Source: Chitinophaga pinensis
GTDB taxonomy: Bacteria; Bacteroidota; Bacteroidia; NS11-12g; UBA955
Length of the DNA stretch: 64,000 nucleotides
NCBI GenBank assembly: GCA_945877575.1
Contig: CAMDUE010000013.1
Location: 1 to 64,000, forward strand
Direction: 5' to 3'
The position numbers were made by a program, and so were the translations under genes. How positions within the stretch are numbered: the stretch's first letter is position 1; each line of letters starts with the position of its first letter. The notes beneath the pieces are model-generated. The model was not told where the DNA came from, did no database searches, and saw nothing but the letters and a program-made list of their open reading frames with translations. Shown piece after piece: positions 1-64,000 of the stretch.

Positions 1-1012
1 TATACGTCAATGCCGCGTTGGTAACATTTGAACTTGAACTGCTGCTAAGAACAAATGAATTCCCCTTTAAACACTGAGCCGTATCGTTCACGCTGAATGT
101 TGCCGTGGGGTGAATGTGAACTTCCAAAGTCTTGGTTATTGAATCCAAACACCCGTTGTTGTCTTCCACCAACATTTTGATGGTTTTTACCCCTACGCTG
201 TTGAAGGATTCTGTGAACCTAGCTGAAGTGGTTTTTACCTGCGCAATCTTATCTGTTATGCTCCAAGTGTATTCTTTTGTAATGGCGTCTCCTGCCAATG
301 AATTCTCCGTCAACCCAAACTCATTGCCCCGCAAACAATTATTTACCGTATCAATGGTGAAACGTGCTGTCGGACCTTCCAAAACCGTCAACTTGATTTG
401 ACTGGTGTCTTGACAACCATAAGAAGTGGTTACTGTATGAACAACGGTTACAACCCCTATCGTAGTTGTATAGCTATGAGCAACTGAGTCGCCCGATCCT
501 GAAGTTGCATCGCCGTAATTCCAGTCTGAGCCTGTTATGCTGCCTGCTCCAGATGGAACCGTGCTAACCGACTCCAATATGAATTCATTCTTGTTGTCAC
601 ATTGAGTGGCATCGTTGATGGTGGCGATGGAGGTGGGCAGATCTACAATATTTAAAGCAAAAGTATCTGCCTTCCAACAACCAACAGCGTTGGCTACTCG
701 GTAAATAACGGTGTAACTACCTACTGCTAAAGAGCCTATTTGTGGCACAGCTGAAGTTGATAATTCAGTTCCATCAAATTTCCAAGAGTGACTCAAAGAA
801 TAACCAAGAGTATCCTGAGTCGAATTTGAGAAACCGGTGCTCGAATTAAAACAGATATCTGAATTTACGTTGGCCCCTAAAATTAATCCTCGACAACTAT
901 CGGTGGAACCAGCAGAATAGGCACGCCCAAAATGCAACAAGAAAAGCAATAAGATTGCTAACTTGACGAACCAAAAGGTTCTATAATTAGATTTGAATGG
1001 AATTAAGTTCAT
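1..1012 (-). CDS. PKD-repeat secreted adhesin-like protein, 3' end outside window
   Basis: An open minus-strand frame runs from an ATG at 1012 to the window edge without a stop, giving about 337 N-terminal residues of a longer protein. Residues about 14-34 form a hydrophobic signal peptide. After it come successive modules of about 80-100 residues, each with a Cys-x-x-x-N-x-F type opening (QCDNKNEF, NCLRGNEF, QCLKGNSF) and a WxxGD or similar core, as in PKD/immunoglobulin-like repeats. Such proteins in Bacteroidota are usually long cell-surface adhesins exported by T9SS; that role is inferred. A PorP/SprF-like gene starts divergently 131 nt away, which fits adhesin/SprF partnership, although SprF genes normally lie downstream in the same direction. 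The C-terminal sorting domain, if any, is outside the window. Confidence 0.75.
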   Translation of the reverse strand, partial: MNLIPFKSNYRTFWFVKLAILLLFLLHFGRAYSAGSTDSCRGLILGANVNSDICFNSSTGFSNSTQDTLGYSLSHSWKFDGTELSTSAVPQIGSLAVGSYTVIYRVANAVGCWKADTFALNIVDLPTSIATINDATQCDNKNEFILESVSTVPSGAGSITGSDWNYGDATSGSGDSVAHSYTTTIGVVTVVHTVTTSYGCQDTSQIKLTVLEGPTARFTIDTVNNCLRGNEFGLTENSLAGDAITKEYTWSITDKIAQVKTTSARFTESFNSVGVKTIKMLVEDNNGCLDSITKTLEVHIHPTATFSVNDTAQCLKGNSFVLSSSSSSNVTNAALTY

Positions 1013-1143
1013 TTTAACTTGAACAAGAAGCAATATTACGCAAATTTTATTGATGCCCTAAGTTAAAGCCTATTAACATTATATAATATTTAACGAAATT
1101 ACTTTTTGAGGAAATAATATTCCGTAATATTGTTGAAAATTCA

Positions 1144-2199
1144 TTGATGAAATTCAATTGTTTCATTTCCCACCTAAAATTTCCATTGAACCACCTGATT
1201 TTGGGACTGGGAATAGTATTAAATATTCCATATATTAAAGCACAAAATCCGCAATTCAGACAACTTTACGCACAACGCCATTTAACCAATCCCGCTCTCG
1301 TGGGTTTAGGTAGCCTAAATTCTGAAGCTGCGAGCCGTATTACTTCAGGTACCAAAGCTCAATGGCTAGGAATTAGCAACCGCCTTTATACCCAAACCGT
1401 ATCCTTTGATAGTCCCGTTAAGAAAAACAACACCTCTTGGGGTGTAAGTGCTTTCACAACAGACCTCAATTCTGGTGCTGATAAAATGTCAAAATATTCC
1501 CATTTTTCAGGAGCCCTTACTTATGCATACGACATTAAAATCAATGCTTACCAGCTTAAATTGGGATTGACAACCCAGTTTTCATCTTTCTCTTTCGGAA
1601 AAGATCAGTTTCTATGGGAAGATCAAATCAACCAAGCAAATACCGGATTTGTAAATCCCACAACAGAACCACTCAATAAAATCACTCGAAATACTGTACA
1701 TGTTTCAGCAGGTGCATTGCTCTACGGCAAAAAAGGCTTCCTCGGATTTTCAGCTTACAACATCAACCAGCCCGACATCTCCTTTTACGGTGATGGCGTT
1801 CAAAATCTTCCATTGAATCTCAGCATTCAAGGGGGTACAAAAATCTACACTTCCCCTACAGGCACAGAAATCATACCGTCTTTCAACTACCTCATTCAAC
1901 AACAAACCGTTCTTGGAAAGCAAGAGTCTGTGCATTCCAGAAGCATTATGTTTAACGCCAAGAGAGCCAACTTCAGAATTGGATTGGGCGCTCAAAATAC
2001 CCAGGCATTCGACAGACAAGCATGGAGCATCAACTACTATTTTGGCGCCCGTTACGACAAATACTACTTCGCCTATTCCAATGATTGGAACGTTTCTCTG
2101 AAAAATACCGGCGTACCGGTCACTCACGAATTCTCTCTCATCATCTTCCCCTACACCACTAGCCCTAACCGAAAGTATAACCCCTTCCCCGAAATGTAA
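1144..2199 (+). CDS. PorP/SprF family type IX secretion membrane protein
   Basis: 351 residues with an N-terminal signal peptide (about residues 14-34). The opening of the mature part, with QFRQLYAQRHLTNPALVG, is the hallmark of the PorP/SprF family: the mature N terminus is followed by an NPA-containing segment, then alternating beta strands typical of an outer-membrane barrel ending near residue 345. Family members anchor T9SS-exported adhesins at the outer membrane and work with PorE/PorK/PorN-type complexes. Genomes carry many paralogues, each usually paired with one adhesin. The divergent PKD protein at 1-1012 is the obvious candidate partner (inference). The downstream DUF3078 gene follows after 15 nt and is probably co-transcribed. 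Confidence 0.85.
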   Translation: MMKFNCFISHLKFPLNHLILGLGIVLNIPYIKAQNPQFRQLYAQRHLTNPALVGLGSLNSEAASRITSGTKAQWLGISNRLYTQTVSFDSPVKKNNTSWGVSAFTTDLNSGADKMSKYSHFSGALTYAYDIKINAYQLKLGLTTQFSSFSFGKDQFLWEDQINQANTGFVNPTTEPLNKITRNTVHVSAGALLYGKKGFLGFSAYNINQPDISFYGDGVQNLPLNLSIQGGTKIYTSPTGTEIIPSFNYLIQQQTVLGKQESVHSRSIMFNAKRANFRIGLGAQNTQAFDRQAWSINYYFGARYDKYYFAYSNDWNVSLKNTGVPVTHEFSLIIFPYTTSPNRKYNPFPEM

Positions 2200-2214
2200 T
2201 TTCAGGAAAATACC

Positions 2215-3210
2215 ATGATTTTGAAAAATTATCTACTTTTTTTGTTTTTCGGGGGATGCGCTATCGCTTTCAATCCCCTCTCCGCTCAAACCGATTCAAC
2301 GATTGCAGCTGACTCTATTGCAACTGACTCAACTGAAGGTCAACTTCCAGAAATGCCTGCTGGTACTTGGACCTTCTTCGGAACATCGAATATCTCTACC
2401 AACCAAAGTCAATTTTCCAATTGGCAAGGGGGAGGACAAAACTCCATAGCACTTTCTACCACACTGAACCTTAACCTAACTTATCAATCGCCAAATCTAA
2501 CCTGGGAAACCACCCTTGATGCAGGTTATGGCCTGATCTTGCAAGGCAGAAATGGAAGATGGTTTAAAAACGATGACCGACTAGAAATAACAACCAAAGT
2601 AGGTAAAAAAGCCAGTGAAAAATGGTTTTACACCTTCCTTCTGACGCCTTCTACCCAATTCCAACCCGGTTATTACTCAGAAACCGATACAAAACCCATC
2701 TCTCAGTTCTTTGCCCCCGGTTATGTGGTTGCATCTTTGGGAATGGATTACAATCCTTCACAAAAGCTAAGCTTGTTCATAGGGCCTGTGACTAGTAAAA
2801 ATACATTCGTCTTAAATCAAGATCTCGCCGATCAAGGTGCCTACGGTGTCGAAGCCGCAAAAATGGATCCTGTCACCTTTGAATACATCCCAGGAACCGG
2901 AAAAAGACATCGTTCGGAAACCGGAGGTTTCATGCGCGTAGTTTACAATGAACCCCGCATCATGAAAAACGTAGGAATTCAATCTAAACTTGAACTATTC
3001 TCAAATTACCTCAACAATCCGGAAAATATAGACGTTGACTTTGAAAATACTCTAAATCTTAAAATCAACCAATACATCTCTACCACCCTCATTCTTCACT
3101 TCATTTATGATGATGATATCATGATTGCACTTGATCCTGAAGGACTTAGATCTGGACCTCGACTTCAGATTAAAGAAGTTCTATCGGTTGGACTATCCAT
3201 CCAACTGTAA
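2215..3210 (+). CDS. DUF3078 domain-containing outer-membrane/periplasmic protein
   Basis: 331 residues with a signal peptide ending near the AQTD site (about residue 25), then a Ser/Thr/Asp-rich linker. From about residue 50 the pattern GTWTFFGTSNISTNQSQFSNW starts the DUF3078 domain, a Bacteroidota-specific family with strand-rich, barrel-like repeats and no assigned reaction. The length is normal for the family. It follows the PorP/SprF-like gene by 15 nt, so one transcript is likely. The 3' end faces the minus-strand barrel gene, with only 7 nt between stops. I know no proven function; an outer-membrane location is inferred from the strand pattern and the absence of helices. Confidence 0.75.
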   Translation: MILKNYLLFLFFGGCAIAFNPLSAQTDSTIAADSIATDSTEGQLPEMPAGTWTFFGTSNISTNQSQFSNWQGGGQNSIALSTTLNLNLTYQSPNLTWETTLDAGYGLILQGRNGRWFKNDDRLEITTKVGKKASEKWFYTFLLTPSTQFQPGYYSETDTKPISQFFAPGYVVASLGMDYNPSQKLSLFIGPVTSKNTFVLNQDLADQGAYGVEAAKMDPVTFEYIPGTGKRHRSETGGFMRVVYNEPRIMKNVGIQSKLELFSNYLNNPENIDVDFENTLNLKINQYISTTLILHFIYDDDIMIALDPEGLRSGPRLQIKEVLSVGLSIQL

Positions 3211-3217
3211 GAAAATT

Positions 3218-6200
3218 CTACCGTCCAAAATGAATTCCTCCGCCATGTCCACCCGGACCCATAGGCATCATCATGCGCATTTTCTTCATCTCTTCTGTGG
3301 CTTCGTTGCCGTTAAGACTGCGCAAATTGTAAGTCAAATTAAACATCACGTACCGAGTCAAAACGTTGGTGCGTACATCTTCAAAATAGGTTTGAGTTAC
3401 GTTTCGAGTAATTGAGCGGTTTTGATTCAATAAATCATATGCCATCAATCGGAAGTCCCACTGATTCTTTTTCCCGAATTTTCGTCCAACAGAAGCATTC
3501 CACAAGAAGAAGGTCTGGTTGAATGAATTCGACAATCCGCTGTATGACTGCAAGGTGATGTCAGAAGAAATCACCCACTTTCCCTTAGGCATAAAATTCG
3601 CCCTAAAAGATGCATTCTGGATGAAATAATCTTGATCTAAGGTGGTCTGTAAACTGTTTCGAACTTGACTGTAGTTTATATTTCCCGCCAAGGTGAAATC
3701 TACCCTTTCGCTGATGTTTGACCCCAAGGTCAATCCCAAATTAGCCCCCGGAGTTCTAGATATATTTGCTTGAGCCTCAGATGTACCCATTTGAATCATA
3801 GATGGATTCTCCACATAAGTAATACCGCCATTGGCATTCGCAAATATCTTTCCCTTGAAAAAGGGTCTACCAAAGCTTCCAATCAAACGAGCATTGTAAG
3901 CCCCATTCATGTTGATGGGACGCGTCAATTGAGAACCTGGCTTCAAAGAAAAAGTAGAATCACCCACTACATAAGTGCTACCATCTTTTCCCGCTAATTG
4001 AGTCAAGGTTGTAATGGCATTCTGCTTAGCTGTACCCATCAGCATAGCAAAAAAATTCTTATTCTTTGCCATGTCCATCTTGAAATACCTCATTGTCAAA
4101 TTATGAGTAAAGTCCTGAACCAAATTTGGATTACCCGTTCTTAACTGTAACGGATTACTATTATCAATTACATCTTGTAGATCTTCCAAACTCGGTGCGC
4201 TGTTGCTGGTTCTATAAAACAACCTCATATTGGAACTGCGCCAATCGCCCTTCCTGAAGGTAAATCTGGGTAAAAAGCTGTAAAAAGTGCGGATTACCGG
4301 TATTTCCCGAGGAAAATATTGCGTTGCATCTAGATTAGCCACCTGCAAGTCAAATCCAAAATCATATTCGTAAGCCTTCTTCTTATACTGGTATCTTCCA
4401 CCCAAAGCCTGCCTTGAATAACCATTGATCAATTTTGAAGATAACAAAGTGTCTAAAACACTCCATTCACCGGTCACGCCATTCCTCAGGTAATTCAAGC
4501 GTTCACTGCTGTTTTGATTCACATTCAATTGATATTCAAATGACAAACTCCTCAATGAATCCAAAGGTTCAGTGTATTCCAATTCTGCCGATAAACTCAT
4601 TCTATTTTTACCCGATTGGGTCTGTTGTGCCCTCACCGATGTATCTAAAAACCCTCCCAATCCAAAAGCAGCATTGATGTAATTCAAATTGCCCAAATTA
4701 AAGCCGTTGTTGATACCCGGAGTTACCTCCAAACTGATAGATCTTCCCTTTTTACTTTTGATCGCATGTAGCCACTCAAATCCAGCCTGTAAATTGTATC
4801 CTAATCCAGTGTCACCATTCAAATTGTTCATGGCCGATAATAAATCAACACTTCCTAAAGCACCATAAACAAAGCTGTTTCCAGCAATATTTCCGAAGTT
4901 ATTCGACTGTTGCAAGGTCATTCTAGGAGTGATGAAAACCTTGTTCACGCTGTCAATATCCCAAGTAATTCGGCCATTCAAACGATGATTCCACTGTCTG
5001 CTGATATTTGAATTGTTTTCCAAATAAGTCACGTTACTCTGTGAGCCCGAAACAAACCAACGTTCGGTATTGCTTTCGCTGAGATTTTCAGTGGCGCTTA
5101 AGAAATAACTTCCGCTAACATCCAACTTCTTACTCCATTTATCTGCATAGTTCAACCCCAACATGGCTGTTGTCACAACCCCGGTTTGTGTACCTGAGAA
5201 AAAATTGCCCGCTCCTCTGAACATTCCCATGCCGCCACCTCTATTTCCGCCCATTCCCATTGCACCCATGATGTCTTCCACGGCAAAATTCTGCTCATTA
5301 ATGTTGTTGGTTTGAAACAACAATGACCACCTTCGGTCTCCGTTAAACGTATTATAAGTGGCCCCAGCTTGGTACTTCAACAAATCGCCTGTTCCGTCAA
5401 TACTCCTGCCCAATCCACCGTAAAACTTACCAAATCTTCCCTTCTTGAAGCCCATTTTTGTAATGATATTCATGGTTTTGGTGGTATTTCCATCATCGAA
5501 ACCCGTAAATGCACTCCGCTCTGATTGTGCATCAAAAATCTGAACCTTTGAAATCACATCTGCCGGAACATTCTTCAACGCCGCTTTCGGATCATCTCCA
5601 AAATAAGGCTTCCCATCAATCAAAACCCGCTTCACCTTCTCACCTTGGGCCTCCACCTCTCCGTTGTTCGAGGTAACTCCAGGCATCTTCTTCACCAAAT
5701 CTTCAGCGCTAGCATCAGGATTGGTCTTGAAATTAGAAGCATTGATCTCTGTCGTATCGCCCTTCATCTCCACCGCACGTGTCTTGATTTCAACCGCACT
5801 GATTGCTTCGTCAGACCTGAAAAGTACCACCGTTGGTATAATAATCTGCAACCCCGTTTCACTCATATTTCTTGCCGCTTCCACAAAATTAAACGTTTGC
5901 ACAAATTCCTCCTTGTTCACCTTCACCGCCATCTTCAAATCACGCATCCCCCCCATGGCCCTCAATTTTTGAAAATCATCCATGGTCAATGCCCCGCCAA
6001 AACTGCCATCTGCGTTGGTTTTAAATGTTTTTATAGGTTCTTTCCCGCCTATTTTTTCGGGGGATGTTAACCCGTTCGACTCCTCCAAAGTGTAATAAAA
6101 TATCTGCACCTCTGCTCCGGAAACACCGTAATCTCCGCTATTCGTCACCTTACCCGAAATCGATGCCGAAAATCCCTCTCTCTGAGCGTTCACTCCATTG

Positions 6201-6244
6201 AACATCAACGCCATCAAACCCACTAACCAAATTCTAGAAAACAT
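3218..6244 (-). CDS. Outer-membrane beta-barrel family protein (OMP_b-brl_3 / TonB-receptor-like)
   Basis: 1008 residues. Signal peptide 1-20. A carboxypeptidase-regulatory-like beta-sandwich follows at about 28-115 (ISGKVTNSGDYGVSGAEV). A plug-like domain sits at about 180-265, with PGVTSNNGEVEAQGEKVKRV and VLIDGKPYFGDDPKAAL, the usual OMP_b-brl_3 signature. The rest is a long outer-membrane barrel. Odd points are a Met/Gly-rich loop near residue 335 (MGAMGMGGNRGGGMGMF) and a C-terminal tail rich in Met, Gly and His. No substrate can be assigned. A -7 box (TAACTTTG on the minus strand at 6249-6256) lies 4 nt before the ATG, so the message may be leaderless. Monocistronic and convergent with the DUF3078 gene. 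Confidence 0.85.
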   Translation of the reverse strand: MFSRIWLVGLMALMFNGVNAQREGFSASISGKVTNSGDYGVSGAEVQIFYYTLEESNGLTSPEKIGGKEPIKTFKTNADGSFGGALTMDDFQKLRAMGGMRDLKMAVKVNKEEFVQTFNFVEAARNMSETGLQIIIPTVVLFRSDEAISAVEIKTRAVEMKGDTTEINASNFKTNPDASAEDLVKKMPGVTSNNGEVEAQGEKVKRVLIDGKPYFGDDPKAALKNVPADVISKVQIFDAQSERSAFTGFDDGNTTKTMNIITKMGFKKGRFGKFYGGLGRSIDGTGDLLKYQAGATYNTFNGDRRWSLLFQTNNINEQNFAVEDIMGAMGMGGNRGGGMGMFRGAGNFFSGTQTGVVTTAMLGLNYADKWSKKLDVSGSYFLSATENLSESNTERWFVSGSQSNVTYLENNSNISRQWNHRLNGRITWDIDSVNKVFITPRMTLQQSNNFGNIAGNSFVYGALGSVDLLSAMNNLNGDTGLGYNLQAGFEWLHAIKSKKGRSISLEVTPGINNGFNLGNLNYINAAFGLGGFLDTSVRAQQTQSGKNRMSLSAELEYTEPLDSLRSLSFEYQLNVNQNSSERLNYLRNGVTGEWSVLDTLLSSKLINGYSRQALGGRYQYKKKAYEYDFGFDLQVANLDATQYFPREIPVIRTFYSFLPRFTFRKGDWRSSNMRLFYRTSNSAPSLEDLQDVIDNSNPLQLRTGNPNLVQDFTHNLTMRYFKMDMAKNKNFFAMLMGTAKQNAITTLTQLAGKDGSTYVVGDSTFSLKPGSQLTRPINMNGAYNARLIGSFGRPFFKGKIFANANGGITYVENPSMIQMGTSEAQANISRTPGANLGLTLGSNISERVDFTLAGNINYSQVRNSLQTTLDQDYFIQNASFRANFMPKGKWVISSDITLQSYSGLSNSFNQTFFLWNASVGRKFGKKNQWDFRLMAYDLLNQNRSITRNVTQTYFEDVRTNVLTRYVMFNLTYNLRSLNGNEATEEMKKMRMMMPMGPGGHGGGIHFGR

Positions 6245-6248
6245 ACTA

Positions 6249-6256
6249 CAAAGTTA
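6249..6256 (-). promoter_or_regulatory. Bacteroidota -7 promoter box
   Basis: Reads TAACTTTG on the minus strand, matching TAnnTTTG, 4 nt upstream of the ATG at 6244. No clear -33 TTTG at the usual spacing. Confidence 0.5.
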
Positions 6257-6312
6257 GACGTAAACAAATGGAATTCGTTTAAACAAAATTGCATTTCTTT
6301 TGTTGCTTCTGC

Positions 6313-7818
6313 ATGAGCGCAGCAGGTGTTGTTTTTCCGCATCAATTATTTGAAAAACACCCCCTAGAGGGAAAAATAGATGTATGGTTTATCGTTGAAA
6401 GTGATTTGTTTTTCACCCAACTTCAATTTCACAAAATTAAACTCGCATTCCACAGACTGAGCATGCAGCGCTTCGCTGAAAACCTCATCCAAAAAGGGTA
6501 TAAAGTACAATACATTGAGTTTCATGACTCACTCTCCAACGCCAAAAATTTATCTGCCTACCTAAGCCAAAAATTCCACCAAATTCATACCGTTGACCTA
6601 ATTGACGATTGGCTTACAAAACACCTAAAAATCGGACTTCAAGGCACCCTCACTGATCTAATCACCTATGAGAATCCTTCATTTCTGACTCCGCCATCCC
6701 TTGCCCACGAATTCTTCAACTCCAAAAAACGATATTTTCAAACCGACTTCTATTCCTTTCAGCGAAAACGCCTCAACATCCTCATGGATGAGCAACAAAA
6801 ACCATTGGGTGGTAAACTCACGTTTGACGCTGACAACCGCAAGAGCTTCCCCAAAAACCACATCCCACCACAGCCCAAATTTCCATCCACACAGGCAGAT
6901 TTTCAAAGTGCCTGTGACTATATAGAAAAACACTTCCCAAACAACCCGGGCACCTTTACCTACTTTAAAAATCGTCAGCAGTTTTATCCCACCACCCCCT
7001 CCGAGACCAGAGAATTCCTCAATGACTTTCTCCAAAATAGGATGCCTCTTTTTGGTGATCTCGAAGACGCATTTTCCCAAAACCCCGATGCCCGATTTGT
7101 ATACCATTCAGTGTTAAGTCCCATGCTCAATGCCGGACTCATCACTCCCGCAGAAGTCATTGAAACCACCTTAGAATTCCACTCCAAAAATGCACTTCCC
7201 ATGAATGCACTGGAAGGATTCATCAGGCAAATCATTGGTTGGCGCGAATTTGTGAGAATGATCTACATCAGAGAAGGTTCCAAACAACGAAACTCCAACT
7301 TCCTAAATTTCCAACGCCAAATTCCAGCTTCCTTTTACAACGGTACCACTGGAATTGAACCCATAGATAACGTCATCAAAAACCTCCTTGAAACCGGTTA
7401 TTCGCACCATATTGAACGACTCATGGTTATAGGAAACTTCTTTTTGCTCTGCGAAATTCATCCCCACGAAGTGTACAAATGGTTCATGGAACTCTACATC
7501 GATGCCTACGATTGGGTCATGGTTCCCAATATTTACGGCATGTCGCAATTCGCCGATGGCGGACTCATGGTCAGCAAGCCCTACTTCTCCGGAAGCAACT
7601 ACATCCTGAAAATGTCTGACTATCCTAAAACCAAACAACCCTGGCAAAAACTGTGGGATGCCCTTTTCTGGCGATTCATGAACGAGCACAGACAATTCCT
7701 CCAACACAACCCAAGACTGGGCATGCTCATCATTACCTACGACAAGATGAGTGTCGAACGAAAGTCAGAAATCATCGAAATCTGTAATTTGTACTTTTCA
7801 AAAGACTTATATTTGTAA
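6313..7818 (+). CDS. Cryptochrome/photolyase-related protein (FeS-BCP-like clade)
   Basis: About 501 residues from the ATG at 6313; an in-frame ATG at 6289 would add eight Cys/Phe-rich residues and is less likely. The N-terminal Rossmann domain (VVFPHQLFEKHP) and the C-terminal FAD-binding helical domain, with WREFVRMIY, DAYDWVMVPN and GMSQFADGGLM, match the deoxyribodipyrimidine photolyase-related family whose founders repair (6-4) photoproducts using FAD, a ribolumazine and a 4Fe-4S cluster. Here the segment after KMSDY, where three cluster cysteines normally sit, reads PKTKQPWQKLWDALFWRF and has none. Only Cys in LLCEIHP resembles a ligand. The enzyme therefore probably lacks the cluster. 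The lipoprotein gene starts 3 nt downstream but has its own promoter box. Confidence 0.82.
   Translation: MSAAGVVFPHQLFEKHPLEGKIDVWFIVESDLFFTQLQFHKIKLAFHRLSMQRFAENLIQKGYKVQYIEFHDSLSNAKNLSAYLSQKFHQIHTVDLIDDWLTKHLKIGLQGTLTDLITYENPSFLTPPSLAHEFFNSKKRYFQTDFYSFQRKRLNILMDEQQKPLGGKLTFDADNRKSFPKNHIPPQPKFPSTQADFQSACDYIEKHFPNNPGTFTYFKNRQQFYPTTPSETREFLNDFLQNRMPLFGDLEDAFSQNPDARFVYHSVLSPMLNAGLITPAEVIETTLEFHSKNALPMNALEGFIRQIIGWREFVRMIYIREGSKQRNSNFLNFQRQIPASFYNGTTGIEPIDNVIKNLLETGYSHHIERLMVIGNFFLLCEIHPHEVYKWFMELYIDAYDWVMVPNIYGMSQFADGGLMVSKPYFSGSNYILKMSDYPKTKQPWQKLWDALFWRFMNEHRQFLQHNPRLGMLIITYDKMSVERKSEIIEICNLYFSKDLYL
7788..7815 (+). promoter_or_regulatory. Promoter for the small lipoprotein gene
   Basis: TATATTTG (-7 type) at 7808-7815 with TTTG at 7788-7791 upstream, lying inside the 3' end of the photolyase-like gene and 6 nt before the ATG at 7822. 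Spacing is slightly shorter than the usual 19-21 nt. Confidence 0.5.
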
Positions 7819-7821
7819 ATT

Positions 7822-8265
7822 ATGAGAAAAAATCTAATTAAACTCTCTGCCTTTGCATTTGCATTGGTAGCATTCGGAACGTCTTGCGAAGATGAGGCAG
7901 CTCCAGTAGACCCTTCAATTGTTGGTACATGGGAAATCAACAAAGTATTGTTCACCATGTCAGATTCAGTAACCAACACAGTGCTTTTTGGTGATACATC
8001 AATCTATGCAGCTGGTGATTTCATGTTAGACTTCAAAGCAGATAACATGGTCATTTCTACTCAAAAAGATGGTAGTGATGTTTATGTTGACACCAGTTAT
8101 TACGCTATTTCAAACAAAACATTGAAGATTTCTGAAACTCCAGACATGATGGATGCTGATGAATTAAAAATCGAAACCTTATCAGCTACTGACGTTAAAT
8201 TGACGGTTAACGAATACGAAGAAGGCACCAAATGGTACCAAGAGATAACTGGTAAAAGAAAATAA
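7822..8265 (+). CDS. Lipocalin-like small lipoprotein
   Basis: 147 residues. The signal peptide ends in a lipobox (FGTSC, Cys at about 22), so the protein should be lipidated and membrane-anchored. The mature part opens with SIVGTWEINKV, the typical first strand of Bacteroidota lipocalin-like (DUF4923/5004-like) domains, followed by short alternating strands and a WYQEITGKRK end. Ligand and role are unknown. It has its own -7 box inside the preceding gene and a strong terminator right after its stop, so it is probably an independent, well-expressed unit. Confidence 0.7.
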   Translation: MRKNLIKLSAFAFALVAFGTSCEDEAAPVDPSIVGTWEINKVLFTMSDSVTNTVLFGDTSIYAAGDFMLDFKADNMVISTQKDGSDVYVDTSYYAISNKTLKISETPDMMDADELKIETLSATDVKLTVNEYEEGTKWYQEITGKRK

Positions 8266-8284
8266 TTTTATCATTCCCTATAAA

Positions 8285-8319
8285 AAAGCCCAAGGTTTGC
8301 GCCTTGGGCTTTCTTTTTT
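8285..8319 (+). terminator. Rho-independent terminator
   Basis: Stem AAAGCCCAAGG / CCTTGGGCTTT around the loop TTTGCG, followed by a T run. It lies 20 nt after the lipoprotein stop. Confidence 0.85.
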
Positions 8320-8483
8320 AATGTTGATTTACAATCTTCTGGTCAATCAGCTCTTCGTCTTCTAAATATTCAATACACAATCCCAAAGTAATGTAAACAT
8401 CTTGGTTTCGATGTTCATGAACTACGTCGACTGCTCATCTCTAAAATTAAATAATTGAAGAGCGAATCAGCGGACTTAAGAAT

Positions 8484-8924
8484 CTATAACTGCTCTAGTT
8501 TTTTTGTGACCCGATTTTCCCAGTTGATTTTTTCTACCCACGCAACAACTCCTGAAACCGCGGAAACTCCGGTAAACACCAGAGCTAAAGGCAGATTACC
8601 TGAATTTATAAATACTGTTCCAACAACTCCTGAAGCAACTGATATGATTGTAGCCTGCCTTGATGACCTCAATATTTCAGATATACTTCTTTGGGAGCTT
8701 ACTGTTGAATCTACTTTAGCCATAGATTGATTACTATCAACGGTCTGTATGGTTTTCTTTTTCTCCGGCTTAAAAGACTCCAACAAAAAGATTCCAGCTC
8801 CCACAGCCATAGCTGCACCTAAAATGGCTCTATTATTTTTATGTAATTCTACATTCTGAGCTTTCACCGATTGAACCTTAGCAAACACCATCAACCAAAC
8901 CAACAACAAGAATTTTCCGCGCAT
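8484..8924 (-). CDS. Small membrane protein of unknown function
   Basis: 146 residues. I do not recognise a family. Visible are a signal peptide (residues 1-22, ending VKAQ), a first hydrophobic helix (about 33-49, GAAMAVGAGIFLLE), a charged Lys/Ser/Thr-rich loop (about 52-85), two more hydrophobic segments (about 93-127) and a charged tail. This suggests a three-helix inner-membrane protein with a soluble middle loop. It is divergent from the DUF4143 ATPase gene. The 164 nt downstream of its stop hold no intact gene, only a short open stretch (see rejected list). Confidence 0.55.
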   Translation of the reverse strand: MRGKFLLLVWLMVFAKVQSVKAQNVELHKNNRAILGAAMAVGAGIFLLESFKPEKKKTIQTVDSNQSMAKVDSTVSSQRSISEILRSSRQATIISVASGVVGTVFINSGNLPLALVFTGVSAVSGVVAWVEKINWENRVTKKLEQL

Positions 8925-9002
8925 AAAATCAAATATACAAAAAAATTAACTTGATCACGGAAGCCATCAAAATCTCCAAAAATTCTGAGACCTAAATGCA
9001 AC

Positions 9003-9048
9003 GTTTTTTGGACAAATCTGCAATGCCGTTGCGGATTTGTCCAAAAAC
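9003..9048. repeat. Long inverted repeat upstream of the DUF4143 ATPase gene
   Basis: Arms of about 20 nt at 9003-9023 and 9029-9048 (TTTTTGGACAAATC and its complement) around a 5-nt centre, with one or two mismatches. It sits in the divergent region, just upstream of the -7 box at 9054. It is placed to act as an operator or to form a cruciform/hairpin; an autoregulatory role is inferred. Confidence 0.8.
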
Positions 9049-9053
9049 TACAC

Positions 9054-9061
9054 TACATTTG
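9054..9061 (+). promoter_or_regulatory. -7 promoter box of the DUF4143 ATPase gene
   Basis: TACATTTG, 4 nt before the ATG at 9066, so the message would be leaderless or nearly so. The upstream palindrome overlaps the expected -33 region. Confidence 0.55.
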
Positions 9062-9065
9062 AATC

Positions 9066-10223
9066 ATGATAGATCGCACCTTACGAGCTAAAATACAATC
9101 AGTTAAAGAGAAATTTCCCATCTTAACTCTTACAGGGCCAAGACAGTCTGGAAAAACCACTCTACTAAAAACGATATATCATGATTATCCTTATGTTTCG
9201 CTCGAAGATCTCGATAACCGTCAACTAGCCAAACAAGATCCGCGGGCATTTTTAGCAAATTATCCAAATGGAGCCGTAATTGATGAAATACAAAACGTAC
9301 CTGAACTATTCTCCTATTTACAAACGGTTGTAGACTCTAAAGAAATTCATTTTGCTCTCTCGGGTTCCCAAAACTTCTTGTTGCTCGAAAAAATCACTCA
9401 AACTTTGGCAGGGAGAACCATTATCCTAAAATTACTTCCATTATCCATTTCCGAAATCCAACAAAAACATCACATCAGCCATTGGGAAGACTTGGCATTT
9501 CAAGGCTTCTACCCGAGAATATATCACAAAAATATTGCACCTGTCGACTTTTACCCATCCTATATAAACACATATGTAGAAAGAGATGTTCGGTCTTTGA
9601 AAAATATAGGCGACCTGGTGACATTCACAAATTTCCTGAAACTATGTGCAGGTAGAATTGGACAAATTTTAAACGTTCAATCCCTCGCTACCGATGCCGG
9701 CATTAGTCCGAACACAGCAAAATCATGGTTATCTATTTTGGAAACGGGCTATATAGTTCATTTCGTGCAGCCCCACCACAACAATTTGGGAAAGCGCATC
9801 ATCAAATCTCCGAAACTATATTTTTACGATACCGGACTGGCTTGTTCTTTACTGGGGATAGAAAATGCGGATCAACTAAGATCGCATTACCTAAAAGGCG
9901 GACTTTTCGAAAACATGGTGGTCAACGAATTCTTAAAATCTCGATTCAACGAGGGCAAAGCTTCGAATATCTATTTCTGGCAGAGCAAAGACCGAAAAGA
10001 AATTGATCTCGTCACTGACAACCAAGAAATCTACGAAATCAAAACTTCTCAGACCCGTCAACCTCATTTGTTCGACAACCTTTTGTACTGGCAAAAGCTC
10101 AATCCCTCCAGCACAAATACCCCCACAGTAATTTACGGCGGCGATGAAAATCAAATCACATCGCAAGGATTATTTTTGTCTTGGAGGAATTTAGGTGACT
10201 CATTTATCGGGCATAATCGTTGA
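9066..10223 (+). CDS. AAA ATPase with DUF4143 C-terminal domain
   Basis: 385 residues. Walker A GPRQSGKTT at about 25-33, Walker B AVIDEIQ near 76, a sensor-like LSGSQNF near 98, a winged-helix-like middle segment and a C-terminal DUF4143 domain with a PD-(D/E)xK-like stretch (FWQSKDRKEIDLV, then YEIKTS). This is the widespread AAA_14/DUF4143 family found in many bacterial accessory regions; its physiological role is unsettled. The inverted repeat and -7 box before the gene suggest tight self-control. A second member lies at 47201-48313 with a different upstream repeat. The gene is followed by a broken Fic gene. Confidence 0.85.
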   Translation: MIDRTLRAKIQSVKEKFPILTLTGPRQSGKTTLLKTIYHDYPYVSLEDLDNRQLAKQDPRAFLANYPNGAVIDEIQNVPELFSYLQTVVDSKEIHFALSGSQNFLLLEKITQTLAGRTIILKLLPLSISEIQQKHHISHWEDLAFQGFYPRIYHKNIAPVDFYPSYINTYVERDVRSLKNIGDLVTFTNFLKLCAGRIGQILNVQSLATDAGISPNTAKSWLSILETGYIVHFVQPHHNNLGKRIIKSPKLYFYDTGLACSLLGIENADQLRSHYLKGGLFENMVVNEFLKSRFNEGKASNIYFWQSKDRKEIDLVTDNQEIYEIKTSQTRQPHLFDNLLYWQKLNPSSTNTPTVIYGGDENQITSQGLFLSWRNLGDSFIGHNR

Positions 10224-10316
10224 AACAACCACCTGAGTTTTCACCGGAATAATCATCGGAATATCAACCTATTTTTGTAGTTTTATGAGGCAATGGATGA
10301 AACGATAATTTTTTTC

Positions 10317-10789
10317 TTGCTCAAGCAGATTTAACTAGAAACAATGATTACGATGGTAGAGGAAACTTATCGAATAAGAAACTGATTCAATTTTGTAAAT
10401 CCTTTCTCGAGGTTGCGATCGACCAAACAGACTTCATGTTTAAGATCATCGATACAAACAACATACTTTCTCACATTGAAGGTTTCACAAATTTAATGGT
10501 CAATAAAGGCGAATTGCGTCAGGAAGCTAAATTCATACTGAGTGATTTATTTCTGAAGGGAAAAATCAGCAAGGCTGATGCTATGCACATTACGAATACC
10601 TCAGATAAAACGCTAAAATTAACCGTTGACAAACTAACTAAAATGGAATTACTTTAACCCAAAAAAGAAGGCATTACGATGATGTACTATGTCAATTACC
10701 CAGTAAAATATTCTCCTATGATATTCCCCGGCCTTTATCCTGGGGATAAGGAAGTGGAAATGTATAAAAACATAAGCTCAGCGAAATGA
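10317..10789 (+). pseudogene. Broken Fic/DOC family protein, C-terminal remnant
   Basis: From 10317 a frame reads LAQADLTRNNDYDGRGNLS, then KKLIQFCKSFLEVAIDQTDFM and a winged-helix-like part (EAKFILSDLFLKGKISKADA). It stops at 10657 and resumes in another frame near 10690 as PVKYSPMIFPGLYPGD, ending at 10789. These are in order the end of a Fic domain, the linker helices, the winged helix and the typical C-terminal PGLYP tail of Fic proteins. The catalytic HPFxxGNGR region is absent. It is therefore a decayed AMPylase-type gene with loss of the 5' half plus a 3' frameshift. It has no start matched to the family. Confidence 0.75.
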
Positions 10790-10901
10790 GTCCGGTCTGG
10801 ATCATTAAAATTAAAAACCGGATCCAGAGTGTCTGATTTCCTAGGTTCCCCAAGATTTTATGATGTAGTGAAAAAATGTTGGTCACTTTGCCACCAAAAA
10901 C

Positions 10902-10928
10902 AAAAAAGCCCCTGAAAATCAGAGGCTT
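10902..10928 (-). terminator. Terminator downstream of tRNA-Asp
   Basis: Minus-strand hairpin AAGCCTCTGA / TCAGGGGCTT followed by a T run, placed after the tRNA 3' end. Confidence 0.7.
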
Positions 10929-10942
10929 ACGTTTTTAAGGGG

Positions 10943-11016
10943 CGGTCTGGACGGGACTCGAACCCGCGACCCCATGCGTGACAGGCATGTATTCTAACCA
11001 GCTGAACTACCAGACC
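10943..11016 (-). tRNA. tRNA-Asp (GTC)
   Basis: The minus strand folds as a complete cloverleaf: acceptor arms GGTCTGG/CCAGACC, D arm, anticodon loop CTGTCAC (anticodon GTC), T arm with GGTTCGAGTCC, discriminator G. CCA is not encoded. Confidence 0.95.
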
Positions 11017-11116
11017 TTTTTTGTTCGTGTGAACGGGGTGCAAAAATAATTTTCTTTTGCAATTTTCACAACTTTTTTGAAAAAAAATTTATCCTAACCT
11101 ATTTTCGCATCATCCC

Positions 11117-13561
11117 ATGAAAAATTCTACGGCCAAAATTATCGCTATCCTCCTCGCCTCTTGCTCCTCTGCACTCCTTGCACAGTTTCCCCCAGTGCAT
11201 TCATATCACGCTGATCCACAAGGAAATACCGAAAGAAATCGAAACATCGATGTCACCCACATGAAGCTCCAAGCTTCCTTCGAAACCAAACAAAAGAAAG
11301 TCATGGGTACCGTTACACACCAGTTTATTTCTTTGCAAAATAATGTCGATACCATCTTCCTGCATGCCCCTGGAATCATCATTCTTGAGGCTAAACTCGA
11401 TGGAAAAGCCATAACATTCAAAACTTCCCCCAGCGGACTCACCATCAACTCAGCGCTGAAAAACGATTTCCAAAAGAAGCACCAACTCGAAATTACCTAC
11501 AACGCCTTCCCCAAAAAAGGACTCTATTTCATTGGGTGGGATCTCCCCGAAATCACCGAACCCCGCGATATGTCTAGAAGACAAATTTGGACTCAAGGAC
11601 AAGGCATCGACAACCGAAATTGGATTCCCATGATTGATGACCGAAGCGATAAATTCACCACCGAAACCATCATCACCTTTGATCAAGATTATCAAGTTTT
11701 GAGTAACGGACAGCTTCTCAAAACCACTCAAAATAAAGACAATACCAAAACTTGGCACTATTCGCTCAACAAACCCCACGCAGGGTACTTATTGATGCTT
11801 GCCATTGATAAATATGCGGTTAAAAAATCAGTTTCCAAAAAGGGTGTACCCATGCAATTTTGGTACTATCCCGAGCACCCTGAGCGCGTTGAACCCACCA
11901 GCAGATATTCAGAGGAAATCATTGATTTTCTGGCAGATGAAATTGGCGTTCCCTATCCTTGGGGAACCTATTCACAGGTAATGGTGCAAGATTTTCTATA
12001 CGGCGCCATGGAAAATACTTCAGCCACTATTTTTGGCGACTTCTTTTGGGTTGATAACCGCGCCTACTTGCTCAACCGAAACTACGTAAGCGTCAATGCC
12101 CATGAGGCCACCCACCAATGGTTTGGCGATCTCATCACCGGACGTAAAGACAATGAACAATGGCTCCAAGAAAGCTTCGCGACTTATTATCCCGGCCTTT
12201 TCGAGGGACATCAATTCTCAGAAGATCACATGTTCTGGTACTTCCGAAACAACCAGCTGGGCGCCATTCAAGCCGGCAAAACGAACTCACTACCCGTTAG
12301 ACATAGTCAAAGCGGTTCATCACGACATTACCCAAAGGGAGCATCGGTTTTACACATGCTGCAACACCAAGTAGGTAGAGATAATTTCCGCCGCGCCATA
12401 CAACTCTATTTAAAACGCCACCAATTTGAAGGCGTTGAAACTTGGGACCTACAAAAAGCCTTCATCGATGCCACCGGAATCAATGTGGATGCGTTTTTCG
12501 ATCAATGGATTCACCGTGGAGGCGAGCCTATTTTTGATGTGGAAGTAAGAAAATCAGCTACTCAAACAACCTTCCTAATCAAACAAATTCAGACCATTGA
12601 TGCCGTAGTTTCATACTTCAATACACCCGTTGATCTGGCCATTTATTACACTGACGGCTCAGTAGATCGCAAAACCGTTGAAGTATCTGGCGCAACAAAT
12701 ACTTTTGATTTTGCTACAAACGGAAAAACCGTTTCTTATTGCCTTTTTGACGAAGGGAGTTTCCTCTTAAAAGAACTCAAATTCAATAAAACCACTGAAG
12801 AACTCCTCAGCCAAGCACAAACCGCGAAGTTCATGCTTGACCGCTACGACGCTTGGTTGGAACTCCGAAAAGTCCCCATGTCCGTAAAGTGGGAAGCCCT
12901 AAAAACGGCATTATCTAAAGAAACCTTCCCGAACCTAAGAGCCGAAATAGCTTCTCAAATGATGGATAACCCTGGAATCGACGCACAAACCATCACCCTA
13001 ATTTCACGCGATAAGCAAGCAGAAGTCCGCCTCGTCTTTGCTCAAAAAACACCCCTAGTTTCTGCCACTCAACCCTTCGTAGAAGCACTGCTTTTAGATT
13101 CAAGCTATGTGATAATTAACACCGTCATCGATCGCATTTGGGAGCACCCATTGTATGCCAACCGAAAGAACTTCATTTTAGATGCCATTAAAAAAACAGA
13201 CGGCTTCTGTCACGACATCATTGTGAGATACTTTGAGCTAGGAACCGAAATTTATCCTGAAATGGCTCCAGGCATGACCAAAGCGTTGGTAAACATTAGC
13301 GGTCCTCTGTATGAATTTAGAACGCGAATCAACGCCATGAACGCTTTGCAACGCATGAATTACTTGAATAAAGAATTTGCTTTTGCCCTTTTTGAAGGAA
13401 GCATCAATTTCAACAGTCGTCTCAACGGACCTGCCCAATCACTGATAAAATACTACGCTAAACAAACCCAAAAACGCCGCGAACTTCAGGAATACCTAAA
13501 AGACTTCTCTTGCAGCGATGCGCAGAAGAAGCAGTTGCAAGGATTAGTATTGGGTAGTTAA
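11117..13561 (+). CDS. M1 family zinc aminopeptidase, secreted
   Basis: 814 residues with a signal peptide (about 1-22). It has the M1 exopeptidase motif GAMEN at about residue 296 and the zinc motif HEATH at about 329 with the third ligand Glu 18 residues later (LQESFATYY), so the active site is intact. M1 enzymes remove N-terminal amino acids; the export signal places this one in the periplasm or at the surface, probably for peptide nutrition. The C-terminal third (about 560-814) is a helical HEAT/ERAP-like region. No sorting domain is visible at the end. A small T9SS sorting-domain protein starts 34 nt downstream and may share the transcript. Confidence 0.92.
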   Translation: MKNSTAKIIAILLASCSSALLAQFPPVHSYHADPQGNTERNRNIDVTHMKLQASFETKQKKVMGTVTHQFISLQNNVDTIFLHAPGIIILEAKLDGKAITFKTSPSGLTINSALKNDFQKKHQLEITYNAFPKKGLYFIGWDLPEITEPRDMSRRQIWTQGQGIDNRNWIPMIDDRSDKFTTETIITFDQDYQVLSNGQLLKTTQNKDNTKTWHYSLNKPHAGYLLMLAIDKYAVKKSVSKKGVPMQFWYYPEHPERVEPTSRYSEEIIDFLADEIGVPYPWGTYSQVMVQDFLYGAMENTSATIFGDFFWVDNRAYLLNRNYVSVNAHEATHQWFGDLITGRKDNEQWLQESFATYYPGLFEGHQFSEDHMFWYFRNNQLGAIQAGKTNSLPVRHSQSGSSRHYPKGASVLHMLQHQVGRDNFRRAIQLYLKRHQFEGVETWDLQKAFIDATGINVDAFFDQWIHRGGEPIFDVEVRKSATQTTFLIKQIQTIDAVVSYFNTPVDLAIYYTDGSVDRKTVEVSGATNTFDFATNGKTVSYCLFDEGSFLLKELKFNKTTEELLSQAQTAKFMLDRYDAWLELRKVPMSVKWEALKTALSKETFPNLRAEIASQMMDNPGIDAQTITLISRDKQAEVRLVFAQKTPLVSATQPFVEALLLDSSYVIINTVIDRIWEHPLYANRKNFILDAIKKTDGFCHDIIVRYFELGTEIYPEMAPGMTKALVNISGPLYEFRTRINAMNALQRMNYLNKEFAFALFEGSINFNSRLNGPAQSLIKYYAKQTQKRRELQEYLKDFSCSDAQKKQLQGLVLGS

Positions 13562-13595
13562 AAATCTTTGGCCCAGTTTTTGCGCTACAGGAATC

Positions 13596-13943
13596 ATGAA
13601 ACCAATATACTTTTTCCTGTTGATGCTTTTTAGCCTGCAAAAGGCTCAGTCTCAAAATGTTAACTTTCAACGCGAAACGGTTTCATTTAACTTCGATATG
13701 AAACCAAACCCAGCCAATCATTGGGTTAATATTTCCCTAGAAAATGTGGTGGGCGACATCGAAGATTTGGAAGTTGAAATGTACACCGTAATTGGAACCA
13801 AAATTCAACCGCTGAGAACTCAAATAAGTGCCGCTGAAAATAAAATTGTTCTCAATTTAACTCAAATTCCGGATGGAGTGTATTTAGTGAGAATTAAAGG
13901 CAAAGATTTCGAACAAACAAAGCGTTTGAGAGTACATCATTAA
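13596..13943 (+). CDS. Stand-alone T9SS type A sorting-domain protein
   Basis: 115 residues made of almost nothing but a signal peptide (1-20, AQSQ) and a T9SS type A C-terminal sorting domain. KPNPANHWVNISLEN opens the domain, a VEMYTVIGTKI strand sits in the middle, and IPDGVYLVRIKGKDFEQTKRLRVHH closes it with the usual Y-x-V-x-I and K-R-L-x-V pattern. Normally this domain follows a large passenger. Here there is no passenger, so the mature protein would be about 95 residues. It may be a signalling CTD protein comparable in role to PorA, or a remnant of a larger gene. It lies between the M1 peptidase and the PorE-like gene. Confidence 0.75.
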   Translation: MKPIYFFLLMLFSLQKAQSQNVNFQRETVSFNFDMKPNPANHWVNISLENVVGDIEDLEVEMYTVIGTKIQPLRTQISAAENKIVLNLTQIPDGVYLVRIKGKDFEQTKRLRVHH

Positions 13944-14043
13944 TGGGAATTTAATTCATTTAACCTAAATAAAATGGGGTGAAAACTTTGAAGTATGACA
14001 AAGAATTCATTAATTAGCGTTTTAATTAGGCTTAATTGTGAAG

Positions 14044-16830
14044 ATGCATTTCCCCGATATTCAAAAACTTCTCAGTAGAGGAAAAAATTTATTGGTAATT
14101 GCAGGGTTTATTTTCCTGGTAACTACTTTAAATACAGGCTGTTCACCAAAATTTGGTGACGCTCAAAAATTGTTTGATCAAGGGTACTTCGGTCAATCTG
14201 CTATTGTTTTCGAACAGGTAGCAAGAAACGCCAAAGACAAGAAAGAACGCGAAAAAGCCAACATGATGGCCGCTGAAGCATACCGCTTGAACAACAAATA
14301 TTTGAAGGCGCAAAAATTGTACGAAAAGGTCCTAAAAACTGACCCAAACAACAGTCAAGCCCTTCTCATGAGAGCAAATATGCTCAAGAAAATGGAAGAT
14401 TATCGCGGTGCGCTTTCTGCCTACGAATCTTACCTAGAAAAGGTGCCAGGAGACAGTCAAGCCATCCAAAAAATGATGGGTTGCGAAATGGCCTTAAGCT
14501 GGACTCCCGACAGTTCCTTGTTCCGAGTTCAAGAATTCAAATTAGCAAACACACGTGCCAACGATTGGGCACCCATGGTAGCTTCTCGTAAAGACGACGT
14601 TGTATTTTTTGCATCTGACCGCGAAGGTGGAACATCCAAAAGAGTATACGGCGGAACTCTAGAAAAATGGTCCGACATGTGGTACATTGAGGGACAAAAA
14701 ACCAAGAAAAAACGCGGAGATACAGCTGCATCTGCAGGTCAAATGAAGTGGGGAAAAGCTATGTTCTCAAAAACGGCTTCAACCAAATATAATGAAGGTG
14801 GGATTACCTTTAACCGTCGTTTTTCGGAAATGTATATGACCCAGTGTGGCGGCGAAGATGGAAAATCGGAGAAATGCGCCATCTACCAATACAAGAAAAC
14901 CGGTCCAGATTGGCAAATGGGTGACGTTCTCGAAATTTGCAAACAAGATACCGCACACAGCTATGGACATCCAGCACTTGGCGACGACGATAAAATATTG
15001 TTCTTCGCTTCAGACCGCGATGGTGGTTTCGGGGGATTTGATATCTGGGCAGTTACCTACAGCCGAAGATCTAGATCATGGGGCAATCCAGTCAACCTAG
15101 GTTCTCAAATCAACTCTCCAGGAAACGAATATTTCCCCTATTTCAACGAACACGATAAACGCCTTTATTTCAGTTCAGATTATTGGCCTGGATTGGGTGG
15201 ATTGGACATGTTCTCTGCAGCTCAAACCGAAGAAATCAACAAATGGGTAGACCTAGAAAACCTTCGTGAACCTCTAAACTCAGGTGGTGACGATTTTGCA
15301 ATTACCTTCCTTAATAACACTTCAAAAGCCGGTTATTTTACTTCTAACCGCGGAGATAAAAGAAACGACGATAACATTTACTCATTTGACGTTTTACCTT
15401 TGGTTATTACCCTTCGTGGTGTTGTAACAGATTGTAATACCAAATTGCCCCTCAAAGGCGCCACTGTTGTAATCACCAACGATAAAGATACTTCCACCAT
15501 GGTGCTTAAAACCAACGAAAACGGTGAGTACATGGCCCAATTGAAACCCAAAACCAATTACGAAATCGTAGCTAAAAATCCTCAGCTTTACTACTTTGAC
15601 ATTCCATCGGTTCAAAGAACCACCCACGGAATAAGATTCTCAACCGAATTGGTTCAAGACTTTTGCTTAGTAAATCCTTTGGATCAAATCATTTCTCTTC
15701 CAATATTCTATGACCTAGACAGCTCAAGAATTCGTCCAGATGCAGCGCGCATCTTAGACACATTCGCGCAAGAAGTAATGATACGTTATCCAAGACTGAT
15801 TGCCGAATTGGGTTCGCACACGGACTGTCGTGCATCAGTTGATTACAATACACGTCTTGCTCAAAGAAGAGCAGATTCTGCCCGCCGTTACCTAATGCGT
15901 CGTTGGAACATTGATTCTTCCAGAATCATAGCCGTAGGATTTGGTGAAAAAGAATTGATTAACGACTGTAAATGCGAAGGAGCAGAGAAAGTAGGTTTCA
16001 CCCCATACATTGCTGGAAAAACCCGCAAAATGGTGATAACCAAAGATAAAAAAGGAAACGTAATAAGTTCAGTATACGAAACATACAAAGCTTCAGAGAT
16101 AGTACCTATTGATGGCAAACCCTTTGTTCCGTGTGATGAATTTCAACATCAACAAAATCGTAGAACTACGGTTCGTTTTGAATTTGAAGACAAAAAATCA
16201 CGCGTAAAAGTGAACCAAGACGTTGACGTGAACAACACCAATGTTGGAGTTAAAGATTCTATAAAAGTGGTAGCTGCCAAAGATTCTAATGCTGCTGCTA
16301 CACCCGTAAAGCCAGTTCTAGATCTAACTTTCGCAGTTAGATTACCGCTTTCTGGTCCCAAAGAAGAAAGAACCATCCCCATCATGATGTTTGGTGCGGA
16401 ACCAACCATGTTCATCATCGACAAAAAAGGAAAAGTGAATACAGTTACCCCTGAATTGGCGGCTGAATGGTACAAAAAGAAATTATTGACTAAGAAAGAC
16501 TTCATTGAAGGCGATAAATTCAAAGTTGGTAAAATCAAGTTGCCAAGCAACAAGTTCACCGTAGAAAACATGGAAATTGGTGATTACCCAATCACAGGTG
16601 TTCAGTTCAAAATTGATGAAAAGTCAAATGCGCCTCGCATCACCGATAAAACCATCGCCAAATACTTCACCTCAGATTCTTACGAAACCGATAAAGAGTT
16701 GGTGTTAATTCCTAAGAAAGTATCCCGTGAATTCAAGATCAAACGCGTAGGTCAACCGGTGAAACCAGCCAAGCCCACCAAGCCAGCTAAAAAGCCAGCT
16801 GGAAATTCAAAAGAAAACAAAGACAAATAA
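14044..16830 (+). CDS. PorE-like OmpA-family lipoprotein (TPR, beta-propeller, CarboxypepD_reg, OmpA_C)
   Basis: About 928 residues from ATG 14044 (a GTG two codons upstream is also possible). A lipobox (LNTGC) is at about residue 34. The order is TPR repeats (about 45-150), PD40/WD40-like propeller blades (about 180-455, repeated FFASDREGG / FASDRDGGFGGFDIW and YFSSDYWPGLGGLDM), a carboxypeptidase-regulatory-like sandwich (about 460-535), then an OmpA C-terminal peptidoglycan-binding domain (about 550-720, ELGSHTDCRAS, RLAQRRADSARRYL, VGFGEKEL). This is the architecture of PorE, which ties the T9SS trans-envelope complex to peptidoglycan. Beyond OmpA there are about 200 extra residues ending in a Lys/Pro/Ala tail, which is unusual. 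A PorE role is inferred; genomes also hold other proteins of this layout. Confidence 0.8.
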   Translation: MHFPDIQKLLSRGKNLLVIAGFIFLVTTLNTGCSPKFGDAQKLFDQGYFGQSAIVFEQVARNAKDKKEREKANMMAAEAYRLNNKYLKAQKLYEKVLKTDPNNSQALLMRANMLKKMEDYRGALSAYESYLEKVPGDSQAIQKMMGCEMALSWTPDSSLFRVQEFKLANTRANDWAPMVASRKDDVVFFASDREGGTSKRVYGGTLEKWSDMWYIEGQKTKKKRGDTAASAGQMKWGKAMFSKTASTKYNEGGITFNRRFSEMYMTQCGGEDGKSEKCAIYQYKKTGPDWQMGDVLEICKQDTAHSYGHPALGDDDKILFFASDRDGGFGGFDIWAVTYSRRSRSWGNPVNLGSQINSPGNEYFPYFNEHDKRLYFSSDYWPGLGGLDMFSAAQTEEINKWVDLENLREPLNSGGDDFAITFLNNTSKAGYFTSNRGDKRNDDNIYSFDVLPLVITLRGVVTDCNTKLPLKGATVVITNDKDTSTMVLKTNENGEYMAQLKPKTNYEIVAKNPQLYYFDIPSVQRTTHGIRFSTELVQDFCLVNPLDQIISLPIFYDLDSSRIRPDAARILDTFAQEVMIRYPRLIAELGSHTDCRASVDYNTRLAQRRADSARRYLMRRWNIDSSRIIAVGFGEKELINDCKCEGAEKVGFTPYIAGKTRKMVITKDKKGNVISSVYETYKASEIVPIDGKPFVPCDEFQHQQNRRTTVRFEFEDKKSRVKVNQDVDVNNTNVGVKDSIKVVAAKDSNAAATPVKPVLDLTFAVRLPLSGPKEERTIPIMMFGAEPTMFIIDKKGKVNTVTPELAAEWYKKKLLTKKDFIEGDKFKVGKIKLPSNKFTVENMEIGDYPITGVQFKIDEKSNAPRITDKTIAKYFTSDSYETDKELVLIPKKVSREFKIKRVGQPVKPAKPTKPAKKPAGNSKENKDK

Positions 16831-16851
16831 AAAGCTCATAAAATAGCTTTT
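16830..16851. terminator. Hairpin between convergent PorE-like and kdsA genes
   Basis: AAAAGCT / AGCTTTT stem with an 8-nt loop and A/T flanks, placed between two convergent stops, so it may stop transcription in both directions. Confidence 0.5.
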
Positions 16852-17657
16852 CTAATACGCTGCAGCCTCTCCAAAAGGGGCTGTAGTTCGTTAAGGGGGA
16901 GCATGTTTGCGCCATCGCTTTTTGCTTTTGAAGGATTGGGATGCGTTTCAACAAACAAACCATCAACTCCCACAGCCACCGCAGCTCTAGCAATAGTCTC
17001 AATCAATTCTGGCTTGCCCCCAGTTACACCACTACTCTGATTGGGTTGTTGCAAACTATGGGTAATATCCATCACCACCGGTGCCCCAAAAGATCTCATT
17101 TCCGGTATATTTCTAAAATCAACAATCAAATCAGAATACCCAAATGAGTTACCTCTATCAGTCAATATAATTCTGTCATTTCCAGAATCTACGCATTTCT
17201 GTAATGCATGTTGCATGGCATTCGCCGCTGCAAATTGCCCCTTCTTAATATTGATCCATTTCCCCGTATTCGCAGCAGCCACCAACAACTCGGTCTGTCT
17301 AAACAAAAACGCGGGAATCTGCAAAACATCAACATATTCTGCAGCCATCGCTGCTTCGCGAGACTCATGAATATCGGTCACCACTGGAATTTGAAACTTC
17401 TCTCTTATATCACCCAAAATCTGCAATGCCGCCTCATCGCCAATTCCAGTAAACGAATCAATCCTTGATCTATTTGCCTTCCTATACGAACCTTTAAACA
17501 CCAACGGAATTTCCAATTCATCAGAAATCTGCACCAATCTCTCCGCAATTTCGAAGGCCATATCTCTCCCCTCAATAGCACACGGTCCTGCGAAAATGAA
17601 AAAATTACCCGATTCACGGTACTTCAACAACGGAATATTTGGCATCATTGTGTTCAT
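16836..17657 (-). CDS. kdsA: 3-deoxy-8-phosphooctulonate (KDO-8-P) synthase
   Basis: 273 residues, the normal length. It condenses PEP with arabinose-5-phosphate to make KDO-8-phosphate for the lipopolysaccharide core. FAGPCAIEG near residue 20 carries the Cys found in metal-dependent KdsA enzymes, and KGSYRKANRSR, TDIHE and DRGNSFGYSDLIVDFR follow in the expected order. The ATG at 17657 is chosen because the family motif begins soon after it and a -7 box lies 4 nt upstream; the longer open frame to 17756 is only heptad-repeat DNA (residues such as ETRNPKPGTWYLVPGT). The gene faces the PorE-like gene, with 5 nt between stops. lpxB, another lipid A/LPS gene, is at 41296. Confidence 0.95.
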   Translation of the reverse strand: MNTMMPNIPLLKYRESGNFFIFAGPCAIEGRDMAFEIAERLVQISDELEIPLVFKGSYRKANRSRIDSFTGIGDEAALQILGDIREKFQIPVVTDIHESREAAMAAEYVDVLQIPAFLFRQTELLVAAANTGKWINIKKGQFAAANAMQHALQKCVDSGNDRIILTDRGNSFGYSDLIVDFRNIPEMRSFGAPVVMDITHSLQQPNQSSGVTGGKPELIETIARAAVAVGVDGLFVETHPNPSKAKSDGANMLPLNELQPLLERLQRIRKAIL

Positions 17658-17661
17658 TCCG

Positions 17662-17669
17662 CAAAGATA
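17662..17669 (-). promoter_or_regulatory. -7 promoter box of kdsA
   Basis: TATCTTTG on the minus strand, 4 nt before the ATG at 17657. Its -33 region would fall in the adjoining heptad-repeat array. Confidence 0.5.
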
Positions 17670-17682
17670 ATGGAATTTTGAC

Positions 17683-17835
17683 TTGGTACCCGGTACCAGG
17701 TACCAGGTACCGGGTTTCGGGTTTCGGGTTTCGGGTAGCGGGCTCCAGACTACCAACTACCAACTACCTGCTACCAACTACCTGCTACCATCTACCTGCT
17801 ACCATCTACCTGCTACCAACTACCAGCTACCTGGT
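17683..17835. repeat. Heptanucleotide repeat array R1
   Basis: About 22 units of 7 nt (TGGTACC, AGGTACC, GGGTTTC, TGCTACC, AACTACC, ATCTACC) with one single-base phase slip. It fills the space between the kdsA promoter and the htrA stop codon, ending about 2 nt from that stop. Confidence 0.95.
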
Positions 17836-17837
17836 AA

Positions 17838-19280
17838 TTAGTACCTATAAAAAGAATAACTCCTACTGCTGCCGTTGGGATCTAAGCCCTGAATTTGCAT
17901 CTTGCCCGAACTTCCTTCCATGGCGGCAATCAAATCTTCAGGGGCTTCGTACGACTTTCCGTTGAACTTCACCACAATGAATCCATTAGGAAGTCCCATC
18001 TGAGCTATACCGCCGCTTCTTCGAATGTTGATAATGCGTATGCCACTCTCAATTCTGAATTTTGATTTATCAGATGCGCTCAACGGTTGGAAATCAGCAC
18101 CCAAAAAACTGCTGCTGACAACCCCTTTCATCAGCAACTCTTTATTTGCTGATTGAGATATCAAGACCAATTCTCCCTTGACCAATTTTCTGGCACGAAT
18201 AACTTCATATACGATTTTATTTCCCGGACGTTGGTACGCCATAAACTCATCGTAACTCGACTGACCGTCAATAGATTGATCACCTATTTTGACCAGAACA
18301 TCACCGGCTTTCAATCCGGATTTTTCTGCAGGACCGTCTTCTAAAATTGACTTAATTTTCAATGGCTCACCATTTAGATCAACGCCCAATTTTTGTGTTT
18401 CGTCTGAGGACAGTGCACCCACTTCCATCCCTGAAAATGCCCTCAATACCTCGCCTTTCTCAATCAAATCTGTGATGATTTTTTTTACGATATTACTGGG
18501 GATTGCAAATCCGTATCCTGTGTAACTGCCTGTATTTGATTGTATTGCAGTGTTTATTCCTATCAATTCGCCACGCAAATTCACTAATGCTCCTCCCGAA
18601 TTTCCAGGATTGATAGCGGCATCGGTTTGAATGAAACTTTCAATAGGAAATTGATTTTTTACAATATTGATGTTACGTCCTTTAGCGCTCACAATACCCG
18701 CAGTGACTGTTGAATTTAAATTAAAAGGATTACCAACGGCCAGAACCCACTCACCTACATTAACTTGATCAGAATTGCCAATAACCGCCGCTGGAAGATC
18801 AGTCGCTTCAATTTTTATCAGCGCCAAATCGGAACCTGGATCCGTTCCTACCACTTTGGCAACATATTCCTTCTTCCCTTTGTTCAACACCACCGAAATA
18901 CTCTCGGCACCCTGAATTACGTGGTTGTTTGTTACAATGTATCCATTTGAATTGACTATAACTCCGCTGCCTGTGCTAGATGCTTTCCCTCTGCTTCCAA
19001 AGGGGTCAAAGTCCCAAAAAAGTCCATCAAAAGGACTTTCGTATTGAACCGTAGAAATGGTTTTTATAAACACCACTGAAGGTGTGGAGGCCGCAGATGC
19101 TTTTTCGAAGGAACTCAAATCCATGCCCGATGAAGCTACACGACTTGGCACCAAATTGGAGTTTTCAGATGCCGTATTTAACACCACCGTATTTCCGCTG
19201 TTCCCTCTAAAAATCCAAGAACCCACAAATCCCGATGTCATTGAAACTAAAACAATAGCTATCCAATTTTTTCCGTTCAT
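17838..19280 (-). CDS. HtrA/DegQ-type periplasmic serine protease
   Basis: About 480 residues from the ATG at 19280, preceded by a -7 box; the frame extends seven codons further upstream without support. An N-terminal membrane/signal segment (about 4-22) is followed by a trypsin-like domain with the triad His in TNNHVIQG, Asp in GSDLALIK and Ser in NPGNSGGALVN. A first PDZ domain follows (about 270-370, KSILEDGPAEKSGLKAGDVLVKI), then a second, degenerate PDZ at the end (SGGIAQMGLPNGFIVVKFNGK). These proteases degrade or refold damaged envelope proteins. The length and two-PDZ layout are normal for Bacteroidota. Repeat arrays R1 and R2 flank the gene on both sides. Confidence 0.93.
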   Translation of the reverse strand: MNGKNWIAIVLVSMTSGFVGSWIFRGNSGNTVVLNTASENSNLVPSRVASSGMDLSSFEKASAASTPSVVFIKTISTVQYESPFDGLFWDFDPFGSRGKASSTGSGVIVNSNGYIVTNNHVIQGAESISVVLNKGKKEYVAKVVGTDPGSDLALIKIEATDLPAAVIGNSDQVNVGEWVLAVGNPFNLNSTVTAGIVSAKGRNINIVKNQFPIESFIQTDAAINPGNSGGALVNLRGELIGINTAIQSNTGSYTGYGFAIPSNIVKKIITDLIEKGEVLRAFSGMEVGALSSDETQKLGVDLNGEPLKIKSILEDGPAEKSGLKAGDVLVKIGDQSIDGQSSYDEFMAYQRPGNKIVYEVIRARKLVKGELVLISQSANKELLMKGVVSSSFLGADFQPLSASDKSKFRIESGIRIINIRRSGGIAQMGLPNGFIVVKFNGKSYEAPEDLIAAMEGSSGKMQIQGLDPNGSSRSYSFYRY

Positions 19281-19285
19281 ACCTC

Positions 19286-19293
19286 CAAAATTA
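19286..19293 (-). promoter_or_regulatory. -7 promoter box of the htrA-type gene
   Basis: TAATTTTG on the minus strand, 5 nt before the ATG at 19280, with a TTTG about 21 nt further upstream. Confidence 0.55.
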
Positions 19294-19340
19294 CACCACA
19301 AAATTTTTAGTGCACAAAAAAATCGATGAAAGAAATTTAA

Positions 19341-19529
19341 ACTAGTGACTAGCGACTAGCGACTAGCGACTAGCGACTAGTGACTAGGGTCCAGTACCAG
19401 ACACCCGTTACCCGTTACCCGTTACCCGTTACCCGTTACCCGATACCCGATACCCGTTACCCGACACCCGTTACCCGTTACCCGATACCCGTTACCCGTT
19501 ACCCGTTACCCGACACCCGTTACCAGGTT
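19341..19529. repeat. Heptanucleotide repeat array R2
   Basis: Two blocks of 7-nt units: GACTAGC/GACTAGT (about 6 units from 19341), a short joint, then GTTACCC/GATACCC/GACACCC (about 18 units). The array ends against the stop codon of the minus-strand membrane-protein gene at 19530. Confidence 0.95.
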
Positions 19530-19952
19530 CTAAACCCACCCTCTTCCAGCGCCAACTTCCATGAATGGCCAAGGAATGCGAGAAAGAATCAAGAGCAATG
19601 CTACTACATATAAAATTCTTGCCTTTTTGGTGTTCTCTTTACGAACGGCTACTCCGCCCATGGTGATGAGCACGATGGCAATGATCATGGTCAATGTGTG
19701 TTCAACCGCAAAGAAACGTTGAATCTTATCTTTCATCACAGATGCCATGCCCGCGTTTTGAATCAATTTTATACCCCAATCTGTGATAAACCACTGAATT
19801 ACACCAATCAACAACATGACGTGCGAAACAATGGTCAAAATCTTTGCTTGACGAGCAGCCTTATTGGTGAAAAGTTGAACGATGGTTAATACTAACAACA
19901 CCAAAATCACCCATCTGAGGGTTGAATGTAAATGCAATAATCCAGTTTTCAT
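19530..19952 (-). CDS. Four-helix membrane protein (cytochrome-b-like), unknown role
   Basis: About 140 residues from the ATG at 19952 (the frame could start six codons earlier). It has four hydrophobic helices, at about 8-28, 38-58, 82-102 and 110-128. Conserved-looking His residues occur in LHLHSTLRW, VSHVMLLIG and AVEHTLTMI, the arrangement seen in small Bacteroidota membrane proteins often labelled cytochrome B-like; heme binding is not shown. Its stop abuts heptad array R2. It is divergent from the AsmA-like gene with 64 nt between starts. Confidence 0.65.
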   Translation of the reverse strand: MKTGLLHLHSTLRWVILVLLVLTIVQLFTNKAARQAKILTIVSHVMLLIGVIQWFITDWGIKLIQNAGMASVMKDKIQRFFAVEHTLTMIIAIVLITMGGVAVRKENTKKARILYVVALLLILSRIPWPFMEVGAGRGWV

Positions 19953-20016
19953 TTTTATAGGTTTATGCAACGAAAATAGTGAAAAATACGTTACTGAATA
20001 TTAGTAAATTCGCACT

Positions 20017-22818
20017 ATGAAGAAGTTGATGATTCGTTTGGGCATAGTCCTTGGTTCTCTGTTGGTTATCTTGTTGATTCTTCCGTTTGCTTTTAAAGGC
20101 AAAATCCTTAACGCAGCCAAAAATGCGGCTAACTCCAACCTGTTGGCCGACGTTAAATTTGACGATGACCTCTCCATCAGCTTGATTAGAAATTTCCCGA
20201 ATGTATCTGTTGGGATTCCCAATTTAAGCATTGTAGGACGTGATTCTTTCCAAGGAGACACGCTATACGCAGCACAAAATACCAGAATTGTACTCGACAT
20301 TAAATCAGTACTTGGCGGTGAAACCATGAATATTCGTAAAATTGACCTCGACAATCCGCACATCAACATCATCTTCCTCAAAAGCGGTCGTGCCAACTTT
20401 GATATTACACCTGTAGACACATCTGCTCCAATTGATACAACTACCTCTGCTCCGATTTCCCTAGATCTAAAATCCATCAAACTCAGCAACGCCCTCATTG
20501 GTTACACTGACTATTCAATGCCTATGAGTTTCACTCTTAAAGGCATGGATTTCGATGGAAGTGGCTCGCTCTCAAACAACATCTTTACCCTAGCCAATGA
20601 ACTCAAAATTGCATCGGCTGATATGGATTTTGACGGAATGACCCTCATGTCGAAGGCCAATCTAACCGCCGAAAGCAACATTGATATGGATCTTGACAAG
20701 TTCAAATTCACGTTCAATCAGTTGGATGCTAAAATCAATGAATTTCCCGTTTTGATGAAAGGTTGGCTTCAAATGAACGACCTCAATATGGACATGGACC
20801 TTGATATTTCGGTTCCATCTTCTGAATTTAAATCATTATTGTCTGTGGTTCCAGGTGCTTACACTGCTGACTTTAAAGACGTTAAAGCTTCAGGTAAAGC
20901 AGGTGTTCACGCAACCTTAAAAGGAATCATGGATGACCTCAGAATGCCAACAACTGATATTTCCTTAACTGTTGACAACGGGTCATTTGCATATCCTGGT
21001 CTCCCAGCCTCGGTTTCGGGAATTAACATTGATTTCAACTTGAAAAATACCGACGGCGACCCTGATCATAGTACCATCAATTTGAAAAAATTCGCCATGA
21101 ATCTCGGTGGAGACCCTATTTCGGCCACCTTATTTGCTCAAACACCTGTTTCAAATCCTTATGCCCGCGGAGAAATCAAGGCTAAAATTGCTTTAGACAA
21201 ATGGAAAGACGTTCTTCCGCTAGAAAAAAACACCACACTAACAGGCAGCATTTCATCTGATATACAATTTGATGGACATTATTCTACGGCAGTCAGTGAC
21301 AAAGTGGAAGACTTGAAAGCTTCAGGTAAAATCACCGTAAACAACCTAAACTACAACAGTCCATCTGTGCTATCCACTACCTTGGAATTCATGGAACTGT
21401 CGGCAAACCCCAAGAACTTCACGTTGAACTTGCAGTCACTTCAATACGGAAACTCACGCATGTCAATGAGTGGCGGATTGGAAAACTTCATCGGTTATGC
21501 CATCAACGGCGAAGTCCTCAAAGGCAAATTAACCTTAGATGCCCCCATGATTGACGCCAACCAGTTTTTGACAGCCGACAGCGATTCAATGTCCTCAGAA
21601 ACCACAGACAGCAGCGAAATGGCGGCCGTTCAAATTCCCGATAATCTCGATTTGACTTTCGTGGGAAGTGTTGGCGTTTTAAAATACGAAACCTACGACC
21701 TCAGCAATTGCGGCGCGAAAATCACCGTTAAGGACGGTAAGTTAAATATAGACGAACTGAAAGCCAGCATTTGGGGAAGCACTTTCAGAATGGATCACAC
21801 CCAATATTCTTACACTCCAGGAAGCCAACCTGTTGCAAATACGCAGATCGCACTCCTTGATTTAAATGCACGAAACATCATGAATCAGGTAGCCATCATT
21901 GAAAAATATGCGCCTGCATTAAAAAATGTTGACGGTTTGATGAATCTAAACATGCAATTAAACACCAAGTTTACCGAGACAATGGACCTAGATTTGGGCA
22001 GTTTAATATCTTCTGGTTTAGTAGACGTCAAAAAAGGCGAAATGCAGCTTCCTGACTGGCTAAAACAAGTGTACGATCAATTCAATTGGGACTATGGCAA
22101 TCTAAGCTTGAAACCTTCTAAATTGCGTTACATCATTGAAAACGGCAAACTGACCTTGAAAGACAGCATTGGATTAATCCTTCCAAAGGGAGGTAAAATG
22201 AACGTATCTGGAAACGTTGGCTTAGATCAGAAAATTCTTTTCGGGGGAACTTTACAAGCGGAAGGCAAAAAAGTTCCGTTCACCATAACCGGCACGGTTA
22301 CTGATCCGAAATTCAAACTTGACTGGAAAAAATTCGGAAAAGAAGAACTAAAGAAGAAACTTGAACCTATCAAGGGTAACGCTCAACAAGAATTGCAAAA
22401 AGTTGCAGGTGAAGCGGTTCACCAAGTTCACCAACAAGCAGATGCAATTATTAAGAAAGCCCAAGAAGAGGTTGCAAATATCAGACGATTAGGTAAAGAA
22501 GCTGCTGATAGACAGCGCTCTGAAGGTGACCGATTGGCAGATGCAGCATTAAAAAAAGCCGAAGATGAGATTGCCGCAGCGCAAGCAAAGGCCACCAATC
22601 AACTTGAAAAACTAGCCGCTCAAAAAGCAGGAGACCGCTTGAGAAAAGAAGCTAAGAAATCAGCAGATGCTATCCGTTCCAAAGCTTATTCATCAGCAGA
22701 CCGAACCGAACAAGAAGCCAATGCAAAAGCCCAATTTGTAGAAGAAACCGCCCAAAAGCAGGCTCAAGAAATGGTACAAAAAGCACAATTGAATGCTGAG
22801 AAGACACTGCCAAAATAA
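20017..22818 (+). CDS. AsmA-family protein with long coiled-coil tail
   Basis: 933 residues. One N-terminal membrane helix (about 7-27, GIVLGSLLVILLILPFAF) is followed by the AsmA start (LISLIRNFPNVSVGIPNLSIVGRD-like segment, about 50-80) and long repeated beta strands to about 770. This is typical of AsmA/YhdP-type proteins, thought to bridge the envelope and move lipids to the outer membrane. The last about 155 residues are Ala/Lys/Glu/Gln-rich and strongly helical (repeated KKAQEEVA, ADAALKKAEDEIAAAQAKA), an extension not usual for AsmA. The lipid-transport role is inferred from the family. A 7-bp hairpin follows the gene. Confidence 0.85.
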   Translation: MKKLMIRLGIVLGSLLVILLILPFAFKGKILNAAKNAANSNLLADVKFDDDLSISLIRNFPNVSVGIPNLSIVGRDSFQGDTLYAAQNTRIVLDIKSVLGGETMNIRKIDLDNPHINIIFLKSGRANFDITPVDTSAPIDTTTSAPISLDLKSIKLSNALIGYTDYSMPMSFTLKGMDFDGSGSLSNNIFTLANELKIASADMDFDGMTLMSKANLTAESNIDMDLDKFKFTFNQLDAKINEFPVLMKGWLQMNDLNMDMDLDISVPSSEFKSLLSVVPGAYTADFKDVKASGKAGVHATLKGIMDDLRMPTTDISLTVDNGSFAYPGLPASVSGINIDFNLKNTDGDPDHSTINLKKFAMNLGGDPISATLFAQTPVSNPYARGEIKAKIALDKWKDVLPLEKNTTLTGSISSDIQFDGHYSTAVSDKVEDLKASGKITVNNLNYNSPSVLSTTLEFMELSANPKNFTLNLQSLQYGNSRMSMSGGLENFIGYAINGEVLKGKLTLDAPMIDANQFLTADSDSMSSETTDSSEMAAVQIPDNLDLTFVGSVGVLKYETYDLSNCGAKITVKDGKLNIDELKASIWGSTFRMDHTQYSYTPGSQPVANTQIALLDLNARNIMNQVAIIEKYAPALKNVDGLMNLNMQLNTKFTETMDLDLGSLISSGLVDVKKGEMQLPDWLKQVYDQFNWDYGNLSLKPSKLRYIIENGKLTLKDSIGLILPKGGKMNVSGNVGLDQKILFGGTLQAEGKKVPFTITGTVTDPKFKLDWKKFGKEELKKKLEPIKGNAQQELQKVAGEAVHQVHQQADAIIKKAQEEVANIRRLGKEAADRQRSEGDRLADAALKKAEDEIAAAQAKATNQLEKLAAQKAGDRLRKEAKKSADAIRSKAYSSADRTEQEANAKAQFVEETAQKQAQEMVQKAQLNAEKTLPK

Positions 22819-22831
22819 TGGATTATAATAA

Positions 22832-22851
22832 AGTCAACGCTCTTGTTGACT
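22832..22851 (+). terminator. Stem-loop after the AsmA-like gene
   Basis: AGTCAAC / GTTGACT stem with a 6-nt loop, but no T run after it, so its terminator role is uncertain. Confidence 0.35.
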
Positions 22852-22950
22852 CTAATAAATTATAACCCGATTATAAATCTTTGATTACAATCACCTATTT
22901 TGCATTCTATTAGTGTAAACTTAACATTATAAAGATTAAACATTTGACCT

Positions 22951-23157
22951 ATGAAAAAGAATTTAGGAATGATTGATAAGGCAATAAGAGTATCAACTGC
23001 GTTGATTGTTGGTGGACTCTATTTCGATGGTAGACTGAGTGGTACGTGGGCAATCATACTTTTAATTGTCTCAGGTATTTTTGTATTGACCAGTTTCATC
23101 AGCTTTTGTCCTCTCTATGCTATCCTGAAATTCAATACTCGACGCAAAGGATTATAG
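22951..23157 (+). CDS. DUF2892 (YgaP-like) membrane protein
   Basis: 68 residues. KNLGMIDKAIRVSTALIVGGL followed by two membrane helices (about 14-30, 34-52) and a CPLYAILKFNTR end is the standard DUF2892 pattern (inner-membrane two-helix protein). Family members are often fused to or next to rhodanese domains; none is seen here. The length is normal. The desaturase gene starts 33 nt downstream with its own -7 box. Confidence 0.85.
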   Translation: MKKNLGMIDKAIRVSTALIVGGLYFDGRLSGTWAIILLIVSGIFVLTSFISFCPLYAILKFNTRRKGL

Positions 23158-23167
23158 ATTTTTTGCC

Positions 23168-23175
23168 TAACTTTG
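23168..23175 (+). promoter_or_regulatory. -7 promoter box of the desaturase gene
   Basis: TAACTTTG, 15 nt before the ATG at 23191. Confidence 0.45.
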
Positions 23176-23190
23176 AGTATTCGTTTATAA

Positions 23191-24294
23191 ATGAGCACTC
23201 CTATCAGATTCGCCGGCCGCAACGCCGAATTCTTTAGTACACTAAGAAACAGAATCAATTCTTACTTCGAAGAAAACAACATCAAACCTACAGGTAATTG
23301 GAAACTTTATTCTAAAACTATCATATTGGGACTTACCCTTATTGGATGTTATTTAGGAATCATGTTATTTCCAGAAAATGCAATTTTGGTCTACGGACTT
23401 TTCGCCCTCATGGGTATCACCTTCGCCTTAATTGGTTTTAACGTAATGCACGATGGTGCTCACGGTAGCTATTCATCTAAACCTTGGGTGAATAAAATCA
23501 TGGCCAATTCATTGAACCTTTTGGGTGGTAATTCCTTCAACTGGGCAGAAAAACACAACTTCAATCACCACAGTTACACCAACATTGATGGTGTGGATGA
23601 TGATATTGATTTGTGGCCAATTTTGCGCGTGAATCCTACTCAGAAAAAATTGTGGTTCCACAAATTCCAACATATTTATGTAATTCCAGCATACGCCATT
23701 GCTTATATATCTTGGATTTTCTATCAAGACTTTACGAAATATTTCGCCCACGGAATTGGCGATAGTAAATTTAAAAATGATCGTACTGCATTCCAACACT
23801 TTGAATTTTGGGGAGCAAAAGTGGTTTATATAGGCGTGTTTTTGGTCGTTCCAATTTTCATTCTTGGTCCTCTAACAGCAATCTTAGGCTATTTAACCAT
23901 GGCACTGACAACCGGTATGATGATTACCATTGTATTCCAATTAGCACACGTAGTAGAAGGTGTAACCTTCGTGACTGATAAAATCGAAGCTAAAAATAAC
24001 AACACCGTCATCGAATCCATCGTAGTTGAAGATGATTGGGCAACCCACCAATTAAAAACCACCGCCAACTTTAGCACCAAAAGCAAATTCTTGACTTGGG
24101 CTTTGGGAGGATTGAATTTCCAGGTTGAACATCACTTGTTCCCAAAAATCAGTCATATCCACTACCCAAAAATCAACGAAATTGTAAAGAACACTTGCGC
24201 TGAATTCGGCATTCCTTACCAAGAAAATGACACCTTCATTTCAGCGGTACGCTCGCACTTCATGCACCTGAAAGAGGTAGGACAGCTGGCATAA
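23191..24294 (+). CDS. Membrane fatty acid (acyl-CoA/acyl-lipid) desaturase
   Basis: 367 residues with the three His boxes of the di-iron membrane desaturases: HDGAHGS (about 87), HNFNHHSYTN (about 122) and NFQVEHHLFP (about 309). Pairs of membrane helices lie at about 38-80 and 160-260. The QxxHH type third box fits the front-end/linoleoyl-CoA-like subgroup common in Bacteroidota. It should introduce double bonds into membrane acyl chains, adjusting fluidity. No cytochrome b5 domain is fused. Its stop is followed after 2 nt by heptad array R3. Confidence 0.92.
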   Translation: MSTPIRFAGRNAEFFSTLRNRINSYFEENNIKPTGNWKLYSKTIILGLTLIGCYLGIMLFPENAILVYGLFALMGITFALIGFNVMHDGAHGSYSSKPWVNKIMANSLNLLGGNSFNWAEKHNFNHHSYTNIDGVDDDIDLWPILRVNPTQKKLWFHKFQHIYVIPAYAIAYISWIFYQDFTKYFAHGIGDSKFKNDRTAFQHFEFWGAKVVYIGVFLVVPIFILGPLTAILGYLTMALTTGMMITIVFQLAHVVEGVTFVTDKIEAKNNNTVIESIVVEDDWATHQLKTTANFSTKSKFLTWALGGLNFQVEHHLFPKISHIHYPKINEIVKNTCAEFGIPYQENDTFISAVRSHFMHLKEVGQLA

Positions 24295-24296
24295 CA

Positions 24297-24566
24297 GTAC
24301 CTGGTACCAGGTACCTGGTAGCGGGTATCATGTTACGGACTGCGGACTGCGGACTACGGACTGCGGACTACGGACTGCGGACTGCGGACTGCGGACTGCG
24401 GACTACGGACTACGGACTACGGACTACGGACTACGGACTACGGACTACGGACTACGGACTACGGACTACGGACTACGGACTACGGACCAAGTACCAAGTA
24501 CCAGGTACCAAGTACCAGGCACCAGGCACCAGGTACCAGGTACCAGGTACCACAGACCAACTACCT
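24297..24566. repeat. Heptanucleotide repeat array R3
   Basis: About 38 units: GTACCTG/GTACCAG types at both ends and a central, very regular run of GGACTAC/GGACTGC. It fills the whole space between two convergent genes, starts 2 nt after the desaturase stop and includes the stop codon and last codon of pepT. Confidence 0.97.
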
Positions 24567-25799
24567 ACTCGCCCACAAATAACTCAAATGAACCAAGACA
24601 TCTGAGGCTTTCTCCATGTCTTGAACACTAACATATTCGTGCTTGCCGTGGAAGGCCATTTCTCCCGTAAAAATATTGGGGCATGGCAATCCCATAAAAC
24701 TCAAACGACTGCCATCGGTTCCGCCGCGCGCGCTGCCCAATTGAGGCTCTAAACCAGCCATTTTAATGGCTTCAATGGCGTATTCTGATATAGCGGGCGT
24801 CATTTTCACCACTTCCTTCATGTTTCTGTATTGCTCGTGCACCGACATGTCTGCCGTTGCTCCAGGATAATCAGCTACGGTCGACTCCATGATGGAACGC
24901 AAACGATTCTCATGCTCTGCCAACATGGCTGTATCGAAGTCGCGCACAATAAACTTCACCCAAGCATGCTCAGCAACTCCACCCATAGTTACAGGGTGAA
25001 CAAATCCTTCCATGCCTTCGGTGGTTTCTGGAGAGAACTCGCCTTTGGGCAATCGATTTAAAAAGTCACCGGCAATTTTCAGAGCGTTTACCAACTTCCC
25101 TTTGGCATAACCAGGATGAGCTGAAACTCCGTAGAAATTGATGGTGGCCCCGTCAGCACTGAAGGTTTCGTCTTCGTAACTTCCGCGTTCGCCAGCATCT
25201 AAGGTATAACCGTAATCGGCACCCAACTTCTCAATATTTACGTGATCTACTCCCCTTCCAATTTCTTCGTCTGGGGTGAACAATATTTTAATGGTTCCGT
25301 GCTTTAGCTCAGGATTCAATACCATGCGCTGAACATAATCCATGATTATGGCTACACCTGCTTTGTCATCGGCACCCAATAAAGTGGTTCCAGAAGCGGT
25401 GATGATATCATCGCCAATGCGTTCTTTCAAATATGGGTGATCAACCGTGCGAATCACTTGAGATACATCATCGGGCAAAACCAAATCTTGTCCCTGGTAG
25501 TTTCTGTGGATGATGGGCTTCACTCCCGCACCGGTGCAGTCAGGCGATGTATCGACGTGTGAGCAAAAGCAAATCACCGGCACATCAGCATCCACATTCG
25601 AATCTAACGTTGCGTACACATAACCAAATTCATCCAAATGAGCGTCTTCTAAACCCATCTGAAGCAATTCCTGAACCAATATTCGGCTCAGGTCTTTTTG
25701 CTTCTCGGTGCTAGGCACAGAGGTAGATTCAGGGTCACTTTGTGTATCTATTTGCACGTAACGGCAAAATCTTGAACTGATGCTTTCTTCTTGAAACAT
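24561..25799 (-). CDS. pepT: Peptidase T (tripeptide aminopeptidase)
   Basis: 412 residues, full length for PepT, an M20 metallopeptidase that removes the N-terminal residue of tripeptides in the cytoplasm. Zinc-site motifs are in place: FCSHVDTSPD (His, Asp), GADDKAG (bridging Asp), TPDEEIGRG (general-base Glu), and the late His in FHGKHEYV. The dimerisation domain (about 205-315) contains SAHPGYAKG. It is the last gene of an anmK, dehydrogenase, pepT series on the minus strand, with 14 nt to the dehydrogenase stop. The last codon and stop lie in heptad-repeat sequence. Confidence 0.95.
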   Translation of the reverse strand: MFQEESISSRFCRYVQIDTQSDPESTSVPSTEKQKDLSRILVQELLQMGLEDAHLDEFGYVYATLDSNVDADVPVICFCSHVDTSPDCTGAGVKPIIHRNYQGQDLVLPDDVSQVIRTVDHPYLKERIGDDIITASGTTLLGADDKAGVAIIMDYVQRMVLNPELKHGTIKILFTPDEEIGRGVDHVNIEKLGADYGYTLDAGERGSYEDETFSADGATINFYGVSAHPGYAKGKLVNALKIAGDFLNRLPKGEFSPETTEGMEGFVHPVTMGGVAEHAWVKFIVRDFDTAMLAEHENRLRSIMESTVADYPGATADMSVHEQYRNMKEVVKMTPAISEYAIEAIKMAGLEPQLGSARGGTDGSRLSFMGLPCPNIFTGEMAFHGKHEYVSVQDMEKASDVLVHLSYLWASR

Positions 25800-25813
25800 A
25801 ATAATATACGAAA

Positions 25814-27058
25814 TTAATGGGGCTTTACCAAATCGGTCAACGACATTTCCAGAGCTTTCGACGCAATTCCGGTTGACTTAGGATTGAACTGGTGCACTCG
25901 TGCCAAGGCTCCTCCAATGATGTTGCTCACATCTTTGAAGATGGCTACATCGGTGAGCTCAGCTTCCTTAGTCATCAAATATCCGAAAACACGGGCCATT
26001 CCACAATTGGCAATGAAATCTGGAATTACCGCCATGTTTGCATCTGCCAAACGAGCTATCGGACCCATGAAAATTTCAGCGTCCGCAAACGGTACGTTTG
26101 CGCCACAAGAAATGACTTCAATACCCGATTTAATCATGCGATTTACTTGATCTTCAGTCACCAAACGGCTTGCTGCACCCGGAATAAACACCTCGCAAGG
26201 AATGTCCCAAATACGCGAATTAACTTCCTCGAAAGAAAGCATGTTTGGAGCATTTAACTCGTTGCCTTTTCTTGATAAAAATAGCTCTACAATCTCGTCG
26301 TGGCTCAAGCCTTTTTCAGAAATGATTCCACCTTGACGGTCAATGATTCCTGCTATGCGGATGCCGTATTTGGTCAAGTAAAATGCTGCGGCGGCGGCTA
26401 CGTTGCCCCAACCTTGAATTATCGCTAACTTGTTGTTGGTGAATCCACCAAAAACTTCATAATATTGACGCACAGCCTCTGCAACACCCCAACCGGTGAT
26501 CATATCTGCGATGGTCAACTTCTTGGAAACATCTGGAGACAATCTTTCATCTGTGATGGGTAAAAGTACCCCTTCTTGAAGACGTGAAATGGCTTTCAAT
26601 CGTTCTTCGGGAGTGTATGCTGTATGGTATCCATTCACTACTCCTTCTTGGGGATGTAAAATGCCCAACTCGGCAGTCATGGGAATTACCTCGTGTATCT
26701 CATCTACGTTCAAATCTCCGCCAGTTCCATAATAGTGTTTCAGCATGGGACGAACCGCTTTATACCATCGCTTCAAAACGTCTTTTTTGCGCGGATCGGC
26801 TGGATCAAAATTGATTCCCGATTTAGCTCCGCCTATTGGAGGACCTGCGATGGTAAATTTGACTTCCATGGTTTTTGCCAAACTTTCCACTTCACGTTGA
26901 TTCAAACCTTTGCGCATGCGAGTACCGCCACCGGCAGCACCGTTCCTTAAAGAGTTAATCACTACCCAACCTTCCGCTTCGGTTTGGTCGTCTTTCCATG
27001 CAAATACAATCTCGGGCTGTTTGCCTTCGAATTTTTCTATAAGTTTTTCTACTTTCAC
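25814..27058 (-). CDS. Glu/Leu/Phe/Val dehydrogenase
   Basis: About 414 residues from a GTG at 27058; the frame runs further upstream but only into anmK's end. The N-terminal substrate domain has GGGTRMRKG and the catalytic Lys segment PPIGGAKSGI (about 75-95). The NAD(P) domain has a Rossmann glycine motif (IQGWGNVAAAAAFYL, about 225) and IPDFIANCGMARVFGY near 350. It deaminates an amino acid oxidatively or runs in reverse to assimilate ammonium; glutamate versus branched-chain specificity cannot be fixed by eye. It follows anmK by 13 nt, so co-transcription is likely. Confidence 0.9.
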   Translation of the reverse strand: MKVEKLIEKFEGKQPEIVFAWKDDQTEAEGWVVINSLRNGAAGGGTRMRKGLNQREVESLAKTMEVKFTIAGPPIGGAKSGINFDPADPRKKDVLKRWYKAVRPMLKHYYGTGGDLNVDEIHEVIPMTAELGILHPQEGVVNGYHTAYTPEERLKAISRLQEGVLLPITDERLSPDVSKKLTIADMITGWGVAEAVRQYYEVFGGFTNNKLAIIQGWGNVAAAAAFYLTKYGIRIAGIIDRQGGIISEKGLSHDEIVELFLSRKGNELNAPNMLSFEEVNSRIWDIPCEVFIPGAASRLVTEDQVNRMIKSGIEVISCGANVPFADAEIFMGPIARLADANMAVIPDFIANCGMARVFGYLMTKEAELTDVAIFKDVSNIIGGALARVHQFNPKSTGIASKALEMSLTDLVKPH

Positions 27059-27071
27059 AATAAATGAGTTC

Positions 27072-28154
27072 TTAAATAAAAGAGGAAAAATCACCATCCA
27101 ACGAACCGCCAATTACCGCTACCGTTGCTCCAGTGGCTTTGTTGTTGACGTTGGCTATATTTTTCACTCTCATAGCTCCCAAAAGGGCAAAAATCATGGC
27201 TTCCTTGTAATTTACCAGCTGCTTATCTGGAATGACAATGTTGGAACTGGTTTCTGACTGAATGTAATCAATCAACGTCTTGTTGAATGCTCCTCCGCCC
27301 GTAACCAAAACAGACAATTCAGAAACATCTTTGTCGCTATGCATTTCTAAAGCACGCGCTATTTGAACAGCACAATGCATCACCAAAGTTTTCATTCGGT
27401 CTTCAACTGGCTGATCATCAAAATCGCGAACAATGTGCCAAAATTCTTTGTTTATCCATTCTCTTCCCAAACTCTTAGGACCTTTTCTTTGGTAAAACTT
27501 GATTTGATTCAGTTTCTCCAGCAACGGATAAATGACGTTTCCAGATTCTGCAATGAGTCCATCTTCATCGAATTTAAGTCCGCGTTCGCGAGCCAAACGA
27601 TTCAAAACAATGTTGCAAGGAGCAATGTCAAACGACATTCTATCGCTTCCATGTCCAACAGAAAGATTGCAAAATCCGCCCAAATTCAAGCAAGCTTCGT
27701 ATTGTGAGAACAAAAGTTCATCGCCTACCGTAACCAAGGGTGCACCTTGTCCACCTGCTGCTACGTCTGCACGTCTAAAATTGGTCACCGAAGGAATTCC
27801 CGAGGTAGCAGCCAGGGTAGCGCCATCGCCCACTTGAGCGGTCAACCAACCGTGTGGATCGTGAAAAATGGTGTGTCCATGAGAAGCGACTAAATCAATG
27901 TTCAAGCCAGATTCTTTTTGAAATCCACGAGCCAATTCCCCTAAATACCGCCCGTAAAACACATCGGTTTTGGCGTAAAGTTCGGGCGTTTGGTAACGCA
28001 ATTGCGACAAGCGCACGCGCCAAGTTTCATTGTATGGTACCGTGATGGCTTGAATGATTTCAACCGTCCATTTCCCCTCATTTTGTTGAACGTTGCACAG
28101 CGCCAAATCAATGCCGTCCATGCTCGTTCCGCTCATTATCCCTAAAACATTCAT
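27072..28154 (-). CDS. anmK: Anhydro-N-acetylmuramic acid kinase
   Basis: About 360 residues from the ATG at 28154 (MNVLGIMSG). An ATG at 28178 is also in frame but lies 1 nt after a -7 box, so it would be too close to the transcription start. Diagnostic are GIMSGTSMDGIDLAL at the N terminus (phosphate/ATP site), SHGHTIFHDP, the RRADVAAGGQGAPL stretch and VTGGGAFN. The enzyme phosphorylates 1,6-anhydro-MurNAc released from peptidoglycan, with ring cleavage to MurNAc-6-P, for cell-wall recycling. It is first in an apparent operon with the amino-acid dehydrogenase and pepT, a set consistent with reuse of wall peptides and amino acids. Confidence 0.93.
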   Translation of the reverse strand: MNVLGIMSGTSMDGIDLALCNVQQNEGKWTVEIIQAITVPYNETWRVRLSQLRYQTPELYAKTDVFYGRYLGELARGFQKESGLNIDLVASHGHTIFHDPHGWLTAQVGDGATLAATSGIPSVTNFRRADVAAGGQGAPLVTVGDELLFSQYEACLNLGGFCNLSVGHGSDRMSFDIAPCNIVLNRLARERGLKFDEDGLIAESGNVIYPLLEKLNQIKFYQRKGPKSLGREWINKEFWHIVRDFDDQPVEDRMKTLVMHCAVQIARALEMHSDKDVSELSVLVTGGGAFNKTLIDYIQSETSSNIVIPDKQLVNYKEAMIFALLGAMRVKNIANVNNKATGATVAVIGGSLDGDFSSFI

Positions 28155-28179
28155 TTCTTGTTGCAAATGGTGCTCCATG

Positions 28180-28187
28180 CAAAAATA
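28180..28187 (-). promoter_or_regulatory. -7 promoter box of the anmK operon
   Basis: TATTTTTG on the minus strand, 25 nt before the preferred anmK start at 28154. Confidence 0.45.
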
Positions 28188-28230
28188 AGCAAATTTTGAT
28201 GGCTGCAATGAAACGCGTAATTTGCAGTCT

Positions 28231-29520
28231 ATGAATCGCAAAAAGTTTCTTGCTTTCGGGGGAAGTTTATTCGCCGCCTATCATACCCAAAAACTCAAAG
28301 CAATGCCTGTTAACCTAGTTGAAAACTTAGACCTAGGCACCGAATCTTGGGAACTTCTGCGCACCCAATTTCCATTGAAATCAGACCTGACATTCTTAAA
28401 TAACGGCACCATGGGAATCACTCCCAATGCCGTTCTGAAAGCCTTGAATGATTCATATATCCACGTGGCTGAAAACGCCGCTTATCCCCACCATGACAAT
28501 GCCTTAGAGAAAAAATTAGCCGCGATTGTAGGTGCAGATTCCGATGAACTTTGCATGACCAAAAACGTCAGCGAAGGCATCAATCACATTTGCTGGGGAC
28601 TGAAACTCAAAAAGGGCGATGAGATCATCATGACTACACACGAACATGTGGGTGGTTGTGCGCCCTGGTTGCACAGAGCGAAATTAGAAGGCCTGGTAAT
28701 AAAGACCTTTCCTCTCGGAAAAACAACCGAAGAAACCATCGAAAATTTTAAAAAAGCCATCACTAAAAAAACCAAAGTTATGGCTGTGCCCCACATTCCG
28801 TGTACCATCGGACAAGTATTGCCCGTCAAAGAACTGTGTGAAATCTCACGCAAAATTGCCATCATCTCCTGCATTGACGGTGCTCATCCGCTGGGAATGA
28901 TCCAGTTTAACCTACACGATATGGGCTGTGACTATTACGCCGGATGTTTCCATAAATGGCTCTTAGGGCCCATCGGAAACGGTTGGATGTACATTCGTAA
29001 AGACCTCTTAAGCACTACAAAAATCACCCATGTGGCAGCCTACAGCCTCAATGAATTTAACATGAGCGCTCAACCTCCCATGCTTTCTGATCCCATCAAT
29101 CAAGCCAGTAGATATTCTTACGGAACTTTCAACGGCCCCGGTTTGATAGGATGTCAAGCGGCTTTAGATTTTTATACGAATATTGGTCCCCAGAAAATAG
29201 AAAACCGCGTCAAAGAATTATCCAAAGATTTTCAGAATAAAATCATAGATATTAAGCCCCAAAATGGAGTTCTTTTAGAAATGCTGACCCCAGAGGAAGA
29301 TCGTTCGCGCGGAGCTCAGGTGGGATTCAAAATCACATCGGCCAAAAAAGACAAAACTTCGGGTGGATTTGTGAATTATGCAAGAAGCAAAAAAATCATC
29401 CTAAGACATGTTCCCGAAAACGGCATTGATTGCGTGAGAGTTTCAACACATTATTACAATTCCATGGAAGACATTGATCTTTGTGTTAAAACGCTGAGAG
29501 ATTATATTTATGAAGCTTAA
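28231..29520 (+). CDS. Aminotransferase class V-fold PLP enzyme, exported or membrane-associated
   Basis: 429 residues from the ATG at 28231. The first about 25 residues (MNRKKFLAFGGSLFAAYHTQ) look like a Tat-like or Sec-like signal in which the twin Arg is replaced by RK. The rest is a class V/isopenicillin-N-epimerase-like fold: FLNNGTMGI near residue 52, the EGINHICWGL region, SCIDGAHPLG with the PLP Asp and His, and the Schiff-base Lys in GCFHKWLLGP. The substrate is unknown. It overlaps the next gene by 11 nt, so the two are translationally coupled. It is divergent from the anmK operon. Confidence 0.82.
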   Translation: MNRKKFLAFGGSLFAAYHTQKLKAMPVNLVENLDLGTESWELLRTQFPLKSDLTFLNNGTMGITPNAVLKALNDSYIHVAENAAYPHHDNALEKKLAAIVGADSDELCMTKNVSEGINHICWGLKLKKGDEIIMTTHEHVGGCAPWLHRAKLEGLVIKTFPLGKTTEETIENFKKAITKKTKVMAVPHIPCTIGQVLPVKELCEISRKIAIISCIDGAHPLGMIQFNLHDMGCDYYAGCFHKWLLGPIGNGWMYIRKDLLSTTKITHVAAYSLNEFNMSAQPPMLSDPINQASRYSYGTFNGPGLIGCQAALDFYTNIGPQKIENRVKELSKDFQNKIIDIKPQNGVLLEMLTPEEDRSRGAQVGFKITSAKKDKTSGGFVNYARSKKIILRHVPENGIDCVRVSTHYYNSMEDIDLCVKTLRDYIYEA

Positions 29521-30514
29521 CGGTGAAGAAGAGATTCTTGAAAAACTAGAAACCGCTTGGAATAACGGAGATCAAACATTTACACTTTTTACATCGGGAA
29601 GCACTGGAAGTCCCAAGAAACAAGAGCTAAAAAGAGAATTGCTGATTTGGAGTGCTGAACAAACCCGAAAGCATTTCATACAAACATCGAGTTTGAAACA
29701 ACTCATTGCCTTACCATTGACTAAGGCCGGCGGATTCATGCAATGGGTCAGAAGCAAGGTGTGGGATGCTGAAATAGATGTACTAGCCCCATGCGCGAAT
29801 CCTATGTTCACCTATCATGGTGACGCACGAATTGTATCTCTGACGCCACACCAACTTTTTCATATTCTAGAATCAGAAGAAAGCATAGAGCGACTATCTC
29901 AATTTGAAACAGTATTAATTGGCGGGGCCCCGTTATCTGCTGCCTTAGAAATTAAAATTCTAAATACATGGCCAAAGGTACATTTTGTGCATACTTTCGG
30001 AATGACCGAAACCTATTCTCACTTCGCAGGCCGAACTTTGGGAGAAAAGCATTATGTATGCATCGATCAGACTCAAATTAGAACTTCAAAAGAAGGCCAA
30101 TTAGAAATCAGCAATCCAACCACCAATTTTGATTGGTTGAACACCAAAGATAGGGTTGAAATTCTGGGAGAAAACACCTTTAAATGGATGGGTAGATCTG
30201 ATTTTACCATCAATTCTGGGGGAGTGAAAATCCAAATTGAAGATGTTGAGGCGCAAATATACGAGCAATTTCAACTGTCAGAAAACGATTTTTGCTGTTG
30301 GTTCGAGGAAGACCAAGCCCTCGGACAGAAACTCATTATGTTGCTAAAAAAAGATATCATATCCAGCAAAAATTTACCAAATTTCGAAAAACAATTAAAA
30401 GAAAATCTTGGAATTTTGGCCCCTAAGAACATCCTTCTCCTTGACCAACTAATTTTTACAGAGTCAGGAAAGATAGATAGGCGGGCAAGTTTTCAGTATA
30501 CTCGAATCTGTTAG
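29510..30514 (+). CDS. AMP-dependent acyl-CoA ligase, MenE-like
   Basis: 334 residues, short for the ANL superfamily but usual for Bacteroidota O-succinylbenzoate-CoA ligase (MenE-like) proteins. The phosphate-binding loop FTSGSTGSPK is at about 28-37, HTFGMTETYSH near 163 is the A5-type motif, STGKIDRR-like SGKIDRR closes the protein, and KWMGRSDFTINSGG marks the hinge. It should adenylate a carboxylate and pass it to CoA; a menaquinone role is likely but other men genes are not next to it. It overlaps the class V aminotransferase by 11 nt at the start and the minus-strand gene by 4 nt at the stop. Confidence 0.8.
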   Translation: MKLNGEEEILEKLETAWNNGDQTFTLFTSGSTGSPKKQELKRELLIWSAEQTRKHFIQTSSLKQLIALPLTKAGGFMQWVRSKVWDAEIDVLAPCANPMFTYHGDARIVSLTPHQLFHILESEESIERLSQFETVLIGGAPLSAALEIKILNTWPKVHFVHTFGMTETYSHFAGRTLGEKHYVCIDQTQIRTSKEGQLEISNPTTNFDWLNTKDRVEILGENTFKWMGRSDFTINSGGVKIQIEDVEAQIYEQFQLSENDFCCWFEEDQALGQKLIMLLKKDIISSKNLPNFEKQLKENLGILAPKNILLLDQLIFTESGKIDRRASFQYTRIC

Positions 30515-30930
30515 AGTCCCATATAAAATACCATCGACGCCAAAAATGAGGCGAAGCCAATTCCCGAGATCAAGGTAGAGATTTTGGTGTACTTGACATA
30601 TTCTTCGGGGGCATTCATTTCTGTCAACTTCTTAAAAGTTATATAGTAGTTAAAAATCACATAAGCAGCAAGTACAATGAAATAGGCTAAATGGGGATTG
30701 AAACCCAGATCGGTTCCTGATTGTTCGTAGAACACAATCGCCATATAAACAACCACAATACCCAAAAGTAGAACAATATTATTTACGCGAGTTTTTGCAA
30801 AGGCGGAAACCAATTTACCCTTTTCCTCGTTGCTCAAATTTTTCAATCCTCTTTCCTTTACCAATCGAGAACCAAAACTAGAAAATAGAAAAAGTCCCAT
30901 TCCAACATAAAAAAATTGTTGTGGATTCAT
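30511..30930 (-). CDS. Four-helix inner-membrane protein, unknown
   Basis: About 139 residues from the ATG at 30930; the open frame allows an ATG eight codons earlier. Hydrophobic segments lie at about 3-18, 45-63, 75-95 and 118-137, separated by charged loops (KERGLKNLSNEEKG, KKLTEMNAPEEYVKYTK). I do not recognise the family. It lies 36 nt downstream of the aldose-epimerase gene on the same strand and could share its transcript. Its stop overlaps the convergent acyl-CoA ligase by 4 nt. Confidence 0.6.
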   Translation of the reverse strand: MNPQQFFYVGMGLFLFSSFGSRLVKERGLKNLSNEEKGKLVSAFAKTRVNNIVLLLGIVVVYMAIVFYEQSGTDLGFNPHLAYFIVLAAYVIFNYYITFKKLTEMNAPEEYVKYTKISTLISGIGFASFLASMVFYMGL

Positions 30931-30966
30931 AAAATTAGAAAAATATTTAATCAAATCTACCTATAA

Positions 30967-31842
30967 TTAAGTAGATATGTCATAGAAAATTGAATGAACT
31001 TCCTTTTTTGCTAACAAATGAATCCCTTCTTTTGTTAAAAGGTCTAATTCATTTTGTGAATGATCAGCAATGCCCCACCAAGGCTCAATACACACGAAAG
31101 GAGCATCTGGCTTTTTCCAAATACCCCAATAGGGAGCAGTTTCAGCATCTAGCCGCGCAATTAATTCTCCATTTTGAACCAGACTCATTCCCGTGATCCC
31201 TTCATTTTTAAATACAATGGCGTCTTGTTGAAAGTAGTTTTCGCTGAGTTGAATTTCACCGTTTTTTACTTGCACTTCTTCAGTTTCACCCGTGTAAAGT
31301 CCATCTGATATTAAATGTCGTTGAAGAACCTCTTCCGTTGGATTTTCTTTTCCTTCCCGATGGATGATTATTTTGCAGGTATCTACAGGCAATTGTATTG
31401 AAAACCCAGGGTGCGCACCAAAAGAAACGGGCATTGTTACTTCGCCCATGTTGGTGATGTTGTTTTCGGCTTGCAGCCGATGTCCTGAAATAGTATACTT
31501 TACATCCAACTGAAAATCAAACGGATACTGACTCTTTGTTTCTTGGTTGGATTTTAATTGCAAATGCAGATGAGTATCGGTATGCTGAATCACTGCAAAC
31601 TCAGCATCGCGAGCAAATCCGTGTTGCTTCATAGAATACACTTTCCCTTCGTACTTGAACTGATCGCTTTTCAATTTCCCAACAATAGGAAACAGCAATG
31701 GAGCCGTACGATTCCAAAAATTTAAATCCGGCTTCCAAAGGACTTCTTGTGTTTTGTACAAGTTTTTAAATTGTAAAATTTCTGCTCCTTTGGTGTTAAA
31801 TTCTACCAAAAGTTGTGTATTTTGCAGTATAACGTTGGTCAT
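30967..31842 (-). CDS. Aldose 1-epimerase family protein (galactose mutarotase-like)
   Basis: About 291 residues from the ATG at 31842 (the longer frame overlaps the divergent regulator). The beta-sandwich mutarotase fold shows NRTAPLLFPIVGKL near 48-61, KQHGFARDAEF with the catalytic-type His, FGAHPGFSIQLP with the second His, and CIEPWWGIAD near the end. It belongs to the LacX/YeaD-like branch, which acts on anomers of aldoses or sugar phosphates. The catalytic Glu position is not certain by eye. The gene is divergent from the LytTR regulator. Confidence 0.85.
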   Translation of the reverse strand: MTNVILQNTQLLVEFNTKGAEILQFKNLYKTQEVLWKPDLNFWNRTAPLLFPIVGKLKSDQFKYEGKVYSMKQHGFARDAEFAVIQHTDTHLHLQLKSNQETKSQYPFDFQLDVKYTISGHRLQAENNITNMGEVTMPVSFGAHPGFSIQLPVDTCKIIIHREGKENPTEEVLQRHLISDGLYTGETEEVQVKNGEIQLSENYFQQDAIVFKNEGITGMSLVQNGELIARLDAETAPYWGIWKKPDAPFVCIEPWWGIADHSQNELDLLTKEGIHLLAKKEVHSIFYDIST

Positions 31843-31859
31843 TAACCGCAAAGAAATAC

Positions 31860-31867
31860 TACATTTG
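31860..31867 (+). promoter_or_regulatory. -7 promoter box of the LytTR operon
   Basis: TACATTTG, 22 nt before the ATG at 31890, with TTG at 31835-31837 upstream at near-standard spacing. Confidence 0.5.
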
Positions 31868-31889
31868 ACTAACCCCAAAAAATAAAACC

Positions 31890-32600
31890 ATGAATAAACG
31901 ACTAAAAGCATTAATCGTTGACGATGAACTTTCAGGTCGTACCATGATAGAATTTTACCTGAAAGAATACTTATCAGATCTTATTGGTGAAATTGTTGCT
32001 GTGTCAGATCTCAGCCAAGCAAGAAAAGAAATTGATTCTTTCAAACCCGATATAGTATTCTCCGATATTGAATTAAGAGGAGAAAATGGGTTACAAATAC
32101 ATCATGACCTCAACGATTCAGTGCCTGTTGTTATTGTAAGTGCCCACTCACAGTATGCGTTGGAAGCCATCCATAAAAATGTGTTTGATTACCTGTTAAA
32201 GCCCTTGACAGAATCTGAAATTGAACGATTCCGCGCTCGTTTAGAAAGTAAAATCTCAGATAGCTTACCAAAAAATTCGTCCACCTACAAAGCGAGAGAA
32301 GAGAATTTAATCATCAAAGATGGTGGGGAAAGCATCATGATTTCTTACCGTGACATTCACGTAATTGAAGCCTGTGGTGCATATTCTAAGATAGTTACTG
32401 AAAAAAGAAATTATATTGCATCGAAAACACTCAAACACATTGAAGATTTGTTGCCCAATGACTTTGTGCGTGTGCATCGCTCATACATTGTACCTTTACA
32501 TCAAATTAAGAGTTATAGCAGTACACATGTATGCCTGAAAAACGGCCAACACATATCCGTCTCCAAAACTGGAAGAAAACAATTGCAGGAGCAGTTGTAA
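31890..32600 (+). CDS. LytTR-family response regulator
   Basis: 236 residues. The receiver domain (about 5-120) has acidic VDDE at the start, phospho-acceptor Asp in DIVFSDIEL (about 55), the Ser/Thr in IVSAHS and the Lys in LLKPL. The C-terminal LytTR DNA-binding domain (about 140-232) has the EACGAYSKIV and VRVHRSYIVPLHQIK segments. It pairs with the sensor kinase whose start overlaps its 3' end by 70 nt. The target genes are unknown; the co-located beta-barrel or kelch-type genes are possible targets only by position. Confidence 0.92.
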   Translation: MNKRLKALIVDDELSGRTMIEFYLKEYLSDLIGEIVAVSDLSQARKEIDSFKPDIVFSDIELRGENGLQIHHDLNDSVPVVIVSAHSQYALEAIHKNVFDYLLKPLTESEIERFRARLESKISDSLPKNSSTYKAREENLIIKDGGESIMISYRDIHVIEACGAYSKIVTEKRNYIASKTLKHIEDLLPNDFVRVHRSYIVPLHQIKSYSSTHVCLKNGQHISVSKTGRKQLQEQL

Positions 32601-35425
32601 TCTTAATGAATCTTTGTGCTTTTGCACAAACGCCCAGCTTTCAAGACTATAACTTTTTCGATAATCGAACTGGTTTACCTTCACACATTACCCGTAAAAC
32701 AAGGATTGATCAAAATGGTACCGCTTGGATCGCCACAGATGCGGGAATAGGCATCATTCCTGAAAATCCAGACGTTCATCAATCCATCATTAAACGGGTA
32801 GGTTCTGTTCAGGTTTGGGATATTTACTTCCACAAGAATCTTATTTACATAGGCACTCTAGATTCTCAAATTTTGGTATTTAACCAAAATTCAGGGAAAT
32901 TTTCAAGAAAAATACAGTTTGAAAAATTTAGAAGATTCAGAGAACTTAACGGCAAATTATTTGCTCTTGGTGCTAAAGGAATTGCTGAAATTTCTTTAAA
33001 AAAACCCAAATGGTGGCTACTCACTCAAAATACACCCAGCAAGACAACTATCTTAGACATGTGTTATTGGAAAAATGCTTATCGCGTTTTTCAATATGGA
33101 AAAGCGAGTGTTTTATATTCTAAAAATGGCAAAGATTGGTATAAAGATGAATCAATAGTAGCTAATGAAATCAAAAAATCAGGTCAAATTGCCATCTGTG
33201 CGAAAACCATTAACGACCAATTATACATTGGAATGGAGAGCAATCAATATAAAATCTTCTATAATTGGAAAAAATGCGATTCTGTGGTGTACGCCCAGCG
33301 ACCTGAAAAATCCTACGCCATTTGGGATATTGAATCTGATGAGGATAAAGTTTATTTCGCTCTAGGAAACCACCTCAACTTTGATGAAGGCTCTGTCATT
33401 GTTCATCATATAAACAATAAAACAACTGCAACAATCGAAGAACTTCCTGTCTTTCCATTTATATGGGGCATTACGGTTGACACCATCAACAATGGTTTAT
33501 GGCTGAATTCAATCACTTCCGGCGCATCTTTCATACCTGATTTAGGTAAAAGAATTTCTACTCCTATTCAATTCAATGGGTTTAAAGCTGAAAGAAATCA
33601 CATCTTAGGATGGACAAAAAATCAACTATTTATCAAAAAACAGAATGTTTGGATAAAACATGAATTTCCGGTAAATATCAAAAACTGCTTAATCGTTGAT
33701 GACAAAAATATCTTCATTCACTGCGAAAAAGGTCTCTACCATCTAAATGAATCTAAAATTAGTTTAATCTCACCTAAACATTTTCAATTCTGCGAATTGG
33801 TAGGTGATTATCTTTATTTAACTGAATATTTTCAGCATGTTAATGCAGTAAACATTAAAAATCTGACGTTTACTGCAAATATCCATGAAGAATTACGGTC
33901 AATTATTACATTAAAACCCATACAAAATAAAGTTTTAGCGCAAACAGAGAATAACGGCTTTTTTCTGATACATGATAAAAAAGTAAAAACCGTTACTTTA
34001 GATCATATAAAACCGAAATCTAAAAACAACTTTTTCTTCTCAGGAAATTTACTCATTTCCGAAAATGGCAAAGAGTTCATTTTCTATAAATACAATGATT
34101 TAGAAGCAAATTACAAATCTCTAAATAAAATCAATATTGCAAATTTGTTTCCCAATCAAAAAATTGATTGGGTTCAAACCAATATGCACGGGATATGGAT
34201 TTTCACAAACAGTACATTAATTCAATTGTCCTTTAAAGATCCCAAATTTGGCTTACAACTCGTTGGGCAATATTATTTGGGTAACAGGGCGAATGAAAAA
34301 CACAAAGTTCAATTAACAGAAAATGGTTGCTTTATTCTTACTGGGAATTCCATAGATTTCCTGCCTTTTACCGCCCAAAATCAATGCTCAAACAAAGGCG
34401 GTATAACAGTTAATTTGGATAATTATAAATTCTTTTCCAGTTCAATTACAGGTAGAGTTTGGCAGGGTTCAAATTTTCAATTAGTGCTAACAACCCCTAA
34501 ATTCATTCAATATCAAGACGGATACGTTCAGATGGAACTCATTAATGAAAAAGGCAATTTAATTAGGCAGTGTATTTATCCGAATAATACCCCCATTTGG
34601 TTTAATGATATAAATGCTGGAATATATCAGATTAAATTATTCAACGGCAACAATCAAAAAAACATCATTTTTAGAGTCAACAAACCCACTTTTCAAGTAC
34701 CCGCATTTTGGTTTCTTTTGTTTTTAGGCGTCGGATTACTTGTTTTTGTATTAGTCTTTAATCAGAAAGAACGTTTCAAACTTTCAGAAAAACTTCTCTC
34801 TATGGAACTTGCAACCTTGAAGAATAATATGAATCCACATTTCATTTTCAATACCATGAATTTAATTCAGTCGTTGATAGTGAGAGCCAATGTGAAACAA
34901 GCTCTTAAAGCTACAGCCGAGCTTGCTAAACTGAACCGTTTATTCCTAGAAACTTCAAATAAAGATTTTGTTCAACTATCAGAAGAAATAGAATATGCCC
35001 AAAAATATGTTGGCTTGGAACAAATGAGATTTGAATCAGATCAATTGTTCCAGTTTCAAATTCACCAAGACGAAACCCTAGATGCAAAAAGCTGGTATGT
35101 TCCACCATTAATACTTCAACCATTGTTAGAAAATGCCATCAAACACGGTGCATTAATGAGTAATACATCTACCAATATTACTTTAAATCTAGATCTCGCT
35201 TCACCGCATTTGTTGCTTATTACTGTTAGAAATGAAATCAACAGAAAAAGAAAGCCCAAACCAGGCACACAAATTGGACTTAAATTGGTTAGAGAACGTC
35301 TGAACCTACTGAATCGTAAATACCCGAATCTCTTTCAATTCAACCTAAACATTGAAACTTCTCCTTACTTCTTTACCGTTTTCATCAGCATAAAACGCCT
35401 TGACCAGCAATGGATTTATGAATAA
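32531..35425 (+). CDS. LytS/YehU-type sensor histidine kinase with periplasmic propeller-like domain
   Basis: 964 residues. Residues about 13-33 (NWKKTIAGAVVILMNLCAFAQ) form the signal peptide, encoded inside the last 70 nt of the regulator gene in another frame; an ATG at 32606 would cut the signal, so 32531 is preferred. A periplasmic part (about 35-700) begins with LPSHITRKTRIDQNGTAWIATDAG, typical of two-component regulator propeller repeats. One membrane helix (about 722-745) follows. The cytoplasmic His_kinase domain has MNPHFIFNTMN (phospho-His, about 769), and a HATPase part has LLENAIKHG. It should autophosphorylate and drive the LytTR partner. Its stop overlaps the convergent kelch-type gene by 10 nt. 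Confidence 0.9.
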   Translation: MPEKRPTHIRLQNWKKTIAGAVVILMNLCAFAQTPSFQDYNFFDNRTGLPSHITRKTRIDQNGTAWIATDAGIGIIPENPDVHQSIIKRVGSVQVWDIYFHKNLIYIGTLDSQILVFNQNSGKFSRKIQFEKFRRFRELNGKLFALGAKGIAEISLKKPKWWLLTQNTPSKTTILDMCYWKNAYRVFQYGKASVLYSKNGKDWYKDESIVANEIKKSGQIAICAKTINDQLYIGMESNQYKIFYNWKKCDSVVYAQRPEKSYAIWDIESDEDKVYFALGNHLNFDEGSVIVHHINNKTTATIEELPVFPFIWGITVDTINNGLWLNSITSGASFIPDLGKRISTPIQFNGFKAERNHILGWTKNQLFIKKQNVWIKHEFPVNIKNCLIVDDKNIFIHCEKGLYHLNESKISLISPKHFQFCELVGDYLYLTEYFQHVNAVNIKNLTFTANIHEELRSIITLKPIQNKVLAQTENNGFFLIHDKKVKTVTLDHIKPKSKNNFFFSGNLLISENGKEFIFYKYNDLEANYKSLNKINIANLFPNQKIDWVQTNMHGIWIFTNSTLIQLSFKDPKFGLQLVGQYYLGNRANEKHKVQLTENGCFILTGNSIDFLPFTAQNQCSNKGGITVNLDNYKFFSSSITGRVWQGSNFQLVLTTPKFIQYQDGYVQMELINEKGNLIRQCIYPNNTPIWFNDINAGIYQIKLFNGNNQKNIIFRVNKPTFQVPAFWFLLFLGVGLLVFVLVFNQKERFKLSEKLLSMELATLKNNMNPHFIFNTMNLIQSLIVRANVKQALKATAELAKLNRLFLETSNKDFVQLSEEIEYAQKYVGLEQMRFESDQLFQFQIHQDETLDAKSWYVPPLILQPLLENAIKHGALMSNTSTNITLNLDLASPHLLLITVRNEINRKRKPKPGTQIGLKLVRERLNLLNRKYPNLFQFNLNIETSPYFFTVFISIKRLDQQWIYE

Positions 35426-36705
35426 CTCCGCGATACCCTATACTTAAATTGGTCTTTTTTCTTGGGATGAGGTATTTTGACTACATATCCAGAATACATT
35501 TCATTGAGCTCAAACAACATCTGGCTGCGTTTTAAGTTTCTTACCAAAGGCCGCAAATGGAAAATCTGTAAGGCCATATCTATTTCTTGTTCTGTATAAT
35601 CACCATTTGACAATGTCCTGATTGATGTGAAGTCAAACTTCTGATCTACTAATGACGTGTAATCATTCAACGTTCTCCGGTTAACAATACCCGTTCCGCG
35701 GTAATAAAGGAACATGAAATAGACTATAAAAATCAACAAGATATCAATGATAAAATACAATAAATAATCAGTATTGAACCCCCACCCTTTGTCAACTTGC
35801 AAAGGCTCAAATTCATCAATTTCAGTTTCTTCGTTGAAATACAATTTAATAAATTCCTGAATACTGAATTTGCTTAACTGCCCGCTCCTATTATAGGTGA
35901 TAATCTGATCTCCAACTGCAAATAGATAATTACTGTCTCTACCGCTTCTGTATCTAAATTCTTCTTCGCCAAATAAATTGGGACCAGAATAATTCTTGTA
36001 TATCTTACCCGTTTGCTTATCAACAATTCTATCAATTATCCCAACTTTTGCGACCAATGCATATCTCGAAAATTGATTGTTAATTACATTCTTTTGAATG
36101 ACCGCCTCCGTGTTTATTTTATAATCATACGCAACCGAATTCAGTGTCTTCATATCAATAAAGTACAAACTCGACTTGGCATCGTTTAATGACTGAAATC
36201 CGTCTACATTTCTGATTCCATATACCATAAACGAATCTCCCATCAGCACCCCTATTGATGAAAATATATCGGGAACATCTCCTTTTATTTTCATGAGATC
36301 CCACTCTCTATTTTTTCGATTAAACTTGATCAATTTTGAGTGCGAATGCCAGAATCCATATCCCCCAAAACAATAAATATCCCCCTTGTAGGTAAATAGA
36401 TGTCTCCCAAAATTATGGCCGTGAAATTTAGATCTGTCTAATCGCCGAAATTCATTCCAACTTTTTGTATAAGCAAACAAATAATGTGTGCCGTGCGGAT
36501 TTAAAAAAAATGTATCTCCAATTACTACATAATCAGCCTCAGACATTAAAATGTCCTCACCGCCTATTAACGGATTTAATTCTGAGTTTGCACGCCTAAG
36601 TAAATCACCTAGTGGCAACTTAGCCTTCGCTTCAATCTCTACAAATTGCGCGCTCAAGGTCACTGAAAACCAAGAAAATAAGAAAAATAAGGCTCTCAAA
36701 CTCAA
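35416..36705 (-). CDS. Kelch-like propeller protein with one membrane helix and cytoplasmic tail
   Basis: 429 residues: signal peptide 1-19 (LSAQ), then kelch/galactose-oxidase-like repeats (FAYTKSWNEFRRLDRSKFHGHNFGRHLFTY-type blades with GDIYCFGGYGFW, about 65-190) and a further extracytoplasmic part. One strong membrane helix lies at about 310-332 (FIIDILLIFIVYFMFL), followed by a 95-residue cytoplasmic region with a Leu-rich helix (ALQIFHLRPLVRNLKRSQ) and a basic end. This layout is sensor-like but I recognise no known output domain. It is convergent with, and overlaps, the sensor kinase. Function unknown. Confidence 0.65.
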   Translation of the reverse strand: MSLRALFFLFSWFSVTLSAQFVEIEAKAKLPLGDLLRRANSELNPLIGGEDILMSEADYVVIGDTFFLNPHGTHYLFAYTKSWNEFRRLDRSKFHGHNFGRHLFTYKGDIYCFGGYGFWHSHSKLIKFNRKNREWDLMKIKGDVPDIFSSIGVLMGDSFMVYGIRNVDGFQSLNDAKSSLYFIDMKTLNSVAYDYKINTEAVIQKNVINNQFSRYALVAKVGIIDRIVDKQTGKIYKNYSGPNLFGEEEFRYRSGRDSNYLFAVGDQIITYNRSGQLSKFSIQEFIKLYFNEETEIDEFEPLQVDKGWGFNTDYLLYFIIDILLIFIVYFMFLYYRGTGIVNRRTLNDYTSLVDQKFDFTSIRTLSNGDYTEQEIDMALQIFHLRPLVRNLKRSQMLFELNEMYSGYVVKIPHPKKKDQFKYRVSRSYS

Positions 36706-36843
36706 AACTGTGTGTTAGCGTCAAAGGTACACTTTGACACTTTAAAATTCAACAATCAGTTTATTTACAATTTGTTAATAAATGAGACATCGAAACATTG
36801 TTCATTTGTACTTTAATTACAACCAAACTAATTCCTAAATTCA

Positions 36844-39800
36844 ATGAAAAAATTAGCACTTTGGATGTTAGTAACCTTCTCAGCAGCAATATCTTTTGCT
36901 CAGGTTACCACATCGTCTATCGGTGGAACGATTCTATCTGGTGGAAATGCTGTTGACAACGCTTCCGTTACAGCGGTATTGACAACAACCAACGCAACTT
37001 ATGCTACACAAACACGTCAAGGTGGAGCGTTTGACATCTTCAACTTACAATCAGGTGGTCCTTACACAGTTACCATTGCCGCTCCCGGTCAAAAAACCGT
37101 TACAGTAGAAAACGTGTACCTAATTTTAGGTGAAAACTACAAATTGGATCTTGATTTGGCTACCGCCCTCGAAAAAATTGGCGAAGTTTCTGTCATCACT
37201 TCAAGAAATAGTGGTACAAAATCTGGTGCAAACTTCAACTTGTCTTCAAAACAGTTGAACACATTGCCAACCATCAACCGTTCTATTGATGATTTCACCA
37301 AATTCACACCTCAAGCGGGTGGAAACAACAGTTTCAACGGTCGTGATGGTCGTTTCAATAACATCACCATTGACGGAGCCAACTTCAATAACAACTTTGG
37401 CTTGAGCACCAACAACATGCCTGGTGGTGATGCTCAACCCATCTCTTTAGATGCAATTGAAGCCGTTCAAGTGAACGTTTCTCCTTATGATGTTCGTCAA
37501 AGTAACTTTACCGGTGCCGGTGTTAACGCAATCACCCGCAGCGGTTCGAACAAAACCGAAGGTTCAATCTACACCTTCTACAGAAATGAAAAAATGAATG
37601 GAACTAAAGTGGGTGATGTTGATTTAAAAGAAACCACCACTATTCCTGCTTCAACGGCAAACATTTATGGTTTCCGTTTAGGCGGTGCCATCAAAAAAGA
37701 TAAAGTTTTCTACTTTGTAAACTTTGAACAAGAAAACCGTTCTTTCCCAGGTTTAACTTGGGAAGCTACCGATGCAAACTCTAATCCCAACAATCCTAAC
37801 CTCTCTCGTGTAACCAAAGCTGATCTTGACGCCGTTCGTTCGCACTTGAAAACCAAATATGGTTATGAGACTGGCGAATACCAAGGTCTTGGAAATTTTG
37901 CAACTGCAAATACCAAATTCTTGGGACGTATTGACTGGAATATCAGCCAAAAACACAAATTCAGTGCTCGCTACAACTACGTAATCAACACCAACGATCA
38001 AATCACCAACGGAACCTCAGCTCCTACTCCTCGTTCTACCTCAAACCGTTGGTCAAACAACGCAATGAGTTATGAAAATTCATTGTATAACTTTACCAAC
38101 ACCGTTGGTTCGTTGTCTTTAGAATTAAAAAGCAACTTGAACAGCAAAATGTCTAATCAGTTGTTGGTAACAGGTACCCAAGTTGTAGACGCTCGTGGAT
38201 CTAACTCTACTCCTTTCCCATTCGTTGATATCAAGAAAGACGGCGATCAATACATTTCTTTTGGATATGAATTGTTCTCTTGGAACAACAAAGTAATCAA
38301 TAACACCTATTCATTTATTGACAACTTCACATACAACACCAATAAACACACTTTGACAGCTGGTGTTGCATTTGACTACATGTATGTAGGAAATAGCTTC
38401 ATGCGTTACGGTTCTACTTACTACCGTTACGATTCATTGAGCCAGTTCCTTAACGATGCTCAGCCTTCTGTTTTCGCCATCACCTACGGTTATAACGGAA
38501 ATAAAAATCCTATCGCTGAATTAGGTTTTGGACAAGCAGCGGCTTATGTTCAAGACGAATACCGTTTGAATAAGAACTTTAAATTGATTGGTGGATTGCG
38601 TTTAGACCTACCTATTTACTTTACAGAGCCTTTGGCTAACGCCGGTTTTGATAAATTCACAGACGCTTCTAAGCCCGTTTTCAAAAACCCAGAAGGAGAA
38701 AATTACATGTATGATCCTTCAAAATGGCCAACTGCCACTCCTTTGATCTCTCCTCGCGTTGGTTTCAACTACGATGTAAAGGGTGACAAGAGTCTAGTAG
38801 TTCGCGGTGGAACGGGTATCTTCACCGGTCGTTTACCCTTCGTTTGGTACACCAACCAACCTACCAATGGGTACGGATTGCAATCTACTTTGGAATTAAC
38901 CAAAAAAGCTGACCTAGATAAATATGGTATCACTCAATTTGAAGCAGATCCAGTTGCATATTTTGACTCTTTCCCTACTACCCCAGCATCTTTGCCTGCA
39001 ACCGGTGGTTCTTACGCTTTGGTAGATCCTAATTTCAACTTCCCACAAGTTTGGAGAACCAGCTTGGGTGTTGATTTCAAACTTCCTGGCGACATTGATT
39101 TCACCGCTGACATCATCTACACTAAGTCAGTTCGCGATATCTACCAGTTCGATGCAAACATGAAACCCTCTGATACCATGTTATTCAAAGGTACTGAGTG
39201 GGAAAGAGCCGGTTATTCTAAACCAGCCGCGCGCACCTACACTGGTAGTGTTCGTAATGCCATTGTATTGGCTAACACCAACCAAGGCAGTGGCTTGAGC
39301 TTTGCAGCTACTTTGAGCAAGACCTTCAAAAATGGTTTCAACACCTTCTTGAGTTATTCAATCAACAACACTCGCGACATCACCGCGAACCCAGGTTCTC
39401 AAGCAGCTTCTGCTTTCCAAAACAACGCCATCACTGGAACTACTTTGGGTGATAACCAAAACACTCCTTTCTTGTCATTCTCTCAATATTCTACTCCTCA
39501 CCGTGTAGTGGGTGGATTGTCTTACAAGTTTGAATACGCTAAGCGTTTTGCAACTACCGTTTCTTTGACTTACGCTGGATTCAACGCTGGTCGTTTCAAC
39601 TACACTTATTCTACCGACATCAACAACGATGGAATTACAGGAAACGATTTGATCTTCATTCACGAGTCTAAAGACATCAAATTCAAAGAATACACTGCAT
39701 CTGGAAAAACCATCACTGCTGATGAACAAGCTGTTGCTTGGGATGCTTACGTAGCACAAGATGCTTACTTGAGCAAGAATGTAGGTCAATTTGCTGATCG

Positions 39801-40113
39801 TTACGCTGCTAAAATGCCTTGGTTGCACCGCTTTGACTTGGCTATCTACCAAGATATTGCTCAAAAAATTGGTAAAACCGATCACAAATTGCAGTTGAGC
39901 GCTAACATCTTGAATATTGGTAATATGTTCAACTCTTCTTGGGGTATTGCTCAACAGTTAACCGTTAACAACGGTGCTGTTCTTAGAAGCAATACTGATG
40001 GAACTTACCAATTCAACGCTGTAAACGGTTTATTGCCAACCACCACCACTCGCGACGTTGTTAGCACTTCTTCTACTTGGGGAATGCAATTGGGCGTTCG
40101 TTACTTATTCTAA
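36844..40113 (+). CDS. Oar-like TonB-dependent receptor
   Basis: 1089 residues. Signal peptide 1-20 (SFAQ). A carboxypeptidase-regulatory-like domain lies at about 22-105 (SSIGGTILSGGNAVDNASVTA). The plug (about 115-240) has SKQLNTLPTINRSIDDF and NNFTIDGANFNNNFG-like sequence, and VQVNVSPYDVRQSNFTGAG is typical of the Oar group. A long barrel ends in the aromatic LGVRYLF. Such receptors import large substrates or display surface domains; the substrate is not evident. Strong use of a few codons (GGT, AAC, CGT) suggests high expression. It is monocistronic, with a clear terminator after the stop. Confidence 0.92.
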   Translation: MKKLALWMLVTFSAAISFAQVTTSSIGGTILSGGNAVDNASVTAVLTTTNATYATQTRQGGAFDIFNLQSGGPYTVTIAAPGQKTVTVENVYLILGENYKLDLDLATALEKIGEVSVITSRNSGTKSGANFNLSSKQLNTLPTINRSIDDFTKFTPQAGGNNSFNGRDGRFNNITIDGANFNNNFGLSTNNMPGGDAQPISLDAIEAVQVNVSPYDVRQSNFTGAGVNAITRSGSNKTEGSIYTFYRNEKMNGTKVGDVDLKETTTIPASTANIYGFRLGGAIKKDKVFYFVNFEQENRSFPGLTWEATDANSNPNNPNLSRVTKADLDAVRSHLKTKYGYETGEYQGLGNFATANTKFLGRIDWNISQKHKFSARYNYVINTNDQITNGTSAPTPRSTSNRWSNNAMSYENSLYNFTNTVGSLSLELKSNLNSKMSNQLLVTGTQVVDARGSNSTPFPFVDIKKDGDQYISFGYELFSWNNKVINNTYSFIDNFTYNTNKHTLTAGVAFDYMYVGNSFMRYGSTYYRYDSLSQFLNDAQPSVFAITYGYNGNKNPIAELGFGQAAAYVQDEYRLNKNFKLIGGLRLDLPIYFTEPLANAGFDKFTDASKPVFKNPEGENYMYDPSKWPTATPLISPRVGFNYDVKGDKSLVVRGGTGIFTGRLPFVWYTNQPTNGYGLQSTLELTKKADLDKYGITQFEADPVAYFDSFPTTPASLPATGGSYALVDPNFNFPQVWRTSLGVDFKLPGDIDFTADIIYTKSVRDIYQFDANMKPSDTMLFKGTEWERAGYSKPAARTYTGSVRNAIVLANTNQGSGLSFAATLSKTFKNGFNTFLSYSINNTRDITANPGSQAASAFQNNAITGTTLGDNQNTPFLSFSQYSTPHRVVGGLSYKFEYAKRFATTVSLTYAGFNAGRFNYTYSTDINNDGITGNDLIFIHESKDIKFKEYTASGKTITADEQAVAWDAYVAQDAYLSKNVGQFADRYAAKMPWLHRFDLAIYQDIAQKIGKTDHKLQLSANILNIGNMFNSSWGIAQQLTVNNGAVLRSNTDGTYQFNAVNGLLPTTTTRDVVSTSSTWGMQLGVRYLF

Positions 40114-40135
40114 CATAAACTTAAACGTTTAATAC

Positions 40136-40168
40136 GAGGCCGTCACTTTCGAGTGGCGGCCTTTTTTT
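40136..40168 (+). terminator. Rho-independent terminator after the TonB receptor
   Basis: Stem AGGCCGTCACT / AGTGGCGGCCT with TTCG loop and a T7 run. Confidence 0.9.
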
Positions 40169-40181
40169 GTATTTTTGAGGG

Positions 40182-40979
40182 ATGTCTGACTCCACTTCAA
40201 ACAAACCCCTCATTCTCATCAGCAACGACGACGGTATCACCGCTCCCGGAATTCAAGCCCTCATTTCAGTCATGAAAGAACTCGGCGAAGTCATTGTGGT
40301 AGCTCCAGATAAACCTCAAAGCGCTATGGGACATGCCATCACCATCAACCAAACCATTCGCCTCACCGAAGTACACATGTACGAAGGCGTTCGTGCCTTC
40401 CAATGCTCTGGAACTCCCGTAGATTGCGTGAAACTTGCCATTGATAAGGTACTTGATGGACGCAAACCCAACCTCATGGTATCTGGCATCAACCACGGCT
40501 CAAACGCCTCCATCAATGTCATTTACTCCGGTACCATGTCAGCAGCCGTAGAAGCCGCCATCGATGGAATGCCCGCCATCGGATTTTCCCTTTGCGATTA
40601 CCGCTGGGAAGCCGATTTCGAATCCATCAAACCCTACATCAAACAAATTGCCCACGAAACACTCAAAAGAGGTTTACCCTACGGAACCTTATTAAATGTC
40701 AATATCCCTGTCCCCAAAGAAGGAAATAAAATCAAAGGCATCAAGGTTTGCCGTCAAGCTCAAGCCAAATGGAAGGAAGACTTTGACGCCCGACAAGATC
40801 CTTTTGGACGCACGTACTATTGGATGACCGGTCAATTTGTAAACATGGACAAAGGCGAAGACACCGATCAGTGGGCCTTGAACAACGACTATGTATCAGT
40901 GGTGCCCACCATGTTTGACCTCACAGATCATCAGCGTATTTCCCTCATCAACCAATGGAATCTACAAACTCATGAATAA
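40182..40979 (+). CDS. surE: 5'/3'-nucleotidase SurE
   Basis: 265 residues, normal length. N-terminal LILISNDDGITAPGI holds the metal-binding Asp-Asp, VVAPDKPQSAMGHAIT the Ser/Asn ligand region, and VSGINHGSNAS the conserved GxNxG motif. The enzyme removes phosphate from 5'- and 3'-nucleotides in the cytoplasm with a divalent metal. The next gene's ATG overlaps its 3' end by 8 nt, and lpxB follows, so surE, a small membrane protein and lpxB form an operon. Confidence 0.95.
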   Translation: MSDSTSNKPLILISNDDGITAPGIQALISVMKELGEVIVVAPDKPQSAMGHAITINQTIRLTEVHMYEGVRAFQCSGTPVDCVKLAIDKVLDGRKPNLMVSGINHGSNASINVIYSGTMSAAVEAAIDGMPAIGFSLCDYRWEADFESIKPYIKQIAHETLKRGLPYGTLLNVNIPVPKEGNKIKGIKVCRQAQAKWKEDFDARQDPFGRTYYWMTGQFVNMDKGEDTDQWALNNDYVSVVPTMFDLTDHQRISLINQWNLQTHE

Positions 40980-41283
40980 TCAACCCCTGAAACCCAACGT
41001 TACTCACATTCTGGTTGGAATCATAGCAGCCCTGATTGTACCCCTTTTGGTGGGCATGCCCATTGCACATTTTCAAGGAATCCAACCCATTAATTTTCTC
41101 AAAGCCATCAAAAGCCTGAGCCAAGCATACAATACCGCATTTCAAGTAGGCGTAGTTGCCGATGTGGGAATTTTCTTCCTTCTGATGAAACAAGATAAAC
41201 ACATTTTCTGGGCACGCGGCTGGATGATTGGCACCATGATCATGGCCACCATCGCTCTGGTACGCATCGCCGAAGGATTCTAA
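40972..41283 (+). CDS. Small three-helix membrane protein, unknown
   Basis: 103 residues from the ATG at 40972, overlapping the end of surE by 8 nt. Hydrophobic helices are at about 13-33, 60-75 and 82-99 (MIGTMIMATIALVRIA). I do not recognise a family; small membrane proteins in this position between surE and lpxB occur in related genomes as far as I know, but no function is established. lpxB starts 12 nt downstream. Confidence 0.65.
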   Translation: MNNQPLKPNVTHILVGIIAALIVPLLVGMPIAHFQGIQPINFLKAIKSLSQAYNTAFQVGVVADVGIFFLLMKQDKHIFWARGWMIGTMIMATIALVRIAEGF

Positions 41284-41295
41284 ACCCCATTTCAG

Positions 41296-42456
41296 ATGTC
41301 TAAAAAGCTCTTTTTCTTTGCCGGGGAAGCCAGTGGCGATCAACACGCCTCGGTCATGATTCGCAAAATCAAAGAATCTGAGCCCGAAACCGAAATCGTT
41401 TGCTGGGGTGGCGACCTCATGCAAGCCGCCGGTGCCACCCTGCTCTCCCACTACCGCGACCGAAACGTCATGGGACTGATTGAAGTCCTCAAAAACCTGC
41501 GCACCATTCGCCGGTTCATGCATCAAGCCCGCGAAGACATCTTAAGCCACCGCCCCGACAAAGTCGTATTCGTTGACAATCCCGGTTTTAACCTTCCACT
41601 AGCCAAATACGCCCATTCTCTGGGCATCTTTGTACATTGGTACATTGCGCCCAAGGCCTGGGCCTGGAACGAAGGGCGCATCAAAACCATGCGCAAAGTC
41701 ATTGACCAGCTAGACGTCATTTTCCCCTTCGAAGTCGAATTCTTCACCTCCCGCGGCATGCCCTGCACCTACGTTGGCAATCCCACACTTGAGTTTATTC
41801 AAGGGTTTCGGGGATCGGGTTTCGGGGATCGGGGATCGGGTTTCGGGAGTCAGGTTTCGGGTGACAGGTTTCAGGGGGCAGACCACAGACCACGGACCAC
41901 CGACTACGGACTATCGACCACGGACCACGGACTTCAGACCATCGCATTGCTCCCCGGCTCTCGTCCGAACGAAGTCCAGCATTTGTTGCCCATCTTTGTC
42001 AAAACGGCACAGACTTACAGTCCAAGTGCGAGAATTGTGATAGCCGGTGCACCCAGCTTATCAGAAGATTTCTACCAAAACATCCTCACCGCACACCACT
42101 TAAACGCCGATATTTTATTTCAATCAACGCACCAGATATTACACGAGGCTTCTATTTCCGGGGGATATGCCCTGGTTGCATCGGGCACAGCTACCTTAGA
42201 AACCGCGTTGCATAGAGTCCCACAAATTGTAGCCTACCGTGTTCATCCCGTCACTTATTGGGTAGGAAAGTACCTTTTGGGTATCAAACACGTAAGTTTA
42301 GTAAACATATTACTGAAGCGCGAGCTCATAGAAGAGCACCTTCAAAACCTCACCATACCCACCCTCAGCGCCGCCCTCGACCGACTCTCAAAAAACCGCA
42401 CCCAAATTTTATCGGGTTACGACGAGTTGGAAGGGATGTTGACTCTTGGTCAATAG
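41296..42456 (+). CDS. lpxB: Lipid-A-disaccharide synthase with in-frame heptad-repeat insertion
   Basis: 386 residues. It joins UDP-diacylglucosamine to lipid X to form the lipid A disaccharide at the inner membrane. FFFAGEASGDQHAS opens the protein, DNPGFNLPLAKY and YIAPKAWAWNEGRIK follow, then VGNPTLEF; the C-terminal half resumes with IALLPGSRPNEVQHLLP and ends with ASGTATLETAL and the YRVHPVTYWVGKYLL stretch. Between the halves, residues about 170-215 are encoded exactly by 138 nt of 7-nt repeats (41803-41940) and read as RGSGFGDRGSGFGSQ and TTDYGLSTTDHGLQT. The insert replaces a normally variable linker between the two Rossmann-like halves. All key motifs remain, so the protein is probably active. 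Confidence 0.93.
   Translation: MSKKLFFFAGEASGDQHASVMIRKIKESEPETEIVCWGGDLMQAAGATLLSHYRDRNVMGLIEVLKNLRTIRRFMHQAREDILSHRPDKVVFVDNPGFNLPLAKYAHSLGIFVHWYIAPKAWAWNEGRIKTMRKVIDQLDVIFPFEVEFFTSRGMPCTYVGNPTLEFIQGFRGSGFGDRGSGFGSQVSGDRFQGADHRPRTTDYGLSTTDHGLQTIALLPGSRPNEVQHLLPIFVKTAQTYSPSARIVIAGAPSLSEDFYQNILTAHHLNADILFQSTHQILHEASISGGYALVASGTATLETALHRVPQIVAYRVHPVTYWVGKYLLGIKHVSLVNILLKRELIEEHLQNLTIPTLSAALDRLSKNRTQILSGYDELEGMLTLGQ
41803..41940 (+). repeat. Heptanucleotide repeat array R4 inside lpxB
   Basis: 19 full 7-nt units plus 5 nt: first GGGTTTC/GGGGATC types, then GGACCAC/CGACTAC types. Total 138 nt, divisible by three, so the lpxB frame is kept. Confidence 0.97.
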
Positions 42457-42460
42457 TAGA

Positions 42461-42629
42461 TGGTACATGGTACATGGTACATGGTACATGGTACTTGGTC
42501 CTTGGTACAAGGTACATGGTCTGTGGTCTGAAACCTGAAAACCGAAACCTGTTACCCGAAGCCCGAAGCCCGTCACCCGAAGCCCAAAACCCGAAACCCA
42601 GTACCAAGGACCATGTACCAATTACCATT
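42461..42629. repeat. Heptanucleotide repeat array R5
   Basis: Starts 4 nt after the lpxB stop. First TGGTACA units, then GGTCTGT, GAAACCT, GAAGCCC, GTCACCC and GAAACCC types, ending in GTACCAA/CCATGTACC. About 24 units before the tRNA-Pro gene. Confidence 0.95.
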
Positions 42630-42745
42630 TGCAAGATTGGTCAAAAGATGATACTTTTGCAGTCCCCAAAAGGGTGACCCGTTCCCATGCACCAAGAACA
42701 CCGGGATTAGGAGTATTTCTTTCAAGAAAAATCCAATCAAAAAAT

Positions 42746-42819
42746 CGGGATGTAGCGCAGCCCGGTAGCGCACTTGCATGGGGTGCAAGGGGTCGTGAGT
42801 TCGAATCTCGCCATCCCGA
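42746..42819 (+). tRNA. tRNA-Pro (GGG)
   Basis: Cloverleaf with acceptor CGGGATG/CATCCCG, anticodon stem CTTGC/GCAAG, loop ATGGGGT giving anticodon GGG, T arm with GAGTTCGAATCTC, discriminator A. CCA is not encoded. Confidence 0.93.
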
Positions 42820-42831
42820 CCCAGTAAAATC

Positions 42832-42860
42832 AAGGCCTCAGAGCAATTTGGGGCTTTTTT
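42832..42860 (+). terminator. Terminator after tRNA-Pro
   Basis: AAGGCCTC pairs with GGGGCTTT (two G-T pairs) and is followed by a T run. Confidence 0.55.
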
Positions 42861-42924
42861 AATTTTACCCGGTTTACATATGGTTTACATTTTAAGAAGT
42901 GTTTTTCAACTCTTTTTAAATTTG

Positions 42925-42932
42925 TATTTTTG
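42925..42932 (+). promoter_or_regulatory. -7 promoter box of a small orphan gene
   Basis: TATTTTTG, 5 nt before the ATG at 42938. Confidence 0.4.
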
Positions 42933-42937
42933 GACAA

Positions 42938-43141
42938 ATGCAAAATTTCTACCATTGGAATCAGATTGAAGAATTTCTTTCAAATTTTTTAACTAAACCA
43001 CTGGTCCAATATTCAGGGAGTATTATACTTCCGATACTTAAAAAGATTTTAAGTAATAACTCAAAAGACAAAACATCAAATAATTTATGGGTAAAAGAAT
43101 TGATGAACTGTATCCAAGAATTATCCAAACTAACCTTTTAA
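42938..43141 (+). CDS. Hypothetical 67-residue protein in AT-rich patch
   Basis: Not recognised. A mostly helical small protein with a hydrophobic middle (about 20-37, KPLVQYSGSIILPILKKIL) that could be an amphipathic or membrane-touching helix. Its base composition is lower in GC than the operon upstream. A -7 box directly before the ATG supports expression. It lies just after tRNA-Pro, a frequent site for inserted DNA. Confidence 0.4.
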   Translation: MQNFYHWNQIEEFLSNFLTKPLVQYSGSIILPILKKILSNNSKDKTSNNLWVKELMNCIQELSKLTF

Positions 43142-43226
43142 CCCACTTTATTTAATTTTGATTCATAGATTTGATATTGATCTCAATAATATAGTTCAGC
43201 CAAAATAAAATTTTAAGCACAATTAG

Positions 43227-43730
43227 ATGAATTTCAAAATTCACACAACAGCCATTTACAATTGCTCACTAGAGAGGGCGTTTAAAGCCCCTATCTTATG
43301 CGATGTTACAAAAGTTCATACAGGATACGGACTAATGCCAAGGGTGACGAGAACAACCAATGATCTGGATTGGGGAAAAGTCGGTTCGATAAAAAATGTG
43401 TATGCCGACAAATCTTTGACCTTTAAAGGTGGGGAAGTTTCAACAGATGAAATAATTGAACGTATTGAAAATAAATACTGGAAAGCAGAAGTTGGAAATT
43501 TCAAATCTTGGATGTTAAATATTTGGAAATTCACCTTTGAGTGGACAACCATAGAAATTGAGCCCGATAAAATAAAAATCAACTACGACTACACAATTCA
43601 TGGGAAAGGTATCCTATTCATTCCTTTTCAATGGCTATTTGCGAATGTCTTTTATACAAGATACATGAAACAAGTTCTGGAGAACGTGAGAAAAATGGCT
43701 GAAGGAGATGAACCATTTTTGTACGACTAA
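43227..43730 (+). CDS. SRPBCC-like (START/Bet v1 fold) protein
   Basis: 167 residues. The opening KIHTTAIYNCSLERAFKAPILCDV is the first strand-helix of the SRPBCC fold, a middle run of strands (LTFKGGEVSTDEIIERIENKYW) follows, and a long C-terminal helix (about 143-160, TRYMKQVLENVRKMAEG) closes the pocket. Such proteins bind hydrophobic ligands; the ligand is unknown here. It is in the AT-rich patch after tRNA-Pro with no operon partner. Confidence 0.7.
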   Translation: MNFKIHTTAIYNCSLERAFKAPILCDVTKVHTGYGLMPRVTRTTNDLDWGKVGSIKNVYADKSLTFKGGEVSTDEIIERIENKYWKAEVGNFKSWMLNIWKFTFEWTTIEIEPDKIKINYDYTIHGKGILFIPFQWLFANVFYTRYMKQVLENVRKMAEGDEPFLYD

Positions 43731-43840
43731 TATATATTCAATTTGATCTATTAGAAAAAATAAAATCATGAATCATCATGAAATACTTTGAAATCGCCAC
43801 CCTAGGGATAATACATAGTGTATAGAAGATTAAGAAAACC

Positions 43841-43920
43841 ATGCGAATTTCTGCAATCATCATAATTTTTGTTTAATTAGTTTCTTGTAATCAAGAAAAT
43901 ATAATTCCAATCCAAAACTT
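43841..43920 (+). pseudogene. Remnant of a lipoprotein gene start
   Basis: ATG at 43841 reads MRISAIIIIFV, then a TAA, then LVSCNQENIIPIQNF in the same frame. Ignoring the TAA this is a lipoprotein signal peptide with a lipobox Cys. No body follows, so it looks like the decayed 5' end of a lost gene. Confidence 0.4.
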
Positions 43921-43961
43921 CAAAACGCTATGTTGCATTTTAATACAACTCAACAGACAAC

Positions 43962-44480
43962 ATGAAACCTGTAAAATCAACATCGGAAATATTAGCATAT
44001 AAAGTCCTCAATAGAAACGTTGATAAAACATGGATTGATTGGGCCGTTGACATGCTAATGGCAGGTTTTGACACTGAAAATTTAACCATGCTTGCCGGTG
44101 AAAGCGCGCCTTTTAATCAATTCCAAATGCAAGAACTTACAGACAGAGTTTTAACGGAATTGCAACTTGACTACTCAGATAAACATAAAATAATAAAGAA
44201 CTACACATGTTATCTCATTGATAAATCGCTTGACGGGGAAATCGATAACTTAAAAGTACTTAACATCCTGAAAGACATTTGTATAGAACTTAATTATGAG
44301 AAATACTTGTATGACTTCTATACACTTTACTTTGCAAAAGACGACTTATCCTATTCAGAAAATCAATGGTATTGGGATGGAGCTACAAGGGAGAATATTG
44401 ATAAAATAATTAACGCCTATTTCACAACTTGGAAATCCAAATGGTTGTCAGTTGAATTAACCTTTTTGAAGGGAACGTAA
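43962..44480 (+). CDS. Hypothetical 172-residue cytosolic protein
   Basis: Not recognised. It has no signal or membrane segment and is helical and acidic, with WIDWAVDMLMAGFDTENLTMLAGE near residues 27-50 and several Tyr-rich stretches toward the end (YEKYLYDFYTLYF). The general look (about 170 residues, helical, orphan, AT-rich surroundings) resembles small immunity-type proteins, but no toxin is adjacent and I make no functional claim. A broken lipoprotein start precedes it. Confidence 0.5.
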   Translation: MKPVKSTSEILAYKVLNRNVDKTWIDWAVDMLMAGFDTENLTMLAGESAPFNQFQMQELTDRVLTELQLDYSDKHKIIKNYTCYLIDKSLDGEIDNLKVLNILKDICIELNYEKYLYDFYTLYFAKDDLSYSENQWYWDGATRENIDKIINAYFTTWKSKWLSVELTFLKGT

Positions 44481-44537
44481 ATCTTGTTGACAAGAAATAT
44501 AGACTTTCAAGAAAAATTCATCTCCACATAAATCATC

Positions 44538-44545
44538 TACCTTTG
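44538..44545 (+). promoter_or_regulatory. -7 promoter box of the GH16 gene
   Basis: TACCTTTG, 6 nt before the ATG at 44552. It decides the start: the TTG at 44543 lies inside the box and cannot be transcribed as a start. Confidence 0.55.
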
Positions 44546-44551
44546 CCCCGC

Positions 44552-46129
44552 ATGCAAAAATCATTACTTCTCATTTTATTTCTTTCCATCTTTTTCACTT
44601 CTCAAGCGCAAAACTTACCCATCGATTTTGAGATTAACAAGCATACTTTCAATGCTTTCGGGGGAACCCAATTCAGCAGAGTCAAAGATCCGTTAAGGCC
44701 AAATAACAACGTGGCCCTTTTCACCAATACCGCCGGAAGTCCATTCGAAGGGGCTTTTCTAGACCTTAAAGACGGCATCGTTTTAGATTCCTCTAAAAAG
44801 CTGTATTTTCAACTGTATCACGCAGAGGGCGACTCTTTTACCTTCCACATTAAGTTGGAACAAAGCACTTCTTCCCAACCCGAAGTCTACATCCAAAAGA
44901 CCTTTAAAACCACAAACTGGCATCTAGATTCGTTCGACTTTTCCAGAGCCAAAGTGGTTGGAACCGACGCATCCATCAGCGCCAAAGGAACCTACAAGAG
45001 AATCACCCTATTCTTTGAGGCCAACGAACTTAAAGCAGGTGATTATCACATTGATAACATTAAGGGATTCGTTTCATCCCCCGGAAACCAACAAAGTCCC
45101 GGAATCGCCCACTATGGGAAACTGGTATGGGCCGATGAGTTCAACTACTCGGGAAAACCCAAGCCCGAAAATTGGCACCATCAGGTAATTGCTCCCAACA
45201 ACGGTTCTTGGTTCAATGGAGAAATCCAACACTACACTGACAAACTCGACAATTCTTACGTCAGCAATGGAAGTCTCAAAATTGTTCTCAAAAAAGAACG
45301 CTATACCTACCAAAACAGCACTAAAGATTATACATCGGCTAGGCTGAATTCCAAATTTGCATTTACCTACGGGCGCATAGATGTACGAGCGAAACTCCCC
45401 GCCGGAAGCGGCGTTTGGCCAGCTATCTGGACCCTCGGAACCAATGTAGGAGAAACCGGAAACTACTGGGGCAAAGATGCCAATACCGTGGGCTGGCCCA
45501 AGTGCGGCGAAATGGATATTATGGAGAGCTGGGGACATAATCCGCGTTACGTTTCATCGGCGGTGCATACCCAGGCACGGTTCGGAGGGGTAGAAACGGG
45601 CGGCGCTTACCTTCCCGATCCCTATAACAATTATCACGTATATTCATTGGTATGGTCGCCCGAAAAACTCATGTTCTTCGTAGATAGCTCTGAAATTTAC
45701 ACCTATCAACCATCCTCTTTAACCGCTGACAATTGGCCCTTCACCAGAGATCAATACATCTTATTGAACGTGGCCGTTTTATCTCAAGTGGATGCCAACT
45801 TCGATTCCTCAAGAATGGAAATTGACTATGTCAGGGTCTATCAAAAAGGCGACGACAGCGGAACCTTGAAAACCCAAACCCTCCAGCAAAAGGGAAGTAT
45901 TTTCCCCAATCCCGTTCGTGAAACATTATTCATCCATCATTTAGAAACTTTTAACTTCTATTCCCTCTTTGACCTCAGCGGACGTGAAGTCCAATCAGGA
46001 TACATTTCCTCTTCTCAAGCAATTGATGTTCGCACTCTAAAACCCGGCATTTACCATTTAAATCTCGAACATCACAGATACGGATCCATGGAGTCAAGTA
46101 AAGCCACTTTCAAGATAATCAAGGAATAA
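44552..46129 (+). CDS. Secreted GH16 beta-glucanase with T9SS sorting domain
   Basis: 525 residues. Signal peptide 1-20 (SQAQ). A beta-sandwich, probably carbohydrate-binding, lies at about 22-170. The GH16 catalytic domain is at about 190-435 with KLVWADEFNYSG at its start and the nucleophile/acid motif GEMDIMES near residue 318 (E-x-D-x-x-E). A T9SS type A sorting domain is at about 448-525 (SIFPNPVRETLFI, then LKPGIYHLNLEH). GH16 members of this type hydrolyse beta-1,3(-1,4)-glucans such as laminarin; exact specificity is not visible. It should be exported to the surface by T9SS. Tandem hairpins follow the stop. Confidence 0.92.
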   Translation: MQKSLLLILFLSIFFTSQAQNLPIDFEINKHTFNAFGGTQFSRVKDPLRPNNNVALFTNTAGSPFEGAFLDLKDGIVLDSSKKLYFQLYHAEGDSFTFHIKLEQSTSSQPEVYIQKTFKTTNWHLDSFDFSRAKVVGTDASISAKGTYKRITLFFEANELKAGDYHIDNIKGFVSSPGNQQSPGIAHYGKLVWADEFNYSGKPKPENWHHQVIAPNNGSWFNGEIQHYTDKLDNSYVSNGSLKIVLKKERYTYQNSTKDYTSARLNSKFAFTYGRIDVRAKLPAGSGVWPAIWTLGTNVGETGNYWGKDANTVGWPKCGEMDIMESWGHNPRYVSSAVHTQARFGGVETGGAYLPDPYNNYHVYSLVWSPEKLMFFVDSSEIYTYQPSSLTADNWPFTRDQYILLNVAVLSQVDANFDSSRMEIDYVRVYQKGDDSGTLKTQTLQQKGSIFPNPVRETLFIHHLETFNFYSLFDLSGREVQSGYISSSQAIDVRTLKPGIYHLNLEHHRYGSMESSKATFKIIKE

Positions 46130-46193
46130 TTCCAAAATAGTCATGACTTTTTAGGATTTAATTCCAAAATAGTTATAACTTTTTTGGAATTTT
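46128..46193 (+). terminator. Two tandem hairpins after the GH16 gene
   Basis: Two imperfect copies (46128-46159, 46160-46193) of a palindromic unit AATTCCAAAA...TTTTGGAATT. The second is perfect over 10 nt and followed by T-rich DNA. Terminator or operator function is inferred. Confidence 0.55.
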
Positions 46194-46212
46194 TAATAAT
46201 ACCTATCAACTG

Positions 46213-46269
46213 CCCCGATACCCGACCCCCGACCCCCGATACCCGACCCCCGAAACCCAAAACCCGAAT
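46213..46269. repeat. Heptanucleotide repeat array R6
   Basis: About eight 7-nt units of CCGATAC/CCGACCC/CCGAAAC type, directly before the ATG of the EEP-family gene. Confidence 0.9.
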
Positions 46270-46271
46270 CA

Positions 46272-47204
46272 ATGAAACTCCTCCTACCCATATTACTCTC
46301 CATCCTCCCAACCTCCCTCTACCCCCTACCCTCTACCAACTACCAACGACCCACCTCCCTCTACCCCCTACCCTCTACCAACTACCTTGTACCCCCTACC
46401 CTCTACCAACTACCATGTACCATCATCTCTTTCAACATCCGCTACGATAACCCCGCAGATGGCATCAACGCTTGGCCACAAAGAAAGTCCGCCATAGCAT
46501 CCTTTGTGAAAGAAAAAAATCCCGATTTCTTGGGCATTCAAGAAGGACTTTCGCACCAAGTAAAATACCTCGACTCCCAGCTCAGCGAAACCCATCGATA
46601 CATTGGCGTAGGCCGAGACCACGGCGATGAACGCGGCGAATATTGCGCCCTTTTTTACAACTTTCACCGCTATGAACTCATTACCATGGAAAACATTCCC
46701 ACCACCGTTTGGCTCTCGCAAACTCCGCAAATTCCATCCAAAGGATGGGACGCTGCACTGCCCAGAATCGCCACTTTTGGCCAATTTCGAGACCTCCAAA
46801 CCGGCAAAATCCTCCTCGTCATCAACACCCACTTTGACCATATAGGCGCCACCGCCCGTCAAAAAAGCATGGCCCTCATCTACCTAATCATCACGCGCCA
46901 TCAGCACTCTTTCGACGGGGTCATTCTTCTTGGGGACATGAACCTCCCTCCCGATTCCAAACCCATAAAATGGATTTCCAAGCGCATGCGCGACTCTTAC
47001 TTTGACCAAGATCCTCGCGGCACCTTTAACGGATTCAACCCTTTGATGCACGCCCTAAATCCCGGCCCCCGCATTGATTACATTTTCACCAGCAGAAACC
47101 TAAATGTCACTTCCTGCTCCGTCGACTACCGCTTCCGCACTGACAGCTCTTCCTTGGGATATTTATCTGATCACTATCCCGTGATAATAGAAATTAGTAA
47201 CTAA
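46272..47204 (+). CDS. Endonuclease/exonuclease/phosphatase (EEP) family protein, secreted
   Basis: 310 residues. A short hydrophobic start (MKLLLPILLSIL) is followed by about 37 residues encoded by 7-nt repeats (SLYPLPSTNYQRPTSLYPL type, about 14-50), and then the EEP domain begins at once: IISFNIRYDN (metal Asn), FLGIQEGLSHQV (Glu), VINTHFDHIG, LLGDMNLPPDS and the final LSDHYPVIIE. The domain cleaves phosphodiesters or phosphomonoesters with a divalent metal. The active-site set is complete. The repeat stretch may act as a Pro/Tyr-rich linker between signal peptide and enzyme. The gene overlaps the convergent ATPase gene by 4 nt. Confidence 0.88.
   Translation: MKLLLPILLSILPTSLYPLPSTNYQRPTSLYPLPSTNYLVPPTLYQLPCTIISFNIRYDNPADGINAWPQRKSAIASFVKEKNPDFLGIQEGLSHQVKYLDSQLSETHRYIGVGRDHGDERGEYCALFYNFHRYELITMENIPTTVWLSQTPQIPSKGWDAALPRIATFGQFRDLQTGKILLVINTHFDHIGATARQKSMALIYLIITRHQHSFDGVILLGDMNLPPDSKPIKWISKRMRDSYFDQDPRGTFNGFNPLMHALNPGPRIDYIFTSRNLNVTSCSVDYRFRTDSSSLGYLSDHYPVIIEISN
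46311..46422 (+). repeat. Heptanucleotide repeat array R6b inside the EEP gene
   Basis: 7-nt units (CTACCCC, CTACCCT, CTACCAA) arranged in a larger repeated block of about 50 nt present twice plus a partial third. Coding, residues about 14-50. Confidence 0.93.
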
Positions 47205-48313
47205 ATCCAATCCCGAAAATTACTCCGATCAATAACCCCAATCTCAGGGTGGTATTCTGACAAAAAATTTGATGGAAAACGCACTTTACTGCCCACTTTC
47301 CATTTGAACTCGCGGGCTTCTATTTTTCCACCCGATTCTTCCAAATAATCAATCTCTCGCTGTGTGGTGGTGCGCCAAAAAAATGATCTGCAAAAATGTC
47401 CCTCATAAGCATTGCGCTTCCGGCGTTCCGATACCAAGAAGTTTTCCCATAACACACCTAAATCATTTCGTTGTTCTATGGGATTGAAATTATTGATGAT
47501 CGCATTTCGTATTCCGTTGTCTACAAAATAGATTTTCCGATTGTTCTTGATTTCATTTCTCAAGTTTCGACTGAAACTCGGCAACGTAAAAATGATAAAC
47601 GCCCTTTCCAACAGATCTATGTATTTGATGACCGTATTCTTGTCTATTTGCAGCAATTGTGCCAACTCATTAAACGATACCTCACTTCCTACCTGTAGCG
47701 CTAAAGCCATCAATAACTTTTCCAAAACATCGGGCTTCCTAATCCCCGTCAACGATAAGACATCTTGATACAAATAACTATCTGACAAACCTTTCAGTAT
47801 TCTCAATTCCAAATCTTGTCCATTGATCACGTCCGGATACATTCCAAATATCAAACGATGCTCTAACTGAGCATCCGCTTCCAAATATCCCACATGTCCC
47901 TCGAATTCCTTCCAACTAATAGGAAACAATTCAAATTCAAATTTCCTACCCGTCAAAGACTCCTGGGTGCTCTCATGAATCTGCAATGACGACGAACCAC
48001 TCACAAACAACTTCACGCCCGTCAATTGATCGACAATAATTTTGAGCGCATTTCCAATGTTGGGGATTTTCTGCGCCTCATCTACAAATACATACTTTTT
48101 CGTACCAATGATTCTTTTTAGGAGGGATGTATCAGCTTGCGCCAACATTGCCACTACAGACCGGTCGTCTCCATCCAGAAACAAATAATCATTGTTTTTC
48201 AAGATTTCCTTGATCAAGGTAGTTTTGCCCACCTGCCTCGGCCCAACAACAATGACCGCCTTATTTGTATGAACAACTTTTTCAATCTGACCTTTTAACA
48301 ATCTTGAAATCAT
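47201..48313 (-). CDS. AAA ATPase with DUF4143 domain (second copy)
   Basis: About 370 residues from the ATG at 48313 (a TTG two codons upstream is within the promoter box). Walker A VGPRQVGKTT at about 26-35, Walker B YVFVDEAQK near 80, LFVSGSSSLQI sensor-like motif, a winged-helix-like middle and a DUF4143 end with TTQREIDYLE and REFKW. It is the same broad family as the protein at 9066-10223 but diverged, so not a recent duplication. Both genes have symmetric repeats over their promoters. It overlaps the EEP gene by 4 nt at the 3' end. Role unknown. Confidence 0.88.
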   Translation of the reverse strand: MISRLLKGQIEKVVHTNKAVIVVGPRQVGKTTLIKEILKNNDYLFLDGDDRSVVAMLAQADTSLLKRIIGTKKYVFVDEAQKIPNIGNALKIIVDQLTGVKLFVSGSSSLQIHESTQESLTGRKFEFELFPISWKEFEGHVGYLEADAQLEHRLIFGMYPDVINGQDLELRILKGLSDSYLYQDVLSLTGIRKPDVLEKLLMALALQVGSEVSFNELAQLLQIDKNTVIKYIDLLERAFIIFTLPSFSRNLRNEIKNNRKIYFVDNGIRNAIINNFNPIEQRNDLGVLWENFLVSERRKRNAYEGHFCRSFFWRTTTQREIDYLEESGGKIEAREFKWKVGSKVRFPSNFLSEYHPEIGVIDRSNFRDWI

Positions 48314-48316
48314 ACT

Positions 48317-48324
48317 CAAAAGTA
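48317..48324 (-). promoter_or_regulatory. -7 promoter box of the second DUF4143 gene
   Basis: TACTTTTG on the minus strand, 3 nt before the ATG at 48313. Confidence 0.5.
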
Positions 48325-48338
48325 AGAAATTCCACCCT

Positions 48339-48406
48339 ATTCACCAATTTAATAGTGAATTCGGTGATTATATTCACCAATTTACATACAAATTCAGTGA
48401 ATTCAC
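48339..48406. repeat. Operator-like repeats upstream of the second DUF4143 gene
   Basis: ATTCACCAATTTA occurs twice (48339-48351, 48372-48384). GTGAATTCGGTGA and the perfect palindrome GTGAATTCAC (48397-48406) provide inverted copies. The block covers the expected -33 region, so repressor binding is plausible (inference). Confidence 0.7.
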
Positions 48407-48407
48407 C

Positions 48408-48536
48408 ACCGACTAACGACACTGGACCATCGACCATGGACTACCGACCACAGACCACCGACCACAGACCATGGACTACCGACCATGGACTACCGACCAA
48501 CGACCCTAGACCATCGACAATAGACCACAGACCATG
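48408..48536. repeat. Heptanucleotide repeat array R7
   Basis: About 18 units of CCGACCA/TGGACTA/CAGACCA type between the second DUF4143 promoter and the YwaF-like gene, running past that gene's stop into its last 14 or so codons. Confidence 0.95.
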
Positions 48537-49245
48537 CAACCCCAAACAACCCAAACGCTATCACATCCCCTTGAATGATGTACCACGGCCATGGGCCCAA
48601 AATGTCGAGAACGCTGGCTGTTTCCGGCTTGTGCATCAAAAAGAAATAGTTGGCCTCGCGGCCCGTGAAAACCACCAAATAGTTTACAGAAATGGCAATG
48701 AGGGTGAATATTTGAAGGTAGCCGTATGATTTCAATAAATCTTTGAACGTGATTCGGGGCATTCCCAAAACCAATAAGTGAATCACAAACATGACCAATC
48801 CAGTGTGCGATATCCAAAACTTACAATAGTTGTAGTGTGGGAATCCTTCGTTGAGAGCCGGGGTGATGATAGCGTTGAAGGTGAATACCCAAACAAAAAA
48901 GTATAAGACGTGCCACATCCAAATTTTGCGCTTGTAACTGTAGGCTAAGGCAACAAAGGCCAACCAATTACACGGATTGAGCGGTAAATCTTCGCCCCAA
49001 TTAAAGGGCACAAATGCAGGGTCATTAGAGGGAAGTAGTGAGACGTAAACTTTGACGACTTGCCAAATCAATACGTTAATAACCAACAACCAAGCAAAAA
49101 TCTGGGTGATTTTATGTTTACCATCTTCGGGTAATTTGCGAGCCCTATAGGTTAATACTCCGCATAAAAGTCCCACGAAAAAAACCGCCAACCAATGTTC
49201 GTATGTATTAGCACAAAAGTTTTTATTGGGTAAAAGATAGTTCAT
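48490..49245 (-). CDS. TIGR02206/YwaF-like integral membrane protein
   Basis: 251 residues with about seven hydrophobic helices (about 14-30, 48-68, 85-102, 108-125, 140-157, 175-195, 222-238), the pattern of the YwaF/TIGR02206 membrane family. FNWGEDLPLNPCNWLAF and FWISHTGLVMFVIHLLV are characteristic. Function is not established. The last about 14 residues (VVYCRWSRVVGR) are encoded by heptad array R7, so the natural C terminus has been replaced or extended. It lies 3 nt after the large BNR protein and probably shares its transcript. Confidence 0.8.
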   Translation of the reverse strand: MNYLLPNKNFCANTYEHWLAVFFVGLLCGVLTYRARKLPEDGKHKITQIFAWLLVINVLIWQVVKVYVSLLPSNDPAFVPFNWGEDLPLNPCNWLAFVALAYSYKRKIWMWHVLYFFVWVFTFNAIITPALNEGFPHYNYCKFWISHTGLVMFVIHLLVLGMPRITFKDLLKSYGYLQIFTLIAISVNYLVVFTGREANYFFLMHKPETASVLDILGPWPWYIIQGDVIAFGLFGVAWSVVYCRWSRVVGR

Positions 49246-49248
49246 GAC

Positions 49249-52200
49249 TTAAAATTTCTTTATTTCCGAACGCCACTTAATGCGCTTTCCTTCGGAATCC
49301 AGTTTATCTAAGAATGGAGAAACCGTGCCATTCAAGTAATTCCGAACCTCTGACGTCACCTTCTCAGTCTGCTTTTTCGCGTTGTCAATGGCAACCTGAA
49401 CATTCTCAGTTACCTGCTCAGAACCATTCAACAAGCCCGCAGCATTGTTCAAATGATCGTTCAGCCTGATGGTGGCATCTTCGTAAAAACGATACCCTTC
49501 TTCCAACATATATTTCAACTTCAACTGAGCCAAAGAATCAGTGATTTTCTTGCTCTCCTTCGTGTAACGCTGCTTCAAAGTATCTGACTCAAATTGCAAC
49601 TTGCCCATCGTTTCCAAAGAACGTTCAGCCTCCTTCAAGGCTTCGAACGATGAATAAGCCAACTGAACCACCTTCGCAAAATCAGCCGCACTAACCAATT
49701 TTTTACTGTAATCAGCACTCGAAAAAGGCGACTGACCCGATTCTTTCACTTCCACCCACACGCTATCTGCAAATTTCAACGTATCGCCCTCATTTCTGAT
49801 GACCATTTTATATTTACCCGGTGCCACTTCCATTCCCGATGGCAAATCCGATTTTTCATCCACCTTTCCGTGTTGTGGGAATCGAACACCGTCGCGAATC
49901 ATGCGATAAGGAATGCGGTACAACCCAGTACTATCTAGGCTAAAATGATGGGTTCTGATTTTTTCACCGGCTTCATTGTAAATAGTTCCAACCAGTTTCA
50001 GCTTTTCCCATTGATCTTTGTTCTTTTTCGAAACCGCCCAAACATCTATCTTCACCCCGCCCATTTTATTGGGTGCTTCAAATTCCGTATTCGCACCAAA
50101 ATGCATCCCTGCATTGCTCATGCTTTGCGCCAAATAACCCGGAGTGGTAGCCGCAATCTTAATTCCTTTCACAGAAATTGGAGCTTTCGCTGCCGATCCT
50201 GCCGCCAAATTTACCAACACATTTAGATGATCAAACACCCAAATTCCACGTCCAAAAGTGCCCACCACCAAATCATTCTCTCTGCTCTGAATTTTCAAAT
50301 CGGTCACCGGAACACTCGGAAATCCTTCCTTCCACTTCATCCAATCCTTGCCACCGTTTAAACTCATCCACAAGCCGCGGTCGGTTCCCATGAATACCAA
50401 GTTTTGATTCTGGGGATGAGGCAACACCGAATGTACATATCCCCATTCACCATCAGCAGCTGGGGCCGTTCCCAAAGCGGATGTCCAGGTTTTTCCAAAA
50501 TCGGTGGTTTTATACAAATAGGCGTTCCAATCGTTCTGACGGTAATTGTTGATGACCGCCCAACATTCTCCGGCGTTTTTGGGATTCACCCACAAGTAAG
50601 GAACCCAAGCTTCCTTGGGAGCGCCCTTTATGTTGAGTGCCACATTGCTCCATGAAGCTCCGCCATCTCGGGTCACTTGAATGTTTCCATCGTCGGTCCC
50701 CGCCCAAACAACTTTAGTATCACTCGCTGCTGGTGCAATGGCCAAAATAGTGCAATGGTTTTCCGCGCCGGTGGCGTCAACCGTTAACCCACCACTCTTT
50801 GCTTGCTGCAACTTCAGTTTGTTGTTGGTGGTCAAATCAGGAGAAATGATTTTCCAGCTGCGCCCTTGATCTGCCGAATAATGCACAAATTGACTTCCAA
50901 AATAAATCCCTGTATTCAAATTCGGATCAACCGCAATAGCAGCGTTCCAGTTGAATCTCAGTTCCACTCCTTGCGGGTGCTGAGGCTTTATTGGGATGGT
51001 TTGATGGGTTTTCGTATTGTAATGACTCACATTACCGCCTTGCCACATGGCATAACCTTCACCAGGCTTTCCGGGCATGGGAACGCAATCAAATCCGTCG
51101 CCAAACATCACCTCCTGCCATTCAAAATTCTTGATGCCGCCGTACTTCCAATGGTAAGCCGGACCCACCCAACTTCCGTTGTCTTGAAGTCCGCCGTAAA
51201 CATTGTATGGTAACTCATTATCAATATCAATATGGTAAAATTGCCCCACCGGAATGTTCTCAGCATAGCGCCAAGAATTGCCGCCATCGTACGAAATATT
51301 CAAGCCGCCGTCGTTTCCATTGATGATGTAATTGGGGTCTCTCGGATGAATCAAAAACGCATGATGATCAGGGTGAATCGCTCCCCAATCGGCCAAAATT
51401 CTCCAATGATTTCCAGCATCTTCACTCACACTCACCTGCGACCAAATAGAATATACACGGTTCTCATTCTCCGGATGGGCATATATTTCATGGTAATAAA
51501 ACGGCCTGTTGCCCGCATTTTCATCATCGGTAATGCGCTTCCAAGTCGCACCCCCATCGTTGCTTCGGTAAAATCCCGATTTCTTCGCTTCCACCAGCGC
51601 ATATACGCGGCTGGGTTGATTTCGGGGGATAGCAATTCCAATTCTACCCAATTCGCCTTCGGGCAAGCCACTCTCGGCGCCCAACTTTTTCCAAGTTTGT
51701 CCCGCATCATAAGTAACATAAAGTCCGCTTCCAGGACCGCCACTTCTGAACGTCCAAGGTTGTCTTTGGTAATCGTACATGCACGCAAACAACTTGTTAG
51801 GATTGCTCGGATCCATAACCAAATCAGCACAGCCGCTGCTGGCGTTGGTGTATAAAATCTTGTTCCATGTTTTTCCACCGTCGGTGGTTTTATAAACTCC
51901 GCGGGCATCGTTTGGTCCCCATACCGACCCCATAGCCGCCACGTAAATTTCTTGCGAATTTTTAGGATTAACAATGATTCTATGTATCGTTTTGGTGGCT
52001 TCCAAGCCCAAACATTTCCAAGTTTTTCCGCCGTCTAAACTCTTGTAAATTCCTTTTCCAGAATTGTGACTGTTCCGGGGATTCCCTTCTCCGGTACCTG
52101 CCCAAATTACATCAGGATTGTTGGGATCAACGGCCAAAGCGCCGATGCTCTGAACGTCTTGTTCATCAAAAATAGGCGTCCAGTTAAGTCCGCCGTTAGT

Positions 52201-52467
52201 GCTTTTCCAAACACCCCCACTCGCCGCACCGGCATAGATGGTTTGTCCATAGGTTTTATTGCTTGGCTCCACCGTCGGCACAGCCAACGCGGTGATACGT
52301 CCACTCATGGCCCCTGGTCCCAAATTTCGTTTGGGAATGGTTTTCATGGCGTGATTTACGGCTTGATTCCAAGGAATTTCTTGGGCATTTACTGTATTGC
52401 TCAATGAGGCACTGAAGGCGGTTGCAGCGAAAAGCATCCCCCGAAAAAACCATGAAAACTTCTTCAT
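49249..52467 (-). CDS. Large BNR/sortilin (VPS10)-type beta-propeller protein, secreted
   Basis: 1072 residues. Signal peptide 1-28 (VNAQE). Repeated BNR/Asp-box blades (KSTNGGLNWTPI, KSLDGGKTWKC, KTTDGGKTWNK, RSNDGGATWKR, VTRDGGASWSN, KTTDFGKTWTS, SLNGGKDWMK) make one or two large propellers over about 40-740, as in VPS10/sortilin-like and YCF48-like proteins often annotated as glycosyl hydrolases. A beta-sandwich follows, then a helical coiled-coil end (about 945-1060). No glycosidase active site is evident, so a binding role is as likely. No T9SS sorting domain is seen. First gene of a pair with the YwaF-like gene. Confidence 0.85.
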   Translation of the reverse strand: MKKFSWFFRGMLFAATAFSASLSNTVNAQEIPWNQAVNHAMKTIPKRNLGPGAMSGRITALAVPTVEPSNKTYGQTIYAGAASGGVWKSTNGGLNWTPIFDEQDVQSIGALAVDPNNPDVIWAGTGEGNPRNSHNSGKGIYKSLDGGKTWKCLGLEATKTIHRIIVNPKNSQEIYVAAMGSVWGPNDARGVYKTTDGGKTWNKILYTNASSGCADLVMDPSNPNKLFACMYDYQRQPWTFRSGGPGSGLYVTYDAGQTWKKLGAESGLPEGELGRIGIAIPRNQPSRVYALVEAKKSGFYRSNDGGATWKRITDDENAGNRPFYYHEIYAHPENENRVYSIWSQVSVSEDAGNHWRILADWGAIHPDHHAFLIHPRDPNYIINGNDGGLNISYDGGNSWRYAENIPVGQFYHIDIDNELPYNVYGGLQDNGSWVGPAYHWKYGGIKNFEWQEVMFGDGFDCVPMPGKPGEGYAMWQGGNVSHYNTKTHQTIPIKPQHPQGVELRFNWNAAIAVDPNLNTGIYFGSQFVHYSADQGRSWKIISPDLTTNNKLKLQQAKSGGLTVDATGAENHCTILAIAPAASDTKVVWAGTDDGNIQVTRDGGASWSNVALNIKGAPKEAWVPYLWVNPKNAGECWAVINNYRQNDWNAYLYKTTDFGKTWTSALGTAPAADGEWGYVHSVLPHPQNQNLVFMGTDRGLWMSLNGGKDWMKWKEGFPSVPVTDLKIQSRENDLVVGTFGRGIWVFDHLNVLVNLAAGSAAKAPISVKGIKIAATTPGYLAQSMSNAGMHFGANTEFEAPNKMGGVKIDVWAVSKKNKDQWEKLKLVGTIYNEAGEKIRTHHFSLDSTGLYRIPYRMIRDGVRFPQHGKVDEKSDLPSGMEVAPGKYKMVIRNEGDTLKFADSVWVEVKESGQSPFSSADYSKKLVSAADFAKVVQLAYSSFEALKEAERSLETMGKLQFESDTLKQRYTKESKKITDSLAQLKLKYMLEEGYRFYEDATIRLNDHLNNAAGLLNGSEQVTENVQVAIDNAKKQTEKVTSEVRNYLNGTVSPFLDKLDSEGKRIKWRSEIKKF

Positions 52468-52487
52468 TTAAATTCTTGCGTAAAAGT

Positions 52488-52504
52488 CAAAGTTAATAAA
52501 TTTG
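52488..52504. promoter_or_regulatory. Back-to-back divergent -7 boxes
   Basis: TAACTTTG on the minus strand (52488-52495, towards the BNR protein) and TAAATTTG on the plus strand (52497-52504, 4 nt before the phosphatase GTG) are separated by one base. Confidence 0.5.
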
Positions 52505-52508
52505 TTGA

Positions 52509-52940
52509 GTGAAGAAACGCATCTTATTTGTTTGTTTAGGAAACATTTGCAGAAGTCCGCTTGCCGAAGCCTTATTTACCAAAGAAATCTCCCTTCGTGG
52601 CCGCGAAAAGGAGTTCGAAGTTGATTCTTGCGGCACCAACGGATTTCACAACGGAGAGCAGGCCGACCCGCGCACTCGTGCCAACGCACTGAAGCACGGA
52701 GTTGAGGTCACATCCATCTCAAGGCAACTGACGGTGGGCGATCTCCACGACTTTGACCACATCATCACCATGGCCCGCGATGTTTACAACGGCGTTCTGC
52801 CTTATGCCAACACTCCCGCCTTGCGCTCCAAACTCGAATGCTGGGAAGTCCCCGACCCCTGGTACGGCGGCGACGAAGGTTTCGAAAAGGTCTTCCACAT
52901 CATTGATTCAAAGGTGAAAAATTTGTTGGAAAAGGTTTAA
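52509..52940 (+). CDS. Low-molecular-weight protein-tyrosine phosphatase
   Basis: 143 residues from a GTG start. The signature loop CLGNICRS (C-x5-R-S) is at about 9-16, and the general-acid Asp is in VPDPWYGG near 117. It is the normal length for the LMW-PTP family. It dephosphorylates phosphotyrosine or arsenate-like substrates in the cytoplasm. A -7 box ends 4 nt before the GTG. The heme-binding gene follows after 13 nt and may be co-transcribed. Confidence 0.93.
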   Translation: MKKRILFVCLGNICRSPLAEALFTKEISLRGREKEFEVDSCGTNGFHNGEQADPRTRANALKHGVEVTSISRQLTVGDLHDFDHIITMARDVYNGVLPYANTPALRSKLECWEVPDPWYGGDEGFEKVFHIIDSKVKNLLEKV

Positions 52941-52953
52941 TTTTACAAGAGCT

Positions 52954-53418
52954 ATGAGAACCTCCTATAAAGTCATCCTCGCCGGCTTGGGCGTATTTGG
53001 ACTGATTCAATTCATTCCCAGAAACCACAACAACGATCCCGAACTCGAAAAACACCCCTTGTTTACCGATTATCCCACCTCCCATACCGTTGAGAACATT
53101 ATCCGGTTTGCCTGCGCCGATTGCCATTCAAACCATACCGAGTACCCTTGGTACGCAAAGATTCAACCCGTTTCTATGTGGATAGATCACCATGTTGACG
53201 AAGGCAAAGAGCACTTCAACATTGACGCGTGGAACACCTATTCTCGAAAACAGCAAAAGCATAAAATTGAAGAGTGCATTGAAGTCATCGAAGAAGACGA
53301 AATGCCCATGAAAGGATACGTAAAAATGCACGAACGCGCCAACTTAACGGCCCTTCAAAAAAAGGAGATCACGCTTTGGGCCAAAGGGCTCATTGACTCG
53401 ATGGGGCGGAGGAATTAA
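52954..53418 (+). CDS. Heme-binding domain protein (cytochrome c-like CxxCH)
   Basis: 154 residues. An N-terminal membrane anchor or signal (about 5-21) is followed by CADCH (about 50-54), a c-type heme attachment motif, and the family pattern NHTEYPWYAKIQPVSMWIDHHVDEGK plus DEMPMKGYVKMH (Met as possible axial ligand). This is the Haem_bd family common in Bacteroidota, thought to carry one covalent heme in the periplasm. Partner proteins are not evident. Confidence 0.88.
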   Translation: MRTSYKVILAGLGVFGLIQFIPRNHNNDPELEKHPLFTDYPTSHTVENIIRFACADCHSNHTEYPWYAKIQPVSMWIDHHVDEGKEHFNIDAWNTYSRKQQKHKIEECIEVIEEDEMPMKGYVKMHERANLTALQKKEITLWAKGLIDSMGRRN

Positions 53419-53504
53419 TGATTTAAGGTCAACGAGATTTTTCCATTTAACCCTTCGTAAATAATTCTTAGGAGAGTATTTACACGCAAATCAGATGCAT
53501 TATT

Positions 53505-53573
53505 TTTAATTTTACGGGGATATTTGCATTTATCCCCGCATTTTTAAAGTCAAACTTTAATTTTACGGGGATA
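53505..53573. repeat. Paired 18-nt direct repeats with inverted core, upstream of purM
   Basis: TTTAATTTTACGGGGATA occurs at 53505-53522 and 53556-53573. The inverted core TATCCCCG lies between them at 53531-53538, so the first copy can form a hairpin. It is about 50 nt upstream of the purM -7 box. Confidence 0.75.
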
Positions 53574-53625
53574 ATTCCCTCCAGTCAATCAGAAAATATC
53601 CCTTCCAAACCCGTTTTCCTTGAAT

Positions 53626-53633
53626 TATATTTG
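53626..53633 (+). promoter_or_regulatory. -7 promoter box of purM
   Basis: TATATTTG, 4 nt before the ATG at 53638. It favours this ATG over one six codons upstream, which would precede the box. Confidence 0.55.
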
Positions 53634-53637
53634 TACC

Positions 53638-54804
53638 ATGTCAGATAAGTACGCACAACGCGGCGTTTCCTCCCAAAAAGAAGATGTTCATAATGCCATC
53701 AAAAACATTGATAAAGGCCTTTTCCCAAAAGCTTTCTGTAAGGTTATTCCCGATTATCTGACCAACAACCCCGACCTCTGCACCATCGTTCACGCTGACG
53801 GTGCCGGAACCAAATCCAGTTTGGCCTACGCCTATTGGAAAGAAACCGGCGACGTTTCCGTTTGGAAAGGCATTGCTCAAGACGCCATCGTCATGAACAC
53901 CGATGACCTCATCTGCGCCGGCGTGACCGGTCCCTTCCTGCTTTCCAGCACCATCGGAAGAAATAAAAGTTTGGTTCCAGGCGAAGTCATTTCGGCCATC
54001 ATTGAAGGCTCCGAAGAATTCTGTGCCAATATGAAAAATCACGGCATCGAAATTCATACCACCGGTGGCGAAACCGCCGATGTGGGCGACCTCGTTCGCA
54101 CCATCATTGTAGACTCCACCCTCGTGGCACAGTCCCCAAGAGCGCACATCATTGACAATGCAAATATTTCCGGCGGACAAGTTATCGTGGGGTTTGCATC
54201 CTACGGACAAGCTACCTACGAATCAGAATACAACGGCGGCATGGGCAGCAACGGACTTACCAGCGCCCGTCACGATGTGTTCCACGCTGATTATCGCCAG
54301 AAATATCCTGAAAGCTACGATCAAAACCTTCCTGAAAACGTGGTCTACTGCGGAAGCAAACACTTCACGGACCCCGTAGAAAATTCGCCCATCAATGCTG
54401 GCAAATTGGTGCTTTCCCCTACCAGAACCTACGCCCCTTTGGTCAAAGCTATTTTTGATTCCTTGGGACGTGAAGTCGTGAAAGGCATGATACATTGTTC
54501 TGGCGGCGGTCAAACCAAAGTGCTTCATTTCGCAGATTGTGTTCACATCATCAAAGACAATTTCCTCCCCATTCCTCCCTTGTTTCAATTGATCCAACAA
54601 GAGAGCAACACCGAATGGCGAGAGATGTTCCAAGTGTTCAACATGGGTCACCGCTTAGAAATTTACACCGACCAACTTTCGGCTGAAAAAATGATCACCC
54701 TTTCTAAATCCTTTGGTATAGATGCCCAAATCATAGGTCGCACCGAAAACTTCGACGGCAAAAAGCTCACCATTCAGGGCGAATGGGGAACTTTGGAATA
54801 CTAA
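53638..54804 (+). CDS. purM: Phosphoribosylformylglycinamidine cyclo-ligase
   Basis: 388 residues, the longer form usual in Bacteroidota. It closes the imidazole ring to give aminoimidazole ribonucleotide (AIR), the fifth step of purine synthesis. VHADGAGTKSSLAYAYW (ATP/Mg site), MNTDDLICAGVTGPFLLS, TTGGETADVGDLVRT and GMIHCSGGGQTKVLHF are family motifs in the expected order. It stands alone with respect to other pur genes. The gene ends 4 nt inside the convergent PIN toxin gene. The duplicated element upstream may control it. Confidence 0.95.
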   Translation: MSDKYAQRGVSSQKEDVHNAIKNIDKGLFPKAFCKVIPDYLTNNPDLCTIVHADGAGTKSSLAYAYWKETGDVSVWKGIAQDAIVMNTDDLICAGVTGPFLLSSTIGRNKSLVPGEVISAIIEGSEEFCANMKNHGIEIHTTGGETADVGDLVRTIIVDSTLVAQSPRAHIIDNANISGGQVIVGFASYGQATYESEYNGGMGSNGLTSARHDVFHADYRQKYPESYDQNLPENVVYCGSKHFTDPVENSPINAGKLVLSPTRTYAPLVKAIFDSLGREVVKGMIHCSGGGQTKVLHFADCVHIIKDNFLPIPPLFQLIQQESNTEWREMFQVFNMGHRLEIYTDQLSAEKMITLSKSFGIDAQIIGRTENFDGKKLTIQGEWGTLEY

Positions 54805-55226
54805 TTTTCGAGCCTTAGAAAGGCCAAATAATTCTCAGGCGTCATCACCGGCAAACTGCTCTGTTTATAGTCTTTGATGTTCCTTGTAACGATGGTCTGA
54901 ACATCTGGTTCATTTACGGCACAGTAATTTTGCAAGGCATCTTCAAAGTCTTTAAATTCAGATTCAATGGCTTGCTGAATAATCAATTTATTCAAATTTG
55001 CTATTTGCACAATTTTTAATAATTGTGTCAAAACCACCATCAATTTCTGATGAGATAGCTGTTTTCTCAGCACATAATACAAGTTAGATAAACTGATGGG
55101 TGATATATACGCGCAGATTTCTCCCAACTCACAAAGTTTTAGAATTTCAATGGAGTGATGCGAAAACGGATCCCTCGAAATCAAACAATCGATGATAACA
55201 TCGGTATCGAGCAGTACTTTTTTCAT
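54801..55226 (-). CDS. PIN-domain toxin (VapC-like ribonuclease)
   Basis: 141 residues. LLDTDVIIDCL at the N terminus holds the first acidic residues, a middle Glu lies in ISPISLSNLYYVL-type helix surroundings, and KDFEDALQNYCA and VTRNIKDYKQS carry the later acidic residues of the PIN fold. These toxins cut RNA with Mg or Mn. The start codon overlaps the antitoxin stop by 4 nt (ATGA), the classic toxin-antitoxin layout. Its stop overlaps purM by 4 nt. Confidence 0.9.
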   Translation of the reverse strand: MKKVLLDTDVIIDCLISRDPFSHHSIEILKLCELGEICAYISPISLSNLYYVLRKQLSHQKLMVVLTQLLKIVQIANLNKLIIQQAIESEFKDFEDALQNYCAVNEPDVQTIVTRNIKDYKQSSLPVMTPENYLAFLRLEN

Positions 55227-55492
55227 TTCAAATACTTCTTAGAAAGCTCCTCTGAAAGTTCCGTTTTATAATCAAAATCATCATCTACCTTGATCACACC
55301 AATCAAACTCTCTGTTATAGGCGTTTCCATTTTAGGGGATGTTTTTGAGTACAAAACTTCCGGCTCTGAAACCACCAAAACTTTCAAATAACTCTCAATG
55401 AGTTCCGATAAGCTCCGATTCTCCTTTGCCGCATAAAGCTTGGCTTTTTCAATCACCGCTTTATCAACCGAAAGTGTAAGTTTTGTATTCAT
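55223..55492 (-). CDS. Antitoxin of the PIN system (DUF6364-like, ribbon-helix-helix)
   Basis: 89 residues. KLTLSVDKAVIEKAKLYAAKENRSLSELIESYL is a ribbon-helix-helix-type DNA-binding start, and the acidic C-terminal half (VDDDFDYKTELSEELSKKYLK) would fold on the toxin. It should neutralise the PIN nuclease and repress the operon. Palindromic ACGTATACGT-type sequences lie just upstream and are candidate operators. Confidence 0.88.
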   Translation of the reverse strand: MNTKLTLSVDKAVIEKAKLYAAKENRSLSELIESYLKVLVVSEPEVLYSKTSPKMETPITESLIGVIKVDDDFDYKTELSEELSKKYLK

Positions 55493-55535
55493 AATCCTCC
55501 AAAAACAACAAACAAATATAAAGAATTTTAACGTA

Positions 55536-55570
55536 TACGTACATTTTTAAACGTTTATATACGTATAAGA
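55536..55570. promoter_or_regulatory. Candidate operator of the PIN toxin-antitoxin operon
   Basis: ACGTATACGT (perfect palindrome) followed after about 20 nt by TATACGTATA (perfect palindrome), both within 80 nt upstream of the antitoxin start. Binding by the antitoxin is inferred. Confidence 0.5.
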
Positions 55571-55615
55571 AAATAAAATAAATTTACCTTTTCAAGCGTT
55601 TGAGTATTAACCACC

Positions 55616-56758
55616 ATGAAATTCAAAAACCAAGTACTCATTCTCCTGCCATTATTGGCAACCATCAACCCATCTACAGCCCAAGTATCAGGAAACGCCA
55701 CTTGGAATGAAAACAACCGATTCAAAAACAATGCAACCTACAACGCACCCGTTGCGTCTGGCGCCTACGAAGATTACGATGGACGCGCCGATAAAGCAGC
55801 CGTGAGCATGCGCAAACAACGCACTACTCACATTGACGCAACGCAAAATTACCGACCCAATTCAGGCACCGAATACACCATGTCATATGTAAACCGCGAA
55901 CAAAACATCATCAGCGGAGGAAACGAAATGGTCATCAATATTTCTGTTTTAAATAATGCAACACCCACCAGCTATACGGCAATTTTCCATTTGAATCAAG
56001 CCGGTAAAAAAGTATCTGAGCTCGATAGTTTATTACAAATGAGGGTAAACAAATTCATCAAAATGGGTGCTAGCATGGGCATCAAAGAGAAAGATTTCTA
56101 TCTCGACATGATTGCCTTGGTTCCGATCTTCCAAAGAGAAAAAAAGCTCTTTTCAAATACATACAATGAAATTCCGAAGGGATTTGAAATGCAAAAAAAC
56201 CTGCACGTTAGATACAAAAACCCAGAGCAATTAGACAAACTCTTTACTATGGCTGCACAATGTGAAATCTACGATCTGATCAAAGTGGAATACCATTGCG
56301 ACACCATTCAGCAGGCCAACATCCGCATACGCCAAAAAGCAGAAGAAGTATTGAAAGCTAAAATTTCTCATCTTAAAAAAACCGGCATCAGTTTAGATAC
56401 GAACTTCCGCACGGTCAATGAGTTCCAAAAACAGTATTTCCCAGTTGATCAATATATTCCATACCAACCTTTGGCCATCAGCGCCATTGAAGATGATGCA
56501 CCCCAAGCTCCTAAAGAAGGTAATCTAACAACCAGACCCAACCGCACCACCTTGTTTCACAATGCCATTTCAACCAACGGCTTCGACGCCATATTAAATC
56601 CTTCCCCATTGCAACCATCCATTCAAATGGTATACAACATGGAAGTGCGTTATACTTTGGTACAACCGGTTAGAACGGTAACACAAACAACACAACAAAC
56701 CAAAGTCTTGATAATTACTCCACAGGGAACCATCAAGGAGGAATACATCACAAAATAA
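55616..56758 (+). CDS. Secreted protein, probably SIMPL (DUF541)-like
   Basis: 380 residues. Signal peptide 1-22 (STAQ). After a repeat-poor N-terminal region, about 95-240 resemble the SIMPL domain: strand-rich INISVLNNATPTSYTAIFHL, then the helix LDSLLQMRVNKFIKMGASMGIKEKDF, a second strand set (FEMQKNLHVRYKNPEQLDKLF) and the ANIRIRQKAEEVLKAKI helix. SIMPL proteins are periplasmic, some linked to stress, with no firm biochemical role. The rest is not recognised. A strong bidirectional terminator follows, and upstream lies the toxin-antitoxin promoter in the other direction. Confidence 0.6.
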   Translation: MKFKNQVLILLPLLATINPSTAQVSGNATWNENNRFKNNATYNAPVASGAYEDYDGRADKAAVSMRKQRTTHIDATQNYRPNSGTEYTMSYVNREQNIISGGNEMVINISVLNNATPTSYTAIFHLNQAGKKVSELDSLLQMRVNKFIKMGASMGIKEKDFYLDMIALVPIFQREKKLFSNTYNEIPKGFEMQKNLHVRYKNPEQLDKLFTMAAQCEIYDLIKVEYHCDTIQQANIRIRQKAEEVLKAKISHLKKTGISLDTNFRTVNEFQKQYFPVDQYIPYQPLAISAIEDDAPQAPKEGNLTTRPNRTTLFHNAISTNGFDAILNPSPLQPSIQMVYNMEVRYTLVQPVRTVTQTTQQTKVLIITPQGTIKEEYITK

Positions 56759-56776
56759 AACTCACTATATCTTTGA

Positions 56777-56807
56777 AAAGGCTGCCTATCAAAAGGCAGC
56801 CTTTTTT
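56777..56807. terminator. Bidirectional terminator between SIMPL-like and xth genes
   Basis: AAAGGCTGCCT / AGGCAGCCTTT stem with a T run; the complementary A run serves the minus strand. Confidence 0.88.
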
Positions 56808-57570
56808 ATTTCAATTCCACCCAAATCGGACAATGGTCTGAATGTTTAGCCTCTGCTTGAATTCCAGATGATTTCAACCTCTCCGACAAAATTCCAGAAA
56901 TGGAAATATAATCAATTCGCCAGCCCTTATTGTTTGCCCTCGCATTGGATCTAAAACTCCACCAACTGTATTGATGAGCCACTCCCTCATGCAAGGTTCG
57001 GAATGAGTCTACCATGCCAGAGGCGAACCATTTCGACATCCATTCACGTTCTTCAGGTAAGAATCCAGTGCTGTTCTTATTTCCTACGGGGTCATGAATG
57101 TCAATGGCTTGGTGACAAATATTGTAATCCCCGCAAACCACTAAATTGGGAAATGACTTTTTTAAATCTTCTATGTAATCAAAGAAATAATTCAGGAAAT
57201 CCATTTTCACATTTTGGCGTTCATCGCCGCTGGTTCCGCTAGGGAAATAAACAGAGAGTACACTTCCCCAGGAAAAATCCAAACGAATCACACGTCCTTC
57301 TGCATCGTATAATGCATGTCCGCAGCCGCGCTCCACAAGCAGTGGTTTCTCCTTACTAATAATTCCCACGCCACTGTAGCCTTTCTTCTGTGCTGAAAAC
57401 CAATGGCATTCATATCCCAAAGAAGTAAAATCACTTTCTTCAATCTGCTCAGGCAAGGCCTTAAGTTCTTGAAAACACACCACATCTGCATTTTCAGCTT
57501 TCAAATATTCAGCCAATCCTTTGCTGCTTGCCGAACGAATACCGTTTACGTTATAACTAATTATTTTCAT
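56806..57570 (-). CDS. xth: Exodeoxyribonuclease III
   Basis: 254 residues from the ATG at 57570. MKIISYNVNGIRSA (metal Asn), VVCFQELKA (Glu), VCGDYNICHQAIDIHDP (Asp and Asn), WRIDYI and the final SDHCPIWVEL with catalytic His make a complete ExoIII/APE1 active site. It cuts DNA at abasic sites and removes 3' blocking groups in base-excision repair. The ATG lies 13 nt inside the end of the thiamine pyrophosphokinase gene, so the two are coupled. Confidence 0.94.
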   Translation of the reverse strand: MKIISYNVNGIRSASSKGLAEYLKAENADVVCFQELKALPEQIEESDFTSLGYECHWFSAQKKGYSGVGIISKEKPLLVERGCGHALYDAEGRVIRLDFSWGSVLSVYFPSGTSGDERQNVKMDFLNYFFDYIEDLKKSFPNLVVCGDYNICHQAIDIHDPVGNKNSTGFLPEEREWMSKWFASGMVDSFRTLHEGVAHQYSWWSFRSNARANNKGWRIDYISISGILSERLKSSGIQAEAKHSDHCPIWVELK

Positions 57571-58234
57571 GATCAAAACATTCCATAATGAGCAAATGCC
57601 CCTTCTCAAAATTCACTTCTACCCAACCGTCTTGGTCAACTCTATTGGAACTGCTGGTATTGTAAGGGAGTTCCAATGTTGCACCTTTCATATTCCAAAC
57701 CAAATTCTCGGTAACTACACCTTCACATTTTCCGCAAGGAATCAATGAAATTGATGTTCCCGAAGGATACCACTTTTTAAATCCCGAGGGCGCTACAAAA
57801 ATGCGAGAGTGGCTATCTAAAACATTGATAACCATATTATTTGAATATCGCGCAAGAGTAAACACATTGTTCATAGCATGATCAAATCGTTTACCTGTTG
57901 CCCAAATGATATTCACCGCGGTAAACCCTCTCTGAATCAAAAATTCTATGCCTTTTTGTAGATCAGTTTTATCTTGATCATGGGTGTGAATTACTTCAAC
58001 GTGTGACAAATGAGGGTATTCTTCAAAATTCACCACGTTACCAGAATCAAAGTCCCCCAACCACACATCAAAGCGAATTTCCCGTTCTAAAACCCTTGTC
58101 AAGGCCCCATCCAACACCACTACAAAGGGGGTCCATTCCATCAATTCGCTCAATAACTCATAAGAACATGCCTCTCCATTGGCAATGATGAGGGCCGGTT
58201 CTTGATTGTCGCGAACAATATGATGGGAGCTCAT
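57557..58234 (-). CDS. Thiamine pyrophosphokinase family protein
   Basis: 225 residues. The nucleotide part (ALIIANGEAC, VVVLDGALTRVLE, VWLGDFDSG with the metal Asp pair, THDQDKTDLQKGIEFL, ATGKRFDHAMNNV) matches TPK, and the C-terminal strand domain (GTSISLIPCGKCEGVVTENLVWNMKG, LELPYNTSSSNRV) is the thiamine-binding half. It transfers pyrophosphate from ATP to thiamine. There is no visible TPP riboswitch. A perfect palindrome CTGCAAATTTGCAG (58236-58249) lies one base before the ATG. It is first of a pair with xth, divergent from porX. Confidence 0.9.
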   Translation of the reverse strand: MSSHHIVRDNQEPALIIANGEACSYELLSELMEWTPFVVVLDGALTRVLEREIRFDVWLGDFDSGNVVNFEEYPHLSHVEVIHTHDQDKTDLQKGIEFLIQRGFTAVNIIWATGKRFDHAMNNVFTLARYSNNMVINVLDSHSRIFVAPSGFKKWYPSGTSISLIPCGKCEGVVTENLVWNMKGATLELPYNTSSSNRVDQDGWVEVNFEKGHLLIMECFDHENN

Positions 58235-58235
58235 T

Positions 58236-58249
58236 CTGCAAATTTGCAG
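58236..58249. promoter_or_regulatory. Palindrome at the TPK start
   Basis: CTGCAAATTTGCAG, a perfect 14-nt palindrome containing a CAAATTTG near-match to the -7 box. Confidence 0.4.
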
Positions 58250-58331
58250 TTTTTTTAGGGGTCCTATCGAAAAATAAACAGAAACCTTTAAAATTGACCG
58301 AATTTTGTAAACATTTTTACGTTACTCTATC

Positions 58332-59879
58332 ATGTTAGCACGCTTACTCTGGGCCGATGATGAAATCGATTTGCTCAAACCCCATATTCTATTTCTCGAG
58401 GGAAAAGGATACGAAATCATCACCGTTAAAAGCGGCACCGAAGCCATAGACCGAATCAAAACCACTCAGTTTGATTTGGTTTTTTTGGACGAAAACATGC
58501 CCGGAATATCCGGACTAGACGCTCTAGCTTCCATCAAACAACTTCAACCCAATTTGCCGGTCATCATGATCACAAAGAACGAAGAAGAGCACATCATGGA
58601 AGAAGCCATTGGCAATAAAATTGCCGACTATCTCATAAAACCTGTCAATCCAAATCAAATATTGCTCGCCGTTAAAAAGAACCTCGATGAAAAACGGTTG
58701 GTGAGTCAAAAAACCACTCAAGGTTACCAAAAAGAGTTCATGCAAATAGGCATGACCGTTTCTGATAAACTCAATCTGCAAGAATGGAAAGACGTTTATA
58801 AGAAGTTGGTCTATTGGGAAATGGAACTCGGCGAAACCAACGAAGGCGGAATGAAAGAAGTTCTTGACACCCAAAAAACCGATGCTAATCGCAACTTCTG
58901 CAAATTCATATCCCAGAATTACGATACCATGATCAATTCGGAAGATGAAGTTTTGTCTCACAGCTTATTCCGTAAGCGCGTGAATCCGTTATTAGACTCT
59001 GAAGAACCCGTCTACTTCATCCTACTTGATAACCTTCGTTTTGACCAATGGAGGGCCATCAGCGAGACTCTAAACGAACTTTATCACATCGATACCGAAG
59101 ATCTATATCTAGCCATTCTCCCTACAACCACCCAATATGCACGTAACGCCATTTTCAGCGGAATGCTTCCTCTAGAAATAGAAAAAACCTTCCCAGATAA
59201 ATGGTCAAACGACGAAGACGAAGGCGGTAAAAACCTCTTCGAAAAGGAATTCCTGGCCGAACAACTCAAGCGTTTGCGCCGAGACATCAAATTCAGTTAC
59301 ACCAAAGTTACTCAACTCAACCACGGAAAAGATTTGGTTGATCAAGTAGCCAATATGCGCCAAAACAAACTCAACGTGGTTGTGTACAATTTCGTAGATG
59401 CCTTTTCACACGCCCGCACCGATGTGAACATTGTACGCGAACTCGCCGATGACGAAACCGCTTACCGCAACGTCACAGCAACTTGGTTCAAGCACTCGCC
59501 CCTTTGGGAAGCCCTCCAAAAAATTGCCGAAAAACCCTGCAAAATTGTCATCACTACAGACCACGGCTCAGTACGTGTAAAAGATCCCATCAAGGTGATT
59601 GGCGACAAAAATGTGAACACCAACTTACGCTATAAACAAGGTAAAAACTTGACCTATAATCCCAAAGAAGTTTACGAAGTCAAGAAGCCACACAGCGCTC
59701 ACTTACCCTTGCTGCACTTGAGCAGTCTCTTCATTTTTGCCCGCGAAAACGACTTCTTCGCATACCCAAACAACTACAATTACTACGCGAATTACTATAA
59801 AAACACCTTCCAACACGGCGGCATTTCCCTCGAAGAAATGCTCTGCCCACTCATCACCCTTTCGCCCAAAAACAAATAA
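58332..59879 (+). CDS. porX: T9SS response regulator/phosphatase PorX
   Basis: 515 residues, the standard PorX length. The CheY-like receiver (about 3-120) has WADDEIDLLKPH at the start, phospho-acceptor in DLVFLDENMPG and Lys in YLIKPV. A helical middle joins to an alkaline-phosphatase-superfamily PglZ domain (about 200-500) with LLDNLRFDQW (metal Asp), the Thr nucleophile region LAILPTTTQYARNAIF, VYNFVDAFSHAR and ITTDHGSVRV. PorX regulates T9SS genes and function with the PorY kinase; the phosphatase domain acts on nucleotide second messengers in studied members. tsaE follows after 21 nt, the common Bacteroidota order. Confidence 0.95.
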   Translation: MLARLLWADDEIDLLKPHILFLEGKGYEIITVKSGTEAIDRIKTTQFDLVFLDENMPGISGLDALASIKQLQPNLPVIMITKNEEEHIMEEAIGNKIADYLIKPVNPNQILLAVKKNLDEKRLVSQKTTQGYQKEFMQIGMTVSDKLNLQEWKDVYKKLVYWEMELGETNEGGMKEVLDTQKTDANRNFCKFISQNYDTMINSEDEVLSHSLFRKRVNPLLDSEEPVYFILLDNLRFDQWRAISETLNELYHIDTEDLYLAILPTTTQYARNAIFSGMLPLEIEKTFPDKWSNDEDEGGKNLFEKEFLAEQLKRLRRDIKFSYTKVTQLNHGKDLVDQVANMRQNKLNVVVYNFVDAFSHARTDVNIVRELADDETAYRNVTATWFKHSPLWEALQKIAEKPCKIVITTDHGSVRVKDPIKVIGDKNVNTNLRYKQGKNLTYNPKEVYEVKKPHSAHLPLLHLSSLFIFARENDFFAYPNNYNYYANYYKNTFQHGGISLEEMLCPLITLSPKNK

Positions 59880-59900
59880 TTCACGCGCCGCACATTCAAC

Positions 59901-60347
59901 ATGATCATCACCGCTCCCCTCGAAGACCTCAGCCCCGTCATTGCCCACATTGACACGCTCATCTCACAGGGGAGCCGTATTTTTTGGTTTTCTGGGGACG
60001 TTGGATCGGGTAAAACCACTCTCATTTCAGCTTTAACGAAGCACTTAGGGTACACACACGCCATTGGCAGTCCCACCTACGGACTGGTTCACACCTACGA
60101 AGCTCCCACTTGCCACATCTACCACTCCGACTGGTACCGCATCAAATCTCCCGCCGAAATCTACGATTCAGGCATCGAGGAAGACCTCTACCTCACCACT
60201 CAGCCACACCATTACCCCACCACCTTTTGGTTCATCGAATGGGCCGAAATGGCCCCAATCATCATGGCTGAATACCCATATATAAAGATTACAATCACAC
60301 CGTGTCCCAACCACCCTAATTACCGTAATTACGAGGTTGGTACCTAG
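59901..60347 (+). CDS. tsaE: tRNA threonylcarbamoyladenosine biosynthesis ATPase TsaE
   Basis: 148 residues. Walker A GDVGSGKTT near 34, SPTYGLVHTY (about 56), IYHSDWYRIKSPAEIYDSGIEEDL and FIEWAEM (Walker B-like) are the TsaE order. It supports the TsaBD complex making t6A in tRNAs. It is downstream of porX in a conserved pairing. The last codons and the TAG stop (60345-60347) are part of heptad array R8, so the C-terminal few residues (EVGT) derive from repeat DNA. Confidence 0.94.
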   Translation: MIITAPLEDLSPVIAHIDTLISQGSRIFWFSGDVGSGKTTLISALTKHLGYTHAIGSPTYGLVHTYEAPTCHIYHSDWYRIKSPAEIYDSGIEEDLYLTTQPHHYPTTFWFIEWAEMAPIIMAEYPYIKITITPCPNHPNYRNYEVGT

Positions 60348-60450
60348 TACCTAGTACCTAGTACTTGGTAGTTGGTAGCTAGTCTCTACTCTCTAGTCCC
60401 TGTCTCCGGACCATGGACCATGGACCATCGACCATCGACCATCGACCACT
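60335..60450. repeat. Heptanucleotide repeat array R8
   Basis: GGTACCTA/GTACCTA units, a short degenerate centre (GGTAGTT, CTCTAGT), then GGACCAT and CGACCAT units. It fills the gap between the convergent tsaE and gcvP stops and includes the tsaE stop. Confidence 0.95.
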
Positions 60451-63319
60451 ACGCGTACGCCTCTGTAGGCAAACATGAGCAAACCAAATTACGGTCACCG
60501 AAGGTGTTGTTTACACGCGCTACAGTAGGCCAGAATTTGAATTCGCGAACGTAAGATATAGGATAAGCAGCCTTCTCACGTGAGTAGTCAAAACTCCATG
60601 CATCAGAAGTTACTTCTTGTGCTGTGTGAGGGGCATTCTTTAATACATTTGATTCAGGATTGGCTTTGCCCTCCTCTATTTCGCGGATTTCTTCGCGGAT
60701 TGCAAGAAGTACGTCACAGAAACGATCCAACTCCCATTTGCTTTCACTTTCAGTAGGTTCTACCATTAAGGTACCAGCAACCGGGAAACTCAAAGTAGGT
60801 GCGTGATATCCGTAGTCCATCATACGCTTAGCAATATCTTCTGCTTCAACATGAGCCGATTGTTTGAACTTACGAGTATCTAAAATCATTTCGTGTGCAC
60901 AGGTTCCGTTTTCGCCAACGTATAAAATTGGGTATTCGCTTTCCAAGCGAGCTTTGATGTAATTCGCATTCAAAATGGCAATCTTAGTTGCATTTGTTAA
61001 CCCTTCTCCGCCCATCATTTTGATGTAAGCGTATGAAATCAACAATATGCTCGCAGATCCCCAAGGAGCTGCACTCACAGCTGTCATTGCTTTTTCAGGA
61101 CCCATATTTACCACCTTATGGCCGGGCAAATACGGAGCCAAATGAGCGGCTACACCAATAGGACCCATTCCTGGTCCACCACCACCGTGTGGAATACAGA
61201 AAGTTTTATGCAAATTCAAATGGCAAACATCGGCACCAATCAAACCAGGTGAAGTTAAACCTACCTGAGCATTCATGTTGGCACCATCCATGTAAACTTG
61301 TCCGCCAAAATCATGAATCAATTGAGTGATTTCCTTGATCGCACTTTCATAAACCCCGTGAGTTGATGGATAAGTCACCATCAATACCGCCAAGTTGTCT
61401 TTGTGCTGCTCAGCTTTAGCACGCAAATCTTCTACGTCTATATTTCCGTGATCATCACACTTAGTTACAACTACCTGCATACCAGCCATTACAGCACTTG
61501 CAGGATTGGTTCCGTGTGCGCTTGATGGAATCAATGCTATATTTCTGTGGCTCTCTCCACGATCTTTGAAATATTCACGAATTACCATCAAACCTGCATA
61601 TTCACCTTGAGCGCCTGAGTTTGGCTGCATGCTCATTTTTGCGAAACCTGTGATATGGCTCAAATCTCGATCCAACTCATCCAAAATTTCAAGATATCCT
61701 TGGGTTTGATTTGATGGAGAAAATGGGTGTAATCCGTTAAACTCTGGCCAAGTAACAGGAATCATTTCGGTAGTTGCGTTCAACTTCATGGTACAAGACC
61801 CCAATGGAATCATGCTATGAACCAAACTAAGGTCTTTAGATTCTAAACGCTTGATGTATCTAAGCATCTCATGTTCAATATGATAACTATTGAACACAGG
61901 GTGGGTCATGAAATTAGATTCACGAACCGCCCAAATTGGCCAATTTAAATCATAGTCACCCAACATATTCAAAGCACCTTTGGTACCTTTAGCTTCAGCG
62001 AAGATGTTTACCAATGTCGTTAAGTCGGCTTCGGTAGTGGTTTCATCTAAGGATATTCCCACACGTCCGTCAGCGAAATAACGAAGGTTTACCTGGTGCT
62101 TTTCAGCCACTGATCTCAAAGTATCGGCCGATAGGCCAGAATCCAAATAAAGGGTATCAAAATAATTCTCGTTTAGGTTTTTAACACCCAAATCAGCTAA
62201 TGAATTTGCCAAACTGCGTGCTTGTCCATGAACTCTACCAGCAATTTTTCTCAATCCATCAGGACCGTGATAAACGGCATACATACTCGCCATGATGCTC
62301 AAAAGCACTTGTGCGGTACAAATATTAGAGGTAGCATTTTGACGCTTAATGTGCTGTTCACGGGTCTGAAGCGCCATTCTTAAAGCTCTATTCTCGTTTC
62401 TATCAACTGAAACACCAATGATACGACCTGGCATTTGACGTTTAAAATCGTCTTTCGTTGCGAAAAATGCTGCATGCGGACCACCAAATCCCATAGGAAC
62501 ACCAAAACGCTGGGTATTACCCACTACGCAATCGGCACCCATTTCACCTGGAGGGGTCAACAAGGTCAGAGCCAACAGATCTGATATAAAACAAGTCTTG
62601 ATATCTAAGGGTTGGCATTTTTTCACAAATGCACGATAATCTTCTACGCTTCCTTTTTCGTTTGGATATTGAACTACGCCACCAAAATAATCTGCTGTAG
62701 GTTCAAAGGTGCGATAATCACCCAAAACAATTTCAACACCAATAGGTTCTGCGCGAGTGTACAAAACGTCAATAGTTTGTGGGAATGTATCTGCATCTAC
62801 AAAGAATTTATAAGCAGTACTCTTGCGGTCTAAAAGACCCTTAAACATGGCCATTGCTTCGGCGGTGGCTGTACCCTCATCAAGTAAACTCGCATTGGCA
62901 ATTTCCAAGCCGGTTAAATCCAAAACCATAGTCTGGTAATTCAACAAAGCTTCCAATCTACCTTGTGCAATTTCAGCTTGATAAGGAGTATATTGGGTAT
63001 ACCAGCCTGGATTTTCCATGATGTTTCTCAAAATAACACCCGGAGTAAAGGTTCCATAATAACCCATACCAATGTAGTTCTTGTAAACCTTGTTCTTTGA
63101 TGCTATACCTCTTAAATTATCTAAGAACTGAGCTTCAGACATTGGCTCACCCACATTCAACATCTCTTGCATGCGTATGTGTCTCGGGACCGTCTTGTCG
63201 ATCAACTCGTCAAGTGTGCTGGCTCCGATGACTTTCAACATCTCTTTTACATCAGCTTCGCTAGGTCCATTATGTCGGCTCTCGAAGGGATGGTGATACT
63301 GGGCATTAAACTGGCTCAT
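60449..63319 (-). CDS. gcvP: Glycine dehydrogenase (decarboxylating), P protein
   Basis: 956 residues, the fused full-length P protein. It is a PLP enzyme that decarboxylates glycine and passes the aminomethyl group to the H protein lipoyl arm. [15 protein letters not shown] opens the protein, [20 protein letters not shown] follows, the PLP Lys is in [18 protein letters not shown] (about 700), and [12 protein letters not shown] is nearby. The ATG at 63319 is used because of the SQFNAQ start and a -7 box 9 nt upstream. Its stop abuts array R8. Other glycine-cleavage genes are not adjacent. Confidence 0.95.
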
Positions 63320-63328
63320 AATTTGCAA

Positions 63329-63336
63329 CAAATTTA
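63329..63336 (-). promoter_or_regulatory. -7 promoter box of gcvP
   Basis: TAAATTTG on the minus strand, 9 nt before the ATG at 63319. Confidence 0.5.
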
Positions 63337-63372
63337 ACGATTCGGCTGGAATTTTTGTGCAAGATTATAGGT

Positions 63373-64000
63373 CTATATCCACCCTTCATCAGAAAAACTC
63401 AGTACTTGATTTCCTGCATAAATGAGGTGGTCAATCAAATGAATGTCAAAATATGCCAACCCCTTGATTATCTGCTCAGTGAGCTTCCGGTCTTCGTCAC
63501 TGGGTTGAAGGTTTCCCGAAGGGTGATTGTGCGCCACTATAACGTTTGACGCCTGCAACATGATGGCTTTTTTCACTAACAATCTAACATCAACAACCGT
63601 AGAACTCACTCCACCCCTGCTGATACAGGGAATCTCTACAACCATATTGGCTCTATTGAGAAAAGCTACATAAAACTCTTCGTGATTCAAATCAACCAAT
63701 AAATGTGAAAATAAATGGCGTGCATCTCTGCTGCTTCGAATGGGGACTTTATTGGATTTACAAGACCATTTCCTATTGGCTAATTCCCAAACTGCATCCA
63801 ACATTAATGCTTGCGATTCTCCTAACTCAGATTCTAAGATTAATTCTTGCGGTTCGGTTCTAGAAAATTCATCCAATCTTCCTTCATATCTCTTCATTAT
63901 TTTTTGCAAATCGCTCAATTCGTATTTGCGATTTCCGCGATAATTCAAAACCACTTGTAAGAGTTCAATATCGCTCAACACCCTTCTCCCATGCAGCTTA
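63373..64000 (-). CDS. radC: RadC/JAB-domain protein, 5' end outside window
   Basis: At least 209 residues; the frame is open to the window edge (KLHGRRVLSDIELL), so the start lies beyond it, and the GTG at 63981 is probably internal. A helix-hairpin-helix-like N-terminal part is followed by a JAMM/MPN+ domain with SRGGVSSTVVD and the metal motif VAHNHPSGNLQPSDED (H-x-H-x7-D type). RadC proteins are widespread in bacteria; a DNA-repair role was once proposed but is doubtful. The gene is upstream of gcvP on the same strand, 53 nt away, but gcvP has its own -7 box. Confidence 0.92.
   Translation of the reverse strand, partial: KLHGRRVLSDIELLQVVLNYRGNRKYELSDLQKIMKRYEGRLDEFSRTEPQELILESELGESQALMLDAVWELANRKWSCKSNKVPIRSSRDARHLFSHLLVDLNHEEFYVAFLNRANMVVEIPCISRGGVSSTVVDVRLLVKKAIMLQASNVIVAHNHPSGNLQPSDEDRKLTEQIIKGLAYFDIHLIDHLIYAGNQVLSFSDEGWI

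Follow-up and report, generated by a model that had tools for sequence, protein, structure and literature searches.

Inverted heptamer arrays at gene ends in a Chitinophaga pinensis genome and their correspondence to intrinsic terminators in related species

In this study, a window of 64,000 nt from Chitinophaga pinensis and a larger sample of the genome were found to carry one dispersed heptamer minisatellite family, in which period 7 stands almost alone and units are shared across loci. In two species, arrays of the family are present or absent at the same sites and their units turn over; they also correspond to intrinsic terminators that relatives have, and for most of these no equivalent was found here. 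We favour, at a probability of about 0.5, the reading that a heptamer minisatellite, dispersed and subject to concerted evolution, has come to provide the 3′ ends of transcripts in the form of putative long hairpins. If this is true, fast-evolving satellite DNA can take over transcription ends. Exchange with intrinsic terminators would give a long-unexplained bacterial repeat a specific and cheaply testable job, and a direct comparison is offered by related species that differ in whether a given gene end carries an array.

Heptamer arrays in the window and in the genome

Nine arrays proposed in a sequence-only reading of the window were confirmed, together with their period of 7, by Tandem Repeats Finder (TRF) and by a separate lag-7 self-match detector. 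Their boundaries held to within a few bases, those of R8 only in part (TRF gave 60340-60364 and 60409-60448, and the detector one run). In the window, lags 7 and 14 each gave 9 segments in the detector scan, which found none at lags 3-6, 8-13, and 15; TRF with a lower threshold added a few short pairs with periods of 11, 15, 24, 32, and 33.

The period-7 search was extended beyond the window to a sample of 857,225 nt (34% of 2,507,558), scanned at lags 2-40, and revealed a genome-wide family of 56 arrays at lag 7, covering 7,761 nt and ranging from 36 to 428 nt in length. Many segments at lags 14, 21, 28, and 35 were the lag-7 arrays again, and 1-2 arrays each were seen at lags 6, 12, 15, 18, 23, 24, 27, 29, 30, 32, and 36. 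According to our own codon-usage gene caller, 46 of the 56 arrays were intergenic, 9 were inside genes and 1 was at a contig edge; the caller was wrong in at least one place, R6/R6b, which it called convergent and where Pfam puts the Exo_endo_phos gene on the + strand. Both traits of heptamer SSRs were thereby observed, namely tandem 7-nt units with other periods rare and a mainly intergenic location at many loci per genome.

Table 1. Heptamer arrays and an intrinsic terminator site located in the window
Feature	Position	Strand	Description
R1	17685..17843		GGTACC/GGTTTC units, then CTACC units
R2	19341..19524		ACTAGCG, then CCCGTTA units
R3	24297..24569		fills spacer between convergent fatty-acid desaturase and M20 peptidase genes
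R4	41803..41939	+	inside lpxB (41296-42456), in frame, residues 170-214
R5	42453..42630		inverted array starting at the lpxB stop codon
R6	46214..46268		one-sided C-rich array downstream of GH16 gene (44543-46129)
R6b	46315..46423		one-sided CTACC array before + strand Exo_endo_phos domain gene
R7	48405..48534		one-sided GACCATN array
R8	60340..60448		fills spacer between convergent tsaE and gcvP
Intrinsic terminator	8288..8319	+	after gene 7822-8265; heptamer array at that site in G011

Unit composition and inverted layout

Units shared across loci bore out the proposal of a single family. That the period is kept while the sequence drifts, with local copying, was also upheld by the lpxB array of the sister species G011, which lies at the same codon and has its units changed throughout (GAGTTTA..GACCAAR, against GGGTTTC..GACCACR in R4). 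The loose consensus NGRYWMC that had been put forward proved weak: in the 56 arrays of this genome it matched on average 20% of the units at the best rotation, against 5% with columns permuted, and in 27 arrays of G011 both values were 6%. As a single consensus for all units it was ruled out by this comparison.

The arrays are better described as having GGT-type units on the left and ACC-type units on the right. Of 44 arrays with two or more of both, 40 had GGT before ACC (p = 2e-8); the polarity and folding tests covered arrays of 80 nt or longer (60 nt in one analysis). Phase was kept inside each half: across 26 arrays, the median share falling in one phase was 86% for GGT and 95% for ACC. 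A constant phase between the halves was rejected, the predicted offset of 3 being found in 5 of 26 arrays of this genome and 1 of 10 in G011; an offset of 1, seen afterwards, occurred in 11 of 26 and 4 of 10, respectively. Among 1,082 units, 210 distinct canonical forms were counted, the commonest having 57 copies, and one dominant unit type per genome, a trait of the described Xanthomonas type though not one that defines the class, was not found here.

Placement of arrays at gene ends

Array edges lay close to stop codons, with 42 of 61 distances within -22 to +15 nt, versus only 3 of 29 for start codons (caller without array masking). The masked caller barred gene starts inside arrays, so that its result of no start nearer than 3 nt is partly built in; without masking, 4 of 29 start distances were negative, and the count of 42 of 61 for stops was the same with either setting. 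Arrays were present in 19 of 114 convergent, 15 of 481 tandem, and 7 of 113 divergent spacers, the convergent frequency differing from the tandem at p = 9e-7 and from the divergent at p = 0.02 (masked caller). The stop codon was TAG in 28 of 43 array-adjacent genes, compared to 78 of 670 others (Fisher, 6e-15). Since 7 is coprime to 3, repeated TAG-containing units stop every frame within 21 nt.

In the window, R1 lies where a trypsin-PDZ gene (17838-19301, - strand) has its stop codon, R2 comes after the stop of a small gene (19530-19970, - strand), and a TMEM164-like gene (48490-49245, - strand) ends within R7. For the Exo_endo_phos gene by R6b, the domain match begins at 46422 and the longest ORF at 46272, leaving the true start uncertain.

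Correspondence with intrinsic terminators in relatives

Orthologs were taken from three relatives, for which sequences were fetched in part (G006, 820 kb; G010, 120 kb; G011, 310 kb). Among 18 genes with a 3′ array, 12 have orthologs that end in an intrinsic terminator in one or more relatives. The corresponding counts were 40 of 258 for genes with neither array nor terminator (p = 4.8e-6), 27 of 111 for those among them that resemble transcription-unit ends (p = 6e-4), and 27 of 48 for genes with their own terminator (p = 0.58 versus array-end genes). The 18 genes, each counted once, lie in 13 spacers; by spacer, terminators were present in relatives for 9 of 13 (p = 0.002 versus 27 of 111). 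An independent terminator definition gave 13 of 18 versus 21 of 119 (p = 6e-6), and a search with this second definition found no terminator in the own spacers of 9 of the 12 genes. Six of the 18 array-bearing ends had no terminator in any relative. A spacer-by-spacer ortholog comparison yielded 4 informative pairs, and the gene-end comparison was used in its place.

Several sites of the window illustrate this exchange. The R1 site is empty in G011, with no target-site duplications obvious by eye, and orthologs of the gene upstream of R1 end in a terminator in G006 and G010. At the R2 site, G011 has an array with other units, and G006 and G010 have a terminator; at the R3 site, G011 has a bidirectional intrinsic terminator. 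Beside R8, the gcvP orthologs of G006 and G010 have a terminator at their end and the tsaE orthologs have none. As to R5, a search behind the lpxB orthologs of the three relatives revealed no terminator. The terminator listed in Table 1 represents the reverse exchange, with the array in G011.

Within this genome, with spacer length left free, terminators were found in 4 of 19 convergent spacers with an array and 23 of 95 without, so that the two are not clearly exclusive. With a length cut, exclusivity reached p = 0.01 in convergent spacers of at least 50 nt, a cut that is not relied on because arrays themselves lengthen spacers, and p = 0.75 in tandem spacers of at least 100 nt.

Folding and U-tracts

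Of 54 arrays, 29 folded more strongly than base-shuffled sequences at z < -2, and only 17 beat shuffles of unit order at that threshold; these comparisons and the one with reversed block order covered arrays of up to 330 nt. The real block order was more stable than the reversed order in 19 of 54 arrays and thus folds no better. These reversed-order and unit-shuffle results indicate that the polarity was not selected simply for hairpin energy, and polarity as an optimum of that energy was ruled out. Among the one-sided arrays, R6b and R7 folded weakly on the strand folded. Median folding per nt was -0.18 kcal/mol in genes and -0.35 kcal/mol between genes (11 versus 66, p = 2.6e-4). The weaker folding in genes fits the reading of 3′-end hairpins, but coding constraint can also produce it.

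An excess of U-tracts was not found: of 46 array-gene pairs, 8 had a T run in the 15 nt past the far array edge, and 442 of 2,000 random 15-mers contained one. Many arrays have hairpin potential; a stable hairpin directly joined to a U tract, as in intrinsic terminators, was not seen. The arrays may act like terminators, but they are not intrinsic terminators of the hairpin-plus-U form.

Proposed mechanism and alternative explanations

According to the reading that we favour, the family would grow and homogenise in 7-nt steps, probably via replication slippage aided by hairpin or fold-back structures, and would spread between loci by copying; the inverted polarity stays outside this explanation. 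An array transcribed at the end of a transcription unit would fold into a long imperfect hairpin with a GGT-rich and an ACC-rich arm. Such a hairpin would end or protect the transcript from both directions, and the original hairpin-plus-U terminator, no longer needed, would then be lost. The 9 of 56 arrays in genes and the 7 in divergent spacers, by our own gene calls, argue against a 3′-end role. More tentatively, intrinsic terminators in a lineage within one Bacteroidota genus might have been partly replaced by a new class of 3′-end elements, inverted heptamer arrays, whose sequence could turn over freely because nothing would count but period, arm polarity and stop codons; this might also underlie the Xanthomonas heptamer repeats.

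The main rival, which has a substantial chance of being correct though one short of even, is a neutral or selfish minisatellite. Terminator hairpins would be mutational birthplaces seeding arrays by slippage or fold-back replication, and the functionless arrays would grow until halted by coding or promoter sequence, with terminator loss as collateral damage. Placement at stops and distance from starts, toleration of arrays in protein loops, presence or absence at the same sites in two species with unit turnover, and the lack of U-tract excess are all explained in this way. Neither a terminator nor an array was found in 72 of 114 convergent pairs, suggesting that terminators are often dispensable here, and most arrays looked at in other Bacteroidia were one-sided. 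The neutral explanation leaves the G-first/C-last polarity unaccounted for, as well as the finding that terminators of relatives are as frequent for array ends as for terminator-bearing ends, unless terminators are the seeds.

Other explanations carry far less weight. The Y1 (RAYT) transposase, of a REP-associated family, recognises GTAG beside a hairpin, and mobile palindromes of the REP type moved by it, with GGTAG...CTACC as the foot, would agree with the GGTAG/CTACC units, the inverted layout and the 3′-end position. A Y1_Tnp match was present in 26 of 36 genomes but absent in G000, G011 (74% complete), G006, G010, and G013, and two of the main unit families of G011 (GGTCTTT and GGTGATC) are without GTAG; period-7 tandem structure is, to our knowledge, not a REP trait. 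Such mobility is very improbable, and the absent Y1_Tnp match largely refutes it for this genome. GTAG-tagged palindromes are named in the title of one publication. Binding arrays for a heptamer-reading protein (nucleoid, regulator or RNA-binding protein) are improbable: a post-transcriptional regulator is proposed for TAACTGA repeats in the portions available of MacGregor 2015 (PMC4679880), but our units change between species and within arrays (210 distinct canonical among 1,082) and are positioned at gene ends, not before starts. Some arrays lie near contig ends (C5 160-257; C21 about 156-367), as an assembly artefact might; this is scarcely credible given the independent lpxB array in another species' assembly, the other same-site counterparts in G011, the empty site at R1, and lpxB in frame on both sides.

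Comparison with known repeats and other Bacteroidia

Repeats of this kind are known from Xanthomonas, Nostoc, Beggiatoaceae and some Bacteroidetes, without established function. The sequence-only reading knew of no description in Bacteroidota, but arrays in five Bacteroidetes are reported in the portions available of MacGregor 2015 (PMC4679880). That reading also did not mention the G-first/C-last layout, the location by stop codons, the in-frame position of R4 in lpxB or the match with relatives' terminators. Over-representation of heptamers in bacteria, with a functional role still to be elucidated, is likewise reported in those of Rehm et al. 2015 (PMC4692102). What is new here is the inverted layout of long arrays with many units, together with their correspondence to terminators; among titles and abstract openings retrieved by a literature search, no link of heptamer arrays to terminators was found.

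As described in the available portions of PMC4692102, the GGGAATC / GGGGA(C/T)T repeats of Xanthomonas and Nostoc resemble ours in being heptameric, mostly intergenic and species-variable. The ORF that flanks them 5′ is close, at 28 nt on average; few are between divergent genes, and plus/minus convergent pairs number 70 in Xcc and 75 in Xac. They have one unit type, mostly in four copies and forming G-quadruplexes, whereas ours form long inverted arrays of many units, turn over their units at a single site and show a correspondence to terminators, the last not reported in those portions, which also mention a Calothrix STRR case. The TAACTGA repeats of Beggiatoaceae, Cyanobacteria and five Bacteroidetes (PMC4679880, portions available) are, like ours, heptamer direct repeats, long in some Bacteroidetes, present or absent between close relatives, and joined in their spacers by other heptamers; they differ in having one fixed unit, mostly just upstream of start codons (BOGUAY genome), where ours are at stop codons. 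REP/BIME elements, in the part available of PMC3733652, share with ours many copies, a palindromic nature and hypothesised roles in termination and mRNA stabilisation; their units are 20-40 bp, and the Y1 transposase was not found here. Intrinsic terminators resemble the arrays in their hairpin and their position at transcription-unit ends, but the arrays are repeat-built, 36-428 nt long and without U-tract excess. Cyanobacterial STRR heptamers also have period 7, with few fixed units, and we know of no terminator link for them.

An excess of ACC heptads on one side was seen in 3 of 30 loci of other Bacteroidia genomes (right, 2; left, 1) and was lacking in the other 27; the inverted layout is therefore not general in the class. 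In the first 25 loci, C came after G in 6 of the 16 where both occur. A crude ORF caller, applied to 25 of the 30, gave a mixed picture of their placement (left-hand stops, 8 of 13 within -10 to +7; several starts equally near). The GGT-heptad pattern was detected in 139 of 396 genomes and an 8-nt control in 56 of 396. A backwards-read control also matched in G000 (68+121 versus 280+355 for the pattern) and exceeded the pattern in some genomes, and period 8 was abundant in some of those surveyed, indicating that the class is bound neither to GGT nor to period 7.

Arrays inside genes

The arrays inside genes included those in lpxB, an M16 peptidase gene and an M1 peptidase gene. Stops in another frame were found in 7 of 12, and conserved domains flank several; the lack of stops in the gene frame follows from calling as ORFs and is uninformative. 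In both species, the conserved lpxB gene continues in frame on both sides of the array. The in-frame arrays of these and other genes suggest repeat DNA turning into protein sequence.

Heptamer arrays at gene ends

A dispersed, fast-turning family of heptamer arrays was shown to lie at gene ends, in place of intrinsic terminators. All nine arrays of 7-nt units described in the sequence-only reading (R1 to R8 and R6b) were found in the window, and 7 was indeed nearly the sole period: a lag-n self-match detector picked up nine segments at each of lags 7 and 14, and nothing at lags 3–6, 8–13 or 15. The 857,225 nt sampled from the 2,507,558-nt genome contained 56 arrays (7,761 nt in total); lags up to 40 other than multiples of 7 gave one or two arrays each.

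By our own gene calls, which wrongly assigned R6/R6b as convergent, 23 of the 56 arrays were convergent, 16 tandem, 7 divergent and 9 in genes, with the remaining one at a contig edge. Arrays occupied 19/114 convergent, 15/481 tandem and 7/113 divergent spacers. Distances from array edge to codon, computed with a gene caller without array masking, fell within -22 to +15 nt in 42/61 cases for stop codons and 3/29 for start codons. TAG was the stop of 28/43 array-adjacent genes versus 78/670 other genes, and the stop lay at or inside the array edge in 28/43 gene-array pairs; we infer that the array itself often provides the stop codon, the two sets of 28 being separate counts. Over 112 array ends, stop density was 0.056 per nt in the half that a ribosome meets first versus 0.037 in the other.

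Correspondence with terminators in relatives

Eighteen genes of the own genome that end in an array had an ortholog in the retrieved portions of the relatives G006, G010 or G011 (the last a sister species of the same genus). For 12 of the 18, an intrinsic terminator was present in at least one relative, compared with 40/258 genes having neither array nor terminator, 27/111 unit-end-like and 18/63 convergent genes of that kind (p 0.005 for the last), and 27/48 genes with their own terminator. A second, independent terminator definition gave 13/18 versus 21/119 (p 6e-6). Under that definition, 9 of the above 12 genes showed no terminator in their own spacer. Counted by spacer (18 genes in 13 spacers), the result was 9/13 versus 27/111 (p 0.002). 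Array-bearing ends thus behave like former terminator sites.

The array may act as a 3′-end element. In the leading rival explanation, terminator hairpins simply seed neutral arrays; the two explanations predict opposite things for transcript ends.

G011 is syntenic with the window (81–87% DNA identity over long blocks) and has heptamer arrays; scans of 820 kb of G006 and of 120 kb of G010 turned up none of period 7. In the comparison of the window with G011, no array was found at the R1 site, those at the R2 and R4 sites were built of other units, and the counterpart of R3 was a bidirectional intrinsic terminator. The reverse case, a G011 array at the site of a window terminator, was also seen, as were G011 arrays where the window has just a short spacer.

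Unit order and folding

Many arrays run from GGT-type units (GGTACCN, GGTAGTT, GGGTTTC) through GACTA/GACCA to ACC-type units (GAAACCC, CTACCAN), an order that reads identically on either strand. Among 54 arrays examined (80–330 nt), GGT preceded ACC in 36 of the 39 with both; among 63 of at least 80 nt, it did so in 40 of the 44 with at least two of each (p 2e-8). Both sets include G011 arrays. GGT came first in convergent (16/18), tandem (15/16), divergent (3/4) and in-gene (5/5) settings, plus one unplaced array, so polarity is a property of the array and not of gene direction. One-sided arrays (R6, R6b, R7) also occur. The 1,082 units of the 56 arrays reduce to 210 canonical heptamers, the commonest with 57 copies over 22 arrays; units common to different loci suggest copying between loci rather than separate birth at each.

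Median folding energy was -0.35 kcal/mol per nt. Arrays folded better (z < -2) than base shuffles in 29/54 cases and than unit-order shuffles in only 17/54, and the actual order was more stable than the reversed in 19/54; by the last two results, hairpin energy does not explain the polarity. No U-tract excess was found after arrays (8/46 versus 442/2,000 random). In-gene arrays folded more weakly (medians -0.18 versus -0.35, n = 11 versus 66, p 2.6e-4), which coding constraint may explain as well as harm from hairpins.

Arrays within genes

Called genes contained nine arrays in the own genome and three in G011. All 12 lacked stops in the gene frame, as is inevitable for any called ORF, and in seven of them another frame held stops, as many as five. 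The eight own hosts, identified by Pfam, were LpxB, an M16 peptidase, an FtsX-type permease, 2-phosphosulfolactate phosphatase, an M1 peptidase (two arrays), TauE and two proteins without a Pfam match. The R4 insert in LpxB is flanked by two conserved parts, and lpxB of G011 has an array of altered units at the same codon. LpxB matches were obtained in 34/38 genomes; among the 30 loci fetched, only those two genomes had the array.

Occurrence in other genomes

GGTN4 repeated five times matched 139/396 Bacteroidia genomes, with the own genome at the top (280+355; backwards control 68+121). An 8-nt control pattern matched 56/396 and was absent from the own genome. Many 8-nt GGT arrays were seen in Bacteroidia genomes G081 (123+127 matches), G113, G168 and G366; period 7 is therefore lineage-specific.

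Heptamer arrays are an already known kind of repeat (Rehm et al. 2015, PMC4692102; MacGregor 2015, PMC4679880). Our literature searches listed no description of long multi-unit inverted arrays or of terminator correspondence. Arrays in other genomes were mostly one-sided (27/30 fetched loci without ACC surplus), so the inverted layout is not known to occur outside the present lineage, apart from the plus/minus heptamer pairs that Rehm et al. (PMC4692102) reported for Xanthomonas.

Neighbouring and additional features

Further features are collected below; the three tandem pairs are short and unrelated to period 7, and two of them adjoin R6 and R7.

Coordinates of genes, repeats and sites in the window and in other contigs
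Feature	Location	Strand	Remark
Terminator	window 8288-8319		G011 array at this site
tRNA gene	window 10943-11016	-	Rfam
tRNA gene	window 42746-42819	+	Rfam; downstream of R5
Tandem pair, 24 nt	window 30993-31038
Tandem pair, 32 nt	window 46127-46188
Tandem pair, 33 nt	window 48338-48400
Bacterial protein of TMEM164 family	window 48490-49245	-	Clear match, PF14808, E 1.6e-36
Response-regulator receiver domain fused to PglZ domain	window 58332-59879		Adjoins tsaE; domain architecture of the type IX secretion-system protein PorX
Extra DNA (~0.9 kb), apparently a gene	G011:C11 about 22681-23576		Adjoins G011 array; 133-nt spacer in window
Heptamer array, Aphanizomenon contig	L055 1799-1836
Heptamer array, Sideroxydans MAG contig	L071 9951-9988
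Heptamer array, Flavobacterium contig	L084 12890-12964

Follow-up and report, generated by a model that had tools for sequence, protein, structure and literature searches.

LpxB, the lipid-A-disaccharide synthase, is a core and usually essential enzyme, and repeat DNA is usually kept out of core enzymes. Rickettsia palindromic elements are dispersed repeat DNA that core protein genes carry in frame and tolerate (Ogata 2000, 2002; reviewed in PMC10969869). Dispersed heptameric repeats, which are found mainly between genes, include GGGAATC in Xanthomonas and GGGGA(C/T)T in Nostoc (PMC4692102) as well as TAACTGA in Beggiatoaceae (PMC4679880); the first of these reports mentions lpxB solely as a landmark on a Nostoc map. 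In Haemophilus influenzae, heptads are located in the hmw promoters, where 11 to 24 heptamers are present and the number varies between isolates (PMC8262952). We searched the literature for earlier accounts of heptad arrays within lpxB and found none.

Here we analyze an array of 7-nt units within the lpxB gene of a 64,000-nucleotide stretch of DNA (the window), together with arrays at the same site in other genomes. Like Rickettsia palindromic elements, these lpxB arrays lie in frame within a protein gene, and intergenic arrays in the genomes studied here are often quasi-palindromic. Unlike those elements, they have no conserved element sequence or peptide, since both units and peptides differ between species; they are built of 7-nt tandem units, and one linker of one gene is affected repeatedly in different species. 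With dispersed heptameric repeats they share 7-nt units, many loci per genome, and a mostly non-coding distribution, features that place them in that class, and the first part of the window array is G-rich, like the G-quadruplex formers among such repeats. The lpxB array differs in that it is coding and in frame and that it recurs in a single gene. The hmw repeats also consist of 7-nt tandem units; in contrast to them, the lpxB array is coding, its perfect runs are short, and no length variation was seen in a sister pair (L090/L123).

A heptad array fills the linker between the two halves of LpxB

The features of the locus are as follows (G011 is a second species of the same genus as the window's genome, G000).

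41296..42456, + strand: lpxB (lipid-A-disaccharide synthase); a single open frame of 386 aa continues across the array
41296..41802, + strand: LpxB N-terminal half, ending in VGNPTLEFIQ; HMM match ends at 41802; 91% amino acid identity to G011
41803..41879, + strand: array part A, 11 GGGTTTC/GGGGATC-type heptads, G-rich on the coding strand
41880..41940, + strand: array part B, 8 RGACCAC-type heptads followed by AGACC
41941..42453, + strand: LpxB C-terminal half, from IALLPGSR; HMM match 41923-42354; 55% identity to G011
42447..42614, no strand assigned: second heptad array, which at its start overlaps the final codons and the stop of lpxB and, with the linker array, brackets the C-terminal half

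The original prediction placed a 138-nt heptad array in frame within lpxB, and both the periodicity and the single open reading frame bear this out. The array (41803-41940; 19 units plus 5 nt) has a lag-7 identity of 0.70, compared with 0.26 ± 0.04 in 2000 dinucleotide shuffles (maximum, 0.42), and identity peaks occur at lags 7, 14, and 21 only. It sits in frame between VGNPTLEFIQ and IALLPGSR, where the native interdomain linker stood, and encodes peptides such as GSGFGSQVSGDR and TTDYGLSTTDHGLQT (conceptual translation). The region between GNPT and IALLPGSR spans 51 aa; genus members that lack an array have approximately 21 to 27 aa here. As also predicted, the array stands in place of the linker while the motifs on both sides are kept: the N-half profile match ends directly before the array, the C-half match runs from 41923, and both halves are found.

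The protein matches PF02684 (E = 4.6e-75) and passes the equivalog cutoff of TIGR00215 (217.5 bits against 190.25), with both halves matched. Its best PDB match in a fold search is E. coli LpxB (5W8N; E = 8.6e-20), and the linker position aligns with approximately residues 168 to 187 of that enzyme. All motifs of both halves of known LpxB (TIGR00215, PF02684; E. coli 5W8N, 5W8S, and 5W8X) are shared by the window protein, which differs in carrying a 51-aa, array-encoded linker in place of one of about 20 aa. From these conserved motifs, we infer that the window LpxB is probably active and functional.

The AlphaFold2 model of the window LpxB (mean pLDDT, 88.5; pTM, 0.85) retains the strands and helices that flank the linker, and residues 177 to 201 fall below a pLDDT of 50; in the G011 protein (pLDDT, 85.2; pTM, 0.81), the low-confidence loop comprises residues 186 to 218. 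Modeling of the linker position, which the original prediction had named as a check, thus places the low-confidence loop of the window protein on the array residues, with both halves intact. In both proteins, the array-encoded residues are predicted to form a disordered loop that joins two well-defined LpxB halves. Between G000 and G011, dN/dS is 0.07 in the N-terminal half and 0.16 in the C-terminal half (dN, 0.44; dS, 2.8, which is saturated). The latter ratio indicates that the part of LpxB 3' of the array is still under selection.

Unrelated heptad arrays occupy the same linker across Bacteroidota

LpxB was obtained from 11 members of the genus. The original prediction looked to relatives for the insert, and the answer is divided: G011 carries an in-frame array at the same site (16 GAGTTTA/GAGGGGA units, 14 nt, and then 11 AARGACC units), but the nine members other than G000 and G011 have ordinary linkers. 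A class survey found another array, (GAGAGMA)n followed by AAACCCG-type units, in G092; within the small family of this genome, no other member has an lpxB linker array. Among 80 LpxB loci taken from named genomes without regard to the linker, arrays are present in L050 (from G011), L058, L064, L087, L089, L090, L094, and L115, and weaker heptad traces in L072, L096, and L123. The units of G092, L064, L087, L089, L090, L094, L115, and others are unrelated to those of the window. In one further family, all 110 LpxB genes fetched with a query consisting of the C-terminal half only read through the linker, and a codon-shuffle test at lag 7 gave P values of ≤0.01 for 17/110 linkers, versus 0 to 5 at control lags.

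Under a strict rule, a clear heptad linker array is present in 21 of 214 unique LpxB genes from Bacteroidota-type genomes, and a tree built without the linker requires at least 17 array changes (gains and losses counted together). All 21 array-bearing genes are in frame (one genome per species). LpxB linkers range in length from 20 to 77 aa. Most surveyed genomes are single metagenome bins, and array counts come from sampled stretches. Where such assemblies meet repeats, unit number can be wrong; an origin of the arrays in assembly or sequencing error is nevertheless extremely improbable, because the related G011 (public record JAMNXP010000008) has an in-frame array at this site, as do many unrelated genomes.

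Two sets of candidates were set aside. Long LpxB linkers in a related genus (g5) proved to be ordinary unique sequence and not heptad arrays, and two-piece LpxB matches in G108, G158, and G363 lack an array and were read as contig breaks.

Heptads also occur elsewhere in and around lpxB. One gene has them at a second site (L117:1989-2041), near residue 105 and before FYISP, and this loop holds a 13-aa insertion in the LpxB of G234. Arrays are found at the lpxB 3' end in L068 (5102-5159) and L121 (5094-5142). In G011, an ATPase-like gene (L050:5334-6526) that is absent from the window lies between lpxB and a tRNA.

LpxB is affected more often than other sampled genes

We compared LpxB with neighboring genes, a non-random gene sample that is possibly more conserved than average. 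With the sister-species entry omitted, the same scan found an interior heptad array in 8/79 lpxB genes and 1/384 neighboring ORFs (Fisher test, P = 4e-6; none at control lags in either set). A second family gave 13/108 for LpxB, compared with 0/30 for MurG and 0/110 for neighboring ORFs (P = 1.3e-5). The same linker has gained heptad arrays of differing sequence many times in Bacteroidota, and almost no other sampled gene has done so; LpxB is the most frequent target of linker colonization among the sampled genes. The single array among the 384 control ORFs is an in-frame heptad loop, SQHSSPITHDSSLTT, in a CysQ-like gene (L125:43-855; named from its sequence only).

A permissive linker may not by itself be sufficient for this pattern, because MurG has a comparable GT-B fold and no array in this small control. 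One alternative is that the repeat-encoded linkers are themselves selected, with length or composition tuning LpxB through domain motion or through dimer or membrane contact. The strength of the recurrence in LpxB relative to MurG and neighboring genes would fit such a role, as would the purifying selection that persists on both halves; however, the encoded peptides have no common composition (GSGFGDR, ESLEGRV, REQREER, LTTHDSR, and KVKNQK), linker lengths are very varied, and arrays are absent from close relatives. On balance, we regard a tuned linker as improbable.

Several further heptad arrays are coding. In the window, the array at 46292-46440 falls within an ORF (46272-47204), after the signal peptide and before an Exo_endo_phos domain (PF03372), and the product is probably a secreted enzyme with array-encoded N-terminal residues. 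In G011 C1, one open frame joins a SpoU methylase to a lipobox and a thioredoxin-like domain, with a heptad-array linker after the lipobox (L152:7631-8827; 47631-48827 of C1), and an array of approximately 300 nt is translated after a predicted membrane helix (L150:18449-19342). An ice-binding beta-roll profile gives a weak match to the peptide of the latter, which probably stems from the repetitive nature of this peptide. A further array, at G000:C3, lies in a secreted-type protein. The topology of these G011 and G000 proteins is read from the sequence. Coding arrays at linker-like places in other genes support the colonization of unconstrained linkers as a general principle.

A length-dependent switch at the lpxB array is not supported

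The original prediction raised the possibility of a slippage-prone switch. In such a switch, gain or loss of 7-nt units would shift the frame and reversibly turn LpxB off in part of the population. The arithmetic behind this proposal is correct: 7 is not a multiple of 3, gain or loss of one or two units would yield truncated products of 245 to 308 aa (245 or 308 aa for a single unit), and a change of three units would restore the frame. Heptanucleotide repeats also cause phase variation elsewhere, for example in the H. influenzae hmw promoters (PMC8262952).

The other evidence speaks against a switch. None of the 21 array-bearing genes is out of frame, which with one genome per species gives a 95% upper bound of approximately 13% of array-bearing species. 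LpxB is also a core and usually essential enzyme. Phase-variable loci are marked by a long perfect tract capable of slipping; in the window array, no perfect 7-nt run exceeds 19 nt, and the longest run has a median of 18 nt across 21 lpxB arrays. In G000 and G011 together, perfect runs are shortest in the coding arrays (median, 16.5 nt, versus 32.5 nt for non-coding arrays; Mann-Whitney P = 0.001). Finally, the repeat part is equal in length in the sister pair L090/L123. Because array-bearing LpxB genes are all in frame, coding runs are the shortest, and the array residues lie in a predicted disordered loop, the switch lacks support, and we consider it very unlikely, although rare switching could escape a survey of one genome per species. 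The other half of the prediction, that the array is selected to stay in frame, is supported by the intact frames (21/21 array-bearing genes and 110/110 in the further family) and by purifying selection on the C-terminal half. We dropped a candidate preference for frame-keeping 21-nt repeats within coding arrays, and make no such claim, because low-purity intergenic arrays behave alike.

Heptad arrays are scattered through the genome

The sampled parts of G000 contain approximately 33 heptad arrays, including that of lpxB, most of them intergenic. In 455 kb of this genome, 17 arrays were counted, with none at control lags; in the sampled parts, scans at control periods of 5, 6, and 8 to 13 nt were empty for G000 and yielded two weak arrays for G011. 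Among intergenic arrays, the usual order is G-rich units first and C-rich units last, and folding tends to be stronger than in shuffles (median z, −2.55). A hairpin reading of the lpxB arrays was rejected: the window array has an RNA folding z of +0.55 and lpxB arrays have a median of −0.1, against the genomic −2.55, so they lack the palindromic, foldable character of Rickettsia palindromic elements.

The 12-mers of an lpxB array recur more often in the other arrays of its own genome than in those of the sister genome (33% versus 12% for G000; 22% versus 4% for G011), a pattern that could reflect a common mutational bias instead of copying. The genome of L266 is not alone in having units of the pattern AAGGARC. 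As a submechanism within the permissive-linker explanation, slippage or templated repair may have turned the linker DNA into heptads where it stood, with nothing copied from another locus. Three array-bearing linkers have kept the native length (L239, L246, and L248; 23 aa each), and array starts and ends fall at nearly identical native codons, both of which favor this origin; units that are closer to the genome's own arrays than to those of the sister, and the many two-part arrays of complementary composition that resemble intergenic ones, weigh on the other side. We hold this local origin to be plausible but less than probable. The lpxB units could have been copied from other loci or could have grown at the site itself.

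A possible recombination seam in the window

G000 and G011 share 84% DNA identity over 39901-41786, a stretch that ends 16 nt short of the lpxB array; homology resumes at 42652, 38 nt past the second array. The C-terminal half of lpxB, which lies between the two arrays, is therefore a non-homologous block in G000. At the protein level, identity to G011 drops from 91% in the N-terminal half to 55% in the C-terminal half, and the C-terminal half of G011 is 81% identical to that of G004. The break so close to the array suggests a recombination seam in this case, at which a swapped C-terminal half would have been joined via heptad arrays. Survey-wide, however, array-bearing LpxB proteins are not clearly more mosaic than others (2/19 versus 12/165), and we found no general link between arrays and mosaicism; we therefore treat the seam as a single case. 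Since, in addition, G004 and G007 have no array, a seam is an unlikely account of the arrays. We give similarly little credence to a broader version, in which the LpxB linker is a true hotspot that arrays enter preferentially, through targeting or selection, and the arrays serve as seams for exchanging LpxB halves between lineages.

Discussion

The probable explanation of these observations is that genome-typical heptad arrays have recurrently colonized a permissive LpxB linker, where they are tolerated DNA held in frame by purifying selection and not an on/off switch. An array of the kind scattered mostly between genes would have come to fill the linker, unconstrained and exposed to solvent, that joins the two Rossmann-like LpxB halves, to be translated as a putatively disordered linker of 46 aa. 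Purifying selection would keep the frame because out-of-frame alleles are lost, and interruptions of the repeat may build up because pure, slippage-prone versions are removed. LpxB may be affected so often because its linker tolerates nearly any length (20 to 77 aa) and sequence.

The uptake of arrays by one linker of an essential enzyme, independently in many lineages and always in frame, amounts to a natural replicated experiment. The lpxB arrays bear on the conversion of repeat DNA into protein sequence, the permissiveness of linkers, and the origin and spread of heptad arrays. They also advise caution, in that a non-triplet repeat within a gene need not mean a switch.
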